Origin: Trujillonella endophytica
GTDB lineage: Bacteria > Actinomycetota > Actinomycetes > Mycobacteriales > Geodermatophilaceae
Direction: 5' to 3'
Length of the DNA: 64,000 nucleotides
Assembly: GCF_900110555.1 (NCBI RefSeq)
Contig: NZ_FOEE01000002.1
Coordinates: forward strand, 62,001 to 126,000
Positions 1-64,000 of the stretch are shown in pieces (position 1 is the stretch's first letter; the number at the start of each line of letters is the position of its first letter). The notes under the pieces were generated by a model, which ran no database searches, had not been told where the DNA came from, and worked only from the letters and a program-made list of their open reading frames with translations. A program made the translations under genes and the position numbers.

Positions 1-2
1 TG

Positions 3-347
3 CCGATCCTGCTGCTGACGACGACCGGCCGGAAGAGCGGCGAGCCGCGGACGACGCCGCTGATCTTCGCCCGCGACGGGGACGACTACCTCGTCGTCGC
101 CTCGCAGGGCGGGGCCCCGACGCACCCCAACTGGTACCTCAACCTGCTCGACCGGCCGGAGGCCGAGATCCAGGTCAAGGCCGAGCGCATCGCCGTGACC
201 GGCCGGGCCGCGACCGAGGAGGAGCGCCCGCGGCTGTGGGACGTCGTGCGCGGGCCCTGGCCCAACTACGACGTCTACCAGGAGCGCACCGACCGCGTGA
301 TCCCCGTCGTGGTCCTGAGCCCGGTCGCGGACGGCTCCCGTGGCTGA
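3..347 (+). CDS. Ddn-like (F420-dependent nitroreductase family) protein, 5' end outside window
   Basis: The C-terminal 114 residues of a small split-barrel protein of the deazaflavin-dependent nitroreductase (Ddn/DUF385) family. Visible family features are TTGRKSG-x-PRTTPL near the cut end, followed by GDDYLVVASQGG and HPNWYLNL. In this family these form the F420 and substrate pocket. The frame is open from base 3 and no start codon is in the window. Its stop lies 8 bp inside the following CoA-transferase gene, so the two are probably cotranscribed. Members reduce quinones, enones or nitro compounds with F420H2. The substrate cannot be read here, but the position at the head of an acyl-CoA cluster suggests a catabolic or detoxifying reduction. 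Confidence 0.85.
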   Translation, partial: PILLLTTTGRKSGEPRTTPLIFARDGDDYLVVASQGGAPTHPNWYLNLLDRPEAEIQVKAERIAVTGRAATEEERPRLWDVVRGPWPNYDVYQERTDRVIPVVVLSPVADGSRG

Positions 348-1584
348 CCCGACGGCTGCCGGTGCGGACGCCACCGGGATCGAGCAGGCCTTCGACGGCC
401 TGCGCGTGGTCGAGCTGGCCCAGTGGGTGTTCGTGCCCGTCGCGGGCGCCCTGCTGGCCGACTGGGGAGCCGACGTCGTGCACGTCGAGCCGCCGACGGG
501 CGACCCCTACCGGGGGCTGATGACCCAGGGCATCGGCTCCGACGCCGGCGGCGTGAACGTCTCCATGGCGCTGGCCAACCGCGGCAAGCGGTCGATCGCG
601 CTCGACGTCCGCACCGAGCGCGGGCAGGAGGTGCTGCACCGCATGCTCGCGTCGGCCGACGTCTTCCTCACCAACCTGCGCCCCGGCGCGCTGGAGCGCC
701 TGGGGCTCGGCACCGAGGAGCTCACCGCGCGGTATCCGCGGCTGGTCTACGCCCGGGGCCACGGCTACGGCGCCCGCGGGCCGGACGCCGACCAGGCCGG
801 CTACGACTCCTCGGCGTTCTTCGCCCGCGGCGGCCTGGCGCACATCCTCACCCCGCCCGGCCTCGAGTACCCGATCGGCCAGCGCGGGGCCATGGGCGAC
901 CGCAACGGCGCGATGGCGCTGGCCTTCGGTATCGCCACGGCGCTGTTGCGGCGGGAGCGGACCGGCTCCGGTGGCGTCGTGGACGTCTCGCTGCTCGCCA
1001 CGGCGATGTGGACGCTGTCGTCCGACGTCCTGGCGGCCCTCAGCGGGACGACGCCGCAGCCGAACCCCGGCCGCGGCCCGACGCCCAACCCGCTGGTCGG
1101 CACGTACCGCACCGCCGACGGCCGGCACGTGCAGCTCGTGTTCCTCGAGGCCGACCGCTACTGGTCGCCGTTCTGCAAGCTGATCGGGCGCCCGGAGCTG
1201 ATCGAGGACCCGCGGTTCGCCGACATCCACGCCCGCCGGGAGAACAGCGCCGCGTGCGTGGCCCTGCTCGACGAGGAGTTCGCCCGGCGCACCCTGACCG
1301 AGTGGGTCGAGCTGCTGCGCGGGCTGGACGCCCCCTGGGCGCCGGTGCAGTCGGTGCCGGAGCTGCTCGACGATCCCCAGGTCGCGGCCAACGACTACAT
1401 CGGGACCGTCGAGGACGGTGACCGGACCTACCGCATGCCGAACGTGCCGGTGCAGTTCGACGGCCGCCCGGCGGAACTGCGCCGCGGGCCCGAGCACGGC
1501 GAGCACACCGAGGCGGTGCTGCTGGAGCTCGGCTACGGCTGGGACGACATCGCGGCGCTGCAGTCGGCGCGGGCCATCCCGTGA
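340..1584 (+). CDS. Class III CoA-transferase (CaiB/BaiF family)
   Basis: 414-residue family III CoA-transferase, which moves CoA between carboxylic acids through an aspartyl-CoA intermediate. The N-terminal Rossmann part reads GLRVVELAQ...LLADWGADVVHVEPP (about residues 20-52) with NLRPGALERLGLG at 112-124. The catalytic Asp is D187 in GAMGDRNG. Length is normal for the family. The GTG start at 340 overlaps the preceding gene by 8 bp, and the stop overlaps the next gene by 4 bp (GTGA), which indicates tight translational coupling. With the DUF35 and thiolase-fold genes it looks like the activation step for an acid entering beta-oxidation-like degradation. The actual acid is unknown. Confidence 0.92.
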   Translation: MADPTAAGADATGIEQAFDGLRVVELAQWVFVPVAGALLADWGADVVHVEPPTGDPYRGLMTQGIGSDAGGVNVSMALANRGKRSIALDVRTERGQEVLHRMLASADVFLTNLRPGALERLGLGTEELTARYPRLVYARGHGYGARGPDADQAGYDSSAFFARGGLAHILTPPGLEYPIGQRGAMGDRNGAMALAFGIATALLRRERTGSGGVVDVSLLATAMWTLSSDVLAALSGTTPQPNPGRGPTPNPLVGTYRTADGRHVQLVFLEADRYWSPFCKLIGRPELIEDPRFADIHARRENSAACVALLDEEFARRTLTEWVELLRGLDAPWAPVQSVPELLDDPQVAANDYIGTVEDGDRTYRMPNVPVQFDGRPAELRRGPEHGEHTEAVLLELGYGWDDIAALQSARAIP

Positions 1585-2051
1585 CGGCGGTCGAGCGCCC
1601 GGAGGCCCGGCCCGTCGACACGCAGCGCCCGGTCCCCGTCCCCGACGAGCTGTCCGCCCCGTTCTGGGCGGCGGCCGCGCGGCACGAGCTCACGCTCGCG
1701 CGGTGCTCGGACTGCGGCACGCTCACCCATCCCCCGGACCTCGTCTGCGACGCCTGCGGCAGCACGTCGCCGCGGTTCGCGGCGACCCCCGTCGACGGGC
1801 GCGGGGTGGTGCGCTCGTGGACCGTCGTCCGCCAGTCGTTCCTGCCGGGGTTCGCCGACCTGGTGCCGTTCGTGCTGGTCGACGTGCAGCTGGTGGACCC
1901 GGCGCTGGCCGGTCAGCCCGACGTGCGCCTCGTCGGGCGACTGCTCGACGGCGTCGACGCTCCGCTGTCGGCCGGCGCCGCCGTCCGGGTGGCCTTCGAG
2001 CAGCTGCGCCCGGACCTCGCCGTCCCCGCCTTCGAGCTGGCCGCGTCGTGA
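1581..2051 (+). CDS. DUF35 OB-fold/zinc-ribbon acyl-CoA-associated protein
   Basis: 156-residue protein with an N-terminal rubredoxin-like zinc ribbon (CSDCG...CDACG, about residues 41-59) followed by an OB-fold, the layout of the DUF35 family. The start is a GTG overlapping the CoA-transferase stop by 4 bp. The stop overlaps the thiolase-fold gene start by 4 bp. Known DUF35 proteins, such as the partner of the steroid aldolase Ltp2, bind acyl-CoA and form complexes with a thiolase-fold subunit encoded next door. The overlap here supports such an obligate complex. Stand-alone catalysis is unlikely. Confidence 0.9.
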   Translation: MTAVERPEARPVDTQRPVPVPDELSAPFWAAAARHELTLARCSDCGTLTHPPDLVCDACGSTSPRFAATPVDGRGVVRSWTVVRQSFLPGFADLVPFVLVDVQLVDPALAGQPDVRLVGRLLDGVDAPLSAGAAVRVAFEQLRPDLAVPAFELAAS

Positions 2052-3250
2052 GCGGCCGGTTCCGCGCCCGGGACCAGGTCGCGATCGTCGGCTACGCGCA
2101 GAGCCCCGTCACCCGGCACGCCGACCGCAGCCTCGGTGCGCTCACCGTGGAGACCGCCCGCGCCGCCATCGCCGACGCCGGCCTCGAGGCCGACCAGGTG
2201 GACGGGTTCGTCACCGCCACCCTGTTCCCCACGTCGGGCGCGCACGCGGTCGTCGACGGGGTGAGCGTCGTGTCCGCCGACTGGCTGGCCGCCCGGCTGA
2301 ACCCGAACCCGCGGTACGCGGCCGGCTTCTCCGGCCTCGGCCAGATCCCGGGGTCGATGGCGCTGGCGGTCAACGCGATCGCCAGCGGGGCCGCCGACCA
2401 CGTCGTCGTCCACCGGGCCCTGCACAACCCCCGCGGCAGCTACCACGCGACGAGCTCCACCGAGTTCGCCGGCCCGATGCAGTGGACGGCGCCGCAGGGC
2501 TTCTTCGGCCCCCTGGCGATGATCGCGCTCACCTACAACGAGTACGTGCAGCGGTACGGCGCCTCCCGCGAGGCGCTGGCCGAGGTCGTCGTCGAGGCCC
2601 GCAAGAACGGCGCCCGGCTGCCCTGGTCCTACTGGGCGGACCGCCCGCTGACCCGGGAGCAGTACCTGGCCGAGCCGATGCTGGACGACCCCATCAGCCG
2701 GTTCGACTGCGACATCCCGATCGACGGCGTGGCGGCGTTCGTGCTCACCTCCGCCGAGCGCGCCCGGGACCTCCCGCACCGCCCGGTGCACGTCTCCGGC
2801 TACGCCACCGGCGCGCCCCCGACCCGGCGGCTGCCCGCCCACTGGCCGCTCGACGACCTCGTGTCCGCGGGAGCCACGATGGCCGAGCGGCTGTGGGCCA
2901 GCGCGGGCATGGGGCTGGACGAGATCGACCTCGTGCAGGTCTACGACGGCTTCTCGCCACTGGTCTACCTCTGGCTGGAGGCGCTCGGGCGCTGCCCCGT
3001 CGGCGAGGGGCACCGCTACGTCCGCGACGGCGGCATCGACAGCGACCGACCCGGCGCCGACCCCGTGCTGCTGTCCGGCGGCTCGCTCGGCAACGGCCGC
3101 ATGCACGGCGTCCCTCAGCTGCTCGAGTGCTACCTGCAGGTCTCCGGCCGCGCCGGCGACCGCCAGCGACCGGACGTCACCACGGCGCTGTCCTGCCACT
3201 CGTCCCCGCACCTGGGCGGCGCGCTCGTGTACAGCGCCGAGGCCGGGTAG
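2048..3250 (+). CDS. Thiolase-fold (Ltp2/SCP-x-like) protein lacking the nucleophilic Cys
   Basis: 400-residue thiolase-superfamily protein. Family segments are present: GALTVETARAAIADAGL at 30-46, the VNAIASGAADHVVVHRAL stretch at 108-125 and a C-terminal SCHSSPHLGGALVYS. The loop that carries the thiolase nucleophilic Cys reads AAGFSG (F94, S95), so classical thiolysis is not expected. This pattern, together with an overlapping DUF35 gene, matches Ltp2-type retro-aldolases that cleave 3-hydroxyacyl-CoA side chains. That assignment is inference by family and context. A non-catalytic lipid-transfer role is the alternative. The GTG start at 2048 gives the 4-bp overlap with the DUF35 gene. Confidence 0.85.
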   Translation: MSGRFRARDQVAIVGYAQSPVTRHADRSLGALTVETARAAIADAGLEADQVDGFVTATLFPTSGAHAVVDGVSVVSADWLAARLNPNPRYAAGFSGLGQIPGSMALAVNAIASGAADHVVVHRALHNPRGSYHATSSTEFAGPMQWTAPQGFFGPLAMIALTYNEYVQRYGASREALAEVVVEARKNGARLPWSYWADRPLTREQYLAEPMLDDPISRFDCDIPIDGVAAFVLTSAERARDLPHRPVHVSGYATGAPPTRRLPAHWPLDDLVSAGATMAERLWASAGMGLDEIDLVQVYDGFSPLVYLWLEALGRCPVGEGHRYVRDGGIDSDRPGADPVLLSGGSLGNGRMHGVPQLLECYLQVSGRAGDRQRPDVTTALSCHSSPHLGGALVYSAEAG

Positions 3251-3969
3251 TGGTGCACGTCGAGGCGCCCGGCGGCGAGGCCCAGCCCTCGTCGTGGGTG
3301 GCCCGGGCGGCGGACCGCGCGCCGAGCGTGCGCAGCTCCCGGGAGCGCAGCATGCAGCGCGCCCAGCAGATCGTGCAGGCCGCCCGCCGGCTGATCACCA
3401 CCGGCGGCGACTTCACCACCCACCAGCTGGCCCGCGAGGCCGGCATCGCCATCCAGACCCTGTACAAGCACTTCGCGGGCAAGGACGAGGTCATGCTCGC
3501 CGTCCTCGAGGACGTCATCGGCGACTCGATGGACCAGCTGCGCCGGCAGGGCCTGGCCATCGCCGACCCGGTGGAGCGGCTGCGGTTCTACGTGTTCTCG
3601 ACGATGACCGCCCTGGACGACGACTCCGGCCGGCTCATCCCGGTCGAGCACTGGCGGCTGGTGCAGCTCTACCCCGACGAGGTCGAGCAGGCCCGCCGGC
3701 CGGTCGCCGACCTGTTCGCCACGGCGCTGCAGGAGGCACGGGAGGCGGGGCTGCTCGCCCCGGCCGACGTCGCGCACGCCGCGGCGCTGACCAACCAGCT
3801 GCTGCTGGCCGAGTACCACCAGCAGTACTTCGCCCGGCGGCGCGAGCCCGGCGCGGTGATCGCGGCCCGGCTGTGGGCGTTCCTGCTGCCGGCCTACGGC
3901 GGCGGCCTGCCCGCGTCTGCACCGGTCGACGTCCCCGTGCCGTCGCCGGCGGCGGCCCCCGTCCCCTGA
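3250..3969 (+). CDS. TetR family transcriptional regulator
   Basis: 239-residue TetR-type repressor. The N-terminal HTH is clear: RAQQIVQAARRLI (about 37-49), FTTHQLAREAGIAIQTLYKHFAGKDEVMLAVL (about 54-85). The C-terminal part is helical and variable, as expected for an effector-binding domain. The GTG start at 3250 shares one base with the preceding stop; a second GTG at 3253 is an equally possible start. It closes the catabolic operon and is followed by two strong hairpins. Likely ligand is an acyl-CoA of the pathway (inference). Candidate operators are the TGTGG-N5-ACCACA sites at 5438, 5544 and 10879. Confidence 0.9.
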   Translation: MVHVEAPGGEAQPSSWVARAADRAPSVRSSRERSMQRAQQIVQAARRLITTGGDFTTHQLAREAGIAIQTLYKHFAGKDEVMLAVLEDVIGDSMDQLRRQGLAIADPVERLRFYVFSTMTALDDDSGRLIPVEHWRLVQLYPDEVEQARRPVADLFATALQEAREAGLLAPADVAHAAALTNQLLLAEYHQQYFARRREPGAVIAARLWAFLLPAYGGGLPASAPVDVPVPSPAAAPVP

Positions 3970-3992
3970 GTCGTCCCCGAGCCCCGGATCCC

Positions 3993-4062
3993 CGTCCGGG
4001 CCCGCCGCGCGCGGGCCCGGACGTGCGTCGTCCCCGGAACCCGTGGGGGCTCCGGGGACGAC
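3993..4062. terminator. Two strong hairpins between convergent genes
   Basis: Two perfect inverted repeats: 12-bp arms 3993-4004/4012-4023 with a 7-nt loop, and 12-bp arms 4027-4038/4051-4062 with a 12-nt loop. They lie between the TetR gene (+) and the substrate-binding protein gene (-), so they probably serve as a bidirectional terminator. No T-run follows, which is usual in such GC-rich actinobacteria. Confidence 0.7.
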
Positions 4063-4080
4063 GGCCGCCGGGTCGGAGGG

Positions 4081-5328
4081 CTAGGCCTCCTCGCCGCAGA
4101 TCGGCTCGTCGGAGACGGGCACGAACTCCTCACCCTCGAGCGTGACGAACCAGCCGCACTCCTGACCCAGGTCGCGGTGGTCGGAGAAGTCGAACGGCCG
4201 CGAGTAGAGGCCCCCGGCGTCCCACGTCGCGTCGTCGTCCAGGGCGGCCATGAACTCCTCCTGGGTGGCGTCGCACCCGGCGACCTCGAGGCCGTGCAGC
4301 AGGAGGTCGGCCATCATCCAGCCCTGGGACTGCCCGAGGTCGGGGATCCCGCCGGGCACGCCGGCGGCCTCCATCGCCTGCCGCATGCGGTCGGTCGCCT
4401 CGCCCTCGATCTGGACCGGCGAGTAGGACAGGGAGAAGCTCGCCCCCTGCGCGGCGTCGACGAAGGGCTGGTTCTCCAGGGTGCTGCCGCCGTAGCCACT
4501 GGCCAGGATCGCGGCCTCGAACGGGTAGTCCGCCTGCGAGAGGCCCTGCATGATCGCGACCGCGGAGCTGGTGGTGATCGGCAGGTAGAGGCCGTTGCTC
4601 CCGGAGTCCTGGATGCCGAGCACCATCGCGCCGACGTCCTCGCTGCCCAGCGGCATGCTGTTGTTCACGTAGCCCCGGTCCAGCCCCGCAGCGTCCGCCG
4701 AGCGCAGGATGGTCTCCAGCGACGTCTGGGACGACGGGGTGGCCATCGCGACGCCGGCCACCGTGGTCACGCCCTGCTCGGCGAGGAACTCCCCGGTCGT
4801 GGTGAAGACGACGTCCGGCAGCGGCGGCGGCGACGCGGGGAACAGGTTGCCGTCGTTCTCCAGCCACTGGGGGGACCCGTCGGTCGCGGGGCCGATCACC
4901 GGCATGTCGGCGGCCTGGGTGGTCAGGTAGTCGACCGCGGCGAAGAACAGCTGGCTGTCGCCGAGGATGGCGTAGACGTCCTCCTGCTGGACCAGCCGCT
5001 GGGCCGCCGTCAGCGCGCCCTGCGGGTTGGAGGCCGTGTCGGCGACGACCAGCTCGACCTCGGTGTCGGCGCACGCGCCGCCCTCGTCGCGGTTGACCGC
5101 CAGGCGGGCGTTGAAGCCGGTCTGGGCCCGGTCGCCCTTCTGGGCGGCGGCCGGGCCGGTGATCTCGGTCAGCAGGCCGATCCGCAGCGGGCCGCCGGCG
5201 CTGCTGCCGCCACCGCCTCCGCCGCTGGCGCTGGTGCCGCCGTCGTCCTCGTCGTCGCTCCCGCACGCGGAGACCACGAGGAGGGCGGCGCAGACCGCGC
5301 CGACCGCCGCCATTCTGTTCGAGCGCAT
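4081..5328 (-). CDS. Liv-type ABC transporter substrate-binding lipoprotein
   Basis: 415-residue periplasmic-binding-protein type I (branched-chain amino acid type, LivK-like). It has a lipoprotein signal with lipobox LVVSAC, modified Cys C22, then an Asp/Gly/Ser-rich linker. The mature part carries LRIGLLTEITGPAAAQKGD and ends in an SBP fold of normal length. No permease or ATPase genes are next to it, so it either serves a transporter encoded elsewhere or acts as a sensor protein. It is clearly paralogous to the protein encoded at 61711-62955. A GGGAG ribosome site precedes the ATG. Position beside CoA-transferases suggests capture of the acid degraded by the cluster (inference). Confidence 0.9.
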   Translation of the reverse strand: MRSNRMAAVGAVCAALLVVSACGSDDEDDGGTSASGGGGGGSSAGGPLRIGLLTEITGPAAAQKGDRAQTGFNARLAVNRDEGGACADTEVELVVADTASNPQGALTAAQRLVQQEDVYAILGDSQLFFAAVDYLTTQAADMPVIGPATDGSPQWLENDGNLFPASPPPLPDVVFTTTGEFLAEQGVTTVAGVAMATPSSQTSLETILRSADAAGLDRGYVNNSMPLGSEDVGAMVLGIQDSGSNGLYLPITTSSAVAIMQGLSQADYPFEAAILASGYGGSTLENQPFVDAAQGASFSLSYSPVQIEGEATDRMRQAMEAAGVPGGIPDLGQSQGWMMADLLLHGLEVAGCDATQEEFMAALDDDATWDAGGLYSRPFDFSDHRDLGQECGWFVTLEGEEFVPVSDEPICGEEA

Positions 5329-5437
5329 GGATGCTCCCTGCTCCCGCGGAGACTCGCGGAGGGCGGCGCGTGGCGCGTTCCTCCGGGCTCGTTCCGAGCT
5401 GCTCCGACGTCGATGTCACTCAGCTGGACGTCGGAAC

Positions 5438-5453
5438 TGTGGCACAGACCACG
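5438..5453. promoter_or_regulatory. Palindrome TGTGG-N5-ACCACg, candidate operator copy 1
   Basis: Inverted repeat whose GTGG/CCAC arms lie at 5439-5442 and 5449-5452, in the divergent region between the binding-protein gene (-) and the fused CoA-transferase (+). The same 16-bp pattern recurs at 5544 and 10879, which argues for a shared repressor site, perhaps for the TetR protein at 3250. Confidence 0.45.
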
Positions 5454-5543
5454 AAAAAGTAGAAGGGGGCTCTACCGAACGGTTACAGGGCGTTCTAACA
5501 CCAACAACCGGAGTACCTGTCGTGATAGAACCTAGTTCCTGCT

Positions 5544-5559
5544 TGTGGTCCGCACCACA
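5544..5559. promoter_or_regulatory. Palindrome TGTGG-N5-ACCACA, candidate operator copy 2
   Basis: TGTGGTCCGCACCACA, 6-bp perfect arms. It ends 36 bp before the fused CoA-transferase start. Upstream are TAGAAC-cta-GTTCCT (5526-5540) and its half-site in reverse (GTTCTA, 5492-5497). These resemble degenerate KstR-like TAGAAC half-sites. Confidence 0.5.
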
Positions 5560-5595
5560 CCTCGGCGCCCGATCGGGCAGAGCGGAGCCACCCCG

Positions 5596-7953
5596 ATGGA
5601 CCGCGCCACCTCGCCCGGCAGCCCGGCCGGACCGCTGGCCGGGCTGCGGGTGCTCGAGTGGGCGACCGGCGCGGCGGCGGGCTGGTGCACGCGGCTGCTC
5701 GCGGACCTCGGGGCGGACGTCGTCCTGGCCGAGCCCGCCGACGGCTCCCCCCTCCGGGCAGAGGAACCCCGGCGCGCCGACGGGACGAGCGCCCGTTTCG
5801 TCCACCTGAGCGCCGGCAAGCGCAGCGTCCTCGTCGAGGACGACAGCCGGCTCGCCGAGCTCGCCGCCGCCTGCGACCTCCTGGTCAGCGACGCCGATCC
5901 CGAGCAGGTGGCCGGCCTGGTCGCCGGCCTCCCGCGGGTGGTCGTCGTCGGCATCCGCCCCTTCGGCGCGACCGGCCCGGACGCCGACCGGCCGGGTCCC
6001 CACCTGACGGTCTCCGCCGCGTCCGGCGAGATGTCGACGCTGCCCGGCGGTCGGAGCTTCGAGCTCTTCCCCGACCGCGCCCCGCTCCAGCTCGGCAGCG
6101 ACATCGGGTTCGCCGACGCCGGCTGGAACGCCGCCGTCGCGGCGCTGGCCGCCTGCTACGAGTCGCTGCGGTGGCCCGACGCCCAGCGGGTCGACGTGTC
6201 GGTGCAGGAGTCGCTGCTGTCGCTGAACCGCACGCGCCTGAACAGGTACCTCAACGAGGGGATCTGCGTCGGCCGCGAGCGGAACCGGTACGGGATCGCC
6301 GGGATGCTGCGCTGCCGCGACGGCTGGGCGCAGGTCGTGGGGATCCGGGACGAGCACTGGGACCGGCTGGCCGGGCTGCCCGAGGGCGCGGAGTTCGCCG
6401 CCGCGGGCCACGGCACGCCCGCGGGGCGGGCCGCCGACCCCGAGGGGCTCGGCCGACTCCTGGCCGGCTGGTGCGCCGCCCGCACCCGGTCCGAGGTCGT
6501 GCGGGTCCTCGCCGGCGTCGGCGTCCCGGCCGGCGCCTTCGCCGAGCCCGCCGACCTGCTGACCGACGGGCAGCTGGCGCATCGCGACTTCCTCCGGGAG
6601 GTCGGTGACGGCTTCGGGGGCACCCTGCGGATCCCCGGCGCCCCCTATCGGTTCTCCGCGACCCCGCTCCCGGTGCGACCGGCCCCCGAGCTCGGGTCGG
6701 ACACGGGGTTCGCGGCGCGGCCGCCGGCGCCGGACCCGGTGGCGCCCGGCTCCCGTCGCCGGGCCGGCGCGCGGCTCCTGGACGGCGTGCGGGTGCTGGA
6801 CGTGACCTGGGCTGCGGCCGGGCCCTACGCGACGCTGCTGCTGGCGTTCCTCGGTGCCGAGGTCGTCAAGGTCGAGTCCACGCGGCGGCCGGACCCCGCG
6901 CGCGGCGGCTTCCTCGCCCGGTACGAGGGCCTGGACCGCTCCCCCGTCTTCAACGAGCTCAACCTCGGCAAGCGGTCCCTGCAGCTGGACCTGACCCAGC
7001 CCGAGGCCGTGGCCCTGGTCCGCCGGCTCGCCACGGAGGTCGACGTGGTGGTCGACAACTTCCGGCCCGGCGTCCTGGACCGCCTCGGCCTCGGCCCGCG
7101 GACCCTGCTGTCGGCCGATCCGGGGCTCGTCGTCGCCTCGTCGTCGGCGAACGGCGCCACCGGTCCGCAGGCCAGCGGCGCCGGGCTGGCGAGCATCTTC
7201 GCCGCGACGGGCGGCCTCAGCGACCAGACGGGATACCCCGACGGGCCCCCGACCGAGGTCGGCGACCCCGTCGACTACCGCAGCGGCGCGGCGCTGGCGG
7301 TGGGCATCCTGGCCGGCCTGCTGCACCGCGAGCGCACCGGCGAGGGCCAGTGGATCGACCTGGCCTCGCGCGAGGTGGTGGTAGCCAGCGCCCCCGACGC
7401 GCTGCTGGCCGCCGCCGCAGGCGTTCCCTGGCGGTCGCGGATCGGCAACGGGCACCGCACCTGGGCCCCGCACGGCGTCCACCCGTGCCGGGACGGCGGC
7501 TGGCTGGCGGTGGCGGTCCGCGACGACGACGAGTGGGCCGCCCTCTGCGGGGCTCTCGACCGCCCGGACTGGCTCGACGCCTTCCCCGGGCCGGCGGAGC
7601 GGCGGGCGGCGGCCCACCTCCTCGACGAGGGCGTCAGCGCCTGGACGTGCGGCCGGTCGGCGGCCGCCGCCGCCCACGCCCTGCGCGCGGCCGGGGTTCC
7701 CGCCGAGCCCGTGCGGACCTTCGCCGACCTCGCCACGGACCCGCACCTGCTCGCGCGCGAGGCGTTCGTCGACGTCGAGCACCCGGTGCTGGGCGCGCAG
7801 CGGGTCCTGCGTCCGCCGTGGCGGTTCTCCGCCGGCGGCTGCGGCGTGCCCGGCCCCGGGCCGCTGCTGGGCGCGGACACCGCGGCCGTCGTCGCGGAGC
7901 TGGGGGACGACGGATCCATCGAGGCAGGACGAAGGGACGAGGTGTTCCGGTGA
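5596..7953 (+). CDS. Tandem-fused double class III CoA-transferase
   Basis: 785-residue protein made of two CaiB/BaiF CoA-transferase units in one chain. The first (about 15-385) starts LAGLRVLEWATGAAAGW. The second (about 395-780) starts LLDGVRVLDVTWAAAGPY. The second half has a canonical catalytic Asp, D557 in GDPVDYRSG. The first half has D169 in LGSDIG but lacks the NLRPGxLExLGLG segment and is more diverged, so it may be structural. Family members normally work as intertwined dimers of about 400-residue subunits, so the fusion probably makes an asymmetric dimer. The ATG at 5596 is preferred over the GTG at 5545 because the GTG falls inside a palindromic operator-like element and the ATG has a GGAG site. 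The stop overlaps the next gene by 4 bp. Confidence 0.88.
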   Translation: MDRATSPGSPAGPLAGLRVLEWATGAAAGWCTRLLADLGADVVLAEPADGSPLRAEEPRRADGTSARFVHLSAGKRSVLVEDDSRLAELAAACDLLVSDADPEQVAGLVAGLPRVVVVGIRPFGATGPDADRPGPHLTVSAASGEMSTLPGGRSFELFPDRAPLQLGSDIGFADAGWNAAVAALAACYESLRWPDAQRVDVSVQESLLSLNRTRLNRYLNEGICVGRERNRYGIAGMLRCRDGWAQVVGIRDEHWDRLAGLPEGAEFAAAGHGTPAGRAADPEGLGRLLAGWCAARTRSEVVRVLAGVGVPAGAFAEPADLLTDGQLAHRDFLREVGDGFGGTLRIPGAPYRFSATPLPVRPAPELGSDTGFAARPPAPDPVAPGSRRRAGARLLDGVRVLDVTWAAAGPYATLLLAFLGAEVVKVESTRRPDPARGGFLARYEGLDRSPVFNELNLGKRSLQLDLTQPEAVALVRRLATEVDVVVDNFRPGVLDRLGLGPRTLLSADPGLVVASSSANGATGPQASGAGLASIFAATGGLSDQTGYPDGPPTEVGDPVDYRSGAALAVGILAGLLHRERTGEGQWIDLASREVVVASAPDALLAAAAGVPWRSRIGNGHRTWAPHGVHPCRDGGWLAVAVRDDDEWAALCGALDRPDWLDAFPGPAERRAAAHLLDEGVSAWTCGRSAAAAAHALRAAGVPAEPVRTFADLATDPHLLAREAFVDVEHPVLGAQRVLRPPWRFSAGGCGVPGPGPLLGADTAAVVAELGDDGSIEAGRRDEVFR

Positions 7954-8888
7954 CGAGCACGACGCAGGGCATCCGCATCGGGCTGGTGGCCGGGGACCTG
8001 GAGCGGGCGGCGGCCCTCGACGAGGCGGGGGCGATCGACTCGCTGTGGACCGGCGGCCACGTCGCCTCCCGCAACCCGTCCACCGAGGCGATGATGAGCC
8101 TGGCGCGGCTGTCGGCCGTCACCTCGCGGGTCCAGCTGGGCACGGCGGTGCTGCTGCTCCCCCTCTATCCGCCCGCGATCGTGGCCAAGCAGATCGCCGA
8201 CCTGGACCGCGCCACGGGTGGCCGCCTCGTCCTCGGGGTCGGCGTGGGCGGGGAGTACCCGCAGGAGTTCCGCGCCTGCCAGGTGCCCCTGGAGGAACGC
8301 GGACGGCGCACCGACGAGGCCATCGGGCTGCTGCGCCGGCTGTGGACCGCCGAGGAGATCACGCACGACGGCCCCTTCTACGCGATGCGCGACGTGAAGG
8401 TGCACCCCGCGCCGGCGCAACCCGGGGGGCCGCCGATCGTCGTCGCGGGCCGCAAGCTGCCCGCGATGCGCCGCGCGGCGCTGCTCGGCGACGGGTGGAT
8501 CCCCTACCTGTACTCGCCCCGCCGCTACGCCGAGTCGGTGCAGACCATCCGCGCGCTCGCCGCGGAGGCCGGGCGGGACCTGGCGGGCTTCGAGTGGTGC
8601 GCGTTCGTCTTCGTCCACGCCGATCCCGACGGCGGGCGCGCGCGCGAGGAGGCCGCGCGCACCATGGGCGGCAACTACGCGCAGGACTTCCGGCAGATGG
8701 TCGACGGCGTCGCGGCCGCCGGCACGCCGGCCGAGGTGACCCGCAAGCTGCAGGACTTCGTCGACGCCGGCGCCCGGCACATCGTGCTCATGCCGGCGCC
8801 GGGCGGAGGGGACGCCGACACCCTCGTCCGCCGGCTGCTCGACGACGTCGTCCCGGAGGTCCGGGCGTACGCCGCCACCCGGGTCTGA
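7950..8888 (+). CDS. LLM-class flavin/F420-dependent oxidoreductase
   Basis: 312-residue TIM-barrel oxidoreductase of the luciferase-like monooxygenase superfamily. Typical stretches are VQLGTAVLLLPLYPPAIVAKQIADLDRATGGRLVLGVGVGG (about 51-91), the LRRLWTAEEITHDGPFY segment, and PPIVVAGRKLPAMRRAALLGDGWIPY. These match the F420/FMN-binding loops of the family. The GTG start overlaps the fused CoA-transferase stop by 4 bp, so the two are one operon. Many close actinobacterial relatives use F420, but the cofactor cannot be fixed from sequence alone. Followed at once by a 16-bp terminator stem. Confidence 0.88.
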   Translation: MTSTTQGIRIGLVAGDLERAAALDEAGAIDSLWTGGHVASRNPSTEAMMSLARLSAVTSRVQLGTAVLLLPLYPPAIVAKQIADLDRATGGRLVLGVGVGGEYPQEFRACQVPLEERGRRTDEAIGLLRRLWTAEEITHDGPFYAMRDVKVHPAPAQPGGPPIVVAGRKLPAMRRAALLGDGWIPYLYSPRRYAESVQTIRALAAEAGRDLAGFEWCAFVFVHADPDGGRAREEAARTMGGNYAQDFRQMVDGVAAAGTPAEVTRKLQDFVDAGARHIVLMPAPGGGDADTLVRRLLDDVVPEVRAYAATRV

Positions 8889-8899
8889 CCGGCAAGAGG

Positions 8900-8936
8900 C
8901 CGGCGCGCGGGCGGGTCCTCCCCGCCCGCGCGCCGG
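8900..8936. terminator. Perfect 16-bp stem terminator
   Basis: Arms 8900-8915 and 8921-8936 are exactly complementary with a 5-nt loop, located between the convergent LLM gene (+) and APH-like gene (-). Probably a bidirectional terminator. Confidence 0.8.
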
Positions 8937-8943
8937 CGCCCGG

Positions 8944-10017
8944 TCAGCCCTGGACTGCGGTCAGCGCGTCGTGGTCCTCGACCGCGGCGCCGATGCGGGT
9001 GAGCAGCTCGGTCGTGATCGGCGGCGCCACCTTCTGGGTGATGGCCCACAGGTAGAAGCCGTGCACGATGCCGTGCTTGATCAGCCGCCACGCCTCGTCC
9101 TCGTCGGGCCGGTCGACGCCGCCGGCCGCGAGCCGGTCGAGGTAGTGCCGCAGCAGGTCGCGCTCGTGCTCCCGCCGCTGCTCGATCGGCAGCGTCGAGG
9201 CGATGTGGTACCCGACGTCGACGTACCAGGGGCCGCGCTGCACCAGCTGCCAGTCGACCAGGCACGACCGACCCTCGCCGTCCACGAAGACGTTGCCGAC
9301 GTGCGCGTCGCCGTGGATCACCGCCCACGGGGACGCCGTGGCCGCGTTGTTCGCGACGACCGTGTAGGCCTCGATCAGCCGCTCGCCGTTGCGCACCGAG
9401 TCGGGCGCGCCCGCGCCGATGGGCCCCTCGAAGTTGTGCCGGATCTCGGGCAGCCCGCGACCGCCCAGGATGCGCGGCAGCGACGGCGTCAGCCACTGCT
9501 GCCGCCCGAGGGTGGGGTCCATCCACGTGGAGGCGTGCAGCGTGGCGAACTGCTCGAGGCTCTGCGCCACCTGGTCGGGCCGGTAGGGGCTGAGCGAGTC
9601 CAGGAAGGTCGCGCCGCGGGCCACGACGTCCTCGGTGATGACGACGCTCTCGCGCGTCCCCGGATCGATCCCGGCGTAGACCGGCCGCAGCGTGCGCACG
9701 CCGGTGGTCTCGGCGAGGGAGTCGAAGAACAGACCCTCCGAGAACCCCGCCGCCCCTCCCCCGGCGCTGCTCATGTCGGCGAAGTAGCCCTTGATGCAGA
9801 GCTCGCGGGGCAGCTCGTCGGCCGGGGCACCCGTGCAGGTGATCGTGAACCGGGCGTTGGTCGACACCCGCGACACTATCGGGCCCGGCTCGACCGACTG
9901 CACGACGACGTCGGGGAAGCGGGTGCGCAGCGCCGCGGTGAGCCACTCCGGGGTGAGGGCCTCCGCGAGCGTCGCCGGGATCGCCGGCGCCTCGTCGGTC
10001 GCCGCCACCGCGGTCAC
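8944..10017 (-). CDS. Phosphotransferase (APH/ecdysteroid-kinase-like)
   Basis: 357-residue aminoglycoside-phosphotransferase-fold protein. The catalytic Brenner motif is HGDAHVGNVFVD and the metal-binding motif is LVDWQLVQRGPWYVDVGY. The N-terminal lobe carries RFTITCTGAP and CIKGYF. This subgroup is common next to acyl-CoA dehydrogenase, SDR and CoA-ligase genes in actinobacterial catabolic clusters, where the substrate is a small hydroxylated metabolite rather than an antibiotic (inference). The start is a GTG at 10017 overlapping the SDR stop by 4 bp, so it is the second gene of a two-gene operon read from 10859. Confidence 0.87.
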   Translation of the reverse strand: MTAVAATDEAPAIPATLAEALTPEWLTAALRTRFPDVVVQSVEPGPIVSRVSTNARFTITCTGAPADELPRELCIKGYFADMSSAGGGAAGFSEGLFFDSLAETTGVRTLRPVYAGIDPGTRESVVITEDVVARGATFLDSLSPYRPDQVAQSLEQFATLHASTWMDPTLGRQQWLTPSLPRILGGRGLPEIRHNFEGPIGAGAPDSVRNGERLIEAYTVVANNAATASPWAVIHGDAHVGNVFVDGEGRSCLVDWQLVQRGPWYVDVGYHIASTLPIEQRREHERDLLRHYLDRLAAGGVDRPDEDEAWRLIKHGIVHGFYLWAITQKVAPPITTELLTRIGAAVEDHDALTAVQG

Positions 10018-10859
10018 GGCGTCGTCACCCCGGCGTCGACGGGGAGGGTGACCCCCGTGACCGCGCGGGCCCCGTCGGAGACGAGCCACAGGATGGCGTT
10101 GCTGACGTCGTTCGGGTCGAGGATCTGGATGGGCAGGAGCCGCGGCTGCGTCTCGAGCATCGCCTCGCCGCCCCGGTAGAACTCCTCGAACTGGGGGTTG
10201 ATCACCATGGGCGTGGCCACGCCCATGGGGTGGACCGTGTTGACCCGGATGCTGTGCTTGCCGAGCGTCTTGGCGTAGCCGCGCATCAGCCCGATGACCC
10301 CGTGCTTGGCCGCCGTGTACGCGGCCATCCCGCCGGTGCCGTCGTGCATCCCGTTGAGCCCGGCGGTCGAGCTGGTGATGACGATCGAGCCGCCCACGCC
10401 GCCCTCGACCATCGGCGGCGCGGTGACCCGGATCGTGTTGTAGACCCCGGTGAGCATCACGCCGACGCCGTCGGCCCAGGTGGCCGCGTCGTCGTCGATG
10501 CTCTGCTCCCCGCGGGCGGTCAGCAGGATCCCGGCGTTGGCGAGCACCATGTCGATCCGGCCGAACTCGGCCATCGTCGCGTCCACCGCCCGCTGCATCG
10601 CGTGGATGTCCCGGACGTCGGCGACGATCGGCAGGCAGCGCCGGTCCTCCTTCTCGACCAGCGCCACCGTCTCCTCGAGGTCCTCGCGGCTGGCCATCGC
10701 GTAGGACACCGTGGGGATCTGGTCGGCGATGTCCAGCGCCACGATGTCGGCGCCCTCCCGCGCCAGGGCCAGTGCGTGCGACCGCCCCTGGCCTCGGGCC
10801 GCCCCGGTGATGAAGGCGACCTTGCCCTCCAGTTGACCCCGCCCCTGCGTCGAACTCAT
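10014..10859 (-). CDS. SDR oxidoreductase, mycofactocin-coupled type
   Basis: 281-residue short-chain dehydrogenase. The nucleotide-binding motif is TGAARGQGRSHA (about 17-28), followed by ADIVALDI, a NAG motif, and the catalytic Ser plus Y-x3-K in SSTAGLNG...YTAAKHG. The TGAARGQGRSHA signature and the inserted segment after the second beta strand match SDRs that hold NAD tightly and are thought to be reoxidised by mycofactocin. That link is family knowledge and no mycofactocin genes are in this window. It is the first gene of an operon with the APH-like kinase. A remnant of a similar SDR lies at 60562-60615. Confidence 0.88.
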   Translation of the reverse strand: MSSTQGRGQLEGKVAFITGAARGQGRSHALALAREGADIVALDIADQIPTVSYAMASREDLEETVALVEKEDRRCLPIVADVRDIHAMQRAVDATMAEFGRIDMVLANAGILLTARGEQSIDDDAATWADGVGVMLTGVYNTIRVTAPPMVEGGVGGSIVITSSTAGLNGMHDGTGGMAAYTAAKHGVIGLMRGYAKTLGKHSIRVNTVHPMGVATPMVINPQFEEFYRGGEAMLETQPRLLPIQILDPNDVSNAILWLVSDGARAVTGVTLPVDAGVTTP

Positions 10860-10878
10860 CGGCTGACCCCACTCCTCA

Positions 10879-10894
10879 TGTGGTGCAGAACACA
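10879..10894. promoter_or_regulatory. TGTGG-N5-AACACA, candidate operator copy 3
   Basis: TGTGGTGCAGAACACA lies about 20 bp upstream of the SDR start and matches the palindromes at 5438 and 5544 with one arm degenerate. A TAGAAC hexamer (10916-10921) follows upstream, as it does near copy 2, so both promoters carry the same pair of elements. Confidence 0.45.
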
Positions 10895-11005
10895 GAACAC
10901 AGACAGGCGCGACCATAGAACGTGATTCTCGCGAAGGGAAGCGCTTCCTCGGCCCGGCGGCCGCACGCGGCCCGTCCGCGCACCGCCCCCGGGCCCGCAG
11001 GCCGC

Positions 11006-11479
11006 TCAGCGCTCGGGCCGGTACGGGGGCGCCACGCCCCAGCCCCAGCGCGGCACCGGGGCGTGCGCGACGACGGGGGCGGCCTCGTCGGAGTTGTGCA
11101 TCGCCAGCCGGCTCCCCCACTCCGCGTAGCCCATCAGCGCGGCCCGGAACTCCGGATCGGCGGGCAGCGCGGCGTCGTCCGCGGCGCGGGAGAGCAGGGT
11201 GACGAAGCGCAGCCGCTGCTCGGCGGTGATCGCCAGACCGAGGTGGTGGCGCAGCATGTTCTCGTAGCCGCCCAGTGCCGCGGTGTAGTCGGCCGGGCCG
11301 CCCATCACCTCGCACCACCAGGTGACGACGTCGCGCCGGTGCTGGTGCGACACCCGCCCGCCGAACACCGGCGACAGCAGGTCGTCGTCCTCCACCAGGT
11401 CGTAGAAGCGGCCGAGCCAGCGTTCGAACGCCGGGCGGCCACCGGCCCAGTCGTGGACGGTCGGCGGATCTGCGGTCAT
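11006..11479 (-). CDS. Group II truncated haemoglobin
   Basis: 157-residue globin of the truncated (2-over-2) type. The segments [34 protein letters not shown] and the proximal His in LRHHLGLAI fit the fold. The Trp of [13 protein letters not shown] corresponds to the group II TrpG8. Such proteins bind O2 and detoxify NO or peroxide. The ATG at 11479 has only a weak GGAG-like site. It lies downstream of the furA region but on the opposite strand, so the divergent stretch 11480-11625 holds both promoters. A specific substrate is not deducible. Confidence 0.82.
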
Positions 11480-11577
11480 GCCGGGCTCCTCGGGCGGCGG
11501 ACGGGCACCCCTGTCTAGACCTCCGAGCGGGGCCGCCGACAGACCCGGAGGCCGTGGGACCGCCGATCCACGGCGAT

Positions 11578-11626
11578 CTCGCAGTTTTGATTGATCCCGA
11601 ACTGGCTTCGGGCCACACTGCGAGTG
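11578..11626 (+). promoter_or_regulatory. furA promoter with inverted repeat, probably leaderless
   Basis: TTGATC (11591-11596), a 17-bp spacer and CACACT (11614-11619) put the transcription start at or near the GTG at 11626. A perfect 8-bp inverted repeat CTCGCAGT (11578-11585) and ACTGCGAG (11617-11624) brackets the promoter. In mycobacteria furA is also leaderless and autoregulated from such an upstream site, so FurA binding here is a reasonable inference. Confidence 0.55.
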
Positions 11627-12072
11627 TGTCGCCGACCACACCCGATCTGGAGCGCATGCTCCGCGGGGTCGGCCTGCGGGTGACCCGCCCCCGGGTGGCG
11701 GTGCTCTCCGCGGTGTTCGACCACCCGCACGCCGACACCGACGCGATCCTCGGGGCGACCCGGGCCCGGCTGTCGGACGTCTCGCACCAGGCCGTCTACG
11801 ACGTCCTGCGCGCCCTCTCCGCCGCGGGGCTGTTGCGCCGGCTCCAGCCACCGGGCTCGGTCGCGCGCTACGAGGCCCGCGTCGGGGACAACCACCACCA
11901 CGTCGTCTGCCGGTCGTGCGGGGTGATCGTCGACGTCGACTGCGCCGTCGGCGACGCGCCCTGCCTGACCGCGGCCGACGACGCGGGTTTCGAGATCGAC
12001 GAGGCGGAGGTCATCTACTGGGGCCGCTGCCCGACCTGCGCCACCGACCAGCACCCTGTTCCATCGATCTGA
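11626..12072 (+). CDS. furA: FurA-type ferric uptake/peroxide regulator
   Basis: 148-residue Fur-family repressor. The winged-helix part includes [14 protein letters not shown] and [21 protein letters not shown]. Metal sites are visible as [10 protein letters not shown] (about 89-98) and CPTC near the C-terminus, which form the structural zinc site. It sits 22 bp upstream of katG, the arrangement known in mycobacteria and streptomycetes, where FurA senses peroxide and represses furA-katG. The GTG at 11626 was chosen because the open frame upstream contains the promoter and because the N-terminus then matches known FurA proteins. Confidence 0.93.
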
Positions 12073-12094
12073 CCACCACCGAGAGAGGCAGACA

Positions 12095-14317
12095 GTGAGC
12101 ACAGAGTCCGACAAGCTGCAGACGGCGAGCACCAGCGAGAGCGAGAACCCGGCGATCCCCGCGCCGGAGCAGGTGCCCAACCAGCGACCGCGGAGCAACC
12201 GGGACTGGTGGCCGAACCAGGTGGACCTGGGCGTGCTGAACAAGCCCGCGCGGGACTCCGACCCGCTCGGCGCGGACTTCGACTACAAGGCCGCGGTCGC
12301 CGCGCTGGACGTCGACGCCGTCAAGCGCGACCTCGTCGAGGTCATGCGCACCTCGCAGGACTGGTGGCCGGCGGACTGGGGCCACTACGGCCCGCTGTTC
12401 ATCCGCATGTCGTGGCACGCGGCCGGCACCTACCGCATCGCCGACGGCCGCGGCGGCGGCGGCGAGGGCGGCCAGCGGTTCGCCCCGCTGAACAGCTGGC
12501 CGGACAACGCGAACCTGGACAAGGCCCGCCGGCTGCTGCTGCCGGTCAAGCAGAAGTACGGCCGCGCCCTGTCCTGGGCCGACCTCCTGCTGCTCGCCGG
12601 CAACGTCGCGCACGACGACATGGGCCTGAAGACCTTCGGGTTCGCCTTCGGCCGCGAGGACGTCTGGCAGCCCCACGAGGTCTTCTGGGGCCCGGAGGAC
12701 ACCTGGCTCGGCGACGAGCGCTACGGCGGGGACGACCCGCTGGACCTCGAGGCGGGCCCCCTCGCGGCGGTCACCATGGGCCTGATCTACGTCAACCCCG
12801 AGGGCCCGAAGGGCAGCGGCGACCCGATCGCGTCGGCGCACGACATCCGCGTCACCTTCAGCCGGATGGGGATGACCGACGAGGAGACCGTCGCGCTCGT
12901 CGCCGGCGGCCACACCTTCGGCAAGACCCACGGCGCGGGCAACCCCGAGCTCGTCGGGCCGGAGCCCGAGGCCTGCCCGGTGCACGGCAACGGCATCGGC
13001 TGGGTCAGCCAGTACGGCACCGGCAAGGGCGCCGACACGATCACCAGCGGCCTCGAGGGCGCCTGGACCCCGACGCCGACGCAGTGGGACAACTCCTACT
13101 TCGACACGCTGCTCGGCTACGACTGGGAGCTGACCACGAGCCCCGCGGGCGCCAAGCAGTGGCAGCCGACGAACCCCGAGGCGCAGGAGCTCGTCCCCGA
13201 CGCGCACATCGCGGGCAAGAAGAACCCGCCGATCATGTCGACCGCCGACATGGCGCTGGTCAAGGACCCGGAGCTGCGGGCGATCTCGGAGCGCTTCCAC
13301 CGCGACCCGGCGTACTTCGCCGACCAGTACGCCCGCGCCTGGTTCAAGCTGCTGCACCGCGACATGGGGCCCAAGACCCGCTACGTCGGCCCGGACGTGC
13401 CGGCCGAGGACCTCGCCTGGCAGGACCCGCTCCCGGCCGTGGACCACGAGCTCGTGGGCGAGGCGGAGATCGCCGACCTCAAGCAGCGGCTGCTCTCCTC
13501 CGGCGTGACGGTCTCCCAGCTGGTGCACACCGCCTGGTCCGCCGCCGCCTCCTACCGCGGCACGGACAAGCGCGGCGGCGCCAACGGCGCCCGGGTCCGC
13601 CTGGAGCCGCAGATCAACTGGGCGGCCAACCAGGGCGTGCAGGACGTGCTGCCGGTGCTGGAGCGGGTCAAGGGCGAGTTCGAGCAGCAGACCGGGAAGA
13701 AGGTCTCGCTGGCCGACCTGATCGTGCTCGGCGGCAGCGCGGCGGTGGAGAAGGCCGCGGCCGACGCCGGCGTGCAGGTCACCGTGCCCTTCCACCCCGG
13801 TCGCACGGACGCCTCGCAGGAGCAGACCGACGTCGACAACTTCCGCTGGCTGGAGACGCGGGCCGACGGCTTCCGCAACTGGATCGCGCCGGGCGGCAAG
13901 CTGGAGCCGGAGCGGCTGCTGGTCGACAAGGCCTACATGCTGGAGCTGACGCCCAAGGAGCTGACGCTGCTGGTCGGCGGCCTGCGGGTGCTGGGCGCCA
14001 ACACCGGCGGGGTGCAGCACGGCGTCTTCACCGACCGGGTGGGCGTGCTCTCGCAGGACTTCTTCCGCAACCTGCTCGACCTGGGCACCTCGTGGCGCAC
14101 CTCGGTCGCCACCGAGGGCGTCTACGAGGGGCTGGACGCCGGCGGCACCGTCGTGCGCACGGCCACCGCGGCGGACCTGGTGTTCAACTCGAACTCCATC
14201 CTGCGCGGCATCGTCGAGGTGTACGCGGCCGACGACGCGCAGGAGCTGTTCGTGCGGGACTTCGTCGACGCCTGGGTCAAGGTCATGGAGCTCGACCGGT
14301 TCGACCTGCACTACTGA
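12095..14317 (+). CDS. katG: Catalase-peroxidase KatG
   Basis: 740-residue bifunctional haem catalase-peroxidase. The distal site is RMSWHAAG with W107 and H108. The Met-Tyr-Trp adduct residues are W107, Y232 (GLIYVNPEG) and M258 (FSRMGM). The proximal haem ligand is H273 in [10 protein letters not shown]. The second, non-haem domain of the family follows from about residue 430. All catalytic residues are present, so the enzyme should be active. It starts with GTG behind a GAGAGAGG site and is cotranscribed with furA. It removes peroxide and would activate isoniazid-like compounds, as in relatives. Confidence 0.98.
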
Positions 14318-14329
14318 GCGTCTCCACCA

Positions 14330-14392
14330 GTTGATCATCGGCGGGTGGTCGTCCACTCCAGCGTGGCGGTCGACCACCCGCCGATGATCAAC
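14330..14392. repeat. Perfect 22-bp inverted repeat after katG
   Basis: Arms 14330-14351 and 14371-14392 are exactly complementary, with a 19-nt centre that can itself pair (CCAC...GTGG). It lies between convergent katG and the GGDEF gene and may be a terminator. The long A/T-containing arms (TTGATCATCGG core) differ from the other GC-only terminators here, so a mobile palindromic repeat is also possible. Confidence 0.7.
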
Positions 14393-14405
14393 GGCACGAA
14401 GCGCA

Positions 14406-15482
14406 CTAGGGCGCGGGGACGCCGTCCGGCAACCGGAAGTCCGCGACCCGGCGGAGCTCGCCGGCCCGCTCGTCGTCGACGACCCACACCTGGTCCCGCC
14501 CCCCGGCCTTGGCGGCGTACATGGCCCGGTCGGCGGCCTGGACCGCGGAGTCCACGCTGAGATCGGGGTCGACCACCGCGATCCCGGCGCTGAAGGTGAG
14601 GCCCGGGTAGGCGGTCTCCAGCGAGCGGCGCAACCGCCGGGTGAGCGCCACCCCGCACCGCGGCTCGGAGGAGCACCGGAGGAGGACCAGCAGTTCCTCG
14701 CCGCCCGAGCGGGCCGCGCGGTCCCGGGTCCGGAGCTCGCCGGAGAGCAGGCGCCCGAAGGTCTCCAGGGCGCGGTCGCCCTCGGCGTGCCCGCGGGAGT
14801 CGTTGAGGCGCTTGAAGTCGTCCAGGTCGAAGACGATCAGGATGTCGCCGCCCTCGGCCGCGCCGAGGAACCGCTCCATGCCGCGCCGGTTGGCCAGCCC
14901 GGTCAGCGCGTCGGTCTCGTTCTGCACCCGCAGTTCCCGGAACAGGGCCTCGTGCCGGCGCCGCAGCAGGCCGAGCAGCTCCCCCAGGATCAGCCAGGCG
15001 CCGGCGAGGAAGACCGCCCGCACGAGCGCCGTGCCGCCCACCGCCGGCAGGGTCCCGAAGTAGGCGACGAGGGCCGGCGGGAGCAGGACGTAGCTCCCGC
15101 CGCGCGGCAGGAAGAGCCCGGCGTAGGCGAAGCAGAGGGCGAAGAAGCCCCCGAAGACGCCGGACACTCCGGGAACGGCCGTGGCCACGAGCGCCACCGA
15201 GGCCGTCGAGAAGACCGGGAACGCCAGCAGCGCCCAGGCACTCCAGCGCCGCCAGGGCAGCAGGAAGCTGAGCACGACGGCGACCGCGTGCGCCACCGCC
15301 GCGGCGGTCAGCAGGTCGGCGTCCACCCGGTCGACGCGGAGGACGGCGGCGGCCGACGCCGGCGTTCCCACGGACCCGAGCCAGATGAGCCGGCCCCACC
15401 CGACGGCGTCTCCGCCGCGCCACCACCAGCCGAAGCGAGAAGCCCACCGATCGGGACCGCGGGCCGGGAACCGGGACGACAT
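14406..15482 (-). CDS. Membrane-bound diguanylate cyclase (GGDEF domain)
   Basis: 358-residue protein with a hydrophobic N-terminal half (about six membrane segments, residues ~30-190) and a C-terminal GGDEF domain. The domain is recognisable from ETDALTGLANRRGMERFL, FDLDDFKRLNDSRGHAEGD and the A-site SGGEEL. The signature is GGEEL rather than GGDEF. The Glu at position three is allowed, while Leu for Phe is less usual. Activity is likely but unproven. No EAL domain is present. The ATG at 15482 was chosen, since the longer open frame runs through the LysR-type operator. Divergent from the cat operon. Confidence 0.85.
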   Translation of the reverse strand: MSSRFPARGPDRWASRFGWWWRGGDAVGWGRLIWLGSVGTPASAAAVLRVDRVDADLLTAAAVAHAVAVVLSFLLPWRRWSAWALLAFPVFSTASVALVATAVPGVSGVFGGFFALCFAYAGLFLPRGGSYVLLPPALVAYFGTLPAVGGTALVRAVFLAGAWLILGELLGLLRRRHEALFRELRVQNETDALTGLANRRGMERFLGAAEGGDILIVFDLDDFKRLNDSRGHAEGDRALETFGRLLSGELRTRDRAARSGGEELLVLLRCSSEPRCGVALTRRLRRSLETAYPGLTFSAGIAVVDPDLSVDSAVQAADRAMYAAKAGGRDQVWVVDDERAGELRRVADFRLPDGVPAP

Positions 15483-15546
15483 ACCAGGGAGATCGACGGG
15501 CGCTGTCGCCCGGTTGAGCGATCCCACCCCTTGGGGTGCCTCTGCG

Positions 15547-15575
15547 TCGATCCAGACCTCGTACGTCTGGATCGA
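15547..15575. promoter_or_regulatory. 29-bp palindrome, probable CatR operator
   Basis: Perfect 11-bp arms (15547-15557 and 15565-15575) around a 7-bp centre, 83 bp upstream of the LysR gene start and 64 bp from the divergent GGDEF start. The inner T-N11-A pattern fits LysR-type recognition sites. It is the best candidate autoregulatory or activation site for the cat operon. Confidence 0.6.
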
Positions 15576-15658
15576 GCGGAACTCCGTCTTTCCCTCCGCA
15601 AGGTCTGCGGTCCTACGGTGGCCGCGTTCCATCGGACCGGCGACGGGAGGGAGCAGCC

Positions 15659-16584
15659 GTGGAGCTCCGCCACCTGCAGTACTTCGTCGCCGTCGCCGAG
15701 ACCCGGCACTTCGGGCAGGCCGCCGAACGGCTGCACATGGCCCAGTCGCCGCTCTCCCACGCGATCCGCCAGCTGGAGGCGAGCGTCGGCGCCGTGCTGT
15801 TCGAGCGCACGACCCGGCGGGTCGACCTCACCGCCGCCGGCGAGGCCTTCCTGCACGACGCGCGCCGCATCCTCGACGCCGTCGACGCCGCCCGCATGCG
15901 CGTCGACCTCGTGGGCAGCGGGCACGAGGGGCTGCTGCGGGTGGGCGCGACCGGCCTGGCCACCCTGCGGCACCTCCCCCGGCTCGCGCGGGTCGCCACC
16001 CGGGAGCTGCCCGGAGTCGTCCTCCAGTTCCACCCGGACCTGCTGACCCCCGACCAGGAGCTCGCGCTCGCCGAGGACCGGATCGACGTCGCCGTCCTGC
16101 GTCCTCCGCTGCGCCGGCAGGGCCTGGGCTCGCGGCTGATCAGCCGGGAGCGGCTGGTGCTGGCCGCCGACGCCGAGCACCCCCTGGCCGGCGCGGGCAG
16201 CGTGCCGCTCGCGGCGCTGCGCGACCAGGACTTCGTCCTGTACAGCCGGCCGGACTCGGTCGTGAACGCGGCCGTGACGCACGCCTGCCTTTCCGCGGGG
16301 TTCCTGCCGCGGCGGGCGCACGAGGCGGCGGAGGTGTCGATCGTGCTCACGCTGGTCGCCGCCGGCCTCGGCGTCGCCGTCCTGCCCGAGTCGGTGCAGG
16401 CGCTGTCCGTGGAGGGCGTCCGCTTCCTCCCGATCGAGGACGACGTCTCGGTCGACCTGGCGCTGGCCTGGCGGGCCGGGGACCCCTCCCCCGTGCTGCC
16501 CCGGCTGGTCGAGGCCCTCGAGGCCGACGGCTTCCTCGTCCCACCCACCCCGATGACGACGTCCACGCCCCCTGGAGAGCCCCG

Positions 16585-16588
<4 letters not shown>
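15659..16588 (+). CDS. catR: LysR-type regulator of catechol degradation
   Basis: 309-residue LysR regulator. The HTH is ELRHLQYFVAVAETRHFGQAAERLHMAQSPLSHAIRQLEASVGAVLFERTTRRVDLT (residues 2-58, written here in overlapping family order), with a normal effector-binding domain after about residue 90. It is encoded first in an operon with catB, catA and catC, and its stop overlaps catB by 4 bp. That differs from the usual divergent catR, so the regulator is probably made together with the enzymes. Muconate is the expected coinducer by analogy with CatR/BenM. The GTG start has a GGGAGG site 7 nt upstream. Confidence 0.87.
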
Positions 16589-18882
<2,294 letters not shown>

Positions 18883-18935
18883 GCGGCCGGACCGCCGGCC
18901 GGCGAGCGATCGGCCCCCCGGACGGGCCGCGGCCG

Positions 18936-18982
18936 CTCGTCCGGGCCGGGTGATGCGCGCGGTGCGCCCGGCACGGCACGGT
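18936..18982 (+). promoter_or_regulatory. Shared-class promoter: palindrome 18936-18954, -10 CACGGT 18977-18982
   Basis: CTCGTCC gggcc GGGTGAT, then 22 nt, then CACGGT. First (leftmost) member of the YTCAYCC-N5-GGRTGAN promoter class; drives the gene at 19036. Confidence 0.7.
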
Positions 18983-19035
18983 CGCCCCCACCATCGGCGG
19001 GGCACCGCCGTCCGGGCGTCCGGGAGGCGGCGGCC

Positions 19036-19836
19036 GTGCTGTTCTTCGGCCTGAGCACGTGGGTCCTCGCCCTCGTGCTGGCGGCCGTCATGGCCGCCTC
19101 GGTCGCGCTGGGGCTGGTGGTGGGGCGGCGGCTGGCGACGCGGTCGGTCGACCTGCGGGAGCCGCTCGGCGTCCTGCAGGGCGCCCTGATCGGCTTCATG
19201 GGGCTGATCCTGGCGTTCGGCCTGAGCCTCGCGGTCGGCCGCTACGAGAACCGGCGGACCGACGTCGTCGCCGAGGCCAACGCGATCGGGACGACGTACC
19301 TGCGCGCGCAGACCCTGGCCGAGCCGGTCCGGTCGCAGTCGCTGGACCTGCTGCGCGACTACGCCGACGAGAGCATCCGCATCGCCGACGAGCGGCCGGG
19401 CAGCGACGCCCAGCGCGACGCCGTCGACGACAGCCAGGAGCTGCAGCGCGCGCTGTGGGGCCTGGCCGGCCAGGCGCTCGACGCCGCGCCGGCGAACGTG
19501 GCGCCCCAGCTGTACATCGAGTCGCTCAACGAGATGTTCGACGCGCAGGCCGGCCGGGTGGCCGGGCTGGGCAACCGCGTGCCCTCGGCCGTCATCCTGC
19601 TCGAGGTCGTCGGTGCCGCCCTGGCCCTCGCGGTGCTCGCGCTGCACCTGGCCACCTTCGGGCGGGGCATCGCCACGGTGTCGGCCGCGGCGGCGCTGGT
19701 CACGCTGCTGCTGGTCGTCACCTTCGACCTGGACCGGCCCACCCGGGGCCTGATCCGCGTCCCGTCGACCCCGCTGGACGCGGTGGCCGCCACCATGGCC
19801 GAACCGCCCGCGGTGGAGGCCCCGCAGGGCCCCTGA
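19036..19836 (+). CDS. DUF4239-like membrane protein
   Basis: 266-residue integral membrane protein resembling DUF4239/bestrophin-like proteins. Membrane segments are near residues 6-28, 50-68, 183-205 and 210-228. Between segments 2 and 3 is a soluble helical region beginning GRYENRRTDVVAEANAIGTTYLRAQ, the most conserved part of the family. Possible ion-channel or unknown envelope role. GTG start. It is the first gene of the stress block and has its own class promoter 81 bp upstream. Confidence 0.75.
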   Translation: MLFFGLSTWVLALVLAAVMAASVALGLVVGRRLATRSVDLREPLGVLQGALIGFMGLILAFGLSLAVGRYENRRTDVVAEANAIGTTYLRAQTLAEPVRSQSLDLLRDYADESIRIADERPGSDAQRDAVDDSQELQRALWGLAGQALDAAPANVAPQLYIESLNEMFDAQAGRVAGLGNRVPSAVILLEVVGAALALAVLALHLATFGRGIATVSAAAALVTLLLVVTFDLDRPTRGLIRVPSTPLDAVAATMAEPPAVEAPQGP

Positions 19837-19879
19837 CGTCCGCCCCGTCCCGGAGCTGCCGCGGCGCGCGTTCCCCGAC

Positions 19880-19925
19880 CCCATCCCGACGGGGTGATCC
19901 CCCACGTCGAGTGCGGCCCGACGAT
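19880..19925 (+). promoter_or_regulatory. Shared-class promoter: palindrome 19880-19898, -10 GACGAT 19920-19925
   Basis: CCCATCC cgacg GGGTGAT, 21 nt, GACGAT. Drives the gene at 19957. Confidence 0.7.
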
Positions 19926-19956
19926 CGCGGCGGGCTGCCGGCGTCAGGGGTCGTGG

Positions 19957-20541
19957 ATGGACACGCAGGAGACACCGTCCGGTCCCGACCGACCCCGGCC
20001 GGCCCGGCAGCGGTTCGGTCCCGCGGCAGCGATGCGGTCCGCGGAGCTGCGCGGCGAGACCGTCGATCAGGTGCTCGACCGCAACCTCGCCGAGCTGCTC
20101 CAGGAGCTGCGGGTCGCGTTCACCGGCGTGCAGATCATGTTCGCCTTCCTGCTCGGCCTCGCGTTCACCCAGCGGTTCGGCGACCTCGACGACTTCGGCG
20201 TCGCCGTCTACACGGTCGCCCTGATGACCACCGCGTTCGCGACCCTGGTGCTCCTCGCGCCGGTGTCGTTCCACCGCATCGTGTTCCGCCGGGGTCAGAA
20301 GGCCGCGCTGGTCGCGGTCGCCGACCGCATGCTCGCCGTCGGCCTGGCGATGCTCGTGCCGGCCATGGCCAGCGCGGTGCTGCTCATCCTCGACGTCGTC
20401 CTCGGTCGCTGGCCGGCGATCGTCGGCAGCGCCGCCACGACGCTGCTCGGGCTGCTGACCTGGTACGTGCTCCCGCTCAGCGTCCGCCGCTCCGGGCACG
20501 GCCGGCGCCCGCCGCACGACCGGCCACGCCACCATCGCTGA
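19957..20541 (+). CDS. DUF6328-like four-helix membrane protein
   Basis: 194-residue membrane protein. A charged N-terminus (about 65 residues ending RNLAELLQELRVAFTGVQIMFAFLL) leads into four predicted transmembrane segments. The motif LRVAFTGVQ at the start of the first helix and the FHR after the second match DUF6328 proteins of actinobacteria, whose function is unknown. The ATG at 19957 is preferred to the GTG at 19894, which lies inside the promoter palindrome. Confidence 0.7.
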   Translation: MDTQETPSGPDRPRPARQRFGPAAAMRSAELRGETVDQVLDRNLAELLQELRVAFTGVQIMFAFLLGLAFTQRFGDLDDFGVAVYTVALMTTAFATLVLLAPVSFHRIVFRRGQKAALVAVADRMLAVGLAMLVPAMASAVLLILDVVLGRWPAIVGSAATTLLGLLTWYVLPLSVRRSGHGRRPPHDRPRHHR

Positions 20542-20606
20542 ACGACTCCGCCGCCGGCGTCGAGCACCTGGTCCCGACCACCCGGCCTGCGTGACGGCAG
20601 CGCCGA

Positions 20607-23348
20607 TCAGACCGTGTCCGTCGCACGATCGTCCGCGCGCAGACGCCGGGCGAGGAGCTTCCCGGCCTCCCAGAGCAGCAGGAGGACCACCGCCGGGAGC
20701 ATCGCCCAGCCGAACTGGGCCATCGTGAGGGGGACGGTGTCCAGCAACCGGTTGAAGACGTCCATCTGGGTGACCAGCACGGCGAGCGCGAACTCGCCGA
20801 AGACCGCGCGGTTCATCACCCTGCTGTCGAACGTGGCCGTGGTGAACACCGTGCCGGTCTCGCTGCGGCACTCGAGCGCGGCCACGATCAGGCACAGCGC
20901 GAACGAGGAGAAGGCCATCGACACCCCGACGTCCAGGCTGTCGTAGTGCTCGACACCCAGCTGGATCAAGCCGAGCAGGGCGGCCGCGATCGCCAGGCCC
21001 GCGGGTCCCACGATGCAGGCCATGGTCCGGGTCAGCACCGACTCGCCGCGGGGCCGGGGCCGGGCCGACATCAACCCGGGACTCTCCGCGTCGAACCCCA
21101 GCGCGAACCCGAAGGCCGCGTTGACGAAGAAGTGGATCCAGAGCACCTGCGCGGGGTTGAACGGCTCGCCGTCGGCGATGTCGAACAGGCTGGCAGCGAG
21201 GAACGTCAGGACGAACACCACGAGCAGGATCAGGACGAACCGGATGTACTTCATCAGGTTGTCGAAGATCTTCCTGCCCTGACCGACGGCGAACACGATC
21301 GTGGCGAAGTCGTCGTCCGAGAGGATCATCCGGCCGGCGTTCTTCGCGACATCGGTGCCACTTCCCATCGCGATGCCGATGTCGGCGGCCTTGATCGCCG
21401 GCGCGTCGTTGACGCCGTCGCCCGTCATGGCCACGACGTCGCCCTTCGCCTTCAACGTCTCGACCAGGAGCACCTTGTGCTCGGGCGCGACGCGCCCGAC
21501 GACGCCGAGGTCGTCGATGCGAGCCAGCCGCTCGGCCGCGGAGAGCGCTGCGAAGTCGGCGCCGAGCATGGCCGTGCCCGGGATCCCCAGCTGCCTGGCG
21601 ATCGCGGCGCCGGTGAGCACGTCGTCGCCGGTGATCATCCGGACCCGGACGTGGGCGGCCTGGGCAGCGGCCACGGCCGCCCGGGACTCGGCCCGAGGCG
21701 GATCGACCATTCCGACCAGGCTGGTCAGCTCGAGGCCGCGAACGTAGCCGAGCAGGTCTCCCTCGGGGTCGAAGGCGGCCGGGTCGAGGTCGAGCCGGGC
21801 TGCCGCCATCACCCGCTGGCCCAGGTTCTCCATGCGTTCCATGTCGGCACGGGCGAGCCGTTCCCGGTCCGCGTCCCAGGGGATGCTGCGGCCGGTCGCC
21901 CGGGCCGTGGCCACCAGCGCCAGGACCGCCGGCGCCGCGCCCTTGACGAAACACCGGACGACCGCGCGGCCGGAGGCATCCGCATGCGGGACGAAGGTCG
22001 CCATGAGCTTGTAGGTCGGGTCGAACGGCAGCGTCGCGAGCCGCGGCGCAGCGTCCCGCATGGCGTCGATGTCCAGCCCGGCCTTGTGCGCCAGCACGAG
22101 GAGGGCTCCCTCGGTCGGGTCGCCGACGACGCTGCCGTCGACGAGCTGGGCGTCGCTCGCGAGGACGTACGGGACGATCGCCTCCGCGAAGCCGGTCGTG
22201 GTGCCGGCGACGTGGTGGACGCGGCCCTGCAGGCCGTAGCCGGTGCCCGAGACCGTGTACCGGTCGGTCGGGGTCACGACCTCGACCACGGTCATCTGGT
22301 TCATCGTCAGCGTGCCGGTCTTGTCCGAGTTGATGGCGGAGGTGAAGCCCAGGGTCTCCACCGCGGGCAGCTCCTTGACGATGGCGTTGCGCGCGGCCAG
22401 CTGGACGCTCCCGAGCGACAGGATCATCTGCGTCACGCTGGGCAGGGCCTCGGGTATCGCCGCGATCGCCAGGGCGATCGCGCTGACGAACAGCACGTCC
22501 CAGGCCTCACCGCGACTGCGGCCCATCACGAACATCACGAACATCGTCAGGGCGGCCGCTCCGACGATCCAGAGCGTCAACGTGTCGAGCTGCCGGGTGA
22601 GCAACGACTTCTCCCGCGCCGTCGCGGTCAGCATCGCCGAGATCTTCCCGAACTGCGTTCCCCCTCCCGTGGCGGTGACGACGACGACGCCGCTGCCGTG
22701 CGTGACGGGCGTGTTCATGAACGCCATGTCGGTCTGGTCCCCCGGCCCCAGCTCCACATCGGGCAGCGCGTCGGCGTCCTTGGCCGAGGGCGTGCTCTCC
22801 CCCGTCAGCGCGGATTCGTCGATCTGCAGCGCGCTGGCGGCGATGATCCGGCCGTCGGCGGGGACCTGGTCGCCGGCGGCGAGCAGGACGACGTCCCCGA
22901 CGACCAGGTCCTCCGCCGGGATCTCGGCCTCGGATCCGTCCCGGCGCACCCGCGCGGTCGCCCTCATCATCGACTTCAGCGCGTTCATGGCGCTCTGCGC
23001 CTTGCCGGCCTGGCGCAACCCGATGACGGCGTTGAGAACGGTCAGCGCGAGGAGCAGGACGGTCGTTCCCCACTCCTGGACCGCGAGCGAGACGATCGCG
23101 GCGCCCACGAGGATGAGCTGCATGTAGCTGCGGTACTCCTCGAGGAACCGCCGCCAGCCGGGCCGCGGCTGCTCCTCGGGCAGTGCGTTGGCGCCGTCGT
23201 CGTGGAGCCGTCGGGCGGCCGTCTCGGCGGAGAGCCCGATCTCGGGATCGACGTCGAGCGCGGCGGCCACGTCCGCCGCCGGAATCGCGTACCACCGTCG
23301 CGGGGAAGCCGGCGTCCGAGCCGGCCGGGATCGCACCGTGGTCGTCAT
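20607..23348 (-). CDS. Cation-transporting P-type ATPase (P2-like, CtpF type)
   Basis: 913-residue P-type ATPase with the full domain order: cation_ATPase_N (1-75), A domain with TGES (182-185), phosphorylation site SDKTGTLT with D342, and hinge TGDGVNDAP. The transmembrane-4 motif is AAIPEALPS (about 296-304), where Ca2+ pumps have PEGLP. The residue before SDKTGT is Asn (AINSDK) in place of the usual Cys. Ten membrane helices are predicted. Ca2+ or another divalent or monovalent cation is likely. The ATG at 23348 lies directly behind a TACCGT -10, so its mRNA is probably leaderless. CtpF is a DosR-regulon member in Mycobacterium tuberculosis, a useful parallel for this block. Confidence 0.93.
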   Translation of the reverse strand: MTTTVRSRPARTPASPRRWYAIPAADVAAALDVDPEIGLSAETAARRLHDDGANALPEEQPRPGWRRFLEEYRSYMQLILVGAAIVSLAVQEWGTTVLLLALTVLNAVIGLRQAGKAQSAMNALKSMMRATARVRRDGSEAEIPAEDLVVGDVVLLAAGDQVPADGRIIAASALQIDESALTGESTPSAKDADALPDVELGPGDQTDMAFMNTPVTHGSGVVVVTATGGGTQFGKISAMLTATAREKSLLTRQLDTLTLWIVGAAALTMFVMFVMGRSRGEAWDVLFVSAIALAIAAIPEALPSVTQMILSLGSVQLAARNAIVKELPAVETLGFTSAINSDKTGTLTMNQMTVVEVVTPTDRYTVSGTGYGLQGRVHHVAGTTTGFAEAIVPYVLASDAQLVDGSVVGDPTEGALLVLAHKAGLDIDAMRDAAPRLATLPFDPTYKLMATFVPHADASGRAVVRCFVKGAAPAVLALVATARATGRSIPWDADRERLARADMERMENLGQRVMAAARLDLDPAAFDPEGDLLGYVRGLELTSLVGMVDPPRAESRAAVAAAQAAHVRVRMITGDDVLTGAAIARQLGIPGTAMLGADFAALSAAERLARIDDLGVVGRVAPEHKVLLVETLKAKGDVVAMTGDGVNDAPAIKAADIGIAMGSGTDVAKNAGRMILSDDDFATIVFAVGQGRKIFDNLMKYIRFVLILLVVFVLTFLAASLFDIADGEPFNPAQVLWIHFFVNAAFGFALGFDAESPGLMSARPRPRGESVLTRTMACIVGPAGLAIAAALLGLIQLGVEHYDSLDVGVSMAFSSFALCLIVAALECRSETGTVFTTATFDSRVMNRAVFGEFALAVLVTQMDVFNRLLDTVPLTMAQFGWAMLPAVVLLLLWEAGKLLARRLRADDRATDTV

Positions 23349-23355
23349 CGGCCGG

Positions 23356-23402
23356 ACGGTAGGGACCCTCCGACGGGAGGGGCATCCCCCGCAGCGGATG
23401 AC
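23356..23402 (-). promoter_or_regulatory. Shared-class promoter: palindrome 23384-23402, -10 TACCGT (23361-23356)
   Basis: On the minus strand the site is followed after 22 nt by TACCGT, which ends 7 nt before the ATPase start codon. + strand site: ATCCCCC gcagc GGATGAC. Confidence 0.7.
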
Positions 23403-23425
23403 CCCGACGCCTCCCGGATCGCCGG

Positions 23426-23471
23426 ACCACCCCGCGCGCGCGATGACCGGCGACCGGATGCCCGCCACTGT
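23426..23471 (+). promoter_or_regulatory. Shared-class promoter: palindrome 23426-23444, -10 CACTGT 23466-23471
   Basis: ACCACCC cgcgc GCGCGAT, 21 nt, CACTGT. Arms are degenerate but the geometry is exact; drives PPK2 at 23510. Confidence 0.55.
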
Positions 23472-23509
23472 GGCCGGGACGGACCAGCCGACGACGGAGG
23501 CGAGACATC

Positions 23510-24376
23510 GTGTCGAAGAAGACGGAGAAGCGGGGCGCCGACCACGACCGGCGCGCCCACGACCCGGCCGCGAACGGCCACGGCTCCCCGCCGCAGGCCA
23601 CCGGCAAGCTGCGCCGCAAGGCCTACGAGGCCGAACTGGCGAGGCTCCAGGGCGAGCTCGTCGCCCTGCAGGAGTGGGTCAAGGCGAGCGGCGCGAAGAT
23701 CTGCCTGGTCTTCGAGGGCCGGGACACGGCGGGGAAGGGCGGCACGATCAAGCGGATCGTCGAGCGCGTGAGCCCCCGCGTCTTCCGGGTGGTGGCGCTG
23801 CCGACGCCGACCGCGCGGGAGCGGTCGCAGATGTACATGCAGCGCTACGTGCCGCACTTCCCGGCGGCGGGCGAGGTGACCGTCTTCGATCGGAGCTGGT
23901 ACAACCGGGCCGGGGTCGAGAAGGTGATGGGCTTCTGCACCCCGGAGGAGACGGCGCGCTTCCTGCGACTGGTCCCGGGCTTCGAGCAGGCGATGGTCGA
24001 CTCCGGGATCATCCTGCTGAAGTACTGGCTGGAGGTCGGTCCCGAGGAGCAGACCCGGCGACTCGAGAGCCGCATCGACGACCCGCGCAAGGTCTGGAAG
24101 CTCTCGGACCTGGACCTGACGTCCTACACCCGCTGGGACGACTACTCGCGAGCCCGCGACGACATGTTCGCGGCCTCCGACACGGCGTGGGCCCCGTGGT
24201 TCGTCGCCGCGACCGACAACAAGAAGCGTGGCCGGTTGAACGTCATCAGCCACCTGCTCAGCCAGATCCCCTACGACCCCCTGCCCGCGCGGGACGTCGT
24301 CCTTCCGGCGCGGCCCGAGACCGGGAGCTACCGGCGCCCGGCCGGCACGGCGCGGTCCATCCCGGAGCCCTTCTGA
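23510..24376 (+). CDS. ppk2: Polyphosphate kinase 2 family protein
   Basis: 288-residue single-domain PPK2, which uses polyphosphate to phosphorylate nucleotides (or the reverse). Walker A-like FEGRDTAGKGGTIKRI (about 66-81) and the lid and Walker B region VFDRSWYNRAGVEKVMGF are intact, as is the C-terminal SDLDLTSYTRWDDYSRARDDMF. The length fits class I/III single-domain enzymes; the subclass (ADP or AMP use) cannot be settled here. GTG start with GGAGG 9 nt upstream. It is divergent from the ATPase, each with its own class promoter. Confidence 0.93.
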   Translation: MSKKTEKRGADHDRRAHDPAANGHGSPPQATGKLRRKAYEAELARLQGELVALQEWVKASGAKICLVFEGRDTAGKGGTIKRIVERVSPRVFRVVALPTPTARERSQMYMQRYVPHFPAAGEVTVFDRSWYNRAGVEKVMGFCTPEETARFLRLVPGFEQAMVDSGIILLKYWLEVGPEEQTRRLESRIDDPRKVWKLSDLDLTSYTRWDDYSRARDDMFAASDTAWAPWFVAATDNKKRGRLNVISHLLSQIPYDPLPARDVVLPARPETGSYRRPAGTARSIPEPF

Positions 24377-24438
24377 CCACGGGGCCGCGCGGCCGCGGGG
24401 CCGCGGAGCCGCCGGGCCGCCGGGCCGCGGGGCCGGTC
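24377..24438. repeat. GC-only imperfect repeats between convergent genes
   Basis: A run of overlapping GCCGCGGGGCC/GCCGCCGGG units that can fold into several hairpins, between the ppk2 stop and the stop of the small membrane gene. Probably a bidirectional terminator. Confidence 0.5.
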
Positions 24439-24678
24439 TCACGCGACGATCAGATAGAGGCCGTAGCCGACGATGAGCGCACCGGCGGCGACGCAGAGGA
24501 CCGCGACCACGGTGCCGGCGCGGGCCCCGTCGCCGTGCCCGTCCTGGACGGTGGGGTCGCCCTGCTGCACGCGGGCGGAGAGCCCGACCAGCGCGGAGGA
24601 GACGAGCAGGACGACGGTCAGCGCCGCGGCGGCCGCCACGACCGCGACCTCGGTGAGCGTGGCCCAGTCGATGTGCAT
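24439..24678 (-). CDS. Small two-helix membrane protein behind pit
   Basis: 79-residue protein with two hydrophobic segments (about 9-33 and 56-78) and a charged linker rich in Gly, Asp and Arg. No family recognised. It begins 17 bp after the Pit transporter stop on the same strand, so it is likely in the same transcript and may be a small accessory subunit of the transporter (inference). Confidence 0.65.
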   Translation of the reverse strand: MHIDWATLTEVAVVAAAAALTVVLLVSSALVGLSARVQQGDPTVQDGHGDGARAGTVVAVLCVAAGALIVGYGLYLIVA

Positions 24679-24695
24679 GGACGGCCTCCCGGTGC

Positions 24696-25823
24696 TCAGG
24701 CGACGAGGTCCGGGACCGGAGGCCGCGGGCCGTCGTTGACGTTGGCCGCGGTGACCGCGCTCCGCCGGGACACCCCGTAGATGCCCGCGGCGATGGCGAC
24801 CCCGCTGAAGGCGACGACGATCACACCGGCGGTGCCGGTCGAGGCCAGCCACGATGCCGCCGCGCCCACGACCCCCGCCGACGGCAGGGTGAAGATCCAG
24901 GCCAGCGCGATCCGGCCCGCGATCCCCCAGCGCACCGACGCGAGATGGTGACCCGCCGCCGATCCGAGGATCGAGCCCGTGCACACCTGCGTGGTGGACA
25001 GCGGCAGTCCGAGGTGCGTCGAGGTCAGGATCACCGCTGCGCTGGTGGTCTCGGCGGTGAAGCCCTGGGCCGGCCGGAGGTCGCTCATCCGGCTGCCCAG
25101 GGTGCGGATGATCCGCCAGCCACCCATGTACGTGCCCAGGCCGATCGCCAACCCGGCCGAGGCGACGACCCACAGCGGCGGTCCCGAGCCGGCCGGCAGG
25201 GTGCCGGCGGTGATCAGGGTCAACGTGATCACACCCATGGTCTTCTGGGCGTCGTTCGTCCCGTGCGCCAGGGCCACCATCGAGGCCGACACCGTCTGCG
25301 CGAGCTTGAATCCCCGGGCGACGACGCCCGGGGCCGCCCGCGCGGTGAGCCGGAACGCCAGGTAGGTCGCCGTCATCGCGATGAGGGCGGCGACCAGCGG
25401 CGAGAGCACGGCCGGGAGGACGACCTTGTTCACCACCGTGGTGAAGTCGATCGCGCCGGCCCCTGCCGCCACCCACGTCGCGCCGATCAGGCCGCCGAAC
25501 AGCGCGTGCGACGAGCTGGACGGCAGTCCGAGGAGCCAGGTGAACAGGTTCCACACGATGGCCCCCACCAGTCCGGCGAAGATCACCACGGGATCCACCC
25601 GGGTCTCGTCGACCAGCCCGCCGGAGATCGTCTGCGCGACCTGGATCGACAGGAACGCCCCCACCACGTTGAGGAGACCGGCCAGCGCCACGGCGGTCCT
25701 GGGCCGCAGGGCGCCGGTCGCGATCGACGTCGCCATCGCGTTCGCGGTGTCGTGGAATCCATTCGTGAAGTCGAAGACCAACGCCGTCAGCACGACGACG
25801 ACGACGATCAGCGATACGTCCAT
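24696..25823 (-). CDS. pit: Inorganic phosphate transporter, Pit family
   Basis: 375-residue Pit-type phosphate/H+ (metal-phosphate) symporter. The two inverted-repeat signatures are FTNGFHDTANAMAT in the first helix region and ALAHGTNDAQKTMG in the second half. About ten transmembrane helices are predicted, and length is normal. The ATG at 25823 has GGAGG 9 nt upstream. Its class promoter starts about 230 nt upstream, leaving a long untranslated leader. In this block it would feed phosphate to the polyphosphate system encoded next to it (ppk2), an inferred link. Confidence 0.92.
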   Translation of the reverse strand: MDVSLIVVVVVLTALVFDFTNGFHDTANAMATSIATGALRPRTAVALAGLLNVVGAFLSIQVAQTISGGLVDETRVDPVVIFAGLVGAIVWNLFTWLLGLPSSSSHALFGGLIGATWVAAGAGAIDFTTVVNKVVLPAVLSPLVAALIAMTATYLAFRLTARAAPGVVARGFKLAQTVSASMVALAHGTNDAQKTMGVITLTLITAGTLPAGSGPPLWVVASAGLAIGLGTYMGGWRIIRTLGSRMSDLRPAQGFTAETTSAAVILTSTHLGLPLSTTQVCTGSILGSAAGHHLASVRWGIAGRIALAWIFTLPSAGVVGAAASWLASTGTAGVIVVAFSGVAIAAGIYGVSRRSAVTAANVNDGPRPPVPDLVA

Positions 25824-26113
25824 GGACCGCTGCCTCCGATCGGCCGACGGGAACCTGGCCGATGGCTCCGCTCGGGGACGGCGCACCCGGCCTCCGGGAC
25901 CCCTTCCGCGAGAACCGGCGCTGCGCGCCCGTCGACGGCCGGAATGGACGACCCGGCGCGGGGGGAGGGAGCCGGAGACAGGATCATCGGCTGCTCCCCC
26001 CTGCCGTCCCGGCGGCAGCTGTCCAGCGGTGGCGCCGGGTACTGCCGGGTCGTGAGGGGATGGTCGGGCCCCGCCCGTGCCGGTGCATCACCCGTGCGGG
26101 ACGAGCGCGGGGA
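25824..26113 (-). promoter_or_regulatory. Long pit leader with class promoter (palindrome 26087-26105, -10 GACCAT 26065-26060)
   Basis: Minus-strand promoter: site ATCACCC gtgcg GGACGAG (as read on +), 21 nt, GACCAT. The expected transcript has a leader of roughly 230 nt before pit. A 59-codon open frame (25987 to 25808) with a GGGGGAG site overlaps the pit start by 16 bp. It may be a leader peptide or chance. Nothing else was recognised in the stretch. Confidence 0.5.
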
Positions 26114-26794
26114 TCAGGCGTCCTCCCCTGACAGGCGCCAGGCCAGCAGGCCGAACAGGACGCCGAGGGCGTTGGTGGCCCAGTGCGCCCCCGCGCTCGC
26201 GACGACGCTGCCGCTGCGCCGGCGCAGCTCGCCGAACACGAGACCGCCGATCGTCGTCAGCGCCACCGTCCCGAGCACGACCAGCGGGCCGCCCCCGCTG
26301 CGGACGGCCGGGATGACGTGCCAGAGCCCGAAGAGCACCGAGGTGCCGGCCAGCACCTGCCAGGGTCGGCAGTGCCTGGACAGCACCCCCCACAGGACCG
26401 ACCGGAACGCGATCTCCTCGAGGACCACCGTGCCGAACGCGATCTTCACGAAGGCGGTGTGCAGCGCGTCGGGTGCCGGGAGGTGGTACTCGGCATCCTG
26501 GAACGCCGGCCGCGTTAGAGGCAGCAGCACGGCGACCAGGTAGACGCCCGCGACCGCGGCGATCGCCCCCGCTGCCCACCGGGCACCCGATCCGAGCCGG
26601 TCCCGGCCCAGGCCCAGTCGTGACCAGCTCAGTCCCACGAGCCGGCCCGCAGCGAGCAGCCCGGCACCCTGGAGCGCACGGACCCACCAGGGCGGATGCA
26701 GGCCGTGGTCGGTCGCGTTGATGACGACCAGCGCGACCACGACGGCGCCGGACACCGCGCGGTACCGCGTGCGCCGGGCGGCGGAGATCGTCAC
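26114..26794 (-). CDS. CPBP-family intramembrane metalloprotease
   Basis: 226-residue CAAX protease/bacteriocin-processing (CPBP, Abi) family protein with about six transmembrane helices. The catalytic motifs are EEIAFR (EExxxR), FGLWH (FxxxH) and HWATN (HxxxN) in the correct order. Bacterial substrates are mostly unknown. GTG start at 26794, 30 bp after the stop of the upstream Abhydrolase_9 gene, so the pair probably form an operon driven from the site at 28605. Confidence 0.85.
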   Translation of the reverse strand: MTISAARRTRYRAVSGAVVVALVVINATDHGLHPPWWVRALQGAGLLAAGRLVGLSWSRLGLGRDRLGSGARWAAGAIAAVAGVYLVAVLLPLTRPAFQDAEYHLPAPDALHTAFVKIAFGTVVLEEIAFRSVLWGVLSRHCRPWQVLAGTSVLFGLWHVIPAVRSGGGPLVVLGTVALTTIGGLVFGELRRRSGSVVASAGAHWATNALGVLFGLLAWRLSGEDA

Positions 26795-26824
26795 TGCAGA
26801 CCCCCTCCCGGCCTCGTCCCCGTC

Positions 26825-28552
26825 TCAGCCTCCGCCGATGATCGGACGCAGCCGCTCGGTGTCGGCGTCCGTCCATCCGGGCGGCTGCGCGACCGCGGCC
26901 CACCCGTCGACGTAGTCGGCCTCGTACCTGTGCCCGTGGCCGTCGGGGGCGTCCACGGCGAACACCAGATCGGCGGTGACCTGCCAGAACGTCACGACCG
27001 GAAGCCACACCATGCCCGGTGAGACGTCCGGCCCGCGCTCGCCCCGCAGCCAGTCGGGGTGGCCCAGGACGAGGTTCGGCGACCACCACACGATCGGGTC
27101 GGAGGCGTTCTGCAGGTAGACGACGCGCGGCCCGTCCCAGTCGCCCCCCGGGTCCCCCAGGTCGCCGGGCTCGTCGGCGAACCGGACGGTCCGTCCCTCC
27201 TCGTAGACGGGCAGCCACTCGGGCGTGCCCTCGTCGCGGCCCCCGACGACGTCCCGCCACATCTCGTTGAAGTTCGGCGGACCCGCCCAGAGGACGCCGC
27301 TGGTGCGGTTGACGATGTCCGCCAGGCCGCTGAAGGCCGCCTCGCCGCCGAACGTGCCCAGGCTCTCGCCGAACACGTACAGCCGGGGCCGCGACTCCGG
27401 CGGGAGCTGCGCCCAGACCCCGTAGACCGCGTCGAACAGCGCCCGGCCGGCGTCCCGCGCCTCGGCCTGGTCCACCAGGAACGACAGCCAGCTGGGCAGG
27501 TAGGAGTACTGCATCGCCACCATTGCGGTGTCGCCGTTGAACTCGTACTCCAGCGAGTCGCTCGCCGCGGGGTCCACCCAGCCGGTCCCCGTCGTCGTCA
27601 CCACCACGAGCACCGACCGCTCGAAGCCGCCGGCCCGCTGGAGGTCGCGCACGGCCAGGTCGGCGCGGTCGCCGGCGTCCCCTCCCGAGGCCAGCCCGAC
27701 GTAGGCGCGCACCGGCTCCAGCGCGGGCCGCCCGGAGAACGCGCTCAGCTCCTCCGGCGTCGGGCCCTTGCCGACGAAGTTGCGGCCCTGCAGGCCGAGG
27801 TCTTCCCAGCGCACCAGGGACTGCGGGCTCCCCGACCGCTCGGGAGCCACCGGCTCCACCGCGCCCTCCTCCGTGCCTCCGTCCCTGATGCTGAACGCGG
27901 AGTTGGCCGCCGCCACCAGCCCCTGGAAGAGCACGCCGTTGATCAGGAAGAGCACGAGCACGCCGGCCGCGAGCACCCCGAGCGGCCGGGCGACCCGCCG
28001 CGGCAGGAACCGGCCGAGGAACCGGACGAGCGCGCGGCCGAGCCACCGGACGCCGCGGCCGGCGGCGACGAGGAGGGCGAACAGGAGGACGGCGACGACC
28101 ACGGTGCCGGCCGGACTCCAGTCCCCCGGCGGCTCCTGGCCCATCAACTCGTGGATCTCCCGCTGCCACCGCGCGCCCAGGGCCAGCATGACGACGACGC
28201 AGACCGGCCCGACGACGGCCAGTCCCTGCCACGCCCGGCGGCGGACGACGGCCGACATCCGCCCCTCGGTCAGCTCGGCCACGAACCAGGCGACGGTCAC
28301 GCCGACGCCGTAGCCCATCGCGGCGGTGATCCCGGCGATCAGGCCCTGGATGAGCCAGCCCCGCGGCAGCAGGGACGGGGTCAGGGCGCTGCAGCCGAAC
28401 AGGAGGGCGCCGACCGTGCCGCTCCACGTGTACCGCGGCAGCCACCGTCGGCGCGGTCGCGCCTCCCGGGGCTCGGCCACGGGCGGCTCCGGATCCTCGG
28501 GCGCGAGCACGTCCGTACCGCCACGCGGGGGCCTGGCCGGTCGCGCCGTCAT
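26825..28552 (-). CDS. Membrane-anchored Abhydrolase_9 family protein (copy A)
   Basis: 575-residue protein. The N-terminal half (about 40-215) holds several membrane helices of the Abhydrolase_9_N type, with the motif LTPSLLPRGWLIQGLIAGITAAMGYGVG split over the first helices. The C-terminal alpha/beta-hydrolase domain has the nucleophile elbow GESLG with S397 and the family block YVGLASGG...RADLAV...VTTTGTGWVDP. Esterase or lipase activity at the membrane is expected; the substrate is unknown. ATG at 28552. Divergent paralogue at 28657 shares its operator. Confidence 0.85.
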   Translation of the reverse strand: MTARPARPPRGGTDVLAPEDPEPPVAEPREARPRRRWLPRYTWSGTVGALLFGCSALTPSLLPRGWLIQGLIAGITAAMGYGVGVTVAWFVAELTEGRMSAVVRRRAWQGLAVVGPVCVVVMLALGARWQREIHELMGQEPPGDWSPAGTVVVAVLLFALLVAAGRGVRWLGRALVRFLGRFLPRRVARPLGVLAAGVLVLFLINGVLFQGLVAAANSAFSIRDGGTEEGAVEPVAPERSGSPQSLVRWEDLGLQGRNFVGKGPTPEELSAFSGRPALEPVRAYVGLASGGDAGDRADLAVRDLQRAGGFERSVLVVVTTTGTGWVDPAASDSLEYEFNGDTAMVAMQYSYLPSWLSFLVDQAEARDAGRALFDAVYGVWAQLPPESRPRLYVFGESLGTFGGEAAFSGLADIVNRTSGVLWAGPPNFNEMWRDVVGGRDEGTPEWLPVYEEGRTVRFADEPGDLGDPGGDWDGPRVVYLQNASDPIVWWSPNLVLGHPDWLRGERGPDVSPGMVWLPVVTFWQVTADLVFAVDAPDGHGHRYEADYVDGWAAVAQPPGWTDADTERLRPIIGGG

Positions 28553-28577
28553 GCGGTCCTCCGCTCGTCGGCGAGCC

Positions 28578-28650
28578 ACGCTAGGGGTCGGCGGCGGGCC
28601 CGGACTCCTACGGGAAGGATGAGCCGCCGCGGACCGCCGGACGCCACCCT
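28578..28650. promoter_or_regulatory. Bidirectional class promoter: palindrome 28605-28623, -10s TAGCGT (28583-28578) and CACCCT (28645-28650)
   Basis: CTCCTAC gggaa GGATGAG with a -10 hexamer exactly 21 nt away on each side. The rightward start is probably leaderless, because CACCCT ends 6 nt before the ATG at 28657. Confidence 0.8.
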
Positions 28651-28656
28651 CCCGGC

Positions 28657-30654
28657 ATGACACCTCGCGATCGACGAGCGGGACGACGGGCGGAACGACG
28701 CGACACCGGCCGGCCGGCCGCGGCGGCCGCGGCAGGCGACGTCGGCCTGGTCGCCGCCGCCGCGATGGCGCCGGGGACGTTCGCGCCGTCGCTGTCCCCG
28801 CGGAGCACCCTCGACCAGGGCCTGGTGACCGGGCTGGCCACGGGCCTGCACTACCTGCTCTCGGTGGGCACGCAGGACGTGCTCGAGGGGCTGGCGCGGC
28901 TGCTCGCCCGCGGGGAGTCGTCCGCGCCGTCCCGCAACGCGGCCGTCATCGGGGTCGACTGCGCGGCCGTCCCCCTCGGGCTCGCGGTGCTGCAGGCCCT
29001 CCCTCCGCGCGCCGACGACCCGCTCCGGGGAGCCGTCCGCCAGGCCGCCTGGCGGGCGGGCGCCACGGGCCTGTCCGGTGCCCTGCTCGGGGCGGCACGG
29101 CTCGGCACGCGCGCCCTCGACGACCGGATGCACCTCGGCGGCCGGCTCGCGGCCGTTCCGCTGGCCGTTCCCGTCGGGCTCGCCGCGAGCTATGTCGGGG
29201 ACCGACTGCGCACGCGCGGGGACGCCGGGCCGTGGGGCCGCGCCGGCGTCCCGTCGGCGCTGTCGTCGCTCGCCGTCGCGCTGGGCATCGTGGCCGGCTC
29301 CTCCGGTGCCGCCTACGGCGAGCGCGTCCTCACCGATCTCGCCGTTCGCGGCCTGACCGCTGCGCTGCCCGGCCCGCCGGAACTGTGGCGACCGGCCGCG
29401 CACGCGGGCCTCCTGGCCGGGCTCGGGCTCGGCGCCTCGTCGGTGTGGCACCGGGCGATGCACCGGATCGAGGCCAGGACGTCGGTCGACGTGCCGGTCA
29501 TCGAGCCGGACGAGGCACAGCGGTGGCTGCCGACGACGGTGAGCGGCGGTCCGGGCAGCCTCGTCTCCTGGGCGGGCATGGGGCGCGACGGCCGCCTGCA
29601 CTCCCTCGCCACCGTCCGTCCGCGGCCCCTCCCGACCCGTCCGGAAGGCGTGCCGGACCTGTCGATCGAGACCGTCATGGGAACGCCCGCGGTGGCGGCG
29701 CCCGTCCAGGTCTACGTCGGGCTGGACAACGCGCCCTCCCCCCGGGAACGGGTCGATCTCGCGATCGCCGAACTGGAGCGGACCGGCGCGTTCGACCGGT
29801 CGCTGCTGGTCCTCGTCTCCCCGACCGGCACCGGCTACGTCAACTACGTCGCCGTCGCCGCGATGCAGTACCTCGCGCTCGGTGACGTCGCCACCGTGGC
29901 CCTGCAGTACTCCCGGCGCCCCTCCCCCCTGTCGCTCGGGATGGTGCGCACGGCCCGCGAGCAGAACCGGTTGCTGTGGTTGCGGGTCCTCCGACGCCTG
30001 CAGGAACGCGAGGGACGCCGTCCGCGCGTCGTGCTGTTCGGCGAGAGCCTCGGGGCGCACACCAGCCAGGACGTCTTCCTGCACTGGGGGACGCTCGGGC
30101 CGGACGCCATGGGGATCGACCGCGCGCTGTGGATCGGGACGCCGTACGGCAGCGGCTGGATGCGCCAGGTCACCCGGGGTGACCGCCTCGACGTCGACCG
30201 GCGGGCCGTGGCCGTCGTCAACGACCACGCCCAGTACACCGCCGTGACGAAGGAGCGCGGCTCACCGCCGCGCTTCGTGCTGCTGAGCCATGACAACGAC
30301 GGGGTGACGAAGTTCGGTCCCGACCTGCTGTGGTACCCGCCGGACTGGTTGGGTCCCTCCCGGCCCCGGCCGGAGGAGGTCGCCGGCGGAAGTCCCCGTG
30401 GCATCCCCCCCGGCATGCGGTGGCGGCCGCTGACGACGTTCTTCCAGAGCCTGGTCGACATGAAGAACGCACAGACGTCCGGGCCGTTCGGCGCGTGGCA
30501 GCACGACTACCGGGCGGACCTGCCCCGGTTCCTGGCCGACGTGTTCGGGCTGCCCGTGACGCCCGCGCAACTCCGCGGCATCGAGGAGACCCTGCGGCTG
30601 CGCGAGACCGTGCGTGAGCGGATGTTCGCCGTCGTCCCCGGCGCCGTCGGCTGA
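28657..30654 (+). CDS. Membrane-anchored Abhydrolase_9 family protein (copy B)
   Basis: 665-residue paralogue of the protein at 26825-28552. It has an N-terminal membrane region of about 320 residues beginning APGTFAPSLSPRS, then the hydrolase block YVGLDNAPSPRERVDLAIAELERTGAFDRS with VSPTGTGYVNY. The nucleophile elbow is GESLGAHTSQ with S464. The N-terminal region is longer than in copy A. No ribosome-binding site is evident, and the -10 is 6 nt from the ATG, so leaderless translation is expected. Function is inferred only as a membrane-surface hydrolase. Confidence 0.85.
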   Translation: MTPRDRRAGRRAERRDTGRPAAAAAAGDVGLVAAAAMAPGTFAPSLSPRSTLDQGLVTGLATGLHYLLSVGTQDVLEGLARLLARGESSAPSRNAAVIGVDCAAVPLGLAVLQALPPRADDPLRGAVRQAAWRAGATGLSGALLGAARLGTRALDDRMHLGGRLAAVPLAVPVGLAASYVGDRLRTRGDAGPWGRAGVPSALSSLAVALGIVAGSSGAAYGERVLTDLAVRGLTAALPGPPELWRPAAHAGLLAGLGLGASSVWHRAMHRIEARTSVDVPVIEPDEAQRWLPTTVSGGPGSLVSWAGMGRDGRLHSLATVRPRPLPTRPEGVPDLSIETVMGTPAVAAPVQVYVGLDNAPSPRERVDLAIAELERTGAFDRSLLVLVSPTGTGYVNYVAVAAMQYLALGDVATVALQYSRRPSPLSLGMVRTAREQNRLLWLRVLRRLQEREGRRPRVVLFGESLGAHTSQDVFLHWGTLGPDAMGIDRALWIGTPYGSGWMRQVTRGDRLDVDRRAVAVVNDHAQYTAVTKERGSPPRFVLLSHDNDGVTKFGPDLLWYPPDWLGPSRPRPEEVAGGSPRGIPPGMRWRPLTTFFQSLVDMKNAQTSGPFGAWQHDYRADLPRFLADVFGLPVTPAQLRGIEETLRLRETVRERMFAVVPGAVG

Positions 30655-30666
30655 GCGCCCCCGCAC

Positions 30667-32415
30667 TCACCCCCCGGGACCGGGCGTCATCGCGCTCCGG
30701 TCGCCGGGCACCGCGGTCGGGGCGGGGGCCCACTCGGCGTGCCGGCGGGCCCGGAACTCGGCGACGGCGGAGCCGACGGTGGGAAAGAGGTGTCGGGGCT
30801 CGATCTTCTCCGTCAGCCCGTACCCGTCGATCTTGCGACGCACCGGGTCCTTCAGCCCGGCGAACACGAGGCTCTGCCCGCGCTCGTCGAGCAGGTGGTC
30901 CAGCTCGAACAGCACGTCCGCGGCGGTGGTGTCGACGTCGGTGATCGGCTCGGCCGCGACCACGATCCACTCGGGCGCGGGCTCCGCGCGCGAGATCGCC
31001 ACGACCTCGTCCCGGAAGGTCTTCGCGTTCGCGAAGAACAGCGGCGCGTCGAACCGGAAGATCACCAGTCCGGGGAGCAGGCGCGCGGTCGGATAGGACC
31101 GGACGTCGTGATAGCCACGCATGTCGTCGACCAGGCCCAGCGTGGTCTGGTAGGGCCGCCAGGCCCGCCGGAACACGTTCAGGATGGACAGGCCGACGGC
31201 GATCCCGATGCCCGGGAGGACGCCGAGCAGCGCGACGCCGGCGAACGCGACCAGCGACAGCGAGAACTCGACCCGCCGCTGCTTCCACAGCCGCACGGTG
31301 CCGGGGATGTCGGCCAGGGAGAGCGACGCGGTGATCACGACCGCGGCCAGGGCGGGCTGCGGCAGGTTCCGGAAGAGCCCGGGGAGCGCGACGATCAGGA
31401 TCACGATCAGCACGGCGCCCGTGACACCCGTCAACTGGGTGCGCGCGCCTGCCCGCTCGGCCACGGCGGTGCGCGACGCGCTGGTGCTGACCGGAAAGCC
31501 CTGGAACAGCCCGGCGGCGAGGTTGGCCGTGCCGATGCCGATCATCTCGGCATTGCCCCGGACCTCCTGACCGGTCCGTTCGGCGAAGGCGGTCGAGGTG
31601 GAGATGGTGTCGGCCAGCGACACGACGGCGATGGCCAGGGCGCCTGCAGCCAGCGGCAGCACGTCCGCCCAGGGGACCGTGGGGATGCTCAGCGGCGGGA
31701 ACCCCTGGGGCAGCGTCCCGATCAGGCTCACCCCGTGGTCGCCCAGCCCCGCGATGCTGCTCACGGCGATCGCCAGCACGACCATCACCAGCACGGCCGG
31801 CACCTTGGGCAACCATCGCTGCAGAGCCAGGACGAGGGCGATCCCACCGAGCCCGACGGCCGCCGCGGCGGGGACGACCGCCCCGTCGGCCAGGCCGCGG
31901 CCGAAGTCGGCGACCTCCTCGATCAGGCCGTCGGCGTCGACCGAGAACCCCAGGAGCTTGGGCAGCTGGCCGATCAGGATGGTGAGGGCCAGCCCGTTGA
32001 GGTAGCCGATCATGGTCGGCTTGGAGATCAGCTCGGCGATGAACCCCAGCTTGGCCACCCCGGCGACCAGCATGATCGCCGCCACCATCACCGCCAGCAG
32101 GGATGCCAGGACCACCGCCCGCTGCGGGTCCCCGTCGGCGGCGACCAGGGGCAGGACCGTCGCGGCGATCATGGGGCCCAGCGAGGAGTCGGGCCCGAGC
32201 ACCAGGATGCGCGACGGGCCGACCAGCGCGTAGCCCAGCAGGCACATGATCGAGGTGTACAGACCGGTGATCGGCGGCAGGCCGGCCAGCTCGGCGTAGG
32301 CCATCCCCTGGGGCACCAGCAGCGTCGTCAGCACGACCCCCGCGGTGAGGTCCTTCACCAGCCAGGCGCGACGGTAGGTCGCGGCCACTCGGAAGCCGGG
32401 CGGAACGAGGGACAC
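30667..32415 (-). CDS. SulP family anion transporter with STAS domain
   Basis: 582-residue SulP/SLC26-type transporter. The sulfate-transporter core (about 15-400) includes LVPQGMAYAELAGLPPITGLY, PSRILVLGPDSSLGPMIA and the FPVSTSASRTAVAERAGARTQL segment. A C-terminal STAS domain (about 450-560) contains IVVAAEPITDVDTTAADVL. Sulfate, bicarbonate or another anion is possible. The GTG at 32415 has AGGAGG 5 nt upstream. A class promoter lies 116 bp upstream. Convergent with the Abhydrolase_9 copy B gene, 12 bp apart. Confidence 0.92.
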   Translation of the reverse strand: MSLVPPGFRVAATYRRAWLVKDLTAGVVLTTLLVPQGMAYAELAGLPPITGLYTSIMCLLGYALVGPSRILVLGPDSSLGPMIAATVLPLVAADGDPQRAVVLASLLAVMVAAIMLVAGVAKLGFIAELISKPTMIGYLNGLALTILIGQLPKLLGFSVDADGLIEEVADFGRGLADGAVVPAAAAVGLGGIALVLALQRWLPKVPAVLVMVVLAIAVSSIAGLGDHGVSLIGTLPQGFPPLSIPTVPWADVLPLAAGALAIAVVSLADTISTSTAFAERTGQEVRGNAEMIGIGTANLAAGLFQGFPVSTSASRTAVAERAGARTQLTGVTGAVLIVILIVALPGLFRNLPQPALAAVVITASLSLADIPGTVRLWKQRRVEFSLSLVAFAGVALLGVLPGIGIAVGLSILNVFRRAWRPYQTTLGLVDDMRGYHDVRSYPTARLLPGLVIFRFDAPLFFANAKTFRDEVVAISRAEPAPEWIVVAAEPITDVDTTAADVLFELDHLLDERGQSLVFAGLKDPVRRKIDGYGLTEKIEPRHLFPTVGSAVAEFRARRHAEWAPAPTAVPGDRSAMTPGPGG

Positions 32416-32504
32416 GCGCACCTCCTGGCGTGGTCTGCCGCCGACGTCGCCGGGCGGGAGCACGGACACCGGGAAGGCGGCGCACGGGGTCCCGGACCGC
32501 CCAC

Positions 32505-32550
32505 AGCGTGGCCACCGCAGAGAGGACGGGCCTCATCCCCGGGGGGTGAC
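32505..32550 (-). promoter_or_regulatory. Shared-class promoter: palindrome 32532-32550, -10 CACGCT (32510-32505)
   Basis: Site CTCATCC ccggg GGGTGAC as read on +; 21 nt to CACGCT on the minus strand. The palindrome overlaps the stop codon of the antiporter gene. Drives SulP. Confidence 0.75.
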
Positions 32551-33747
32551 GGCCCCTCGTCCCGCGGCCGAGCGCCCGTACCGGGCAGCGAGGGGCGCCG
32601 CGCTGATGCCGTGGACGACGACACTGAGCAGGACCGTCGCCGTGATCACCGCGACGGCGTCCTCGGCGGCGGGCCCCAGCTCCTCCAGCGCGAGCAGCGC
32701 GAAGACCAGGGACGCCAACCCCCGAGGGCCGAACCAGCCGACGAACAGGACCGTCCGGGCGTCCATCGCCGTCCCGAGGGTGGCCAGGGCGACCGGCACC
32801 ATGCGGAGGAGGCTGAGGCTCAGCACGGCGTACAGCATCGTGGCCCCGTCGGCGCGGTCGAGCAGGACGGGGACGGCGACCGCGCCGAAGACCAGCCAGA
32901 CGAGCGCGGTCACGAGCGCTCCGGCCTCCTCGGTGAACCGCAGCTCGGCGGGTCCCCGTCGCCCGGCGGTCGCACCGAAGGCGAGACCGCCGCAGAACGC
33001 GCCCACGAACCCGTTGCCGTGGGCGACCAGGGCCGCTGCGTACGCGGCACCCGCCAGCGCCAGGACCGCGACGCCGACGAACTCCTCGGCCGCCCAGCCC
33101 CGGCTCCGTGCCGCCCGGAGGAGCAGGCCGCCGGCCGTCCCGACCGCCGCGCCCACGGCGGCCCCGACCGCGAGCTCCACCACCGCCTCCGCCAGACCCA
33201 CCGACTGCGCCAGGCCCTCCGCCGACGCGGCGCCCGCCAGCGCGACGACGACCACCGGGGTGACGATCCCGTCGTTCAGGCCGCTCTCGACGGTGATCAG
33301 CCGGCGGATGCGGGAGGGCACCGCGGGATCGGTCACCACGGACACGCCCAGCGCGGCGTCGGTGGGGGCGAGGGCCGCGCCGACCAGCAGCGCGAGCCAG
33401 CCGCCCATGTCGGGGAACAGCCACGCCGCGAGCGCCCAGCCGAAGAGCACGGTCAGGGGCAGGCCGAGCCCGAGCAGCCGGGCGCAGCGTCCCGCCTCCT
33501 CGCGCAGATCGTGGAGCCGCACGCGGGCGGCATCGGAGAAGAGCACCCACACCAGGGCGATCTCCACCAGCGGCCGAACGGTCTCCGGCTCGACCGTCCC
33601 GCCGGCCATCCCGGTCCCGGCCATGAGGCTGCCGACCAGCACGAAGACGATCGGTCCGGTCACGTCGGCGCGCTCCAGCCGCGCCGATCCCACCCCCCAG
33701 AGGAAGATCGCCGCGGCGACGGTGGTCAGCGCTGCCGACTCCACCAC
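32533..33747 (-). CDS. CPA1-type Na+/H+ antiporter
   Basis: 404-residue cation:proton antiporter with about 12 transmembrane helices. The ion-site motifs are APTDAAL (about 130-136) and VESGLNDG (about 150-157), characteristic of CPA1/NhaP-type exchangers with the Asn-Asp pair. It lacks a C-terminal TrkA or CNMP domain. Two GTG codons in a row (33747, 33744) are possible starts behind a GAGAGGGGG stretch. A 45-codon membrane ORF precedes it by 34 bp on the same strand. Role: pH and Na+ homeostasis. Confidence 0.88.
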   Translation of the reverse strand: MVESAALTTVAAAIFLWGVGSARLERADVTGPIVFVLVGSLMAGTGMAGGTVEPETVRPLVEIALVWVLFSDAARVRLHDLREEAGRCARLLGLGLPLTVLFGWALAAWLFPDMGGWLALLVGAALAPTDAALGVSVVTDPAVPSRIRRLITVESGLNDGIVTPVVVVALAGAASAEGLAQSVGLAEAVVELAVGAAVGAAVGTAGGLLLRAARSRGWAAEEFVGVAVLALAGAAYAAALVAHGNGFVGAFCGGLAFGATAGRRGPAELRFTEEAGALVTALVWLVFGAVAVPVLLDRADGATMLYAVLSLSLLRMVPVALATLGTAMDARTVLFVGWFGPRGLASLVFALLALEELGPAAEDAVAVITATVLLSVVVHGISAAPLAARYGRSAAGRGAVTPRG

Positions 33748-33781
33748 GGGCCCCCTCTCGGAGGGTCGCCGGCGAGCCCGC

Positions 33782-33919
33782 TCAGGGCCGCCGCACCAGG
33801 ACCGGGTTCCCCCCAGGCTCGGCGCCCGCCTCGGCCGGACCGGTCACCGCCCGCCCGAGGACGACGATGAGGCACGTCTCGACGAGCAGCCCCGCGACGC
33901 TCACCAGGACCCACACCAT
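33782..33919 (-). CDS. Possible small single-helix membrane protein upstream of antiporter
   Basis: 45-residue open frame beginning MVWVLVSVAGLLVETCLIVVLG, one clear membrane helix, then a hydrophilic tail rich in Gly, Ala and Pro. The ATG has GAGGTGG about 6 nt upstream. Same strand as, and 34 bp before, the antiporter, so it may be an MnhF-like or regulatory accessory peptide. No family recognised, and no class promoter on this strand. Could be chance. Confidence 0.45.
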   Translation of the reverse strand: MVWVLVSVAGLLVETCLIVVLGRAVTGPAEAGAEPGGNPVLVRRP

Positions 33920-34043
33920 GCGCCACCTCACCGGCCGTCGTTCTCACCGTGCGTCGTTGCGGACGACATCGTCGGAGCCGGGCGGGCCGCGCGCCTCACC
34001 CGCGCGAGAGGAGAGCCGGAGCCGGCCCGCGGGATGCGGCCCG

Positions 34044-34089
34044 CTACTCCCCCGGGGGTGATCCCGGCCGGGCGCCTCGGCCCTAGCGT
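34044..34089 (+). promoter_or_regulatory. Shared-class promoter: palindrome 34044-34062, -10 TAGCGT 34084-34089
   Basis: CTACTCC cccgg GGGTGAT, 21 nt, TAGCGT (a full TANNNT). Drives the small gene at 34138 and the lipid kinase. Confidence 0.75.
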
Positions 34090-34137
34090 TCCCACCCTCC
34101 GGGCGCCCGGTCCCGGGGGCTCCCAGGAGGTCCCGCC

Positions 34138-34311
34138 ATGACGGCCACCGCCCCGATCACCCTGGCGGCCGCGAGCTACGCGACACGCGCCTGCGTCGCC
34201 GAGGATCTCGCCCCCGAGCGGGGCGCACGCGCCGACGTCGACGTCCCCCACACCGCGGTCGGCGCGCACGCCCGGCGCCACACGCCGCCCGACGCCCCCG
34301 TCCCGGTGTGA
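34138..34311 (+). CDS. Small protein translationally coupled to lipid kinase
   Basis: 57-residue protein of no recognised family, starting MTATAPITLAAASYATRACVA and ending in a His/Pro-rich tail (HARRHTPPDAP). No membrane segment. It has an ideal AGGAGG 7 nt before the ATG, a class promoter just upstream, and its stop overlaps the lipid kinase GTG by 4 bp. These three signals make it a real gene, possibly mainly a translation-coupling leader for the kinase. Confidence 0.7.
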   Translation: MTATAPITLAAASYATRACVAEDLAPERGARADVDVPHTAVGAHARRHTPPDAPVPV

Positions 34312-35678
34312 CCGGGACCCGGGTGCCGCGGCACGCCCGGGGCGGGCACCGGGCCGTGGCGGACCCGCTGCGCGACCGCCGGTGGCTGGCCCGGATCGCC
34401 CTGGCGCTCGCGGCACTCGCGGCGGTGGTCCCGGTGGCCGCCGCCGGGAGCCGCAGCCTGTGGCTGCTGCTGCTCACCGCGGCGACCTGTGCCGTGGTGC
34501 TGGCCGCGGGCTTCTGGTCGCTGCAGCAGCGCGGTCCGCGGCGCTGGCTGGCCGTGGCGGTGGCGCTGGGCGCCCCGGCCGCCCTCGTGGTGCTCCTCGT
34601 CGCCGAGGGCCTGCTGTGGGTGGTCGTCGTCGCCGTGGGGCTGCTCGCCGCGGCGGCCGCCGCGGCGGGCGCCGCGCTGCGGCCGCACCGCGCGGCCTGG
34701 GAGCTGCCGGTCGTCCCGGCCGCGGCGCCCCAGCGGCCCTTCCTCGTCATGAACCCGCGGTCGGGGGGCGGCAAGGTCGACCGGTTCTCGCTGCGCCAGC
34801 GGGCGGAGGCCCTGGGGGCGGAGGTGGCGCTGCTGGACCGGCCGCACACCGACGTGCAGCAGCTGGCCCGCGACGCCCTGGCCCGCGGTGCGGACCTGCT
34901 CGGCGTGGCCGGAGGGGACGGCACCCAGGCGCTGGTGGCCCAGGTGGCGGCCGAGCACGACGTCCCCTTCCTCGTGATCAGCGCCGGCACCCGCAACCAC
35001 TTCGCCCTCGACCTCGGCCTGGACCGCGACGACCCGTCCCGCTGCCTGGCCGCGCTGCGCGACGGCGTGGAGGCCCGGATCGACCTCGGGGAGATCAACG
35101 GCCGGCCGTTCGTGAACAACACCTCGTTCGGGGCCTACGCCGAGATCGTGGACGACCCGGCCTACCGCGACGACAAGCGCGGCACGACCCTGCGCACGCT
35201 GCCCGACCTCCTCGGCGGCCGGCGGGGCGCCCGGCTGGTCGGCGAGGCGGACGGGCTGGTCCTCGACGGCCCGCAGGCGCTCCTGGTGAGCAACGACCCC
35301 TACGAGGACGGCGACCTCACCGCGATGGGCCGCCGGGCCCGGCTCGACCGCGGGACGCTGGGGGTGATCGCCGTCCACGTGGCCAGCGCGCGCGAGGCCG
35401 TGGGGCTGCTGCGCGGCGCCTCCCGGCGAGGAGTGGTGCGCACGCAGGCGCGGGAGGTCGTCGTCCGCTCCGACGCCCCGACGGTCCCGGTCGGGATCGA
35501 CGGGGAGTCGGTGCACCTGACCACCCCGATCCGCTGCACCATCCGCCCCGGCGCCCTGCGGGTGCGGCTGCCCCGCGAGCGCCCGGGGATCCGCCCGCCG
35601 CGGGGGCGCCTGCAGTGGGGACCCCTGTGGGAACTCGCGACGACCCGCGCCCCGGAACCGCCCGCTCCCGGCGCCTGA
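34308..35678 (+). CDS. Diacylglycerol kinase/lipid kinase family protein with membrane N-terminus
   Basis: 456-residue protein. Residues about 25-130 form four to five hydrophobic segments. The DAGK catalytic domain follows: LVMNPRSGGGKVDRF (about 145-159), the nucleotide motif GVAGGDGTQALVAQ, SAGTRNHFALDLGLD and a C-terminal GIDGESV loop. The lipid substrate (diacylglycerol, ceramide-like or other) is not readable. GTG start within the GTGA overlap with the small upstream gene. Convergent with the patatin gene, 14 bp apart, which suggests paired lipid-signalling roles in this block. Confidence 0.88.
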   Translation: MTGTRVPRHARGGHRAVADPLRDRRWLARIALALAALAAVVPVAAAGSRSLWLLLLTAATCAVVLAAGFWSLQQRGPRRWLAVAVALGAPAALVVLLVAEGLLWVVVVAVGLLAAAAAAAGAALRPHRAAWELPVVPAAAPQRPFLVMNPRSGGGKVDRFSLRQRAEALGAEVALLDRPHTDVQQLARDALARGADLLGVAGGDGTQALVAQVAAEHDVPFLVISAGTRNHFALDLGLDRDDPSRCLAALRDGVEARIDLGEINGRPFVNNTSFGAYAEIVDDPAYRDDKRGTTLRTLPDLLGGRRGARLVGEADGLVLDGPQALLVSNDPYEDGDLTAMGRRARLDRGTLGVIAVHVASAREAVGLLRGASRRGVVRTQAREVVVRSDAPTVPVGIDGESVHLTTPIRCTIRPGALRVRLPRERPGIRPPRGRLQWGPLWELATTRAPEPPAPGA

Positions 35679-35692
35679 GCCGCGTCCGTCCC

Positions 35693-36709
35693 TCAGGCGA
35701 CGCCGTCGATCTCCGCGTGCGCGGCCGCCGGCGGCGCCTCCGCCGCCAGCTGCGCCGTCGTGGTGCGCACCGCCGTCTCGAAGACCCGGCGGTGCCGCCC
35801 GGCGTCCATCCGGTCGACGCCCATGGCCGCGACGTCCTCCGCGGTCGGCGTCAGGACGCGCACGCTCATCCCGGCGGCGAGCAGCCGCCACACCTCCCAG
35901 CTCAGCCGCTGCGCGATGTGCAGCCGGACCCGGTGCTCGATCCGCGCGGCGGCCGACCGCCGCGGCAGCGGACCGGGCGTGACCAGGGGTGCCACGACCA
36001 CCACCTCGTCCAGGGCCTCCCCGGCCAGGACGTCGGCGTTGGTGACCGAGACAGCGCCGCCGTCGACGTAGCGGCGGCCCGCGATGAACCGGGGTGCGAA
36101 GAGGCCGGGCACCGAGCACGAGGCCATGACCGCCTCGGCCGGCGAGGTGGGCGGCTCCCCCGGCGCTCCGAAGGCGACGCGCCGGCCGGAGTCGAAGTCC
36201 ATCGCCACCAGCCACGTCCGCGGGCGGGCCGGCCACGTCCGGTCCCCCTGGACCGCGCCGACCAACTCGCCGACCGGCGCCAGGTCCCCTCGCCCACGCG
36301 GTGCGAGCGCCGCGGCCGCGGTGCGCAGCGCCCGGTGTCCGGGCCGGCCCAGGGTCCGCGCCGCCAGCCGCAGGTTGCCCGGGATCGGCACCGGCCGGGG
36401 CACGTCGCGCAGCGTCGCCCGCACCCGGGCCGACAGCTCCGGGCGGACCGGCGGGGTCCCGCTCTCCCGGTCGTCGGAGAACAGCCCGGCGAGCTCCCGG
36501 GGCGGCATCCCGGCGGCGAGCAGCGCGGCGACCACGGACCCGGCCGAGGTGCCGACGACCAGCTCCGGCCCGGCCGGGTCGAACGCCCCGGTCTCGGTCA
36601 GCGCGCACACCGCACCGGCGGCCCAGGCGCCGCCCACGGCGGCACCGGCGCCGATCACCAGGCCGCAGCGCAGCCGCGGGGGGCAGGAGCCCGGGGGTCG
36701 CGGAGCCAT
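35693..36709 (-). CDS. Patatin-like phospholipase
   Basis: 338-residue patatin-family acyl hydrolase. The oxyanion loop reads VIGAGAAVGGAWAAGAV (about 18-34). The nucleophile is S55 in GTSAG and the dyad Asp is D216 in YVDGGAV. All catalytic parts are present. Substrate is likely phospholipid or acylglycerol. The ATG at 36709 has no ribosome-binding site, and the -10 CACCCT ends 6 nt before it, so translation is probably leaderless. Confidence 0.9.
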   Translation of the reverse strand: MAPRPPGSCPPRLRCGLVIGAGAAVGGAWAAGAVCALTETGAFDPAGPELVVGTSAGSVVAALLAAGMPPRELAGLFSDDRESGTPPVRPELSARVRATLRDVPRPVPIPGNLRLAARTLGRPGHRALRTAAAALAPRGRGDLAPVGELVGAVQGDRTWPARPRTWLVAMDFDSGRRVAFGAPGEPPTSPAEAVMASCSVPGLFAPRFIAGRRYVDGGAVSVTNADVLAGEALDEVVVVAPLVTPGPLPRRSAAARIEHRVRLHIAQRLSWEVWRLLAAGMSVRVLTPTAEDVAAMGVDRMDAGRHRRVFETAVRTTTAQLAAEAPPAAAHAEIDGVA

Positions 36710-36715
36710 CCCGCC

Positions 36716-36761
36716 AGGGTGGGCGGAGGCCGGTCCGGCCACCTCATCCCCGGTGGATGAG
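36716..36761 (-). promoter_or_regulatory. Shared-class promoter: palindrome 36743-36761, -10 CACCCT (36721-36716)
   Basis: CTCATCC ccggt GGATGAG, perfect 7-bp arms, 21 nt to CACCCT. One of the two best sites. Drives the patatin gene. Confidence 0.85.
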
Positions 36762-36810
36762 CCCGCCGCGTCCCGCCGGGCAGGCGGCAGGCGGCGGGCG
36801 GCAGCCCGGC

Positions 36811-37308
36811 TCAGCCGACGTGCGGTTCCGCCCCGGCGTCGAGCACGGAGTCGATCCAGAGGCGCACCGGGACCTCCATGGCCAGCCCCGAGAGGTCCTC
36901 CACCGGCACCCAGGCGGCCTCGCTCGTCTCGACCAGGTCCGCGGCGAGGTCCCCGCCGACGGCGCGCGCCCGCACCAGCACGGCGAACTGCTGGCGGGCC
37001 TCGCCCCGGGCGGAGACCACCACGTGGCCGGGGTCGCTGAAGATCCCGGCGAACCCGGTGACGACGATCCGCAGCCCCGTCTCCTCGGCGGTCTCGCGGA
37101 CGGCGGTCTCGACCGCCGACTCCCCGACGTCGACGCGGCCGCCCGGCAGCTCCCAGGCGCCGCTGTCGCAGCGCCGGACGAGCAGCAGCCGGCCGTCCTC
37201 GTGCCGCACCACGACGAAGACGGAGGGGACCACGGCCCCGGCGACGGGCGCCGCCTCGTCGTGGAAGTGGATGCGCCGGCTGCCGGTCGCCCGGTCGATC
37301 GTCGTCAT
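36811..37308 (-). CDS. Nudix hydrolase
   Basis: 165-residue Nudix pyrophosphohydrolase. The Nudix box GGRVDVGESAVETAVRETAEETGL (spanning about 65-88, Gly-x5-Glu-x7-Arg-Glu-x2-Glu-Glu-x-Gly) is complete. Substrates of this kind are damaged or surplus nucleotides, or nucleoside-diphosphate derivatives. The ATG at 37308 is divergent from the aquaporin gene. Each has its own class promoter within the 180-bp gap. Confidence 0.92.
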   Translation of the reverse strand: MTTIDRATGSRRIHFHDEAAPVAGAVVPSVFVVVRHEDGRLLLVRRCDSGAWELPGGRVDVGESAVETAVRETAEETGLRIVVTGFAGIFSDPGHVVVSARGEARQQFAVLVRARAVGGDLAADLVETSEAAWVPVEDLSGLAMEVPVRLWIDSVLDAGAEPHVG

Positions 37309-37340
37309 GACCGCATCCCTCGGCTCGGTGTCCCGCGGGC

Positions 37341-37387
37341 ACGGTGCCGGGGCCGGGCGATCCGCCGCATCCTCCGGCCCGGGTGAT
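37341..37387 (-). promoter_or_regulatory. Shared-class promoter: palindrome 37369-37387, -10 CACCGT (37346-37341)
   Basis: ATCCTCC ggccc GGGTGAT as read on +; 22 nt to CACCGT on the minus strand. Drives the Nudix gene. Confidence 0.65.
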
Positions 37388-37408
37388 CCGGGCACCGGAC
37401 CGCGGGAT

Positions 37409-37454
37409 CTCACCTCGCCCGGGTGGGGCGCGGTCCGGGCGGCCGATCCACGGT
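37409..37454 (+). promoter_or_regulatory. Shared-class promoter: palindrome 37409-37427, -10 CACGGT 37449-37454
   Basis: CTCACCT cgccc GGGTGGG, 21 nt, CACGGT. Drives the aquaporin gene. Confidence 0.65.
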
Positions 37455-37488
37455 CCCCGGACCGGTGCACGCACGTCTGGAGGTCGCC

Positions 37489-38382
37489 ATGGTCGAGCAC
37501 GGAGCCACTCCCCGGGGGACGGATCCCGGCAGCCGGCACCGGACCCGGTCGGTCGGATCCCCCGACGCGGCGCTCCGTGCATTCGACTTCTGGGACGACC
37601 GGTACGAGGGGCGCCGCCTGTTCTCCGAGCTGTTCGGGACGTTCCTGCTCGTGCTCGTCGCCGTCGGCGGGGGGATGGTCGGCGCCCGCTTCGGCGGGTC
37701 CGCCGTCCCCTACGGGGCGCTCGTCGTCGCGCCGGCGCTCATGGTCGCGGCGATCATCCTGTTCATGGGCGCCGTCTCGGGCGCGCACCTCAACCCCGCC
37801 GTCACCTTCGCGTTCGCCCTCCGGGGCGACTTCCCGTGGCGCCGGGTGCCCGCCTACCTCGTCGCGCAGGCGCTCGGCGCCGTCCTGGCGCCCCTGGCGC
37901 TGTGGGCCCTCATCGGGCGGCAGGGCGACGCGGGGCTCACCCTGCCCGGCCCCGGGATCTCCACCGGAACGGCACTGGTGTGGGAGGCCGTGCTCACCGT
38001 CGGCCTGGTGAGCACCATCCTGGGGGTCTCCTCCGGAGCCCAGCAGCTCGGCCCGATCGCCGCGCTGGGCGTCGGCAGCTACATCGCCCTGGCGGGCCTC
38101 TGGGGATCCCTGGTGAGCGGCGCGTCCATGAACCCCGCCCGGTCCCTCGGGCCGGCGCTGGTGCTCGAGGACTGGGCGTCGTGGTGGGCCTACCTGCTCG
38201 GCCCGCTCGCCGGCGCCGTCGTCGCGGTGGGCATCGCCTTCGTGCTCCGCGGTGCCGGTGGCGGTCGCAGCGGCCGGACGGCGGCCCAGGGCAGCCTCGG
38301 CACCGACTGGCAGCCCGGGCCGGCCGGCACCCCGCAGGCGTCGCCTTCGCCCGCCTCGCCCGCCGACGCCGGGCGGCAGTGA
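37489..38382 (+). CDS. Aquaporin/MIP family channel
   Basis: 297-residue major intrinsic protein with six transmembrane helices and both half-helix NPA boxes, HLNPAVT and SMNPARS. The N-terminus (about 45 residues) and C-terminus (about 45 residues, Gly/Pro/Ser-rich) are hydrophilic extensions. Whether it passes water only or also glycerol cannot be settled by eye. The ATG at 37489 follows a GGAGG site. It would help with osmotic or desiccation stress. Confidence 0.92.
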   Translation: MVEHGATPRGTDPGSRHRTRSVGSPDAALRAFDFWDDRYEGRRLFSELFGTFLLVLVAVGGGMVGARFGGSAVPYGALVVAPALMVAAIILFMGAVSGAHLNPAVTFAFALRGDFPWRRVPAYLVAQALGAVLAPLALWALIGRQGDAGLTLPGPGISTGTALVWEAVLTVGLVSTILGVSSGAQQLGPIAALGVGSYIALAGLWGSLVSGASMNPARSLGPALVLEDWASWWAYLLGPLAGAVVAVGIAFVLRGAGGGRSGRTAAQGSLGTDWQPGPAGTPQASPSPASPADAGRQ

Positions 38383-38417
38383 CCTCCGACCGGGACGACC
38401 GGCTCGCGCCGCGCGGC

Positions 38418-38612
38418 TCAGCACATCGGGGGCAGGACGGAGTGCCGGTACTCGAGGAGGGCGTTCAGGGCGGCCTCCGCCCGGGCCTCCACCCGGAGGC
38501 ACCCCGGGTCCCCGCCGTGCGCCGAGGCCGCGCGCGCCAGCCGCAGAGCGCGGAGCGCAGCGGTGATCCGGTCGTCGAGCACGGCCAGGTCGTGGGTGAG
38601 GGACGCGGTCAT
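38418..38612 (-). CDS. Small helical protein, unknown
   Basis: 64-residue protein, predicted mostly alpha-helical, with a heptad-like pattern (LAVLDDRITAALRALRLARA) and two Cys (one at the C-terminus, PPMC). No family recognised. A GGGAGG site 6 nt upstream of the ATG and a class promoter (palindrome 38723-38741, TACCGT at 38700-38695) support a real gene. Convergent with the aquaporin gene. Confidence 0.65.
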   Translation of the reverse strand: MTASLTHDLAVLDDRITAALRALRLARAASAHGGDPGCLRVEARAEAALNALLEYRHSVLPPMC

Positions 38613-38943
38613 GACGGCACCTCCCGAGGGCGTTCCGGAGCATCGACGACGGCGGCGCCGGCGGGGTCCTCCGTCCCGACGGCCACCTGCCGGGACGGTA
38701 GGAGCAGCGGCCCCGCGCCCGGCTCACCCGACAGTGGTGGACGCGCTCCCGGCGCGCGGCGGGCCGCTCCCCGGCGCCGCTCGGTGCCCTCGGTCCCCGG
38801 GGGCCCGAGCCCTTGGGCCCTTGCCCCCGACCGGGAACCCGAGAGGGTCGGGGCGCACACCGTCACGCCGGACCGGCGCGCGCCTGCGGCCGCGGTCGGG
38901 ACGTCGACGACGGGAGAGCACCGCTCCGAGCAGAGGAGGGGTC
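38613..38943. promoter_or_regulatory. Intergenic region with weak class site 38723-38741 and -10 TACCGT (38700-38695)
   Basis: 331 bp between the small gene (-) and the first LuxR gene (+). The site CTCACCC gacag TGGTGGA lies 22 nt from TACCGT on the minus strand, so it serves the gene at 38612. No member of the promoter class was found for the LuxR gene on the plus strand. Other content is GC-rich with short hairpins around 38790-38820. Confidence 0.5.
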
Positions 38944-41532
38944 GTGGCGCACAGGTGGCGGTCGAAGACGGCCGTGCCCGGACTGCCGGCCGACCACGTG
39001 TCCCGACCGGCGCTGCTGAGCGCCCTGGACCGCGGCGAGGATCGCGCCCTCACGCTGGTGTCGTCACCACCCGGGTACGGGAAGAGCCTCCTGCTCGCGG
39101 ACTGGGCCCACCGCCGGGAGGCCCCCACCGCGTGGGTCGCTCTCGACGAGGCCGACGACGACCCCCGGCGACTGTGGACGTCGGTGCTGGCCGCGCTGTC
39201 GGCGTGCCCGGCGGTCCCGGCGACGAGCCCGCTGACGGAGCTCGTGGTCCCCCGGACCGGGGTCGGCATCGACCTCCTGATGGAGGTGTTCGACGCGCTC
39301 GCGGCCCTCCCGGTCCCGGTGCGGCTGGTGCTCGACGACGCCCACCACCTCCGCAGCCCGGATGCGGTGCGCGGCCTGCAGCTCCTGCTGCGGCACCGGC
39401 TGCGCACCGTCCGGCTGGTCCTGTCCAGCCGGTTCGACCCACCCCTGCCCATCGCGCGACTGCGGATGGAGCAGCGGTTGTGCGAGCTGCGCACCGCCCA
39501 GCTCGCCTTCTCCGTGGAGGAGACGGCGGCGCTGACCGCACGCTGCGGGCTGCGGCTCACCCACGAGCAGGCCGCGCTGCTGCACGCCCGCACCGACGGG
39601 TGGGTGGCCGGCATCCGGCTCGCGACGACGCCGCTGCGGAACCACCCCGATGCCGACCGCTTCCTCGCCGACTTCTCCGGTGACCTGCGACCGGTCGCCG
39701 ACTACCTCGCCGGAGAGGTCCTGGCATCGCTCTCCCCGGTGCAGCGGGAGCTGCTCCGGCGGACGAGCATCGCCGACCCGGTTCCGGCCGCCCTGGCCGT
39801 GGAGCTGTCCGGCCGCGCGGATGCCGCCGACCTGCTCGGCGCCCTCGAGCGCGGCTCCGGGCTGGTGGTGTCCACCGGGGAGCGCCGCTCGGTGTTCCGC
39901 ATCCAGGAGCTGATGCGCTCCTACCTGGTCGCCGACCTCCACCGGCACGGGCCGGGCCGGGCGGCGGCGCTGCACGGGCAGGCGGCGGCGTGGTGGGCGG
40001 CCCAGGGCCGACCGGTCACGGCGCTGCACCATGCCGAGCGGGCGGCCGACGACGGCCTCGTCGCCGCGCTGCTGCACCGCTGGGCGCCCGAGCTCGTGGC
40101 CCGCGGCGAGCACCGGGAGCTCTCCGGAGCACTGGCGGCCCTGGAGGGCAGCGGTGGATCGACCGACGCATGGCTGCCGGTGGTGGCGGCGCAGGTCCAC
40201 GTCGCCCACGGGGACCTGAGAGCCGCCCGGGCGGAACTCCGCCGGGCGGGTGACCTCGACACCGGGTCCGGCGACACCGCGCTCGCCCACTTCCGGATCG
40301 CCACCGAGTGGCTGACGGGGGCGGCCCCGCCCGGCCCCCTCCCGACGCCCTCGCCGGCGGTCCCCGCCCTGGCGGCGCTGGTCGCCGCCGGCCGCGGCGC
40401 CGCCCGGATGTTCTCGGTCCGGGGACCGGCGCAGCTCACGAGCGTGCTCGCCGACCTCGAGACGGCGCTGGACCTCGCCCGGGACCAGCACCTGGGGTTC
40501 CTCGAGGTGCAGACCCTCTGCCTCATCGGCACCGCCGCCTGGGTGGGCTGCGACCACGGGCGCGCCGCTGCCGCCGCGGCGGCCGCCGTCGCGGCGGCGG
40601 GCACCCACGGCTGGCAGGACTCCTGGTGGGCCGCCGCGGCCCACGCCGTGCTGGCCCACTCCTGCCTCGTGCGCGCCACGCCCGCGCATGCGCTGCGGGC
40701 CGCCGACGACGGCCTGCGCATCGACGCCGCCCACTGCGATCCCGGCCTCCGCTTCTCGTTGCGGAGTGCGCGCGGCGGGGCGCTGTTCGACCTGGGCGAA
40801 CGGGCGCTGGGGCTGTTCGAGCTGCAGGAGGCGCACGCCGAGGTCGTCGGGACGCACGTGCCGCGGCACCTGGCCGCCGCAGCCGCCCTGCTCGAACACC
40901 GGGCGGCGCTGATGCAGGGCTCCGCGGCCGCCGCCGCGACGTCCGCCGGCCGGCTCGCGGACGAGCCGTCGGCCGCCGCCGAGCGAGCCCTCGTCCGGGC
41001 CTGGTCCCACGCGGCGGCCGGCGCGGCCGACCGGGCCCGGGGCGCCGTCGCCCCGATCCTCGACGGCACCCTGCGGCCGCTGCTGCCGACCACCACCGTG
41101 GACGCCGGCCTGGTGGAGGTCTGGGCCGCCCTGCGCAGCGGCGATCGGCCCGGGGCGCGGCGCCGGTTGCAGGCCGTCCTGGTGCAGGCGGAGGAGCTCG
41201 ACGTGCTGCGGCCGTTCGCCCTCGCCGGGCAGGGCGTGCGCGCGCTGCTCGTGGACCAGCTCGGGGGCACCCGGGACCCGGCCTCCTTCGCCTTCCGGTG
41301 CCTGGCCGCGCGCCGGCGCGTGTCGCGGGCGCCGTCCCCCCGGTTGAGCTCCCGTGAACGCGACGTCCTCGTCCAGCTGGTCTCCCTGAGCAACCTCGGG
41401 GAGATCGCCGAGGACATGTCCGTTTCGGTGAACACGATCAAGAGCCACGTCCGGGCGATCTACGGCAAGCTGGGGGTGAACACCCGGCGGACCGCCGTCC
41501 TCACCGCGCTGGACCAGGGGCTGCTGTCCTGA
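38944..41532 (+). CDS. LAL (MalT-type) LuxR-family transcriptional regulator, copy 1
   Basis: 862-residue regulator with the MalT layout: N-terminal STAND/AAA NTPase with Walker A SPPGYGKS (41-48) and LVLDDAHHL as Walker B-like, a winged helix around VADYLAGEVLASL, a long TPR-like alpha-helical sensor region (about 400-780), and a C-terminal LuxR HTH (LSSRERDVL...VSVNTIKSH, last 65 residues). Such proteins are ATP- and ligand-switched activators. GTG start with GAGGAGGG 4 nt upstream. It is followed by a close paralogue and is a prime candidate to bind the block's shared palindrome. Confidence 0.92.
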   Translation: MAHRWRSKTAVPGLPADHVSRPALLSALDRGEDRALTLVSSPPGYGKSLLLADWAHRREAPTAWVALDEADDDPRRLWTSVLAALSACPAVPATSPLTELVVPRTGVGIDLLMEVFDALAALPVPVRLVLDDAHHLRSPDAVRGLQLLLRHRLRTVRLVLSSRFDPPLPIARLRMEQRLCELRTAQLAFSVEETAALTARCGLRLTHEQAALLHARTDGWVAGIRLATTPLRNHPDADRFLADFSGDLRPVADYLAGEVLASLSPVQRELLRRTSIADPVPAALAVELSGRADAADLLGALERGSGLVVSTGERRSVFRIQELMRSYLVADLHRHGPGRAAALHGQAAAWWAAQGRPVTALHHAERAADDGLVAALLHRWAPELVARGEHRELSGALAALEGSGGSTDAWLPVVAAQVHVAHGDLRAARAELRRAGDLDTGSGDTALAHFRIATEWLTGAAPPGPLPTPSPAVPALAALVAAGRGAARMFSVRGPAQLTSVLADLETALDLARDQHLGFLEVQTLCLIGTAAWVGCDHGRAAAAAAAAVAAAGTHGWQDSWWAAAAHAVLAHSCLVRATPAHALRAADDGLRIDAAHCDPGLRFSLRSARGGALFDLGERALGLFELQEAHAEVVGTHVPRHLAAAAALLEHRAALMQGSAAAAATSAGRLADEPSAAAERALVRAWSHAAAGAADRARGAVAPILDGTLRPLLPTTTVDAGLVEVWAALRSGDRPGARRRLQAVLVQAEELDVLRPFALAGQGVRALLVDQLGGTRDPASFAFRCLAARRRVSRAPSPRLSSRERDVLVQLVSLSNLGEIAEDMSVSVNTIKSHVRAIYGKLGVNTRRTAVLTALDQGLLS

Positions 41533-41592
41533 CCGGGGATCGGCGCCCGTCGCGGCGGGTGCCGGGTCCGATGGGGGCGGACGCCACGGTCC

Positions 41593-41611
41593 ATCGTCCA
41601 CGGGGGACGAT
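41593..41611. promoter_or_regulatory. Perfect palindrome at the start of LuxR copy 2, possible autoregulatory site
   Basis: ATCGTCC acggg GGACGAT has the same 7-5-7 layout as the class sites with TCGTCC half-sites, but no -10 hexamer at 21-22 nt on either side. It ends 15 nt before the ATG, a position where a bound protein would block rather than activate. Autorepression is therefore possible. Confidence 0.5.
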
Positions 41612-41626
41612 CCCGAGGAGCCTGGG

Positions 41627-44245
41627 ATGAGCGGCGCGCCGACCTCGTCACTGCGGATCCCCGCCAGCAAGATCGCGGTTCCGGAACTGCCGGCGGAGTT
41701 CAGGCCGCGGCGCGCCCTCCGCCGGCTGCTCGAGCAGGCCGCGCCCGACCAGGTGATCGTGGTCAGCGCGCCGGCGGGGTTCGGCAAGACCCTGCTGCTC
41801 GCCGACTGGGTGCGCGAGAGCGACTGGCTGGAGACGGCGTGGGTCTCCCTCGACGACGACGACGACGACCCGCGCCGCCTCTGGTCGGCCGCGCTCGGCG
41901 GTCTGCTGGAGCTCCCCTCCTGCGCCGGGGACCCCGAGCTGCAGCGGCTCGCCGCCTCCCTCACCGTGTCCCGGGGAGCCGACGTCGTGGAGGACCTCGC
42001 CGACGCCCTCGACACGCTCACCTCCCCCGTGCGGCTGGTCCTCGACGACGTGCACGCACTGACCGGGCGCGAGGTCCTGCACGACCTCGCGGCGCTGGTC
42101 CGCCGTCGCCCGTCGCGGCTCGCGCTGGTCGTCGCCGGCCGGATCGACCCGCCGATCTCGGTTCCGCGCCTCCGGCTGGAGGGCCGGCTGCACGAGGTGC
42201 GGGCGGAGGCCCTGCGCTTCACGCCGCAGGATGCCGCCGTGCTCCTGGACGCATCGGGGCTGGACCTGACCGCGCGCCAGGTGGCCGTCCTGCACGAGCG
42301 GACGGAGGGCTGGGCCGCCGGTCTGCGGCTGGCCGCCCTGGCGCTGCTCCGCACCGACGACGTCGATGCCTTCCTCGCCTCGTTCTCCGGGGACGAACGC
42401 TCCGTCGCCGAGTACCTGACCGGCGAGATCCTCGACGGCCTCGACCCCGACGACGAGCAGTTCCTGCGGGTGGTCAGCGTGTGCACCCCGGTTCCGGCGG
42501 CCCTCGCGGCCGCGCTCTCGGGGGACGCGGCCGCGGAGGCGACGCTCGACGGCCTGCGGGCCTCCACGGCGCTGGTCGAGCGGACGCCGCGCGCCGACCA
42601 CCGCCTGCACCCGCTGCTGCGCTCCTACCTCGTGGCGGACCTGGCGCGACAGGAACCGGAGCGGTACCGGCAGCTGAACGCCACGGCCGCGAGGTGGTGG
42701 TCCGGGCAGGGGGAGCCCGTGCACGCCCTGCGCCACGCGGAACGCGCCGACGACGACGCGCTGACGACGGAGCTGCTCCGCCGCTCCGGGGTCGCCCTCC
42801 TGCTCGCGGGTGACCTCGGCCCCCTGCGGCGCGCGCTGGCGGCCGTCGGCCCCGGTGCCCGGGCCCGCGACCCGTGGCTCGCGCTGATCGCGGCCCTCGC
42901 CCACCTCGACGAGCGGGCCCTGGTCCCCGCCGCGGCCGAGCTGGACGACGCCCGGCGCGCCTGGCCGGACGCGCCCGACACCGCACTCGAGACGCTGCGC
43001 GACTGCGCGGAGTTGCTGGCGGGTGCGCTCGGGCTGCCCCGCGTGCCGGTACCGCCGCCCCGTCTCTCGCCGGGGGACGACGGACCGGAGCTCGCGGCCC
43101 TGCGCCACGTGAGCCTGGGCATCGCCGAGTTCGCCAACCCGGCCGGCCCCGACGTCCCCCTCGCGCGGACCCACCTGGAGCGGGCCCGGGACCTCGCGGA
43201 GGAGCACGACCTGGCCTACCTGGAGGTGCAGAGCCTCGCGACGCTGTCGGCCCTGGCGACCATCGACGGTGACCTGCGCGCGATGGCCGCCGCCGCCGAG
43301 AGCGCCGTCGCCGCGGCCGCCCGCACCGGACGCCACCCCTCCGCGTGGTCGGCCGGGCCGACCGGGATGCTCGCCTATGCCGACCTGCTCTTCGGCGACC
43401 CCGGGCAGGCCGCGCTCCGGAGCGGGGCCGCGCTCGACTCCTGGGAGGCGCTGCCGCCCGAGTCGGCGTACGTGCTGCACGCCGTCCACGGCGCCGCCGT
43501 CGCCGACCTGGGCCGCCCGGCGGAGGGGTTTGCCGAGATCCGCGCGGCGCGCGCTGTCCTCGGCGACGCCCCGGTGACGCCACCGGTGCTCGCCGGGCTG
43601 GCCGTGCTCGAGCACCGGGTGGCCCTGCTCAACGGGAACGTGGGCGCGGCGGACGAGGTGGCCCTGTGGCTCGCCGACCGGGTCGGGGCCACCGGTGAGA
43701 CGCTGCTGCTGGGCGCCTGGACCGAGGCCGCCGCCGGCCGGTACGAGGCCGCTGCCGCCGCCGTGGCGCCCGTGCACCGGCCCGACGTCCTCAGCCTGCT
43801 GCCCGAGACGGTCGTCGAGGCGCTGCTCGCCGAGGCGGAGGCCGCCCTGCAGCACGGTGACCGGCCGGCCGGCTGGTCCGCGCTGGAGGCCGCGCTGGGA
43901 CGCGCCGAGCCGCTCGGCGTGGTCCGGCCGTTCGCGCTGGCGGGCCCGCGCACCCAGGAGCTGCTGCGCGCCCGCACCGCCACCGCCCGGCGGGGGTCCT
44001 TCGCCGGGCAGGTGGCCGCCGCCCGCGCCGGCGTGTCGCCCGAGCCGCCGGCCCTGCTCAGCGAGCGCGAGCAGGCCGTCCTGGCCCTGCTGCCCTCCCT
44101 GCTGAACGCCCGCGAGATCGCCGACGAGTTCACCGTGTCGGTCAACACCATCAAGAGCCACATCCGCTCGATCTACGCCAAGCTCGGCGTCTCGTCCCGG
44201 CGCGAGGCCGTGCTGCTCGCCGCCGACCGCGGGCTGCTGCGCTGA
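41627..44245 (+). CDS. LAL (MalT-type) LuxR-family transcriptional regulator, copy 2
   Basis: 872-residue paralogue of copy 1 with the same domain order: Walker A SAPAGFGKT (47-55), LVLDDVHAL, winged helix FSGDERSVAEYLTGEIL, TPR-like sensor, and a C-terminal HTH (LLSEREQAVL...VSVNTIKSH, last 62 residues). The recognition helix and following residues are almost the same in both copies, so they should share DNA targets. The sensor regions differ more, which suggests different inputs. ATG behind CGAGGAG; a palindrome overlaps the leader. Confidence 0.92.
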   Translation: MSGAPTSSLRIPASKIAVPELPAEFRPRRALRRLLEQAAPDQVIVVSAPAGFGKTLLLADWVRESDWLETAWVSLDDDDDDPRRLWSAALGGLLELPSCAGDPELQRLAASLTVSRGADVVEDLADALDTLTSPVRLVLDDVHALTGREVLHDLAALVRRRPSRLALVVAGRIDPPISVPRLRLEGRLHEVRAEALRFTPQDAAVLLDASGLDLTARQVAVLHERTEGWAAGLRLAALALLRTDDVDAFLASFSGDERSVAEYLTGEILDGLDPDDEQFLRVVSVCTPVPAALAAALSGDAAAEATLDGLRASTALVERTPRADHRLHPLLRSYLVADLARQEPERYRQLNATAARWWSGQGEPVHALRHAERADDDALTTELLRRSGVALLLAGDLGPLRRALAAVGPGARARDPWLALIAALAHLDERALVPAAAELDDARRAWPDAPDTALETLRDCAELLAGALGLPRVPVPPPRLSPGDDGPELAALRHVSLGIAEFANPAGPDVPLARTHLERARDLAEEHDLAYLEVQSLATLSALATIDGDLRAMAAAAESAVAAAARTGRHPSAWSAGPTGMLAYADLLFGDPGQAALRSGAALDSWEALPPESAYVLHAVHGAAVADLGRPAEGFAEIRAARAVLGDAPVTPPVLAGLAVLEHRVALLNGNVGAADEVALWLADRVGATGETLLLGAWTEAAAGRYEAAAAAVAPVHRPDVLSLLPETVVEALLAEAEAALQHGDRPAGWSALEAALGRAEPLGVVRPFALAGPRTQELLRARTATARRGSFAGQVAAARAGVSPEPPALLSEREQAVLALLPSLLNAREIADEFTVSVNTIKSHIRSIYAKLGVSSRREAVLLAADRGLLR

Positions 44246-44249
44246 CCGG

Positions 44250-44295
44250 TTCACCTGCGCGGGGTGACGGCTCCCGGCCGCGACCGGCTCAGGGT
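44250..44295 (+). promoter_or_regulatory. Shared-class promoter: palindrome 44250-44268, -10 CAGGGT 44290-44295
   Basis: TTCACCT gcgcg GGGTGAC, 21 nt, CAGGGT. Drives 44344 and probably 44608. Confidence 0.75.
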
Positions 44296-44343
44296 GGTGC
44301 CGGGCGGAGCCGCCATCCTCGGCGGCCGCGACGGAGGTCGACG

Positions 44344-44550
44344 ATGCCGGATCGACGCTATGAACTGCGGGTGACGGGGCGGCTGTCGCAGCGGGCGCGC
44401 GATGCCTTCGCCGACCTGGACGTCTCCGAGGTGACCGCCGAGACGGTCATCACCGGGCTCGTCCACCAGGACCAGCAGCTGCACGACCTGCTCGCCAGGG
44501 TGCAGTCGCTGGGGCTGCACGTCGTGTCCGTCCAGCAGGTGGCCCCCTGA
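44344..44550 (+). CDS. Small protein of a paralogous pair (with 45768-45983)
   Basis: 68-residue protein of unknown function with an alternating pattern that suggests a beta-alpha-beta-alpha-beta fold: YELRVTGRLSQRARDAFADL, then VTAETVITGLV, then LLARVQSLGLHVVSVQQV. The gene at 45768 encodes a clear paralogue (YEFRVDGPLTEQAREAF...GLVVVSARRV). Both are in the stress block. ACT-like or BON-like small-molecule or protein binding is imaginable but not shown. ATG with a GGAGG site. Confidence 0.7.
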   Translation: MPDRRYELRVTGRLSQRARDAFADLDVSEVTAETVITGLVHQDQQLHDLLARVQSLGLHVVSVQQVAP

Positions 44551-44607
44551 CCCCCGTGATCGCTACCGTCGCCCCGGGCGGGGGCGCGCGAGCCGGAGGG
44601 GGGCAGG

Positions 44608-44850
44608 GTGCCCAGCGACGAGGAGCTGTTCGAGCGCACGCTCGCGTTCTCCGACACGTACGCCTCCGATGACGGCGCCGTGACCATCCGGCGCTCCCGC
44701 GCCGGGAACGGGTACTCCACCGCCCGGTTCACCGGCCACTGCGCGGTCTGCGCGGGCGACGGCCTCACGCCGCACGAGGGCGAACCGCTGGAGGACCTCA
44801 CCGAGGCCGCACGGTTCGCCGCGGCGCACCGGCACGGCGAGGTGGACTGA
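44608..44850 (+). CDS. Small protein with CxxC/His cluster
   Basis: 80-residue soluble protein, unknown family. The middle carries FTGHCAVCAGDGLTPHEG, with two Cys and two His that could form a zinc site, and the C-terminus has FAAAHRHGEVD. GTG start behind a purine-rich GGAGGGGGGCAGGG stretch. It lies 57 bp after the preceding small gene and is probably in the same transcript. Confidence 0.65.
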   Translation: MPSDEELFERTLAFSDTYASDDGAVTIRRSRAGNGYSTARFTGHCAVCAGDGLTPHEGEPLEDLTEAARFAAAHRHGEVD

Positions 44851-44889
44851 CCACCGGCTCCGGCCCCCTGTCCCCCGCCGCCCGGCCCG

Positions 44890-44935
44890 CTCATCCCTCC
44901 GAGGCGAGGTGAGCGGGTGCGGCGGCCACGAGGCT
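44890..44935 (+). promoter_or_regulatory. Shared-class promoter: palindrome 44890-44908, -10 GAGGCT 44930-44935
   Basis: CTCATCC ctccg AGGCGAG, 21 nt, GAGGCT. The right arm is weak but the spacing is exact. Drives 45010. Confidence 0.6.
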
Positions 44936-45009
44936 CCGCGTGCCGGCCTTCCGGCCCGTCGCGCGAGCCGAGCGCCGAGGGCCACCGGCAGGGACGACGA
45001 GGAGACGAC

Positions 45010-45552
45010 ATGGCGATAGGACCCGTGCAACTGGTCGTGCTGGGATTCCCGACCCCGGACTTCCACGGCGAGATCATCGACGAGCTGGAGCGACTGAGGC
45101 AGAGCGACACCGTCCGGGTGATCGACGCGCTCGCGGTGTACAAGACGCCCGAGGGCGAGCTCGAGGCGGCGCACCTGAGCAACCTCTCCGACGAGGAGGC
45201 CATCGAGCTCGGCAGCGTGGTCGGGGCGCTGATCGGCCTCGGCTTCGACGGGGAGGAGGGTGCCGAGGCCGGCGCGCTGGCCGGCGCCCAGGCCGCCGCC
45301 GACGGGATCAGCGCCTTCGACGACGCCGATGCCTGGGACGTCCTCGAGGACATCCCCAACGGATCGGCGGCCGCGCTGCTGCTGCTGGAGCACCACTGGG
45401 CGGTCGGGCTGCGGGATGCGGTCGCGCGCGCCGGCGGCTACCGCGTCAGCGACGGCTTCATCAGCCCGCTCGACCTGATCGGGGTGGGTCTGCTGACCGC
45501 TGCCGAGGCGGCCGAACTGCACGCGATCGAGTCGGCCTCCGTGTCCAGCTGA
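45010..45552 (+). CDS. DUF6325/DUF1269-like protein
   Basis: 180-residue protein starting AIGPVQLVVLGFPTPDFHGEI, with a central Gly/Ala-rich segment (LGSVVGALIGLGFDGEEGAEAGALAGAQAAA, split by acidic residues) and an acidic C-terminal half. It resembles actinobacterial DUF6325 proteins and more distantly DUF1269. Function is unknown, and association with the membrane is possible. The ATG at 45010 has GAGGAGA upstream. It is followed by a tiny Arg-rich ORF in the same transcript. Confidence 0.7.
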   Translation: MAIGPVQLVVLGFPTPDFHGEIIDELERLRQSDTVRVIDALAVYKTPEGELEAAHLSNLSDEEAIELGSVVGALIGLGFDGEEGAEAGALAGAQAAADGISAFDDADAWDVLEDIPNGSAAALLLLEHHWAVGLRDAVARAGGYRVSDGFISPLDLIGVGLLTAAEAAELHAIESASVSS

Positions 45553-45605
45553 CCCCGGCCGGTCCACCCGGCTCGGGGCCTTCGACACGCGGAGAGGAGG
45601 ACGGC

Positions 45606-45692
45606 ATGTTCGGTTCACGCAGGGTCGCCCGGCGCACCGCCAGGCGCACCGCGCGACGCACCGGCCGCCGGGTCAACCGCCGTCGCGGCTGA
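45606..45692 (+). CDS. 28-residue arginine-rich peptide
   Basis: Micro-gene encoding a peptide with 13 Arg in 28 residues, arranged as repeated Arg-Arg-Thr-Ala steps (RRVARRTARRTARRTGRR). Evidence that it is translated: an AGGAGG site 5 nt before the ATG, and a position 53 bp after the DUF6325-like gene. Such a peptide would bind nucleic acid, polyphosphate or acidic membranes. The acidic protein encoded just upstream is a possible partner. All roles are inference. Confidence 0.6.
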   Translation: MFGSRRVARRTARRTARRTGRRVNRRRG

Positions 45693-45767
45693 CGCGGCGC
45701 AGCCCGGGCGCGCACCGGCCCCGATCCCGCGCCGGCCGACCTCGGTCCGGCGGGACCGGGGTCGGTG

Positions 45768-45983
45768 TCAGTGCCGGCCCGACAGCACGCGCCGGGCCGA
45801 GACGACGACGAGGCCGAGGATCCGGCACTGCGCGACGATGCCCAGCAGGTGCGACTCGTCGATCACCTCACCGCGCAGCGTGGCTCCGGTGCGCGCTTCC
45901 TCGATCCGCATGTCGCAGAAGGCCTCGCGCGCCTGCTCGGTGAGCGGGCCGTCCACGCGGAACTCGTACAGGGCCGGTGTCAT
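45768..45983 (-). CDS. Small protein of a paralogous pair (with 44344-44550)
   Basis: 71-residue protein, paralogue of the one at 44344: LYEFRVDGPLTEQAREAFCDMRIEEA...LLGIVAQCRILGLVVVSARRVL. Same predicted beta-alpha-beta layout, unknown function. The start can be GTG 45986 or ATG 45983 (in frame, adjacent); ATG chosen. It lies 36 bp after the amphi-Trp gene on the same strand, so the two probably share the promoter at 46331-46376. Confidence 0.7.
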   Translation of the reverse strand: MTPALYEFRVDGPLTEQAREAFCDMRIEEARTGATLRGEVIDESHLLGIVAQCRILGLVVVSARRVLSGRH

Positions 45984-46019
45984 CACGTGCCCTCTCCGTC
46001 CGGCGGGTCCACGGGCGAC

Positions 46020-46292
46020 TCAGGACGCCGTGGAGCCGTTCGCGTGTGCGCGTCCACTGGCCGGCTCCGCGGTGGACCACTTCAGCTCGAACTCGAGTTC
46101 GACCTCGTCGCCGTCGACCTCGACCTCGGCCTCGCACCGCACCTCGTCGGGAACGTCCATCTCGACGGTGCTGCCGGCCAGGCGGATGGTGACCCGGCCC
46201 TCCCCCGCGAGCGCCTCGGCGAGGTCGGCCACCCAGCGGGCCGCCTCCTTCCGGGCCATCGTGACCTTCCGCTCCACCTTCACGTCGGACAT
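46020..46292 (-). CDS. Amphi-Trp domain protein
   Basis: 90-residue protein of the amphi-Trp type: KVERKVTMARKEAARWVADLAEAL forms the amphipathic helix with Trp, followed by beta strands VTIRLAGSTVEMDVP and VELEFELKW. Family function is unknown; such proteins are common in actinobacteria and archaea. Acidic overall. ATG at 46292, class promoter 65 bp upstream. Confidence 0.8.
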   Translation of the reverse strand: MSDVKVERKVTMARKEAARWVADLAEALAGEGRVTIRLAGSTVEMDVPDEVRCEAEVEVDGDEVELEFELKWSTAEPASGRAHANGSTAS

Positions 46293-46330
46293 CCCGGGCT
46301 CCGTTCCTCGCCGGCGGTGGGGACTCCCGG

Positions 46331-46376
46331 AGCCTGCCGCGGACGCGGCCGCCCCGCCTCATCCGCGACGCATGAG
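46331..46376 (-). promoter_or_regulatory. Shared-class promoter: palindrome 46358-46376, -10 CAGGCT (46336-46331)
   Basis: CTCATCC gcgac GCATGAG, 21 nt to CAGGCT on the minus strand. The palindrome overlaps the stop codon of the YihY gene and so also encodes its last residues. Confidence 0.75.
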
Positions 46377-47252
46377 CGCACCGGGGCCGGCCGGGTCGGC
46401 CAGGTCTGCCTCCCCGACCCGCGGCCCGGGGGCCCACGGGGCGCGCAGGCGCCGGGCCCACGGCTCCGGCGCCCGGTCGAGCTCGGCGGCCACCACCGTC
46501 GCCGCGACGATGATGACCGCCATGGCGAGCAGCCACCCCACCAGCGCGAGGGTCACCCCGAACAGCCCGTAGCGCCGGCTGTAGGACTCGAGCAGATCGG
46601 GCATGTACACGGTCGTCGCGACCCCGTAGAGGCACGAGCAGGCGGCGGTCAGGACGCCCATCGGGACCAGCCGCCGCCACTCGATGCGCCGGTCGAGCAG
46701 CAGCCACGGCACCGTCGTCCACACCAGGAAGCCCGCGAGCCCGGAGACGACCACGACCAGCACGTCGGGGTACGGCAGGGGCTCGACGACGTCGCGCGCC
46801 AGGTAGAGCAGCGCGATGCCGAGCAGGAGGGCCGCCAGCCCGGCTCCGGCGTGCGCGGTGTGCGCGAGGCCGGGCCGCGGCTCGAACCGCCAGGCCTGCT
46901 CGTACATGTGCTGCATGCGCCGGGTGAGGCTGATCCCGGACAGGACCAGGAGCAGGACGCTGAGGGTGCCCGTCGCGCCGTCGCCGGTGTTCGCGAACAG
47001 CTGCCGCATGGCCGCGGCGGTGTCGCCGGTCAGCCGGAACCTGCCCACGAGGGCGTCGGCGACGACGTCGCCCTGGTCGACCGGGGCGAGGGCCGCCACC
47101 AGCAGGACGAGCGGCACGAGCGCGGTGAAGGCCTGGGAGGCGATCGCCAGCGCCCGGTCGATGCCGCGCAGGGCCAGGAAGGTCACGAGGCACCGGCCCG
47201 GGAACGTCGTCTCCAGGCGGCGCAGGATCGCCGCGGCCCCCTGCCGGTTCAG
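46359..47252 (-). CDS. YihY/BrkB family membrane protein, probable CTG start
   Basis: 297-residue YihY/virulence factor BrkB family protein with six transmembrane helices; function is unknown despite the old ribonuclease BN name. Conserved features are ETTFPGRCLVTFLALRGIDRALAIASQAFTALVPLVLLVAA at the N-terminus (read in two parts) and the central ISLTRRMQHMYEQAWR. The first good ATG/GTG (GTG 47186) would remove the conserved ETTFPGRC part and has no ribosome site. A CTG at 47252 has a perfect GGAGGGGAGG 6 nt upstream and restores the full N-terminus, so CTG initiation is proposed. It lies 39 bp after the DUF2252 gene, likely the same operon. Confidence 0.78.
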   Translation of the reverse strand: MNRQGAAAILRRLETTFPGRCLVTFLALRGIDRALAIASQAFTALVPLVLLVAALAPVDQGDVVADALVGRFRLTGDTAAAMRQLFANTGDGATGTLSVLLLVLSGISLTRRMQHMYEQAWRFEPRPGLAHTAHAGAGLAALLLGIALLYLARDVVEPLPYPDVLVVVVSGLAGFLVWTTVPWLLLDRRIEWRRLVPMGVLTAACSCLYGVATTVYMPDLLESYSRRYGLFGVTLALVGWLLAMAVIIVAATVVAAELDRAPEPWARRLRAPWAPGPRVGEADLADPAGPGALMRRG

Positions 47253-47291
47253 CGTCGGCCTCCCCTCCGGTCCGGATCCGGTCGCGGCAGG

Positions 47292-48734
47292 TCAGACGCC
47301 GGCCTCGGCGGTGATCCGGCCGGCCGCGATGGCCTCCACGAGGGCCAGGTGGTCGCGCTCGTTCTGGTCGGCGTAGGCGTCGGCGAACTCCCGGACCGCC
47401 TCGTCGAAGGCGGGGCCACCACCCAGGTACGCGGCCAAGGCGACGCGGTCGCCGGACCTGGCGTGCGCCCGGGCGAGGGTCCACCCGCAGATCTCGCCGT
47501 AGGCCACCATCCCCTCGGGAACCATCGCCTCGACCTCGACCGAGCCCTTCCAGTCGCGCAGCTGGCGGACGTAGAAGTCGCGCGGGACGCCGTCGAGGCC
47601 GGGCACCCGGACGAAGCCGAGGAAGATGTCGCTGACCGCCTGCATCAGCCGCTGGCCGACGACGACCCGCTGGCCGGCGTTGTCGAACCCGCTCGGGCCG
47701 GCGAAGGCCTCGAGCACCGACGGCCCCGCCTCCTTCGCCTGGAGGAACAACGGGTACGTGTCGTCCTCGAGGAACAGGAACATCCAGGACCGCGTGCCCA
47801 CGCTGCCGACGCCGACCACCTTCCGTGCCAGGTCCACCAGCCGGTACCGGTCGAGCAGCACCCGCCGCTCGGGTTCCAGCGTCTGCGCGTAGGTCCACAG
47901 GATCTCCCGGACGCCGTCCTCCGCGGCCCGCGCCTCGGCCGGGTCGGCGATCAGGTCCCGCAGCGGAACGACCAGCGGCGGCTCGGCGTCGATCTGCGCG
48001 ACGCCGTCGTGGACCGCGGCGAACCGGCTCAGGGCGCCCATGTTGTCCTTGGTCTGCGCCTTCGCCGCGGTCTTCGCGAGGGTCTTGCGCTGGCGGTCGG
48101 TGAGCGGCCGGGAGATCACGTCCTGCACGCGGGCCATGTCCGCGTGCGCGTACCAGACGCCGAGCGCGTCCATGCCGGCGAACTCGCGCATCGCCCGCCG
48201 GTACGCCGCCACCGCGGCCAGGACGATCCGCCGGCGGGCCTTGGCCGGGTAGCCGTTGGAGCGGCCCGCGATCTCCAGGCTCGCGGCGAGCCGCTTGACG
48301 TCCCACTCCCACGGTCCGGGCGTGGTCTCGTCGAAGTCGTTGATGTCGAAGACCAGGCGCCGCTCGGGGGAGGCGAACAGCCCGAAGTTGGACAGGTGCG
48401 CGTCGCCGCAGGCCTGCACGGTCAGCCCGGACCGGGGCGTGCGCGCCAGGTCGCTGGCCATCGGCAGGGCCGCGCCGCGGAAGAAGGCGAACTCCGAGGA
48501 CGCCATGCGCCCGTACCGGATCGGCAGCAGCTCCGGGACCCGGTCCAGTCCCTGCCCCTCGAGCAGGCTGATCGGATCGGCGCGGTCGGGTCCCGGCGTG
48601 AACTGGGCGTGGCTCTCCCGGGGCACCTCCGCGCGCGCCGCCCTCCCCTGCGCGGCACGCCGTTCCCGCGGCGCCGGCGGGGTCGGTGCGGGGGTCGCGG
48701 CCCGCTTGCGGCGCGTCGTGGTGCTTCTCGTCAT
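47292..48734 (-). CDS. DUF2252 family protein
   Basis: 480-residue DUF2252 protein. Family blocks are MASDLARTPRSGLTVQACGDAHLSNFGLFASPERRLVFDINDFDE (kinase-like HLSNFG and DINDFDE motifs, about residues 105-150) and VVGVGSVGTRSWMFLFL. The family has a protein-kinase/APH-like fold (HxxN and DxxD) but no confirmed reaction. The basic N-terminal tail (RKRAATPAP) is variable. ATG with GAGGGA 7 nt upstream; class promoter 73 bp upstream. Confidence 0.88.
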   Translation of the reverse strand: MTRSTTTRRKRAATPAPTPPAPRERRAAQGRAARAEVPRESHAQFTPGPDRADPISLLEGQGLDRVPELLPIRYGRMASSEFAFFRGAALPMASDLARTPRSGLTVQACGDAHLSNFGLFASPERRLVFDINDFDETTPGPWEWDVKRLAASLEIAGRSNGYPAKARRRIVLAAVAAYRRAMREFAGMDALGVWYAHADMARVQDVISRPLTDRQRKTLAKTAAKAQTKDNMGALSRFAAVHDGVAQIDAEPPLVVPLRDLIADPAEARAAEDGVREILWTYAQTLEPERRVLLDRYRLVDLARKVVGVGSVGTRSWMFLFLEDDTYPLFLQAKEAGPSVLEAFAGPSGFDNAGQRVVVGQRLMQAVSDIFLGFVRVPGLDGVPRDFYVRQLRDWKGSVEVEAMVPEGMVAYGEICGWTLARAHARSGDRVALAAYLGGGPAFDEAVREFADAYADQNERDHLALVEAIAAGRITAEAGV

Positions 48735-48780
48735 GGGATGTCCCTCGTCGGTCGGCGGCCCCCGCTGCGCTGTGCCGGGG

Positions 48781-48826
48781 ACGGTGCCCCGGCGGTGCCG
48801 GGGGGGCATCCCCCGGCGGAGGTGAG
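48781..48826 (-). promoter_or_regulatory. Shared-class promoter: palindrome 48808-48826, -10 CACCGT (48786-48781)
   Basis: ATCCCCC ggcgg AGGTGAG as read on +, 21 nt to CACCGT on the minus strand. Drives DUF2252 and probably YihY. Confidence 0.7.
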
Positions 48827-48911
48827 GACGAGCGGGCGGTGCGGGGAACGCGTACCCCGCACCGCCGCCGGCCGGCCGCGCCGGCCCGGCTGCCCGGCCT
48901 CGGCCGCTCGG

Positions 48912-49415
48912 CTACTCGGCCTCGGCCTCGGCCTCGGCGAAGGCCTCGCGCAGCGCGGCCTCCTGCTCGTTCGAGAGGTTGGTGGACACCAGCGTGGCGC
49001 CACTGTGCCGGAACTCCTCGATCACCTTGTCGGCGACGACGTGCGAGGTCATCACGAACAGCGCGGAGGTGCCGGGCGTGACCTGCTCGCGGACCTCGCG
49101 GATGAACTGGTCGTCGATGCCGACGTCGGTCATCGACCCGGCCAGCGCACCCATCGCCGCACCCACGGCCATGCCGAGCAGCGGGACGAAGAAGATCAGC
49201 CCGAACAGCAGACCCCAGAAGCTGCCGCCGAGCGCGCCGCCGCCGGCGGTGCTGTGCAACTGCTCGGTCTTCGGCCGCTTCTTCCCGTCGGGCCAGTAGA
49301 CGTAGGCGCCGTCGACGATCTGCAGCAGTTCCTCCTTCTGCATCCGCTCGAGCATCGCGAGCGCGTTCGCCGCTCCACCGGCCGAGTCGAACTTCCAGAC
49401 GGTCAAGGTCGCCAT
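48912..49415 (-). CDS. DUF1269 family protein
   Basis: 167-residue protein starting ATLTVWKFDSAGGAANALAMLERM, followed by KEELLQIVDGAYVYWPDGKKRPKTEQLH, a Gly-rich hydrophobic hairpin (about 57-95: FWGLLFGLIFFVPLLGMAVGAAMG) and a C-terminal soluble part with TPGTSALFVMTSHVVADKVIEEF. This is the DUF1269 layout, of unknown function and often stress induced. The acidic tail ends in Glu-Ala repeats. Divergent from the nonapeptide-repeat gene and sharing its promoter site. Confidence 0.88.
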   Translation of the reverse strand: MATLTVWKFDSAGGAANALAMLERMQKEELLQIVDGAYVYWPDGKKRPKTEQLHSTAGGGALGGSFWGLLFGLIFFVPLLGMAVGAAMGALAGSMTDVGIDDQFIREVREQVTPGTSALFVMTSHVVADKVIEEFRHSGATLVSTNLSNEQEAALREAFAEAEAEAE

Positions 49416-49504
49416 GCCAACTCCTGGGCTGCGTCGGAGGGCAGCCGGGGCCGGTTGCCCGCGCCGCGGGCCGGCATCGACGAGCCCGGCGGCGGCGTCC
49501 CCGG

Positions 49505-49578
49505 AGTGTGCGAAGCGCGGCGAGCGCCCGGCATCACCCGCTCCGGATGACGAAGGCGGCGCCGGGGCGGGGGACGCT
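49505..49578. promoter_or_regulatory. Bidirectional class promoter: palindrome 49533-49551, -10s CACACT (49510-49505) and GACGCT (49573-49578)
   Basis: ATCACCC gctcc GGATGAC with a -10 hexamer at 22 nt (left) and 21 nt (right). The rightward hexamer ends 6 nt before the GTG at 49585, so that mRNA is probably leaderless. Confidence 0.8.
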
Positions 49579-49584
49579 GCCGCC

Positions 49585-50529
49585 GTGGACCTGGACCGGC
49601 GACGGCGCGGCGCTCCGGTAGGACGGCGGGAGCTGCGGCATCTCGACCTGACCATCGGGCTGGGGGTCCGGCGGGTGGGGACCTCAGCGCTGGGCGCGGT
49701 GACCGCGGGCGTGGCCGGCGCCGTGGCACGGACGATCCGCGTGCTGCCGGGCGGCGCCGACCGGCTGGCCGCCGGGCTGGCAGCCGGGCTGGACGACCGG
49801 GCGCAGCGGATGCGGGAGCGGCTGGCCCGGGCGGCGGCCGAGGCGGTGCGCTGGGCGGCGGAGGCCGCGCTCACCGCGCTCGACGTCACCGACCTGGTCC
49901 GCCGGCACGTCGACCTGGACACGCTCGCGGCCGCGCTCGACGTCGACGCCGTGGTGGCGCGCACCGACCTGGACGCCGCCCTGGACCGGCTGGACCTCGA
50001 CGGCCTGATCGCGCGGGTGGACCTCGACGCGGTGCTGTTCCGCGTGGACCTCGACGGGGTCGCCGCCCGCCTCGACGTCGACGGTCTGGTCGGGCGCGTC
50101 GACCTCGACACGATCCTGTCCCGGGTGGACCTCGACGCGGTCCTGCACCGCGTGGACCTGAACGGGATCGCGGCCCGCCTCGACCTGGACGGGCTCGCCG
50201 CCCGGATCGACCTCGACGCCGTCGTCCGCCGGATCGACCTCGACGCCGTCGTGCGGCGCATCGACCTCGACGCCGTCGTGCGGCGCATCGATCCCGACGC
50301 CCTGGTCTCGCGGGTGGATCTCGACGCGGTCCTCGCCCGGCTCGATCTGGTCGCGCTCACCCGTTCGGTGCTCGCCGCCGTCGACCTCCCGGAGATCCTG
50401 CGGGAGTCCAGCAGCGCGGTGTCCTCCCAGGCGGCGCGGGTCGTGCGCACCGAGGGGATGCAGGCCGACGAGGCGGTGTCCCGCTGGGTCGACCGGCTCC
50501 TGCGCCGTCCCCATCCCGCACCGTCGTGA
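49585..50529 (+). CDS. Nonapeptide-repeat protein (xDLDxxxxR repeats)
   Basis: 314-residue protein dominated by 16 tandem 9-residue repeats (residues about 109-252) of consensus [VIL]DLDAVVxR. An N-terminal segment with a hydrophobic region (GTSALGAVTAGVAGAVARTI) precedes them. The C-terminal tail is VDLPEILRESSSAVSSQAARVVRTEGMQADEAVSRWVDRLLRR in overlapping segments. Similar repeats occur in some actinobacterial RDD-domain proteins, and an RDD gene is next door, convergent. The regular Asp and Arg spacing suggests a solenoid with charge ladders, possibly Ca2+-binding (inference). The GTG at 49585 fits the leaderless promoter; longer upstream starts run through the operator. Confidence 0.8.
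   Translation: MDLDRRRRGAPVGRRELRHLDLTIGLGVRRVGTSALGAVTAGVAGAVARTIRVLPGGADRLAAGLAAGLDDRAQRMRERLARAAAEAVRWAAEAALTALDVTDLVRRHVDLDTLAAALDVDAVVARTDLDAALDRLDLDGLIARVDLDAVLFRVDLDGVAARLDVDGLVGRVDLDTILSRVDLDAVLHRVDLNGIAARLDLDGLAARIDLDAVVRRIDLDAVVRRIDLDAVVRRIDPDALVSRVDLDAVLARLDLVALTRSVLAAVDLPEILRESSSAVSSQAARVVRTEGMQADEAVSRWVDRLLRRPHPAPS
49909..50340 (+). repeat. 16 x 27-bp in-frame tandem repeats
   Basis: 432 bp of 27-bp units encoding the nonapeptide repeats. Units 12-14 (about 50206-50286) are identical at the protein level (IDLDAVVRR) and nearly so in DNA, which suggests recent duplication. Confidence 0.9.
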
Positions 50530-50548
50530 CGCCGGGGCGGCGCCGAGT

Positions 50549-51046
50549 TCACGCGGAGGTGACCGCCGGGCTGCCGTCGGCGGCAGCGGCCACGAAGGGG
50601 TGCACGTCGTAGACGACGACCGACCGGACCAGCAGGTCCTGCAGCGAGCGGCGGCCGGGGCTGATCGCGCACCAGAGCAGGCCGGCGGGGAAGACCACGC
50701 AGGCCAGCGCGCGCAGTCCCGAGCGCGCCCAGCCCAGCAGCCCGTGTCCCTCCGACAGGACCCGCAGCCCCAGGAGGCGGGCGCCGTAGGTCCGGCCCGC
50801 CACGGCCCAGGCCACCGCCAGGTAGACCACCGCGAGTGCCGTCAGCGCCGTCGTCGTCGCCAGGAGGGAGATCTGTGGCCACCGGAAGTCGCGGGGGGAC
50901 CACACGAAACGGATCCCCGCCGCGGCCAGGTCGGCGGCGACCGCCAGGAGGACGACGACGAGCGCGTCCACGCAGGCGGCCAGCAGCCGCGTGACGACGC
51001 CGGCGTGGGCCCGCCGGGGCGGGTGCTCCGAGCCAGGAGGACCCAT
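50549..51046 (-). CDS. RDD family membrane protein
   Basis: 165-residue RDD-domain protein with three to four membrane helices. The hallmark is GVVTRLLAACVDALVVVLL (the Arg and Asp of the RDD motif), then WAVAGRTYGARLLGLRVL and a C-terminal SPGRRSLQDLLVRSVVVYDV. Some RDD proteins act as Na+/H+ antiporters; most are uncharacterised. The ATG at 51046 has GAGGTGG upstream. Convergent with the nonapeptide-repeat gene, 19 bp apart, with which it is functionally linked in other genomes by similar repeats (my recollection, not checked). Confidence 0.85.
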   Translation of the reverse strand: MGPPGSEHPPRRAHAGVVTRLLAACVDALVVVLLAVAADLAAAGIRFVWSPRDFRWPQISLLATTTALTALAVVYLAVAWAVAGRTYGARLLGLRVLSEGHGLLGWARSGLRALACVVFPAGLLWCAISPGRRSLQDLLVRSVVVYDVHPFVAAAADGSPAVTSA

Positions 51047-51077
51047 CTGCGCCACCTCTCCGCCGCCGGTCCGGCGC

Positions 51078-51123
51078 AGCGTGCCCCCCGACCCGGTGGC
51101 CCGCCTCCCCTCCCCCGGATGAA
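51078..51123 (-). promoter_or_regulatory. Shared-class promoter: palindrome 51105-51123, -10 CACGCT (51083-51078)
   Basis: CTCCCCT ccccc GGATGAA as read on +, 21 nt to CACGCT on the minus strand. Drives the RDD gene. Confidence 0.65.
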
Positions 51124-51155
51124 CCGCCGACCGGATGGCCGTCCCCCGGCGGCCG

Positions 51156-51201
51156 CTCATCCGCGGCGGGCGATCCCCGCCGCGTTCCCCGCCGCGACCC
51201 T
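51156..51201 (+). promoter_or_regulatory. Shared-class promoter: palindrome 51156-51174, -10 GACCCT 51196-51201
   Basis: CTCATCC gcggc GGGCGAT, 21 nt, GACCCT. The hexamer ends 6 nt before the ATG at 51208, so a leaderless start is likely. Confidence 0.8.
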
Positions 51202-51207
51202 GCACGC

Positions 51208-51678
51208 ATGCGACTGCCGCCCGCGGGCCTCCTTCTCGTGCTGCTCACCGGCGCCCTCGTGGGGGGCTGCTCCGACGACGACCCCTCGCCGGGTGCGGAG
51301 TCGACGAGCGCCTCCCCGACCGGATCGGCCTCGGCGTCCGCCGCCACCGGCACGGCGGCGCTGTGCTCCTCCCTCACCGACCTGCGGACCTCCGTGGGCG
51401 CCCTGGCCGACGTGCCGGTGCGCGACGGCGGCATCTCCGCGGTGCAGGACGCGTTGGCGGCCGTGCAGGACGACGTGGAGCAGGTCGTCGACGACGCCCG
51501 GGGCCAGTACCGCTCTGAGGCCGACGCGCTGAGCACCAGCGCCTCGGCCGTCGGGAGCGCGGTGAGCGACGCCGCCGCGAACCCGTCGGCGGCCACCCTC
51601 CAGGCCGTCGGCACGGCGGTCACCACCCTCGTGGACGACGTCGGCTCGCTCGTCGACGCCGTCGGCTCGACCTGCTGA
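51208..51678 (+). CDS. Small lipoprotein
   Basis: 156-residue secreted lipoprotein. Signal peptide with lipobox LVGGC (C21), then a Ser/Thr/Ala linker and a helical domain with two Cys (CSSLTDLR near 53 and C-terminal C156) that may pair. It has the look of actinobacterial envelope-stress lipoproteins, but no named family was recognised. Leaderless start likely. It is followed 7 bp later by an MFS gene, so they are one transcript. Confidence 0.8.
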   Translation: MRLPPAGLLLVLLTGALVGGCSDDDPSPGAESTSASPTGSASASAATGTAALCSSLTDLRTSVGALADVPVRDGGISAVQDALAAVQDDVEQVVDDARGQYRSEADALSTSASAVGSAVSDAAANPSAATLQAVGTAVTTLVDDVGSLVDAVGSTC

Positions 51679-51685
51679 CGCCGCC

Positions 51686-53158
51686 ATGACGAAGACCGCA
51701 GCCCCCGGGCCCGGCGTCGCATCGGTCGCCGGTGCGGTCGTCCTGCCGCTCGCCCTGGCGCAGTTCATCTGCAGCTTCGCCGGGTCCAACATGAACGTCG
51801 CCATCACCACGATCGCCGACGACCTCGACACCCCGGTGTCGAGCATCCAGACGTCGATCACGCTGTTCACGCTCACGATGGCCGCGCTGATGATCCCCGG
51901 GAGCAAGCTCACCGACATCTGGGGCCGCAAGTTCTGCTTCATCGCCGGTCTGCTCGTCTACGGCGCCGGCGCCCTGATCGCCACGTTCGCCCAGGGCATC
52001 GGGCTGCTGATCGTCGGCTACTCGGTGCTCCAGGGGATCGGGTCCGCGCTGCTCATCCCCCCGATCTACATCCTCGTGACCGTGCTGTTCCCGGACCTCA
52101 GCACCCGCGCCAAGTACTTCGGGGTGGTGAGCGGCGCGGCCGGCATCGGCTCCGCCGCGGGGCCGCTGATCGGCGGCCTGGTGACCAGCGCCATCAGCTG
52201 GCGGGCCGCCTTCGTGCTCCAGGTCCTGGTCGTGGCGGCCATCGCCCTGCTGGCCCGGCGGATCGTCGACCCGCCGCTGCCCGCCGAGCGGCCGCACTTC
52301 GACCTGCTCGGTGCCGTGCTGTCCGCGCTGGGCCTGTTCTTCGTGGTGTTCGGCGTCCTCCAGTCCGGGACCTACGGCTGGGGCAGCTCGCGGGAGGACT
52401 TCACCATCGGCGACGTCGTCCTGATCCCCGCCGGCGGCATCTCCCCGGTGTGGATCCTGGCCGCCATCGGCGTCGTCTTCCTCGGCTGGTTCGTCTGGCA
52501 CCTGCGGCGACGGGAGGCGGCGGGCCGGGCACCGCTGGTGTCGCTGGGCCTGTTCCGCAACCGCACGTCCAACCTCGGCCTGACCACCCAGACCCTGCAG
52601 TGGCTGGTGCTCCAGGGCTCGTTCTTCGTGATCTCGGTGTTCCTCCAGCAGGTCCGCGGCTACTCCGCCATCGAGACCGGGCTCATGCTGCTCCCCGCCA
52701 CGGTCGGCGTCCTCGCCACGTCGGCGATCGCGGGGCGGATGGCCAAGCGGCACTCCCCGCGCCGGCTGATCCGCGGCGGCTTCGGCCTCACGGTGATCGG
52801 CCTCGGCGTACTGCTGGCGCTGGCCCGCGAGACCTCCGCGGTCTGGACGTTCGCACCCGGCCTGTTCCTGATGGGCGCCGGGGTCGGGATCATGCTCACC
52901 GCCTCGGTGAACCTGGTGCAGTCCAGCTCGCCGGAAGAGGTGCAGGGCGACATCTCCGGCGTCTCGCGGAGCGTGTCCAACCTGGGCTCGTCGCTCGGCG
53001 TGGCGATCGCCGGATCGGTGCTGGTCGGAGCGGCGACCCCGGGCGGGACGCCGTTCGCGACGGCGCTGGTCGTCGTCGGCGGCTTCGCCGTCATCGGCTT
53101 CGTGGTGGCCCTCCTCATCCCCCGCGCCGCGAAGGACCGCCGATCCGCCACCCCCTGA
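51686..53158 (+). CDS. MFS transporter, DHA2 (14-TM) family
   Basis: 490-residue major facilitator drug:H+ antiporter-type protein with 14 predicted helices. Motif A-like LTDIWGRKFCFIAGLLVYG and motif C-like SGAAGIGSAAGPLIGGLVTSAISWRAAF are present. Efflux of a toxic small molecule is the usual role. The ATG is 7 bp after the lipoprotein stop. It ends inside a terminator palindrome shared with the convergent DUF1622 gene. Confidence 0.9.
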   Translation: MTKTAAPGPGVASVAGAVVLPLALAQFICSFAGSNMNVAITTIADDLDTPVSSIQTSITLFTLTMAALMIPGSKLTDIWGRKFCFIAGLLVYGAGALIATFAQGIGLLIVGYSVLQGIGSALLIPPIYILVTVLFPDLSTRAKYFGVVSGAAGIGSAAGPLIGGLVTSAISWRAAFVLQVLVVAAIALLARRIVDPPLPAERPHFDLLGAVLSALGLFFVVFGVLQSGTYGWGSSREDFTIGDVVLIPAGGISPVWILAAIGVVFLGWFVWHLRRREAAGRAPLVSLGLFRNRTSNLGLTTQTLQWLVLQGSFFVISVFLQQVRGYSAIETGLMLLPATVGVLATSAIAGRMAKRHSPRRLIRGGFGLTVIGLGVLLALARETSAVWTFAPGLFLMGAGVGIMLTASVNLVQSSSPEEVQGDISGVSRSVSNLGSSLGVAIAGSVLVGAATPGGTPFATALVVVGGFAVIGFVVALLIPRAAKDRRSATP

Positions 53159-53177
53159 GGGGGCGCCCCGGTCAGGG
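53153..53177. terminator. Palindromic terminator spanning two stop codons
   Basis: CCCTGA (53153-53158) pairs with TCAGGG (53172-53177), with an inner GGGG-CG-CCCC stem. The arms contain the stop codons of the MFS gene (+) and the DUF1622 gene (-). Confidence 0.65.
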
Positions 53178-53555
53178 ATCCGGCGGGCGCGGGTCGGCGG
53201 ACCCGCCCTCCTGGGCCCGTCGGCGCCAGGGCACGACCCCCTCGATCTCCGTCTCGAGCGAGAAGCTCAGCACGGTCCGGATCGCCACGATCCCCGCCAG
53301 GACCAGGACGCTCTCCAGCGTCGCCTCCACGGCAACGGTCCGGAGGAGGTCGGCGGCGACGAGCAGCTCCAGGGCCAGCAGGATGGCGCCGCCGAAGGAC
53401 TGCCGCAGCACGCGGTACGCCGGGTGCGGGCCCGGCGTGCGGCCCCGGGCCCGGACGCCGAGCACCACCGACACGACGAGCCCCACCCCGAGGACGACGG
53501 CGGCGATCCCCTCGAAGGCCTGGGCCACCCGGTCCATGGCCTCCTCGAAGGTCAC
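53172..53555 (-). CDS. DUF1622 family membrane protein
   Basis: 127-residue protein with about three membrane segments. Family blocks are YRVLRQSFGGAILLALELLVAADLLRTV and LAGIVAIRTVLSFSLETEIEGVVPWRR, typical of DUF1622, of unknown function. GTG start at 53555 (an ATG six codons inside is possible). It lies 21 bp after the GH15 stop on the same strand, so the pair form an operon from the promoter at 55465-55511. Confidence 0.85.
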   Translation of the reverse strand: MTFEEAMDRVAQAFEGIAAVVLGVGLVVSVVLGVRARGRTPGPHPAYRVLRQSFGGAILLALELLVAADLLRTVAVEATLESVLVLAGIVAIRTVLSFSLETEIEGVVPWRRRAQEGGSADPRPPDP

Positions 53556-53576
53556 CGCCGCGGTCCCCGGTGCGGG

Positions 53577-55406
53577 TCAGCCGCCCGCGCGGTCCATCGC
53601 GGCGTCGAGGGTGACGGCCGCGTCGATGAGGGCTAGGTGGGTGAAGGCCTGCGGGAAGTTGCCGATCTGCTCACCGGTCAGGGCGATCTCCTCGGAGTAG
53701 AGCCCGACGTGGTTGGCGTAGGTCAGCATCTTCTCGAACGCGTTCCGGGCGTCCTGGACACGGCCGGCGCGGGTGAGGGCGTCGACGTAGGCGAACGAGC
53801 ACAGCGAGAAGGTGCCCTCCGACCCCTGCAGCCCGTCCGGCGAGGCCTCGGGGTCGTAGCGGTAGACCAGGCTGTCGGTGACCAGTTCGTGGTCCATCGC
53901 CTCGAGCGTGCTCAGCCACAGCGGGTCGGTGCCGGCGACGAAGCCGACCGTCGGCATCCGCAGCAGCGAGGAGTCCAGCACGTCGGTCTCGTAGTGCTGG
54001 ACGAACGCCCGCCGCCGGGGCGAGAACCCCTGGTCCATCACCTGCCGGTAGATCCGGTCCCGCTCCGCGGTCCACCGCTCGAGCGCGGCCGGGCGGCCGT
54101 GCTCGACGGCCATCCGGATGCCCCGGTCGAAGGCGACCCAGCACATCACGCGCCCGTAGGTGAACGCCTGCCGGCCGCCGCGGGTCTCCCAGATGCCCTC
54201 CTCCGGCTGGTCCCAGTTGTCGGCCAGCCAGTCCAGGACGCCGCTGATCGTCGCCCAGCCGCGGTGCGGGACCTCGACGCCGGCCCGGCCGGCGGCGTAC
54301 AGGGCGTCCAGTGCCTCGCCGTAGATGTCGAGCTGCAGTTGCTCGGCGGCGCCGTTGCCGACCCGGACGGGTGCCGAGTTCCGGTAGCCGGACCAGTGGT
54401 CGAGCACGTCCTCCTTGAGGTCGGAGGACCCGTCGATGCGGTACATGATGTTGAGCGGTCCGCTGTCGCTGCCGGCCCGCTCACGGATCCGGTCGCCGAG
54501 CCAGCCCCCGAAGCGGGCGGCCTCGTCGACCATGCCCAGGCGGAGCAGCGCGTGCACGGAGAACGACGCGTCGCGCACCCAGGTGTAGCGGTAGTCCCAG
54601 TTGCGCTCGCCACCCAGCTGCTCGGGCAGCGCCGCCGTGGGGGCGGCGACCAGGCCGCCGGTGGGCGCGTAGGTCATCAGCTTCAGGGTGATCGCCGACC
54701 GCTGGATCGACTCCCGCCACCGGCCGGTGTAGCGGGACCGGGACAGCCAGGTGCGCCAGAAGTCCACCGTCCGGTCGAACAGCTCCTGGATCTCGGCCAC
54801 GCGGATCGCCCGCGCCGGCCCCGTCGCGGCCGACTCCAGCACGACGCCCCGGGTGTCCCCCGCGACCAGGTCGAGGGTCGCGTGCAGATCCTGGTCGCGC
54901 ATCGACACCCGGGCCTTCCGCTCGTCCTCGGGCTCGCGGACGACGTGCAGGGTCAGCGCCGTCCCGTTGGCCGTGAAGACGGCGCCCTGGTCGCCGACCT
55001 CGGCGCGGTGGGGGTGCCGGCCGTAGTCGAACCGCGGGGCCACCTCGATCTCGAATCTCATCTCGCCACGGACGCACTGCACCATCCGCACGATCCGGTG
55101 CGTGTCGGTCGCGGTGCTCCCGGCCGGCGGCATGAAGTCCACGACCTGGCCCAGGCCCGATGCGGTGAAGAAGCGGGTGACCAGCACGGCGGTGTCGGCC
55201 AGGTACATCTGCCTGGTCGTGTACCCGGTTCCCGCCGGGCGGATCCGGAAGCGGCCGCCGCGCTCGCCGTCCAGCAGCGCGCCGAACACGCTCGGCGAGT
55301 CGAACCGGGGGCAGCAGAACCAGTCGATCGCCCCGTCCGTGCCGACGAGCGCGGAGGTCTGCAGGTCGCCGATCAGGCCGTGGTCGGCGATCGCGGTCTC
55401 GGTCAT
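53577..55406 (-). CDS. Glycoside hydrolase family 15 protein (glucoamylase/trehalase type)
   Basis: 609-residue GH15 enzyme with the usual N-terminal beta-sandwich (IADHGLIGDLQTSALVGTDGAIDWFCCPRFDSPSVF at residues 6-41, read in segments) and an (alpha/alpha)6 barrel with NWDYRYTWVRDASFSVHALLRLG. Relatives in mycobacteria hydrolyse trehalose, others glucans. The sequence alone does not tell which. No signal peptide, so cytoplasmic. ATG at 55406; class promoter 86 bp upstream. In this block it could mobilise trehalose or glycogen during recovery from stress (inference). Confidence 0.9.
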   Translation of the reverse strand: MTETAIADHGLIGDLQTSALVGTDGAIDWFCCPRFDSPSVFGALLDGERGGRFRIRPAGTGYTTRQMYLADTAVLVTRFFTASGLGQVVDFMPPAGSTATDTHRIVRMVQCVRGEMRFEIEVAPRFDYGRHPHRAEVGDQGAVFTANGTALTLHVVREPEDERKARVSMRDQDLHATLDLVAGDTRGVVLESAATGPARAIRVAEIQELFDRTVDFWRTWLSRSRYTGRWRESIQRSAITLKLMTYAPTGGLVAAPTAALPEQLGGERNWDYRYTWVRDASFSVHALLRLGMVDEAARFGGWLGDRIRERAGSDSGPLNIMYRIDGSSDLKEDVLDHWSGYRNSAPVRVGNGAAEQLQLDIYGEALDALYAAGRAGVEVPHRGWATISGVLDWLADNWDQPEEGIWETRGGRQAFTYGRVMCWVAFDRGIRMAVEHGRPAALERWTAERDRIYRQVMDQGFSPRRRAFVQHYETDVLDSSLLRMPTVGFVAGTDPLWLSTLEAMDHELVTDSLVYRYDPEASPDGLQGSEGTFSLCSFAYVDALTRAGRVQDARNAFEKMLTYANHVGLYSEEIALTGEQIGNFPQAFTHLALIDAAVTLDAAMDRAGG

Positions 55407-55464
55407 GGCCGTCTCCGTGGGGTCCGCCCGGGAGCGCGCCGCCGATCGGCCCGCCCGGAGCCCG

Positions 55465-55511
55465 CAGGCTGCCGCCGCCGGTCCCCGGCCGGCACCACCC
55501 GCCCCGGACGA
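55465..55511 (-). promoter_or_regulatory. Shared-class promoter: palindrome 55493-55511, -10 CAGCCT (55470-55465)
   Basis: ACCACCC gcccc GGACGAA as read on +, 22 nt to CAGCCT on the minus strand. Drives GH15. Shares its end base with the next site. Confidence 0.65.
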
Positions 55512-55556
55512 ATCCCCCGGCCCGGGCGATGCGGCGCCAGGGGCGAGCGCCGACCG
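55511..55556 (+). promoter_or_regulatory. Shared-class promoter: palindrome 55511-55529, -10 GACCGT 55551-55556
   Basis: ATCCCCC ggccc GGGCGAT, 21 nt, GACCGT. Drives the ion-channel gene at 55583. Confidence 0.7.
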
Positions 55557-55582
55557 TTCCGGCGACGCGAGGGAGGTCCGCG

Positions 55583-56149
55583 GTGGCCGATGGACGCGCT
55601 ACCCCGCCGCCCGCGGGGCGGACGATCGCCGGGTCGCTGCTGCGCTCGGCCGCGACGACGGCGGTGCTGCTCGTCCTGTACTACGACGCCCCACTGGACC
55701 GGCCGCTCGACGGCGCCACCGGCCTGCTCTTCCTGGTCGCCCTGGGCCTGGTCGGCGTGGTCGTCGCGGTCCAGCTCCGCGGGATCCTCCGCTCCCGGCA
55801 GCCGAGGCTCCGGGCGATCCGCGCGGTGGCGGTGACCCTGCCGACGCTGTGGGTGGTGTTCGCCTCCGCCTACTGGGTCGTCGCAGCGGAGCAGTCCGGG
55901 GCCTTCACCGAGCCGCTGAACCGGACCGACGGCCTGTACTTCACGATCACGGTGTTCGCGACCGTCGGGTTCGGCGACATCGCGCCGGTATCCCAGCTGG
56001 CGCGGGTCCTGGTCACCGTCCAGATGCTCGTCGGCCTCGTGACCGTGGGCGTGCTGGCCAAGGTCGTCCTCGGCGCCGTCCACACCGCCGTCGCCCGGCG
56101 CGAGGCCGAGGACGTCCCGGCCGCCGAGGAGCTCCCCGACCGCTCGTGA
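55583..56149 (+). CDS. Two-pore-domain-like potassium channel family protein
   Basis: 188-residue ion-channel protein. About four hydrophobic segments, with the pore helix and selectivity filter TVGFGD in TDGLYFTITVFATVGFGDIAP (about 131-151). The filter is a K+ type. No RCK or cyclic-nucleotide domain, so gating is probably by voltage or membrane tension. GTG start behind GGGAGG. Confidence 0.87.
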   Translation: MADGRATPPPAGRTIAGSLLRSAATTAVLLVLYYDAPLDRPLDGATGLLFLVALGLVGVVVAVQLRGILRSRQPRLRAIRAVAVTLPTLWVVFASAYWVVAAEQSGAFTEPLNRTDGLYFTITVFATVGFGDIAPVSQLARVLVTVQMLVGLVTVGVLAKVVLGAVHTAVARREAEDVPAAEELPDRS

Positions 56150-56157
56150 CGTCCGGC

Positions 56158-56203
56158 TTCACCCACAACGCATGACGTCCCGACCGCGGGCGGGCGGGAC
56201 GTT
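56158..56203 (+). promoter_or_regulatory. Shared-class promoter: palindrome 56158-56176, -10 GACGTT 56198-56203
   Basis: TTCACCC acaac GCATGAC, 21 nt, GACGTT. Drives 56255. Confidence 0.7.
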
Positions 56204-56254
56204 GGGCGCCAGCCGGGCGTTCGGACCCGGTCCGTCGCACCCGAGGAGTCCCCG

Positions 56255-56707
56255 ATGGCCGCCGTTGGCTCGTCCCGTCCGGAAGTGGACACCACCCGCG
56301 TCGCCTACAACAACGGCTCACCACCGACCGGCTGGACCGGCTGGGTCGTGTTCGCCGGCGTCATCATGATCATGCTGGGGTTCTTCCAGGCCATCCAGGG
56401 CCTGGTCGCGATCTTCGACGACGGCTTCTACCACGTGACCGAGAGCGGCCTCGTGATCGACGTCGACTACACCGTCTGGGGCTGGGTGCACCTGCTCCTG
56501 GGGATCACGATCTTCGCGGCCGGGATCGGCGTGCTGGGGGGCAACATGCTGGCCCGCATCGTCGGCGTCGGCCTGGCCGGGCTCAGCGCGCTCGTCAACC
56601 TCACGTTCATCGAGGCCTACCCCGTGTGGAGCGTCATCATCATCACCGTCGACGTGCTGGTGATCTACGCCCTGACCGTGCACGGACGCGAGCTCCGCGA
56701 CACCTGA
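56255..56707 (+). CDS. DUF7144-type membrane protein
   Basis: 150-residue membrane protein with four helices. The segments TGWTGWVVFAGVIMIMLGFFQAIQGLVAIF and VDYTVWGWVHLLLGITIFAAGIGVL match the DUF7144 family of actinobacterial membrane proteins, of unknown function. ATG behind GAGGAG. Common in the same kind of stress blocks. Confidence 0.82.
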   Translation: MAAVGSSRPEVDTTRVAYNNGSPPTGWTGWVVFAGVIMIMLGFFQAIQGLVAIFDDGFYHVTESGLVIDVDYTVWGWVHLLLGITIFAAGIGVLGGNMLARIVGVGLAGLSALVNLTFIEAYPVWSVIIITVDVLVIYALTVHGRELRDT

Positions 56708-56717
56708 CTCCTGCCGT

Positions 56718-56757
56718 GGGCGCGGGGACCGGTCGCACGACCCGGCTCCCCGCGCCC
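56718..56757. terminator. Hairpin terminator between convergent genes
   Basis: Perfect 11-bp arms GGGCGCGGGGA (56718-56728) and its complement (56747-56757), between the DUF7144-type gene and hdeD-like gene. Confidence 0.65.
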
Positions 56758-56767
56758 CGGCCGCGCG

Positions 56768-57331
56768 CTAGATGCCGGACCGCGGGGTGAGGAACGCCGC
56801 CGTCAGGACGATCAGGCCGAACACCAGGATCTGGGCGCCGAGCAGCAGCGACAGGACCAGCACGGTGGCCTCGGGCCAGGTCAGGACCAGCACACCGACG
56901 ACGACGTTGACGGCCCCCGCCAGGGCGAGCCATCCCCAGCCGGGGATCTCCGCCCGCTCCAGCAGGGCGACGGCGACCCGGCCGATGCCGTGCAGCAGCA
57001 GCGACACCCCGGTGAGCACGGCCAGCGTCCACAGCGTGACGTCGGGCCAGAAGGCCGCGAGGAGCCCCCCGACGACCAGGACGGCGCCCAGCACCGTCGT
57101 CGTGCCGCGCCGGTCGGTGTCCCATCCCACCGCGATCTCCAGGAATCCGGTGACGACGAGGGCGAGGCCGAGGAGCAGGGCCAGGGTCCGGGCGGCGGCG
57201 ACGGGGTTGGCCAGCAGCACTCCCCCGACGACGACCGCCGCTGCGCCGAGGACCGCCAGGGCGATCCGGCCGGCCCGTGAGTGCCGCACGGGCGGGGCAC
57301 CCGGGGATGCGCTCGACACCTCAGCGCTCAT
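56768..57331 (-). CDS. HdeD family acid-resistance membrane protein
   Basis: 187-residue HdeD/DUF308-type protein with six short helices in three repeats, with Trp-Pro turns such as AAFWPDVTLWTLAVLTGV and VLTWPEATVLVLSLLLG. Linked to acid resistance in enteric bacteria; the biochemical role is unknown. ATG with GAGGAG; shares its promoter palindrome with the divergent LapA-like gene. Confidence 0.88.
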   Translation of the reverse strand: MSAEVSSASPGAPPVRHSRAGRIALAVLGAAAVVVGGVLLANPVAAARTLALLLGLALVVTGFLEIAVGWDTDRRGTTTVLGAVLVVGGLLAAFWPDVTLWTLAVLTGVSLLLHGIGRVAVALLERAEIPGWGWLALAGAVNVVVGVLVLTWPEATVLVLSLLLGAQILVFGLIVLTAAFLTPRSGI

Positions 57332-57383
57332 GGTCGCTCCTCTTCCCGTGCGTCCGTGGACACGCCGACCGCGTCCCGGCCCG

Positions 57384-57456
57384 AGGGTCGCCGGGTGCCG
57401 GCCGCCGCACCTCATCCGCGGCGGATGAGGCGCGGCGCCGGCGCCGGCGCCACCGT
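57384..57456. promoter_or_regulatory. Bidirectional class promoter: palindrome 57411-57429, -10s GACCCT (57389-57384) and CACCGT (57451-57456)
   Basis: CTCATCC gcggc GGATGAG, perfect 7-bp arms, with a -10 hexamer exactly 21 nt away on both sides. The cleanest example of the class. Confidence 0.88.
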
Positions 57457-57509
57457 CGTTCCGACGGACGAGGCGGCTGCGCGCCGTCGTGCCGACGGAG
57501 GAGGCGGTC

Positions 57510-57815
57510 ATGGCCCAGGCGGGTTCCCGGCCGGGAGGCACCACCGGCCCCGTGGACGCACCCGGACGCGCCCGGCTGGGCGGTGGGGTGATAGCCACGC
57601 TCGTCGGGGCCGGCCTGCTCGTCGTCTTCGTGGTGCAGAACCGCAACGACGTGCGGTTCGACTTCCTCCTCTGGGGCTTCACCTGGCCGCTGTGGCTGTT
57701 CACCCTCGTCTCCGCCGCCGTCGGCGCGGTCCTGTGGATCGGGCTGGGGGTGCTGCGCCGGCACCGTCGGCGGGTGGCCCGGCGGGAGGACCGGCGGGAG
57801 GACCGGGCCGGCTGA
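57510..57815 (+). CDS. LapA/DUF1049-like membrane protein
   Basis: 101-residue protein with two transmembrane helices and the DUF1049 signature VVFVVQNRNDVRFDFLLWGFTWPLWLFTLVSAAVGAVLW (in two parts), followed by a basic tail RRHRRRVARRED. LapA-domain proteins assist lipopolysaccharide assembly in Gram-negatives; the role in actinobacteria is unknown. The ATG at 57510 has GGAGGAGG 5 nt upstream, preferred over GTG 57489. Confidence 0.85.
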   Translation: MAQAGSRPGGTTGPVDAPGRARLGGGVIATLVGAGLLVVFVVQNRNDVRFDFLLWGFTWPLWLFTLVSAAVGAVLWIGLGVLRRHRRRVARREDRREDRAG

Positions 57816-57829
57816 CCCCGCGGCGGAGC

Positions 57830-57876
57830 CTCACCCCGGACAGGCGGTGCGGCGCCCCGACGACGCCGGTGACCCT
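57830..57876 (+). promoter_or_regulatory. Shared-class promoter (weak site): palindrome 57830-57848, -10 GACCCT 57871-57876
   Basis: CTCACCC cggac AGGCGGT, 22 nt, GACCCT ending 7 nt before the ATG at 57884. Right arm degenerate; a leaderless start is likely. Confidence 0.5.
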
Positions 57877-57883
57877 GGCGGGC

Positions 57884-58375
57884 ATGCGCCCGACCCTCGC
57901 GACGCACCTCGGCTCGCGCCAGGTCGCGCGCGTGGTCTACGGATCGATCATCGGGCTCGCCCTGGTCGTGGTCGTCGAGAGCCATCCCCCGCCCACCGGG
58001 GTGGTGATCGGCTGGTTCCTCGGCAGTGCGGCCGCGGTCGCGCTGGCCGAGCTCTACAGCGAGATCATCGGCTTCGAGACGCGGGAGCGGCGCCGCGTGG
58101 CCCGGGCCGAGGTGCGGGAGATGCTCGACGACGCCCTCGCGGTCGCGTTCGGCGTCGCGTTCCCCGACGTCTTCTTCGTGCTGGCGGCCCTGAGCGTCAT
58201 CGAGCTCGACACCGCCCTCACCGTCGCCAAGTGGAGCGGGCTGGCGCTCATCGGCTTCTACGGCTACTGGGCGGCCCGGTTCTCGGGTTCCCGGGTGCCG
58301 CGCGCGCTGCTCCAGGGGGCCGGGATCGCCCTCGTCGGTGTCGGCCTCATCGCGCTCAAGGCCTTCCTGCACTAA
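57884..58375 (+). CDS. Membrane protein of unknown family
   Basis: 163-residue integral membrane protein with about four helices (near 17-34, 40-58, 95-112, 120-160). The middle contains ELYSEIIGFETRERRRVARAEVREMLDDA, a charged amphipathic helix. I do not recognise the family; it recalls VIT1-like or small-multidrug-type topologies only loosely. No ribosome site is clear, in line with a leaderless start. Its TAA stop overlaps the stop of the convergent next gene. Confidence 0.75.
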   Translation: MRPTLATHLGSRQVARVVYGSIIGLALVVVVESHPPPTGVVIGWFLGSAAAVALAELYSEIIGFETRERRRVARAEVREMLDDALAVAFGVAFPDVFFVLAALSVIELDTALTVAKWSGLALIGFYGYWAARFSGSRVPRALLQGAGIALVGVGLIALKAFLH

Positions 58376-59730
58376 CGCGCCGGACCCGGCGGCGGCGCCT
58401 CCCGCGAGGCCTCCACCCGGTCGGCCGGCGCGGTCGCCGGCCGGGCCAGGAACTCGATCACGGCCAGCACCACCAGGAGCAACGCGGCGATGACCAGGAT
58501 CGCCGCGCCCGTGGGCTCGGTCAGGAACACGAACACCAGGACGGCGAGCGCCACCGCGGCGATCCGCAGGCCCCGCACGTGCCGGCGCGCCCAGGTGCCG
58601 ACCCGCCCGTCGGGCGACGGTCCGCCGCGGATGGAGTGCAGACGTTCCTTCGTCCAGCTCCGGATGCCCACCGCGGTCTCCGACCGGCCGGCGAGGAAGC
58701 CGGCGAGCGCGAGCACCAGCCCGAGCACGAGCAGCGCACGGAGGCCGTACCGCAGGTAGGTGACCACGATGTCGAAGCCCGATCCCGCGGCCGGCGCCGC
58801 GGCGGCCGGCACCGCGTCGACCAGCAGGCTGCGGGCGACCAGGAGACCCGCGGCGAGGACCACCATCGACAGGGCCAGCCCCAGGCCGGTACCGACCAGG
58901 GCGCGGAGCCGGTTGCGGGCCAGGTAGATGCCCGCGACGAACAGGAGCAGCACGACCCAGGGCAGCACGCCGGCGACCGTGTTCAGGGTGTCGTAGGCCG
59001 TCTGCGCGCGCACCAGGGTGTCGGCCTGGGCCAGCTCCACGGTCGGATTGACGTCCGGGATCAGCGAGACCGCGGTCAGCCCCGCGTCGCTCAGCCGCTC
59101 CTTGACGAGGTCGACGAACGGGCCGAGCTGCAGGTACACCGCGCCGTCCTGGACCACGACGCCGTCACTGTCGCCGGACAGCACCGCGTCCAGCCGGTCG
59201 TGCGCGGTCGCGATCGCCCGGTCCCAGACCGCCTCGAACGCGGGACCGGCCACCAGCTGGGCGATGCGCTCGCGGACGAAGTTCTCCACGGCGGACGTGA
59301 TCGTCGGGGTGAACGTCCCGAGCCGGTCCACCAGGAGCGGCGGCACGCCGACGCCCTCCAGCGCGTCGACGGCGTCGTCGGCGAGCGTCTGCACGTCGAC
59401 GTAGGTGAAGACCGTCTCGGTGAGCCGGCCGGTGAGCGCCGACTGCACGTCCGGGTCGTCGACCAGGGGGCCCACGCTCCGCACGAAGCGATCGGTGTCC
59501 GACAGCTGGTTGTTCGTCCACACGGCGAGGCCGGCGACCGGGGCCAGCACGCAGCCGAGCACGATCAGCACGACCGCCACCAGGGAGCGCCACCGGAACC
59601 CCGTCCGCGGCCGCGGACCCACGTGCAGGGCCTGCACCTCGCGGCGCAGCCGGTCGAGCTCGGCGCGCTCGTCGACGGTCAGCGGAGGATCCGGGCGGGA
59701 GGGGGCCACGGGACGGTCCAGCTGGGTCAT
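58372..59730 (-). CDS. Large membrane protein, unknown function
   Basis: 452-residue membrane protein. A cytoplasmic N-terminus with a short coiled-coil (VDERAELDRLRREVQAL) and one helix (about 50-72) is followed by a roughly 190-residue extracytoplasmic domain (DTDRFVRSVGPLVDDPDVQSAL onward). Four more helices and a basic loop close the protein. It belongs to a common actinobacterial family of integral membrane proteins without known function. ATG at 59730, 45 bp after the SHOCT gene, so the pair share the promoter at 60222. Confidence 0.82.
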   Translation of the reverse strand: MTQLDRPVAPSRPDPPLTVDERAELDRLRREVQALHVGPRPRTGFRWRSLVAVVLIVLGCVLAPVAGLAVWTNNQLSDTDRFVRSVGPLVDDPDVQSALTGRLTETVFTYVDVQTLADDAVDALEGVGVPPLLVDRLGTFTPTITSAVENFVRERIAQLVAGPAFEAVWDRAIATAHDRLDAVLSGDSDGVVVQDGAVYLQLGPFVDLVKERLSDAGLTAVSLIPDVNPTVELAQADTLVRAQTAYDTLNTVAGVLPWVVLLLFVAGIYLARNRLRALVGTGLGLALSMVVLAAGLLVARSLLVDAVPAAAAPAAGSGFDIVVTYLRYGLRALLVLGLVLALAGFLAGRSETAVGIRSWTKERLHSIRGGPSPDGRVGTWARRHVRGLRIAAVALAVLVFVFLTEPTGAAILVIAALLLVVLAVIEFLARPATAPADRVEASREAPPPGPAR

Positions 59731-59775
59731 GGCCGGTTCCTCCGTCGCGTGCGGGTGCCCGAGAGGGCGCAGCGG

Positions 59776-60162
59776 TCAGACGAGCGCCTTGCTCTTCAGC
59801 GCCTCGTACTCCGACTGGGAGATCGCGCCGGCGTCGAACAGCGCCCGCGCCTGCGCGATCTGGTCCGTGGGGCTGGCCGGGGCGGGGCGGCCGGCGACCT
59901 GGCGGATGTACTCGTCCCGCTGGCGCTCCTGCTCCTCCGCGCGCGCCACCGCCCGTCGCGCCATCCCCTGCCCGCGGACGATCACGTAGACGAGGGCGGT
60001 GAGCAGTGGCAGCAGGATCAGTCCGAGCACCCACACGGCCTTCGCGAACCCCGAGACGTCCCGATCCCGGAACAGGTCGTGGATGATCGAGAAGAGCAGG
60101 ATCAGGTAGGCGACGAACGCGTAGCCGATGATGATGAACCACACCACGTCCCAGAACGACAT
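59776..60162 (-). CDS. PLDc_N plus SHOCT domain protein
   Basis: 128-residue protein. Two membrane helices form a phospholipase D nuclease N-terminal (PLDc_N) region (SFWDVVWFIIIGYAFVAYL and AVWVLGLILLPLLTALVYVIVRG). A charged linker follows, then a C-terminal SHOCT motif (ALFDAGAISQSEYEALKSKAL). Function is unknown; SHOCT tails often mediate oligomerisation. The ATG at 60162 has GAGAGG 9 nt upstream and is preferred over the GTG three codons earlier. Confidence 0.87.
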   Translation of the reverse strand: MSFWDVVWFIIIGYAFVAYLILLFSIIHDLFRDRDVSGFAKAVWVLGLILLPLLTALVYVIVRGQGMARRAVARAEEQERQRDEYIRQVAGRPAPASPTDQIAQARALFDAGAISQSEYEALKSKALV

Positions 60163-60221
60163 CTGACGCACCTCTCGACAGGCCGGACGGATGCCGTCAC
60201 GGCCCCGACGGATCCGGTGGC

Positions 60222-60267
60222 AGCCTGGGCGCAGCCGGGGGCGTCCGCCTCACCTCACCTGGGTGAG
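60222..60267 (-). promoter_or_regulatory. Shared-class promoter: palindrome 60249-60267, -10 CAGGCT (60227-60222)
   Basis: CTCACCT cacct GGGTGAG, 21 nt to CAGGCT on the minus strand. Rightmost member of the class. No matching hexamer on the + side. Confidence 0.78.
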
Positions 60268-60364
60268 CCCGCCCCGCCGGGCCCGGCCCGCGCGCTCGGA
60301 ACGACGACGCCCGGCCGGGTGGGTGGGACCCTCAGCGGATGGACGACGCCCGAGGGTCGGTCCC

Positions 60365-60523
60365 ATGAGCGCGCTGGCGTTCGCTGCAGCCGCGGCCTGG
60401 GTGTGCGTCGTGGCCGTCGTCCGGGGGCGGTCCCCCAGGAACCGGCTCGCGCTCGGCTGGCACCGGATGCACCGCCGCTGGCAGCGGGGCGCGACGCTCG
60501 CCGGGCACGGACCGGGCCGGTGA
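60365..60523 (+). CDS. Possible small membrane protein
   Basis: 52-residue open frame: one helix (LAFAAAAAWVCVVAVV) then a basic tail (RGRSPRNRLALGWHRMHRRWQRG). A GAGGG sequence precedes the ATG by about 9 nt. Size, topology and place in the block fit its neighbours, but no class promoter with correct geometry faces it. Moderate support only. Confidence 0.5.
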   Translation: MSALAFAAAAAWVCVVAVVRGRSPRNRLALGWHRMHRRWQRGATLAGHGPGR

Positions 60524-60561
60524 TCGCGGCTCTCGGGTGACGCCGGACCGACCCTGCACCG

Positions 60562-60615
60562 GCCGCGCGCGGCACCGGTGATGAAGGCGACCTCGCCCTG
60601 GACGCGACCGGTCAG
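60562..60615 (-). pseudogene. N-terminal remnant of a mycofactocin-type SDR gene
   Basis: Eighteen codons reading (L/M)TGRVQGEVAFITGAARG match the start of SDRs such as the one at 10014-10859. The match begins within the aldo/keto reductase stop (CTGA overlap) as if it had been the next gene of that operon. After the TGAARG loop the similarity stops at once and the frame leads into unrelated sequence. This marks a deletion or rearrangement junction at about 60561, the right edge of the stress block. Confidence 0.7.
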
Positions 60616-61619
60616 GACTCGGCTCCGTCGGCTTCGCGGGCGACGATGGCGTCCACGGCGGCGCACTCGTCGGGGGTCAGCAGCCAGTCCAGCGCGGCTG
60701 CGTTGGCGGTGACCTGTCCCGGGCTCGTGACGCCGGTGAGGACCGAGGCCACGGACGGCTGGGCGGCCACCCAGGACAGGGCCAGTTCCAGCAGCGAGTG
60801 GCCGGAGTCGGCCGCGAACGCGGCGAGCTCGTCCACGGTGGTCAGCCGCGCGTCGGACAGCAGCGGCTGCTTGGACATGACGCCGTCCCGGAGGATCGTC
60901 GCCACGAGGGCGTCGGAGGCCAGCCGGGAGTCCGCCGGCGGGGGCTGCCCGCGGTGGTACTTGCCCGACAGCAGCCCGCTGGCCAGGGGGAAGTAGGCGA
61001 GCACGACGGTGCCGGTCCGGGTGAGCGCGGCGAGCAGCTCGTCGGCCGGGCGCTCGAGCAGGCTGTACTGCAGCTGGCAGGAGCGGAACGGGCGGCTGCC
61101 CGAGCGCTGCACGGCCGCGGCGGCGTCGTGGACCTGCTCGGGCGCGGCGTTGCACCAGCCGATCTCGCGGACCTTGCCGTCGGCGACGAGCCGCGACAGC
61201 GCCTCGAGCACCTCGTCGACGGGGGTGTCCGGGTCGGGGAAGTGCTGCTGGTAGAGGTCGATGCGGTCGGTGCGCAGCCGGCCGAGGCTCGCCTCGACGG
61301 CGGCGATGATCCGGGCCGCTCCCCGCTCGCCGGGGTTCCCGGCGTCGGAGTTGAGGAACTTCGTCGACAGGACGGCCTCGTCCCGCCGCGCCCCGAGGGC
61401 CGCGCCGATCAGCTCCTCCGAGTGCCCCTCGCCGAGGAACGAGGTGATGCTGTACTCCTCGGCGGTGTCGACCAGGTTCACCCCTGCGTCGAGCCCGGTC
61501 CGCAGGATGCGGTCCACCTCCCCGGCGTCGCAGCCGCGGCCGAAGAAGTTCGTGCCGAAGTTGTTGCCGCCGATGCCGAGGACCGAGACCTCGAGCTCGC
61601 CGATCTGTCGTCGTCTCAT
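60612..61619 (-). CDS. Aldo/keto reductase
   Basis: 335-residue AKR-fold NADPH oxidoreductase. The catalytic tetrad is visible: Asp and Tyr in VDTAEEYS, Lys in VLSTKF, His in YQQHFPDPD. The C-terminal part contains SWVAAQPSVASVLTGVTSPGQV, the cofactor-binding loop. Substrate unknown. It lies at the start of the second catabolic region. Its stop overlaps the remnant start of a lost SDR gene, so it was once followed by that gene in an operon. Confidence 0.9.
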   Translation of the reverse strand: MRRRQIGELEVSVLGIGGNNFGTNFFGRGCDAGEVDRILRTGLDAGVNLVDTAEEYSITSFLGEGHSEELIGAALGARRDEAVLSTKFLNSDAGNPGERGAARIIAAVEASLGRLRTDRIDLYQQHFPDPDTPVDEVLEALSRLVADGKVREIGWCNAAPEQVHDAAAAVQRSGSRPFRSCQLQYSLLERPADELLAALTRTGTVVLAYFPLASGLLSGKYHRGQPPPADSRLASDALVATILRDGVMSKQPLLSDARLTTVDELAAFAADSGHSLLELALSWVAAQPSVASVLTGVTSPGQVTANAAALDWLLTPDECAAVDAIVAREADGAES

Positions 61620-61710
61620 GTGCTGCTCCTGTCGGGGGGACGGGCGGCGGTCGCCGGCCCCGGCGCGAGGAGCCCTCGCGCCGGGGCCGGCAGGTCGGCG
61701 TGCGGCATCT

Positions 61711-62955
61711 CTACTCGATCAGGGCACCGCACAGCGGGGACGCGCCTTCGACGGGCACGAACTCCTCCCCCTCGAGCGTGACGAAGTACTGGCACAGCTC
61801 GTCCACGCTGTCGGTCGTGAAGTCCACGGTCTGGGGGAAGAGGCCGTTGCTGTCCCAGGTCGCGTCACCCTGGAGGAAGGAGATGAACTCCGCTCCCGAC
61901 GCGTCGCAGCCGGCCCCCTCCAGGCCGTGGAGCAGGAGGTCGGTGTCGTTCCAGCCGGCGATCTCGGTGTAGGTGGGGATGCCGGTCGCGGAGCCCTGGT
62001 CCTGCAGCGCGCTCTGCAGCTGCCGGGTCGCCTCGGTCTCCAGCTCGACCGGGGCGTAGGCGATCGAGAAGCTGACCCCCTGGGCCGCCTCGACCGCCGG
62101 TGCCGATTGGAGCAGGTCGTTGCCGTAGCCGGTGGCGGCGAGGATGGCCGCCATCTCGATGTCGGCCTGCCTCAGCCCCGTCGCGATGGCCAGGGTGGTG
62201 TCGAGGGTGATCGGCAGGTACAGCGCGTCGGCGCCGGAGTCCCGGATGCCGAGGACGATCGCGCCGACGTCACTGCTGCCGAAGGGCACGTCCTTGTTCA
62301 CGTAGCCCTCGTCGATCCCGACCGCCGCCGCGGAGTCCACGGCCGCCTGGAGGGCGTTCTGCGAGCTCTCGCTGACCCCGAACGCGGCCCCGCCGATCCT
62401 CGTCGCCCCGACGGTGTCCAGGTACTTGCCGATGGTCTCGTACACCGCGCCCGGGTTCTGGATGGGCGTGGCCGGGAACAGGTTGTTGTCGGTCTGCACC
62501 CACACCGGGTTCTGGTCCGAGGCGTCACCGAGGACGGGGACGTCCTGGGCCTGGGTGGTCAGGTACTGGGCCGCGCCGAAGGTGAAGGCACTCGCGGACA
62601 GCACCGCGTAGACCTCGTCCTGCTGGATCAGCTTCTGGTAGGCCGACAGCGCCCCCGCCGGGCTGGACGCGTCGTCGGCGACGACCACCTCGAAGTCCAC
62701 GTCCGAGCACGCGCCGCCCTCGTCGGCGTACGCGGCCAGGCGGGCGTCGACGCCACGTTGCGCCGCGTCGCCGTACGTCGCGGCGGTCGGCCCGGTCAGC
62801 GAGGTCACCACACCGATCGTGATGCTGTCCGGGGTGCCACCGGCCCCGCCCCCGCCGCTGTCCCCGCCGTCGGACTCGTCGTCGCCGCCGCAGGCGGCCA
62901 TGGCGAGCAGCACGGCGCACGTCGCGCCGATCGCCTTCAGGTTCCTCGTTCGCAT
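61711..62955 (-). CDS. Liv-type ABC transporter substrate-binding lipoprotein (paralogue of 4081-5328)
   Basis: 414-residue branched-chain-amino-acid-type binding protein with lipobox LAMAAC (C22) and SITIGVVTSLTGPTAATYGD. It aligns along its full length with the protein at 4081-5328, including the FSIAYAPVELETEAT and CQYFVTLEGEEFVPV segments. Again no permease genes are adjacent. It lies 91 bp after the aldo/keto reductase start on the same strand and is probably transcribed with the reductase. It likely imports or senses a related organic acid. Confidence 0.9.
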   Translation of the reverse strand: MRTRNLKAIGATCAVLLAMAACGGDDESDGGDSGGGGAGGTPDSITIGVVTSLTGPTAATYGDAAQRGVDARLAAYADEGGACSDVDFEVVVADDASSPAGALSAYQKLIQQDEVYAVLSASAFTFGAAQYLTTQAQDVPVLGDASDQNPVWVQTDNNLFPATPIQNPGAVYETIGKYLDTVGATRIGGAAFGVSESSQNALQAAVDSAAAVGIDEGYVNKDVPFGSSDVGAIVLGIRDSGADALYLPITLDTTLAIATGLRQADIEMAAILAATGYGNDLLQSAPAVEAAQGVSFSIAYAPVELETEATRQLQSALQDQGSATGIPTYTEIAGWNDTDLLLHGLEGAGCDASGAEFISFLQGDATWDSNGLFPQTVDFTTDSVDELCQYFVTLEGEEFVPVEGASPLCGALIE

Positions 62956-62992
62956 GGTCCGTCGTCTCCTCGTCGTCGAGCGAGCGTGATGG

Positions 62993-63020
62993 GGTGTGCG
63001 GTGTGCGGTGTGCGGTGAGC
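62993..63020. repeat. Short heptamer tandem repeat
   Basis: Three exact copies of GGTGTGC followed by GGTGAGC, in the gap between two same-strand genes. Probably slippage-prone; no function inferred. Confidence 0.8.
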
Positions 63021-63057
63021 GGTCGTGCGATGGGGCCCGGGGCCCCGCTCCGGGCGG

Positions 63058-63930
63058 CTACACCCGGGTCTCGGGCAGGTCGGCCATGAAGGCCCACCAG
63101 TACTGGCCCTTGCCGAAGGTGGCCGCCGCGCTGGGGGTGTCCACGCTCCTGGCCAGGGCCTCGGCCAGTGCGAGGTCCTTGACCCCGTTGGCCGCCTGGA
63201 CCTGTCGCTGGGAGAGCTCTGCGCGGTCGGCGGGGGCACGGCCGGCACGCATCCCGATGGCCGTCATGAGCGGCGTCCAGACGCCGTTGCGCTCCATCAC
63301 GGCCCGGACGACGTCGGCCGGCACGGAGGTGAGGGCCGCGAGCCGGAGCGCCTCCTCGGCGACGAGGATCTGCATGAGCGACGTGAGGTTGTTGATGATC
63401 TTCATCGACATCCCCGAGCCCAGCGGTCCGACGCGGATCGTGTCGGTGGCGTAGGCGTCGAGGAGCGGGCGCGCGCGCTCGACGACCACCTCCTCGCCCC
63501 CGACCATCGCGAGGACGAACGGGGCGTCGGCGCCGTCGTACCGGGTCACCGTCACCGCGGCGTCCACGAGGTCGACGCCCCGGACCCGGCACCGGTCCGC
63601 GGCCGCCCGGACGACCTCCGGGGCCACGGTGCTGTGCACCATGAGCAGGCTCCCCGGCGCCAGGACCGGCAGCAGCGCGTCCACGCACTCGTCGACCTGT
63701 TGGGCGGTGCGGACGCAGATGCCGACGACGTCGGCGCCCTTCCCGGCGTCCGCGACGCCCGAGCCCAGCGTCGCCCGGCCGCGGAAACGCTCCAGGACCT
63801 CGGCCGACGCGTCGTACACCGTCAGGTCGCCGACGCCGGCCAGCCGGGCCGCGAGCCGGCCTCCCATGGCGCCCAGTCCGACGAAACCGATCGTCAGCGC
63901 GGTCGTCGGCCCGTTCCCCCGGTCCGTCAC
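63058..63930 (-). CDS. NAD(P)-dependent 3-hydroxyisobutyrate dehydrogenase-like protein
   Basis: 290-residue beta-hydroxyacid dehydrogenase family protein. The Rossmann motif is GFVGLGAMGGRLAARLAG (15-32), the substrate motif VDAAVTVT, and the catalytic Lys is in GSGMSMKIINNL. It oxidises a 3-hydroxy acid or reduces a semialdehyde; the exact substrate is unknown. The GTG start overlaps the preceding gene's stop by 4 bp, so it belongs to an operon that extends beyond the window. Confidence 0.87.
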   Translation of the reverse strand: MTDRGNGPTTALTIGFVGLGAMGGRLAARLAGVGDLTVYDASAEVLERFRGRATLGSGVADAGKGADVVGICVRTAQQVDECVDALLPVLAPGSLLMVHSTVAPEVVRAAADRCRVRGVDLVDAAVTVTRYDGADAPFVLAMVGGEEVVVERARPLLDAYATDTIRVGPLGSGMSMKIINNLTSLMQILVAEEALRLAALTSVPADVVRAVMERNGVWTPLMTAIGMRAGRAPADRAELSQRQVQAANGVKDLALAEALARSVDTPSAAATFGKGQYWWAFMADLPETRV

Positions 63931-64000
63931 GCCGACCCGGCCGTCGCGGTCGGGAGCGTGTTCGGGACCTGATCGAGCCGGATCCGGGTGTTGCGCTTGG
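63927..64000 (-). CDS. 3' end of an unidentified gene
   Basis: Only the last 23 codons are in the window, ending with a Thr/Ala-rich tail (TLPTATAGSA). The TGA overlaps the next gene's GTG start. Too short to assign. Confidence 0.6.
   Translation of the reverse strand, partial: KRNTRIRLDQVPNTLPTATAGSA

Follow-up and report, generated by a model that had tools for sequence, protein, structure and literature searches.

A block of 41 kb in the soil actinobacterium Trujillonella endophytica carries one promoter design shared by about 29 promoters. We conclude, with a probability of about 0.88, that this block is a MalT-like class II regulon whose boxes are read by MalT-like LAL/STAND activators, most likely LAL_A and LAL_B, which are encoded inside it. 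A regulon of this kind was already known from Actinoplanes; the block is a new case and widens its occurrence. The original prediction had suggested an undescribed regulon, which does not hold because Droste et al. 2020 had reported, for an Actinoplanes region of 51 genes, both the motif (5'-TCATCC-5nt-GGATGA-3', at 17 promoters that had been mapped) and the genetics of its activator (PMC7567727). A link to stress, also suggested there, is conjectural. Here we demonstrate the sites, their fixed spacing, the two regulators, the linkage of regulator and box in other genomes, and the covariation of regulator type with box.

A shared promoter design with fixed spacing

The window analysed is a stretch of 64,000 nucleotides. 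All 25 copies of a 19-bp inverted repeat that the original prediction had listed were found in place, two of them off register by one base (55493 corrected to 55494, 55511 to 55512), and one site had been overlooked (33995, on the minus strand with a spacer of 21, ahead of the genes for the Na+/H+ exchanger). After these two register fixes and one addition, 26 sites account for 29 promoters (Table 1), a single copy of the dyad serving divergent promoters at 28605, 49533 and 57411. A NANNNT hexamer starts exactly 21 nt after the box in 22 of the 29 promoters and 22 nt after it in 7; the predicted spacing was already borne out before the corrections, in 28 gene-facing directions (21 nt in 21, 22 nt in 7). 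Over 39 gene-facing sides, the remaining spacers between 5 and 39 nt gave 5 NANNNT matches altogether, and the 11 box sides without a gene showed none at any spacer in this range. The figure of 29 out of 29 is partly built in, because NANNNT was used in choosing promoters both in the original prediction and here; the clean test is given by loci picked by the regulator protein alone, and these recovered the spacing.

Table 1 Promoters and regulator genes of the block. Coordinates are window positions; gene families are from a Pfam scan; promoter entries give box, spacer (nt) and -10 hexamer.
Position	Strand	Feature	Genes downstream or notes
18936..18982	+	box + 22 + CACGGT	bestrophin-like 19036-19836
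19880..19925	+	box + 21 + GACGAT	DUF6328 20032-20541
23356..23402	-	box (23384) + 22 + TACCGT	P-type cation ATPase 20607-23270
23426..23471	+	box + 21 + CACTGT, weak (leave-one-out 12.3 bits)	PPK2 23510-24376
26060..26105	-	box (26087) + 21 + GACCAT	PHO4 phosphate permease 24696-25823; small gene 24439-24678
28605..28650	+	box + 21 + CACCCT	Abhydrolase_9 28765-30654
28578..28623	-	box (28605, reverse direction) + 21 + TAGCGT, weak (leave-one-out 12.6)	Abhydrolase_9 26825-28480; Rce1-like 26114-26794
32505..32550	-	box (32532) + 21 + CACGCT	SulP transporter with STAS 30667-32415
33968..34013	-	box (33995, added) + 21 + GACGAT	small gene 33782-33919; Na+/H+ exchanger 32533-33747
34044..34089	+	box + 21 + TAGCGT	small gene 34138-34311; diacylglycerol-kinase-like 34308-35678
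36716..36761	-	box (36743, perfect palindrome arms) + 21 + CACCCT	patatin-like 35693-36610
37341..37387	-	box (37369) + 22 + CACCGT	NUDIX 36811-37308
37409..37454	+	box + 21 + CACGGT	aquaporin-like MIP 37489-38382
38695..38741	-	box (38723) + 22 + TACCGT, weak (leave-one-out 13.6)	64-aa gene 38418-38612
38944..41532	+	LAL_A	MalT-like STAND regulator (AAA_22-like + GerE), 862 aa
41627..44245	+	LAL_B	MalT-like STAND regulator, 872 aa
44250..44295	+	box + 21 + CAGGGT	68-aa conserved gene 44344-44550; gene 44608-44850
44890..44935	+	box + 21 + GAGGCT	gene 45010-45552 (blastp cluster with DUF6325 protein)
46331..46376	-	box (46358) + 21 + CAGGCT	Amphi-Trp 46020-46292; 71-aa gene 45768-45983
48781..48826	-	box (48808) + 21 + CACCGT	DUF2252 47292-48626; BrkB-like 46359-47186
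49533..49578	+	box + 21 + GACGCT	gene 49585-50529
49505..49551	-	box (49533, reverse direction) + 22 + CACACT	DUF1269 48912-49415
51078..51123	-	box (51105) + 21 + CACGCT	RDD 50549-51046
51156..51201	+	box + 21 + GACCCT	gene 51208-51678; MFS 51686-53158
55466..55512	-	box (55494, corrected register) + 22 + CAGCCT	GH15/trehalase-like 53577-55406; DUF1622 53172-53537
55512..55557	+	box (corrected register) + 21 + GACCGT	ion channel 55664-56149
56158..56203	+	box + 21 + GACGTT	DUF7144 56255-56707
57411..57456	+	box (perfect palindrome arms) + 21 + CACCGT	LapA-domain gene 57588-57815
57384..57429	-	box (57411, reverse direction) + 21 + GACCCT	DUF308 (HdeD-like) 56768-57331
57830..57876	+	box + 22 + GACCCT	gene called 57869-58375; start probably called too early, as it falls inside the -10
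60222..60267	-	box (60249) + 21 + CAGGCT	SHOCT/PLDc_N 59776-60162; gene 58372-59730

The consensus is longer than first stated, with GC following the promoter-proximal half (G in 23 and C in 22 of 29), and exact TCAYCC and exact GGRTGA are each found in just 15 of the 29 promoters. As predicted, no -35 element rises above background: the best match to TTGACA averaged 2.83 out of 6, compared with 2.63 for randomly chosen positions. Four tests of spacer length (21 or 22) against box letters in 123 promoters gave p = 0.027 for C at position 1, p = 1.0 for A at position 15, and p = 0.18 and p = 0.10 for T and G at position 19.

The design is not a product of chance. A weight matrix gave 27 matches of at least 20 bits in the window, which are its own training sites, whereas 10 windows resampled from a Markov model averaged 0.0 per 64 kb. 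With each site left out in turn, 21 of 29 still scored at least 20 bits, and three weak sites (23426+, 28605- and 38723-) only 12-14 bits. Elsewhere on the contig the scan found only six sites of at least 20 bits, all adjoining a third regulator gene, and 0 of 402 control genes had a box. The furA-katG and catechol-gene region gave no match of at least 10 bits, in agreement with the original prediction; a lone 12.9-bit match lies at 4788.

Two MalT-like regulators inside the block

LAL_A and LAL_B, which the original prediction does not mention, are 43% identical. Both have an N-terminal NOD with a Walker A motif, their AAA_22 matches falling just under the model cut-off, and residues G51, G53 and K54 of the motif are invariant in 20 aligned LALs. 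Both end in a GerE helix-turn-helix (PF00196, E 1.1e-9 in LAL_A and 7e-13 in LAL_B). LAL_B matched MalT (PDB 8bob) at E 9.5e-31; its score against the NCBIfam MalT model NF003420 was 240 bits (best stretch residues 14-424), under the curated cut-off of 537, so it is a relative of MalT and not MalT proper. The predicted model of LAL_B (mean pLDDT 87) had MalT 8bob as its top Foldseek match (E 8.4e-16) and MalT domain III, 1hz4, as its third (E 2.2e-5), which suggests a superhelical sensor domain, as judged on the LAL_B model alone.

LAL_A, LAL_B and a third LAL, LAL_C (C20:456 kb), form one Geodermatophilaceae clade. In 8 of 20 genomes the LAL genes themselves lie downstream of boxes. For LAL_A in the window, autoregulation was considered and rejected, as no NANNNT at 21 or 22 nt faces the gene; relatives of LAL_A in three genomes do have their own box.

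Linkage and covariation of regulator and box in other genomes

The geometry of box and spacing recurs in other genomes, including loci selected without the motif, and 70 of 92 orthologous promoters have the box, in line with the conservation that the original prediction had proposed to look for. Genomes with at least three exact composite sites occur in 18 of 48 sampled families (one, f21, may reflect chance or repeats). A LAL match (E<=1e-20) was present in 52 of the 55 genomes with at least three such sites, versus 67 of the 339 others, among 394 genomes of the class. Two of the three exceptions have a divergent LAL, and the sites of the third resemble repeated DNA. Absences of LALs weigh little, because the LAL_B search overlooks divergent LALs (as in G156) and two candidates per genome were scored. 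Of 136 sites listed, 59 fall within 25 kb of a LAL, where 1.9 would be expected, and these come from 16 of 26 genomes. In 3 of the remaining 10 (G008, G158 and G172) a deeper search also turned up a LAL close to a listed site, and several genomes (G158, G154) have many sites at a large distance from every LAL detected. Within Geodermatophilaceae, 14 of 112 genomes have at least three sites; in each of the 14 an exact site lies no more than 15 kb from a LAL, and in 10 no more than 1 kb. The presence of a LAL is not enough to predict the regulon, since G433 and G421 carry LAL genes but no exact composite site.

Box sequence varied with regulator type. T at position 16 of the box (T16) occurs in 19 of the 29 window boxes, in 78 of 115 at LAL_A/B loci and in 56 of 89 at other family LAL loci, versus 0 of 17 at LAL_C-type loci; 8 of these 17 came from two genomes added after the pattern had been noticed in the first two. 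T16 boxes are likewise present in the six further genomes that carry the A/B pair. The recognition helix reads SHST or SPTT in the LAL_C type and S-x-N-T, such as SVNT, in nearly all others. This covariation counts as one evolutionary event, because it rests on one regulator clade.

Relation to known systems

The Actinoplanes SE50/110 region resembles the block closely (PMC7567727). In both, a TCATCC-N5-GGATGA inverted repeat overlaps the -35 of many promoters, at the same position when set against the starts mapped in Actinoplanes, within a large block that holds two MalT-like LuxR genes and encodes many membrane, transport and hypothetical proteins; ppk2 occurs in related regions, and arginine deiminase and an amino acid permease, present there, lie here in a second cluster (C20:449-455 kb). 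Mapped Actinoplanes starts lie 34.4 +/- 1.0 nt from the motif 3' end (PMC7567727), which would put the dyad centre near -42, in agreement with the predicted activator position, if the spacing to the -10 is equal there. Deletion and overexpression showed that a MalT/LAL-type activator, ACSP50_3915, drives that region, deletion significantly lowering 42 of 51 genes, and the region is up on maltose versus glucose and during growth (PMC7567727). Actinoplanes belongs to Micromonosporaceae and has 17 motif promoters, whereas the Geodermatophilaceae block has 29. The distance to the -10 is given here as exactly 21 or 22 nt, and a third LAL goes with a separate variant of the box. LAL_A and LAL_B may be orthologues of ACSP50_3915/3917.

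E. coli MalT is likewise a STAND activator with a NOD, a superhelical sensor and a C-terminal GerE domain. Its boxes are mainly direct repeats, whereas those here are inverted; the block has no recognisable maltose genes, one GH15/trehalase-like gene aside, and the recognition helix is AATT in E. coli MalT against SVNT here. The hexamer GGA(T/G)GA and its overlap with the -35 are shared (as cited in PMC7567727). Among the papers listed by literature searches that reached a minority of subscription journals, none described the regulon beyond the Micromonosporaceae, and none was relevant to the motif letters or to Geodermatophilaceae LuxR regulons. One LAL paper states that the consensus site of its LAL could not be predicted (PMC9628970).

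Proposed mechanism and alternative explanations

In the mechanism that we infer, which extends to direct binding of the box by a LAL, class II activation, the oligomeric state of the LAL, the LAL that acts (A or B) and the signal, the 19-bp repeat would consist of two MalT-type boxes (GGRTGA) to which MalT-like activators bind, most likely the tandem proteins LAL_A and LAL_B. On activation the STAND protein would oligomerise, as E. coli MalT does (PMC10427625). Its C-terminal GerE/LuxR domains would sit on the repeat, with the centre about 42 nt before the start and overlapping the -35, and would make contact with the housekeeping sigma holoenzyme. The holoenzyme itself would recognise only the weak -10 at 21 or 22 nt, and some 29 promoters would be co-induced.

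Sites and orientations were picked by eye in GC-rich DNA, and 14 of 29 promoters lack exact TCAYCC and 14 of 29 exact GGRTGA, as an artefact of reading might produce; the matrix scan, shuffles, control genes, orthologous promoters and spacing at protein-only loci refute this explanation, whose probability is practically nil. Another palindrome-binding regulator encoded elsewhere, of the DosR/NarL response-regulator type, might read the box, the LALs being mere members, given that response regulators also have LuxR/GerE-type helix-turn-helix domains and that LAL genes can sit behind boxes. We consider this improbable: the Actinoplanes LAL deletion lowers most of its region, boxes vary with LAL type, and the Pfam-scanned genes of the block contain no response-regulator domain. 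The OsdR/DevR(DosR) dormancy regulons are also actinobacterial, clustered and governed through a GerE-type domain, but by a two-component regulator and not a STAND protein. The OsdR consensus, AGGGCCGATCGGCCCT (PMC5069765), is unlike the window box, so membership of a DosR/OsdR regulon was rejected and the predicted difference from the DosR box stands.

The fixed spacing to the -10 and the lack of a separate -35 would also suit a repeat that is itself the -35 element of an alternative sigma factor, with no activator needed. This is extremely unlikely, for the element is a dyad of which one copy serves divergent promoters, its distance to the -10 exceeds the usual -35 distance, and in Actinoplanes activation is by a MalT-type protein (PMC7567727). 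That LAL_C, which shares the clade of LAL_A and LAL_B, controls the block in their place is quite improbable in view of the T16 distribution, both in the window and in the six further A/B-pair genomes.

A possible class-wide regulon

Returning to LAL control of the block, our best reading of these sequences is that the MalT-like regulon reaches beyond Geodermatophilaceae into as many as 17 further actinobacterial families, and that small and membrane proteins, as yet uncharacterised, form its common core. We moderately favour a broader reading in which the regulon is spread over much of the class, the Actinoplanes 'maltose region' being one local form, with LAL/STAND activators and co-evolved box variants, -35-less 21/22-nt promoters and a conserved uncharacterised core. 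The proposed core comprises DUF7144, DUF6325, SHOCT/PLDc_N, DUF1269, SulP and the 68-aa family, whose predicted structure suggests a ferredoxin-like fold (best Foldseek E 2.3e-3) without assigning a function. If so, maltose would matter only incidentally, and the core would serve as a general programme for envelope, ions and energy. What had been described in one strain and in related Micromonosporaceae would become a testable class-wide regulon, several protein families of unknown function would gain a common regulatory context, and the loci would provide, for a STAND activator, a natural set of covarying regulators and boxes.

Boxed promoters in the window and their chance background

The original prediction placed 25 copies of a 19-bp inverted repeat (the box; 7-5-7, TCAYCC and GGRTGA arms) in a 41-kb block, and all 25 were found where reported. 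As also claimed, a NANNNT hexamer at the -10 position starts after 21 nt (21 cases) or 22 nt (7 cases) in 28 gene-facing directions. Across the 39 gene-facing sides, these 21 + 7 hexamers compare with 5 at all other spacers of 5–39 nt, and none occurred on the 11 sides facing no gene. A weight matrix corrected the register of two sites and added one missed promoter, so that the window holds 29 promoters from 26 sites, with spacers of 21 nt (22) or 22 nt (7). The box halves are about equally conserved (15/29 exact for each), and directly after the promoter-proximal half G is found in 23/29 and C in 22/29. Nothing above background was seen at the -35 position of boxed promoters, in agreement with the prediction.

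At a threshold of at least 20 bits, the matrix gave 27 matches in the window versus none in ten Markov-resampled windows; these 27 are its training sites, and 21 of the 29 still reached at least 20 bits when left out. Outside the window, 409 kb of the same contig (C20) contained 7 matches of at least 15 bits, six of which reached 20 and were clustered, while the seventh scored 19.5 bits. A whole-genome search allowing up to two mismatches returned 75 (21 nt) and 57 (22 nt) matches, many of them single palindromes counted in both reading directions; when the pattern was reversed, only 7 and 12 were found. A set of 402 control genes from this genome showed no box at all, and the furA-katG and catechol genes left of the block were confirmed to be without it.

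The geometry was tested independently in 31 loci picked only by their LAL protein (a MalT-like LAL/STAND regulator), with exact-consensus sites removed. Their 42 palindrome-like sites carried NANNNT at 21 nt in 13 cases and at 22 nt in 8; 48 other spacers gave a mean of 0.38 and at most 2. After the same removal, 37 sites in 20 motif-picked loci yielded 4 at 21 nt and 11 at 22 nt (other spacers: mean 0.65, largest 3).

Locations of features (C20, C10 and C13 refer to the same genome)
Feature	Location	Remark
Added promoter	window 33995	missed in the original prediction
68-aa family member	window 44344-44550	
68-aa family member	window 45768-45983	
68-aa family member	C20:451300-451503	
Gene with doubtful start	window 57869-58375	
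452-aa protein	window 58372-59730	no Pfam match
Match of 19.5 bits	C20:442.5 kb	
Six sites of at least 20 bits	C20:449.0-455.0 kb	
Second box cluster	C20:449.0-458.6 kb	smaller
Third LAL gene (LAL_C)	C20:456.0-458.6 kb	adjoins second cluster
Strong site	C10:149329	upstream of DUF6325 and SHOCT genes
Exact palindrome	C20:46707	no -10
Exact palindrome	C20:137429	no -10
Exact palindrome	C13:159192	no -10

LAL regulators accompany the boxes

The block contains, at its middle, two LAL proteins (LAL_A and LAL_B, 43% identical); by sequence and model, LAL_B is MalT-like. Exact composite sites (an exact-consensus box with NANNNT at the fixed spacing) were present in 115 of 394 genomes of the class, and 55 genomes had at least 3 (439 sites in those 55); the reversed-pattern control gave about nine matches across all class genomes, as counted from the table. 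The near-identical single matches in G336, G463, G465 and G088 resemble one conserved coding stretch and are probably false positives of the pattern.

A LAL match was found in 52 of the 55 genomes (odds ratio 70, Fisher p 8e-28, phylogeny not corrected for). Two exceptions possess a more divergent LAL, located inside the cluster in G156 and on another contig, adjoining a boxed DUF1269 gene, in G136; in the third, G089, a single sequence accounts for all sites, occurring as three near-copies, one of which is also matched in the reverse direction. Among 112 Geodermatophilaceae genomes, 14 had at least 3 sites, all with a LAL near a site. The LAL_A/LAL_B tandem occurs in seven genomes of this family, namely six of the 14 and G426 (76% complete, two sites), and in the remaining eight a different LAL adjoins the sites. 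In four family genomes lacking an exact site (G400, G493, G470 and G502), the LAL search gave isolated helix-turn-helix matches or nothing. LAL_A, LAL_B and LAL_C of Geodermatophilaceae group as one clade.

We compared regulators and boxes in a scan blind to box position 16, with LAL_C-type loci from four genomes. T at this position was found in 0/17 sites at LAL_C-type loci versus 78/115 at LAL_A/B loci; it was present in 56/89 at other LAL loci of Geodermatophilaceae and in 74/81 in other families. The four LAL_C proteins have SHST or SPTT in their recognition helix, nearly all other LALs displayed have S-x-N-T, and three shorter neighbouring LALs have SPHT or SRHT; in Escherichia coli MalT it is AATT. 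At the sequence level, and on a single clade, this covariation of helix and box ties the LALs to the boxes.

A known promoter design in another family

The regulon had been proposed as undescribed; however, the same design is already reported in Actinoplanes (Droste et al. 2020, PMC7567727). There, 5'-TCATCC-5nt-GGATGA-3' precedes 17 mapped starts in a 51-gene region, with 34.4 ± 1.0 nt between the 3' end of the motif and the transcription start. If the window spacing holds in Actinoplanes, this distance implies a discriminator of 5–6 nt and a dyad centre near -42. The region, also present in four more Micromonosporaceae, includes two MalT-like genes; deletion of one lowers 42/51 genes and its overexpression raises 39/51, and the authors compare the motif with the E. 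coli MalT box GGA(T/G)GA (PMC7567727). Given this description, the promoter design is known, and what is new here is its occurrence in Geodermatophilaceae.

Genes and possible role of the regulon

Pfam assigned the transport and channel genes of the block to SulP, Na+/H+ exchanger, PHO4, P-type ATPase, aquaporin, MFS, ion channel and bestrophin-like families; the remaining families were PPK2, GH15/trehalase-like, patatin, NUDIX, Abhydrolase_9, HdeD-like DUF308, DUF2252, DUF1269, DUF6328, DUF7144, Amphi-Trp, RDD, LapA and SHOCT/PLDc_N. The second cluster encodes arginine deiminase, MarC, an amino acid permease, an MscS-type channel, Abhydrolase_9 and a Rce1-like protein, sharing the deiminase and the permease with the Actinoplanes region. 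Because the start called for one gene (Table) by the gene finder run here falls within the predicted -10, this gene probably begins further downstream; gene starts could be corrected with the help of boxes.

Conservation in orthologous promoters was upheld: in Geodermatophilaceae stretches, a box was found at 70/92 orthologues of boxed window genes, versus 14/44 orthologues of other block genes and 84/238 remaining genes of these stretches, a background that is high because the stretches were picked for boxes or LALs. A core survey of stretches from 20 genomes (nine families by our count; up to four proteins counted per operon) assigned 281 proteins to 235 boxes; for 15 of these boxes no gene was predicted within 350 nt. 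Four families were each boxed in 12 of the 20 genomes: DUF7144, the 68-aa family, the DUF6325 group and SHOCT/PLDc_N. The count was 8 genomes for SulP, for the LALs and for the family of the 452-aa protein, 7 for MFS, and 6 each for Abhydrolase_9, GH15 and an AI-2E-type transporter. Polyphosphate, phosphate, ion and envelope functions suggest that the regulon may serve an energy/envelope response.

The 68-aa family members are about 60–90 aa long; its two window members had no Pfam match at 1e-3 and none above cut-off in the NCBIfam scan, and the predicted fold is ferredoxin-like (pLDDT 82). A relative of the 452-aa protein has a weak C-terminal SHOCT match.
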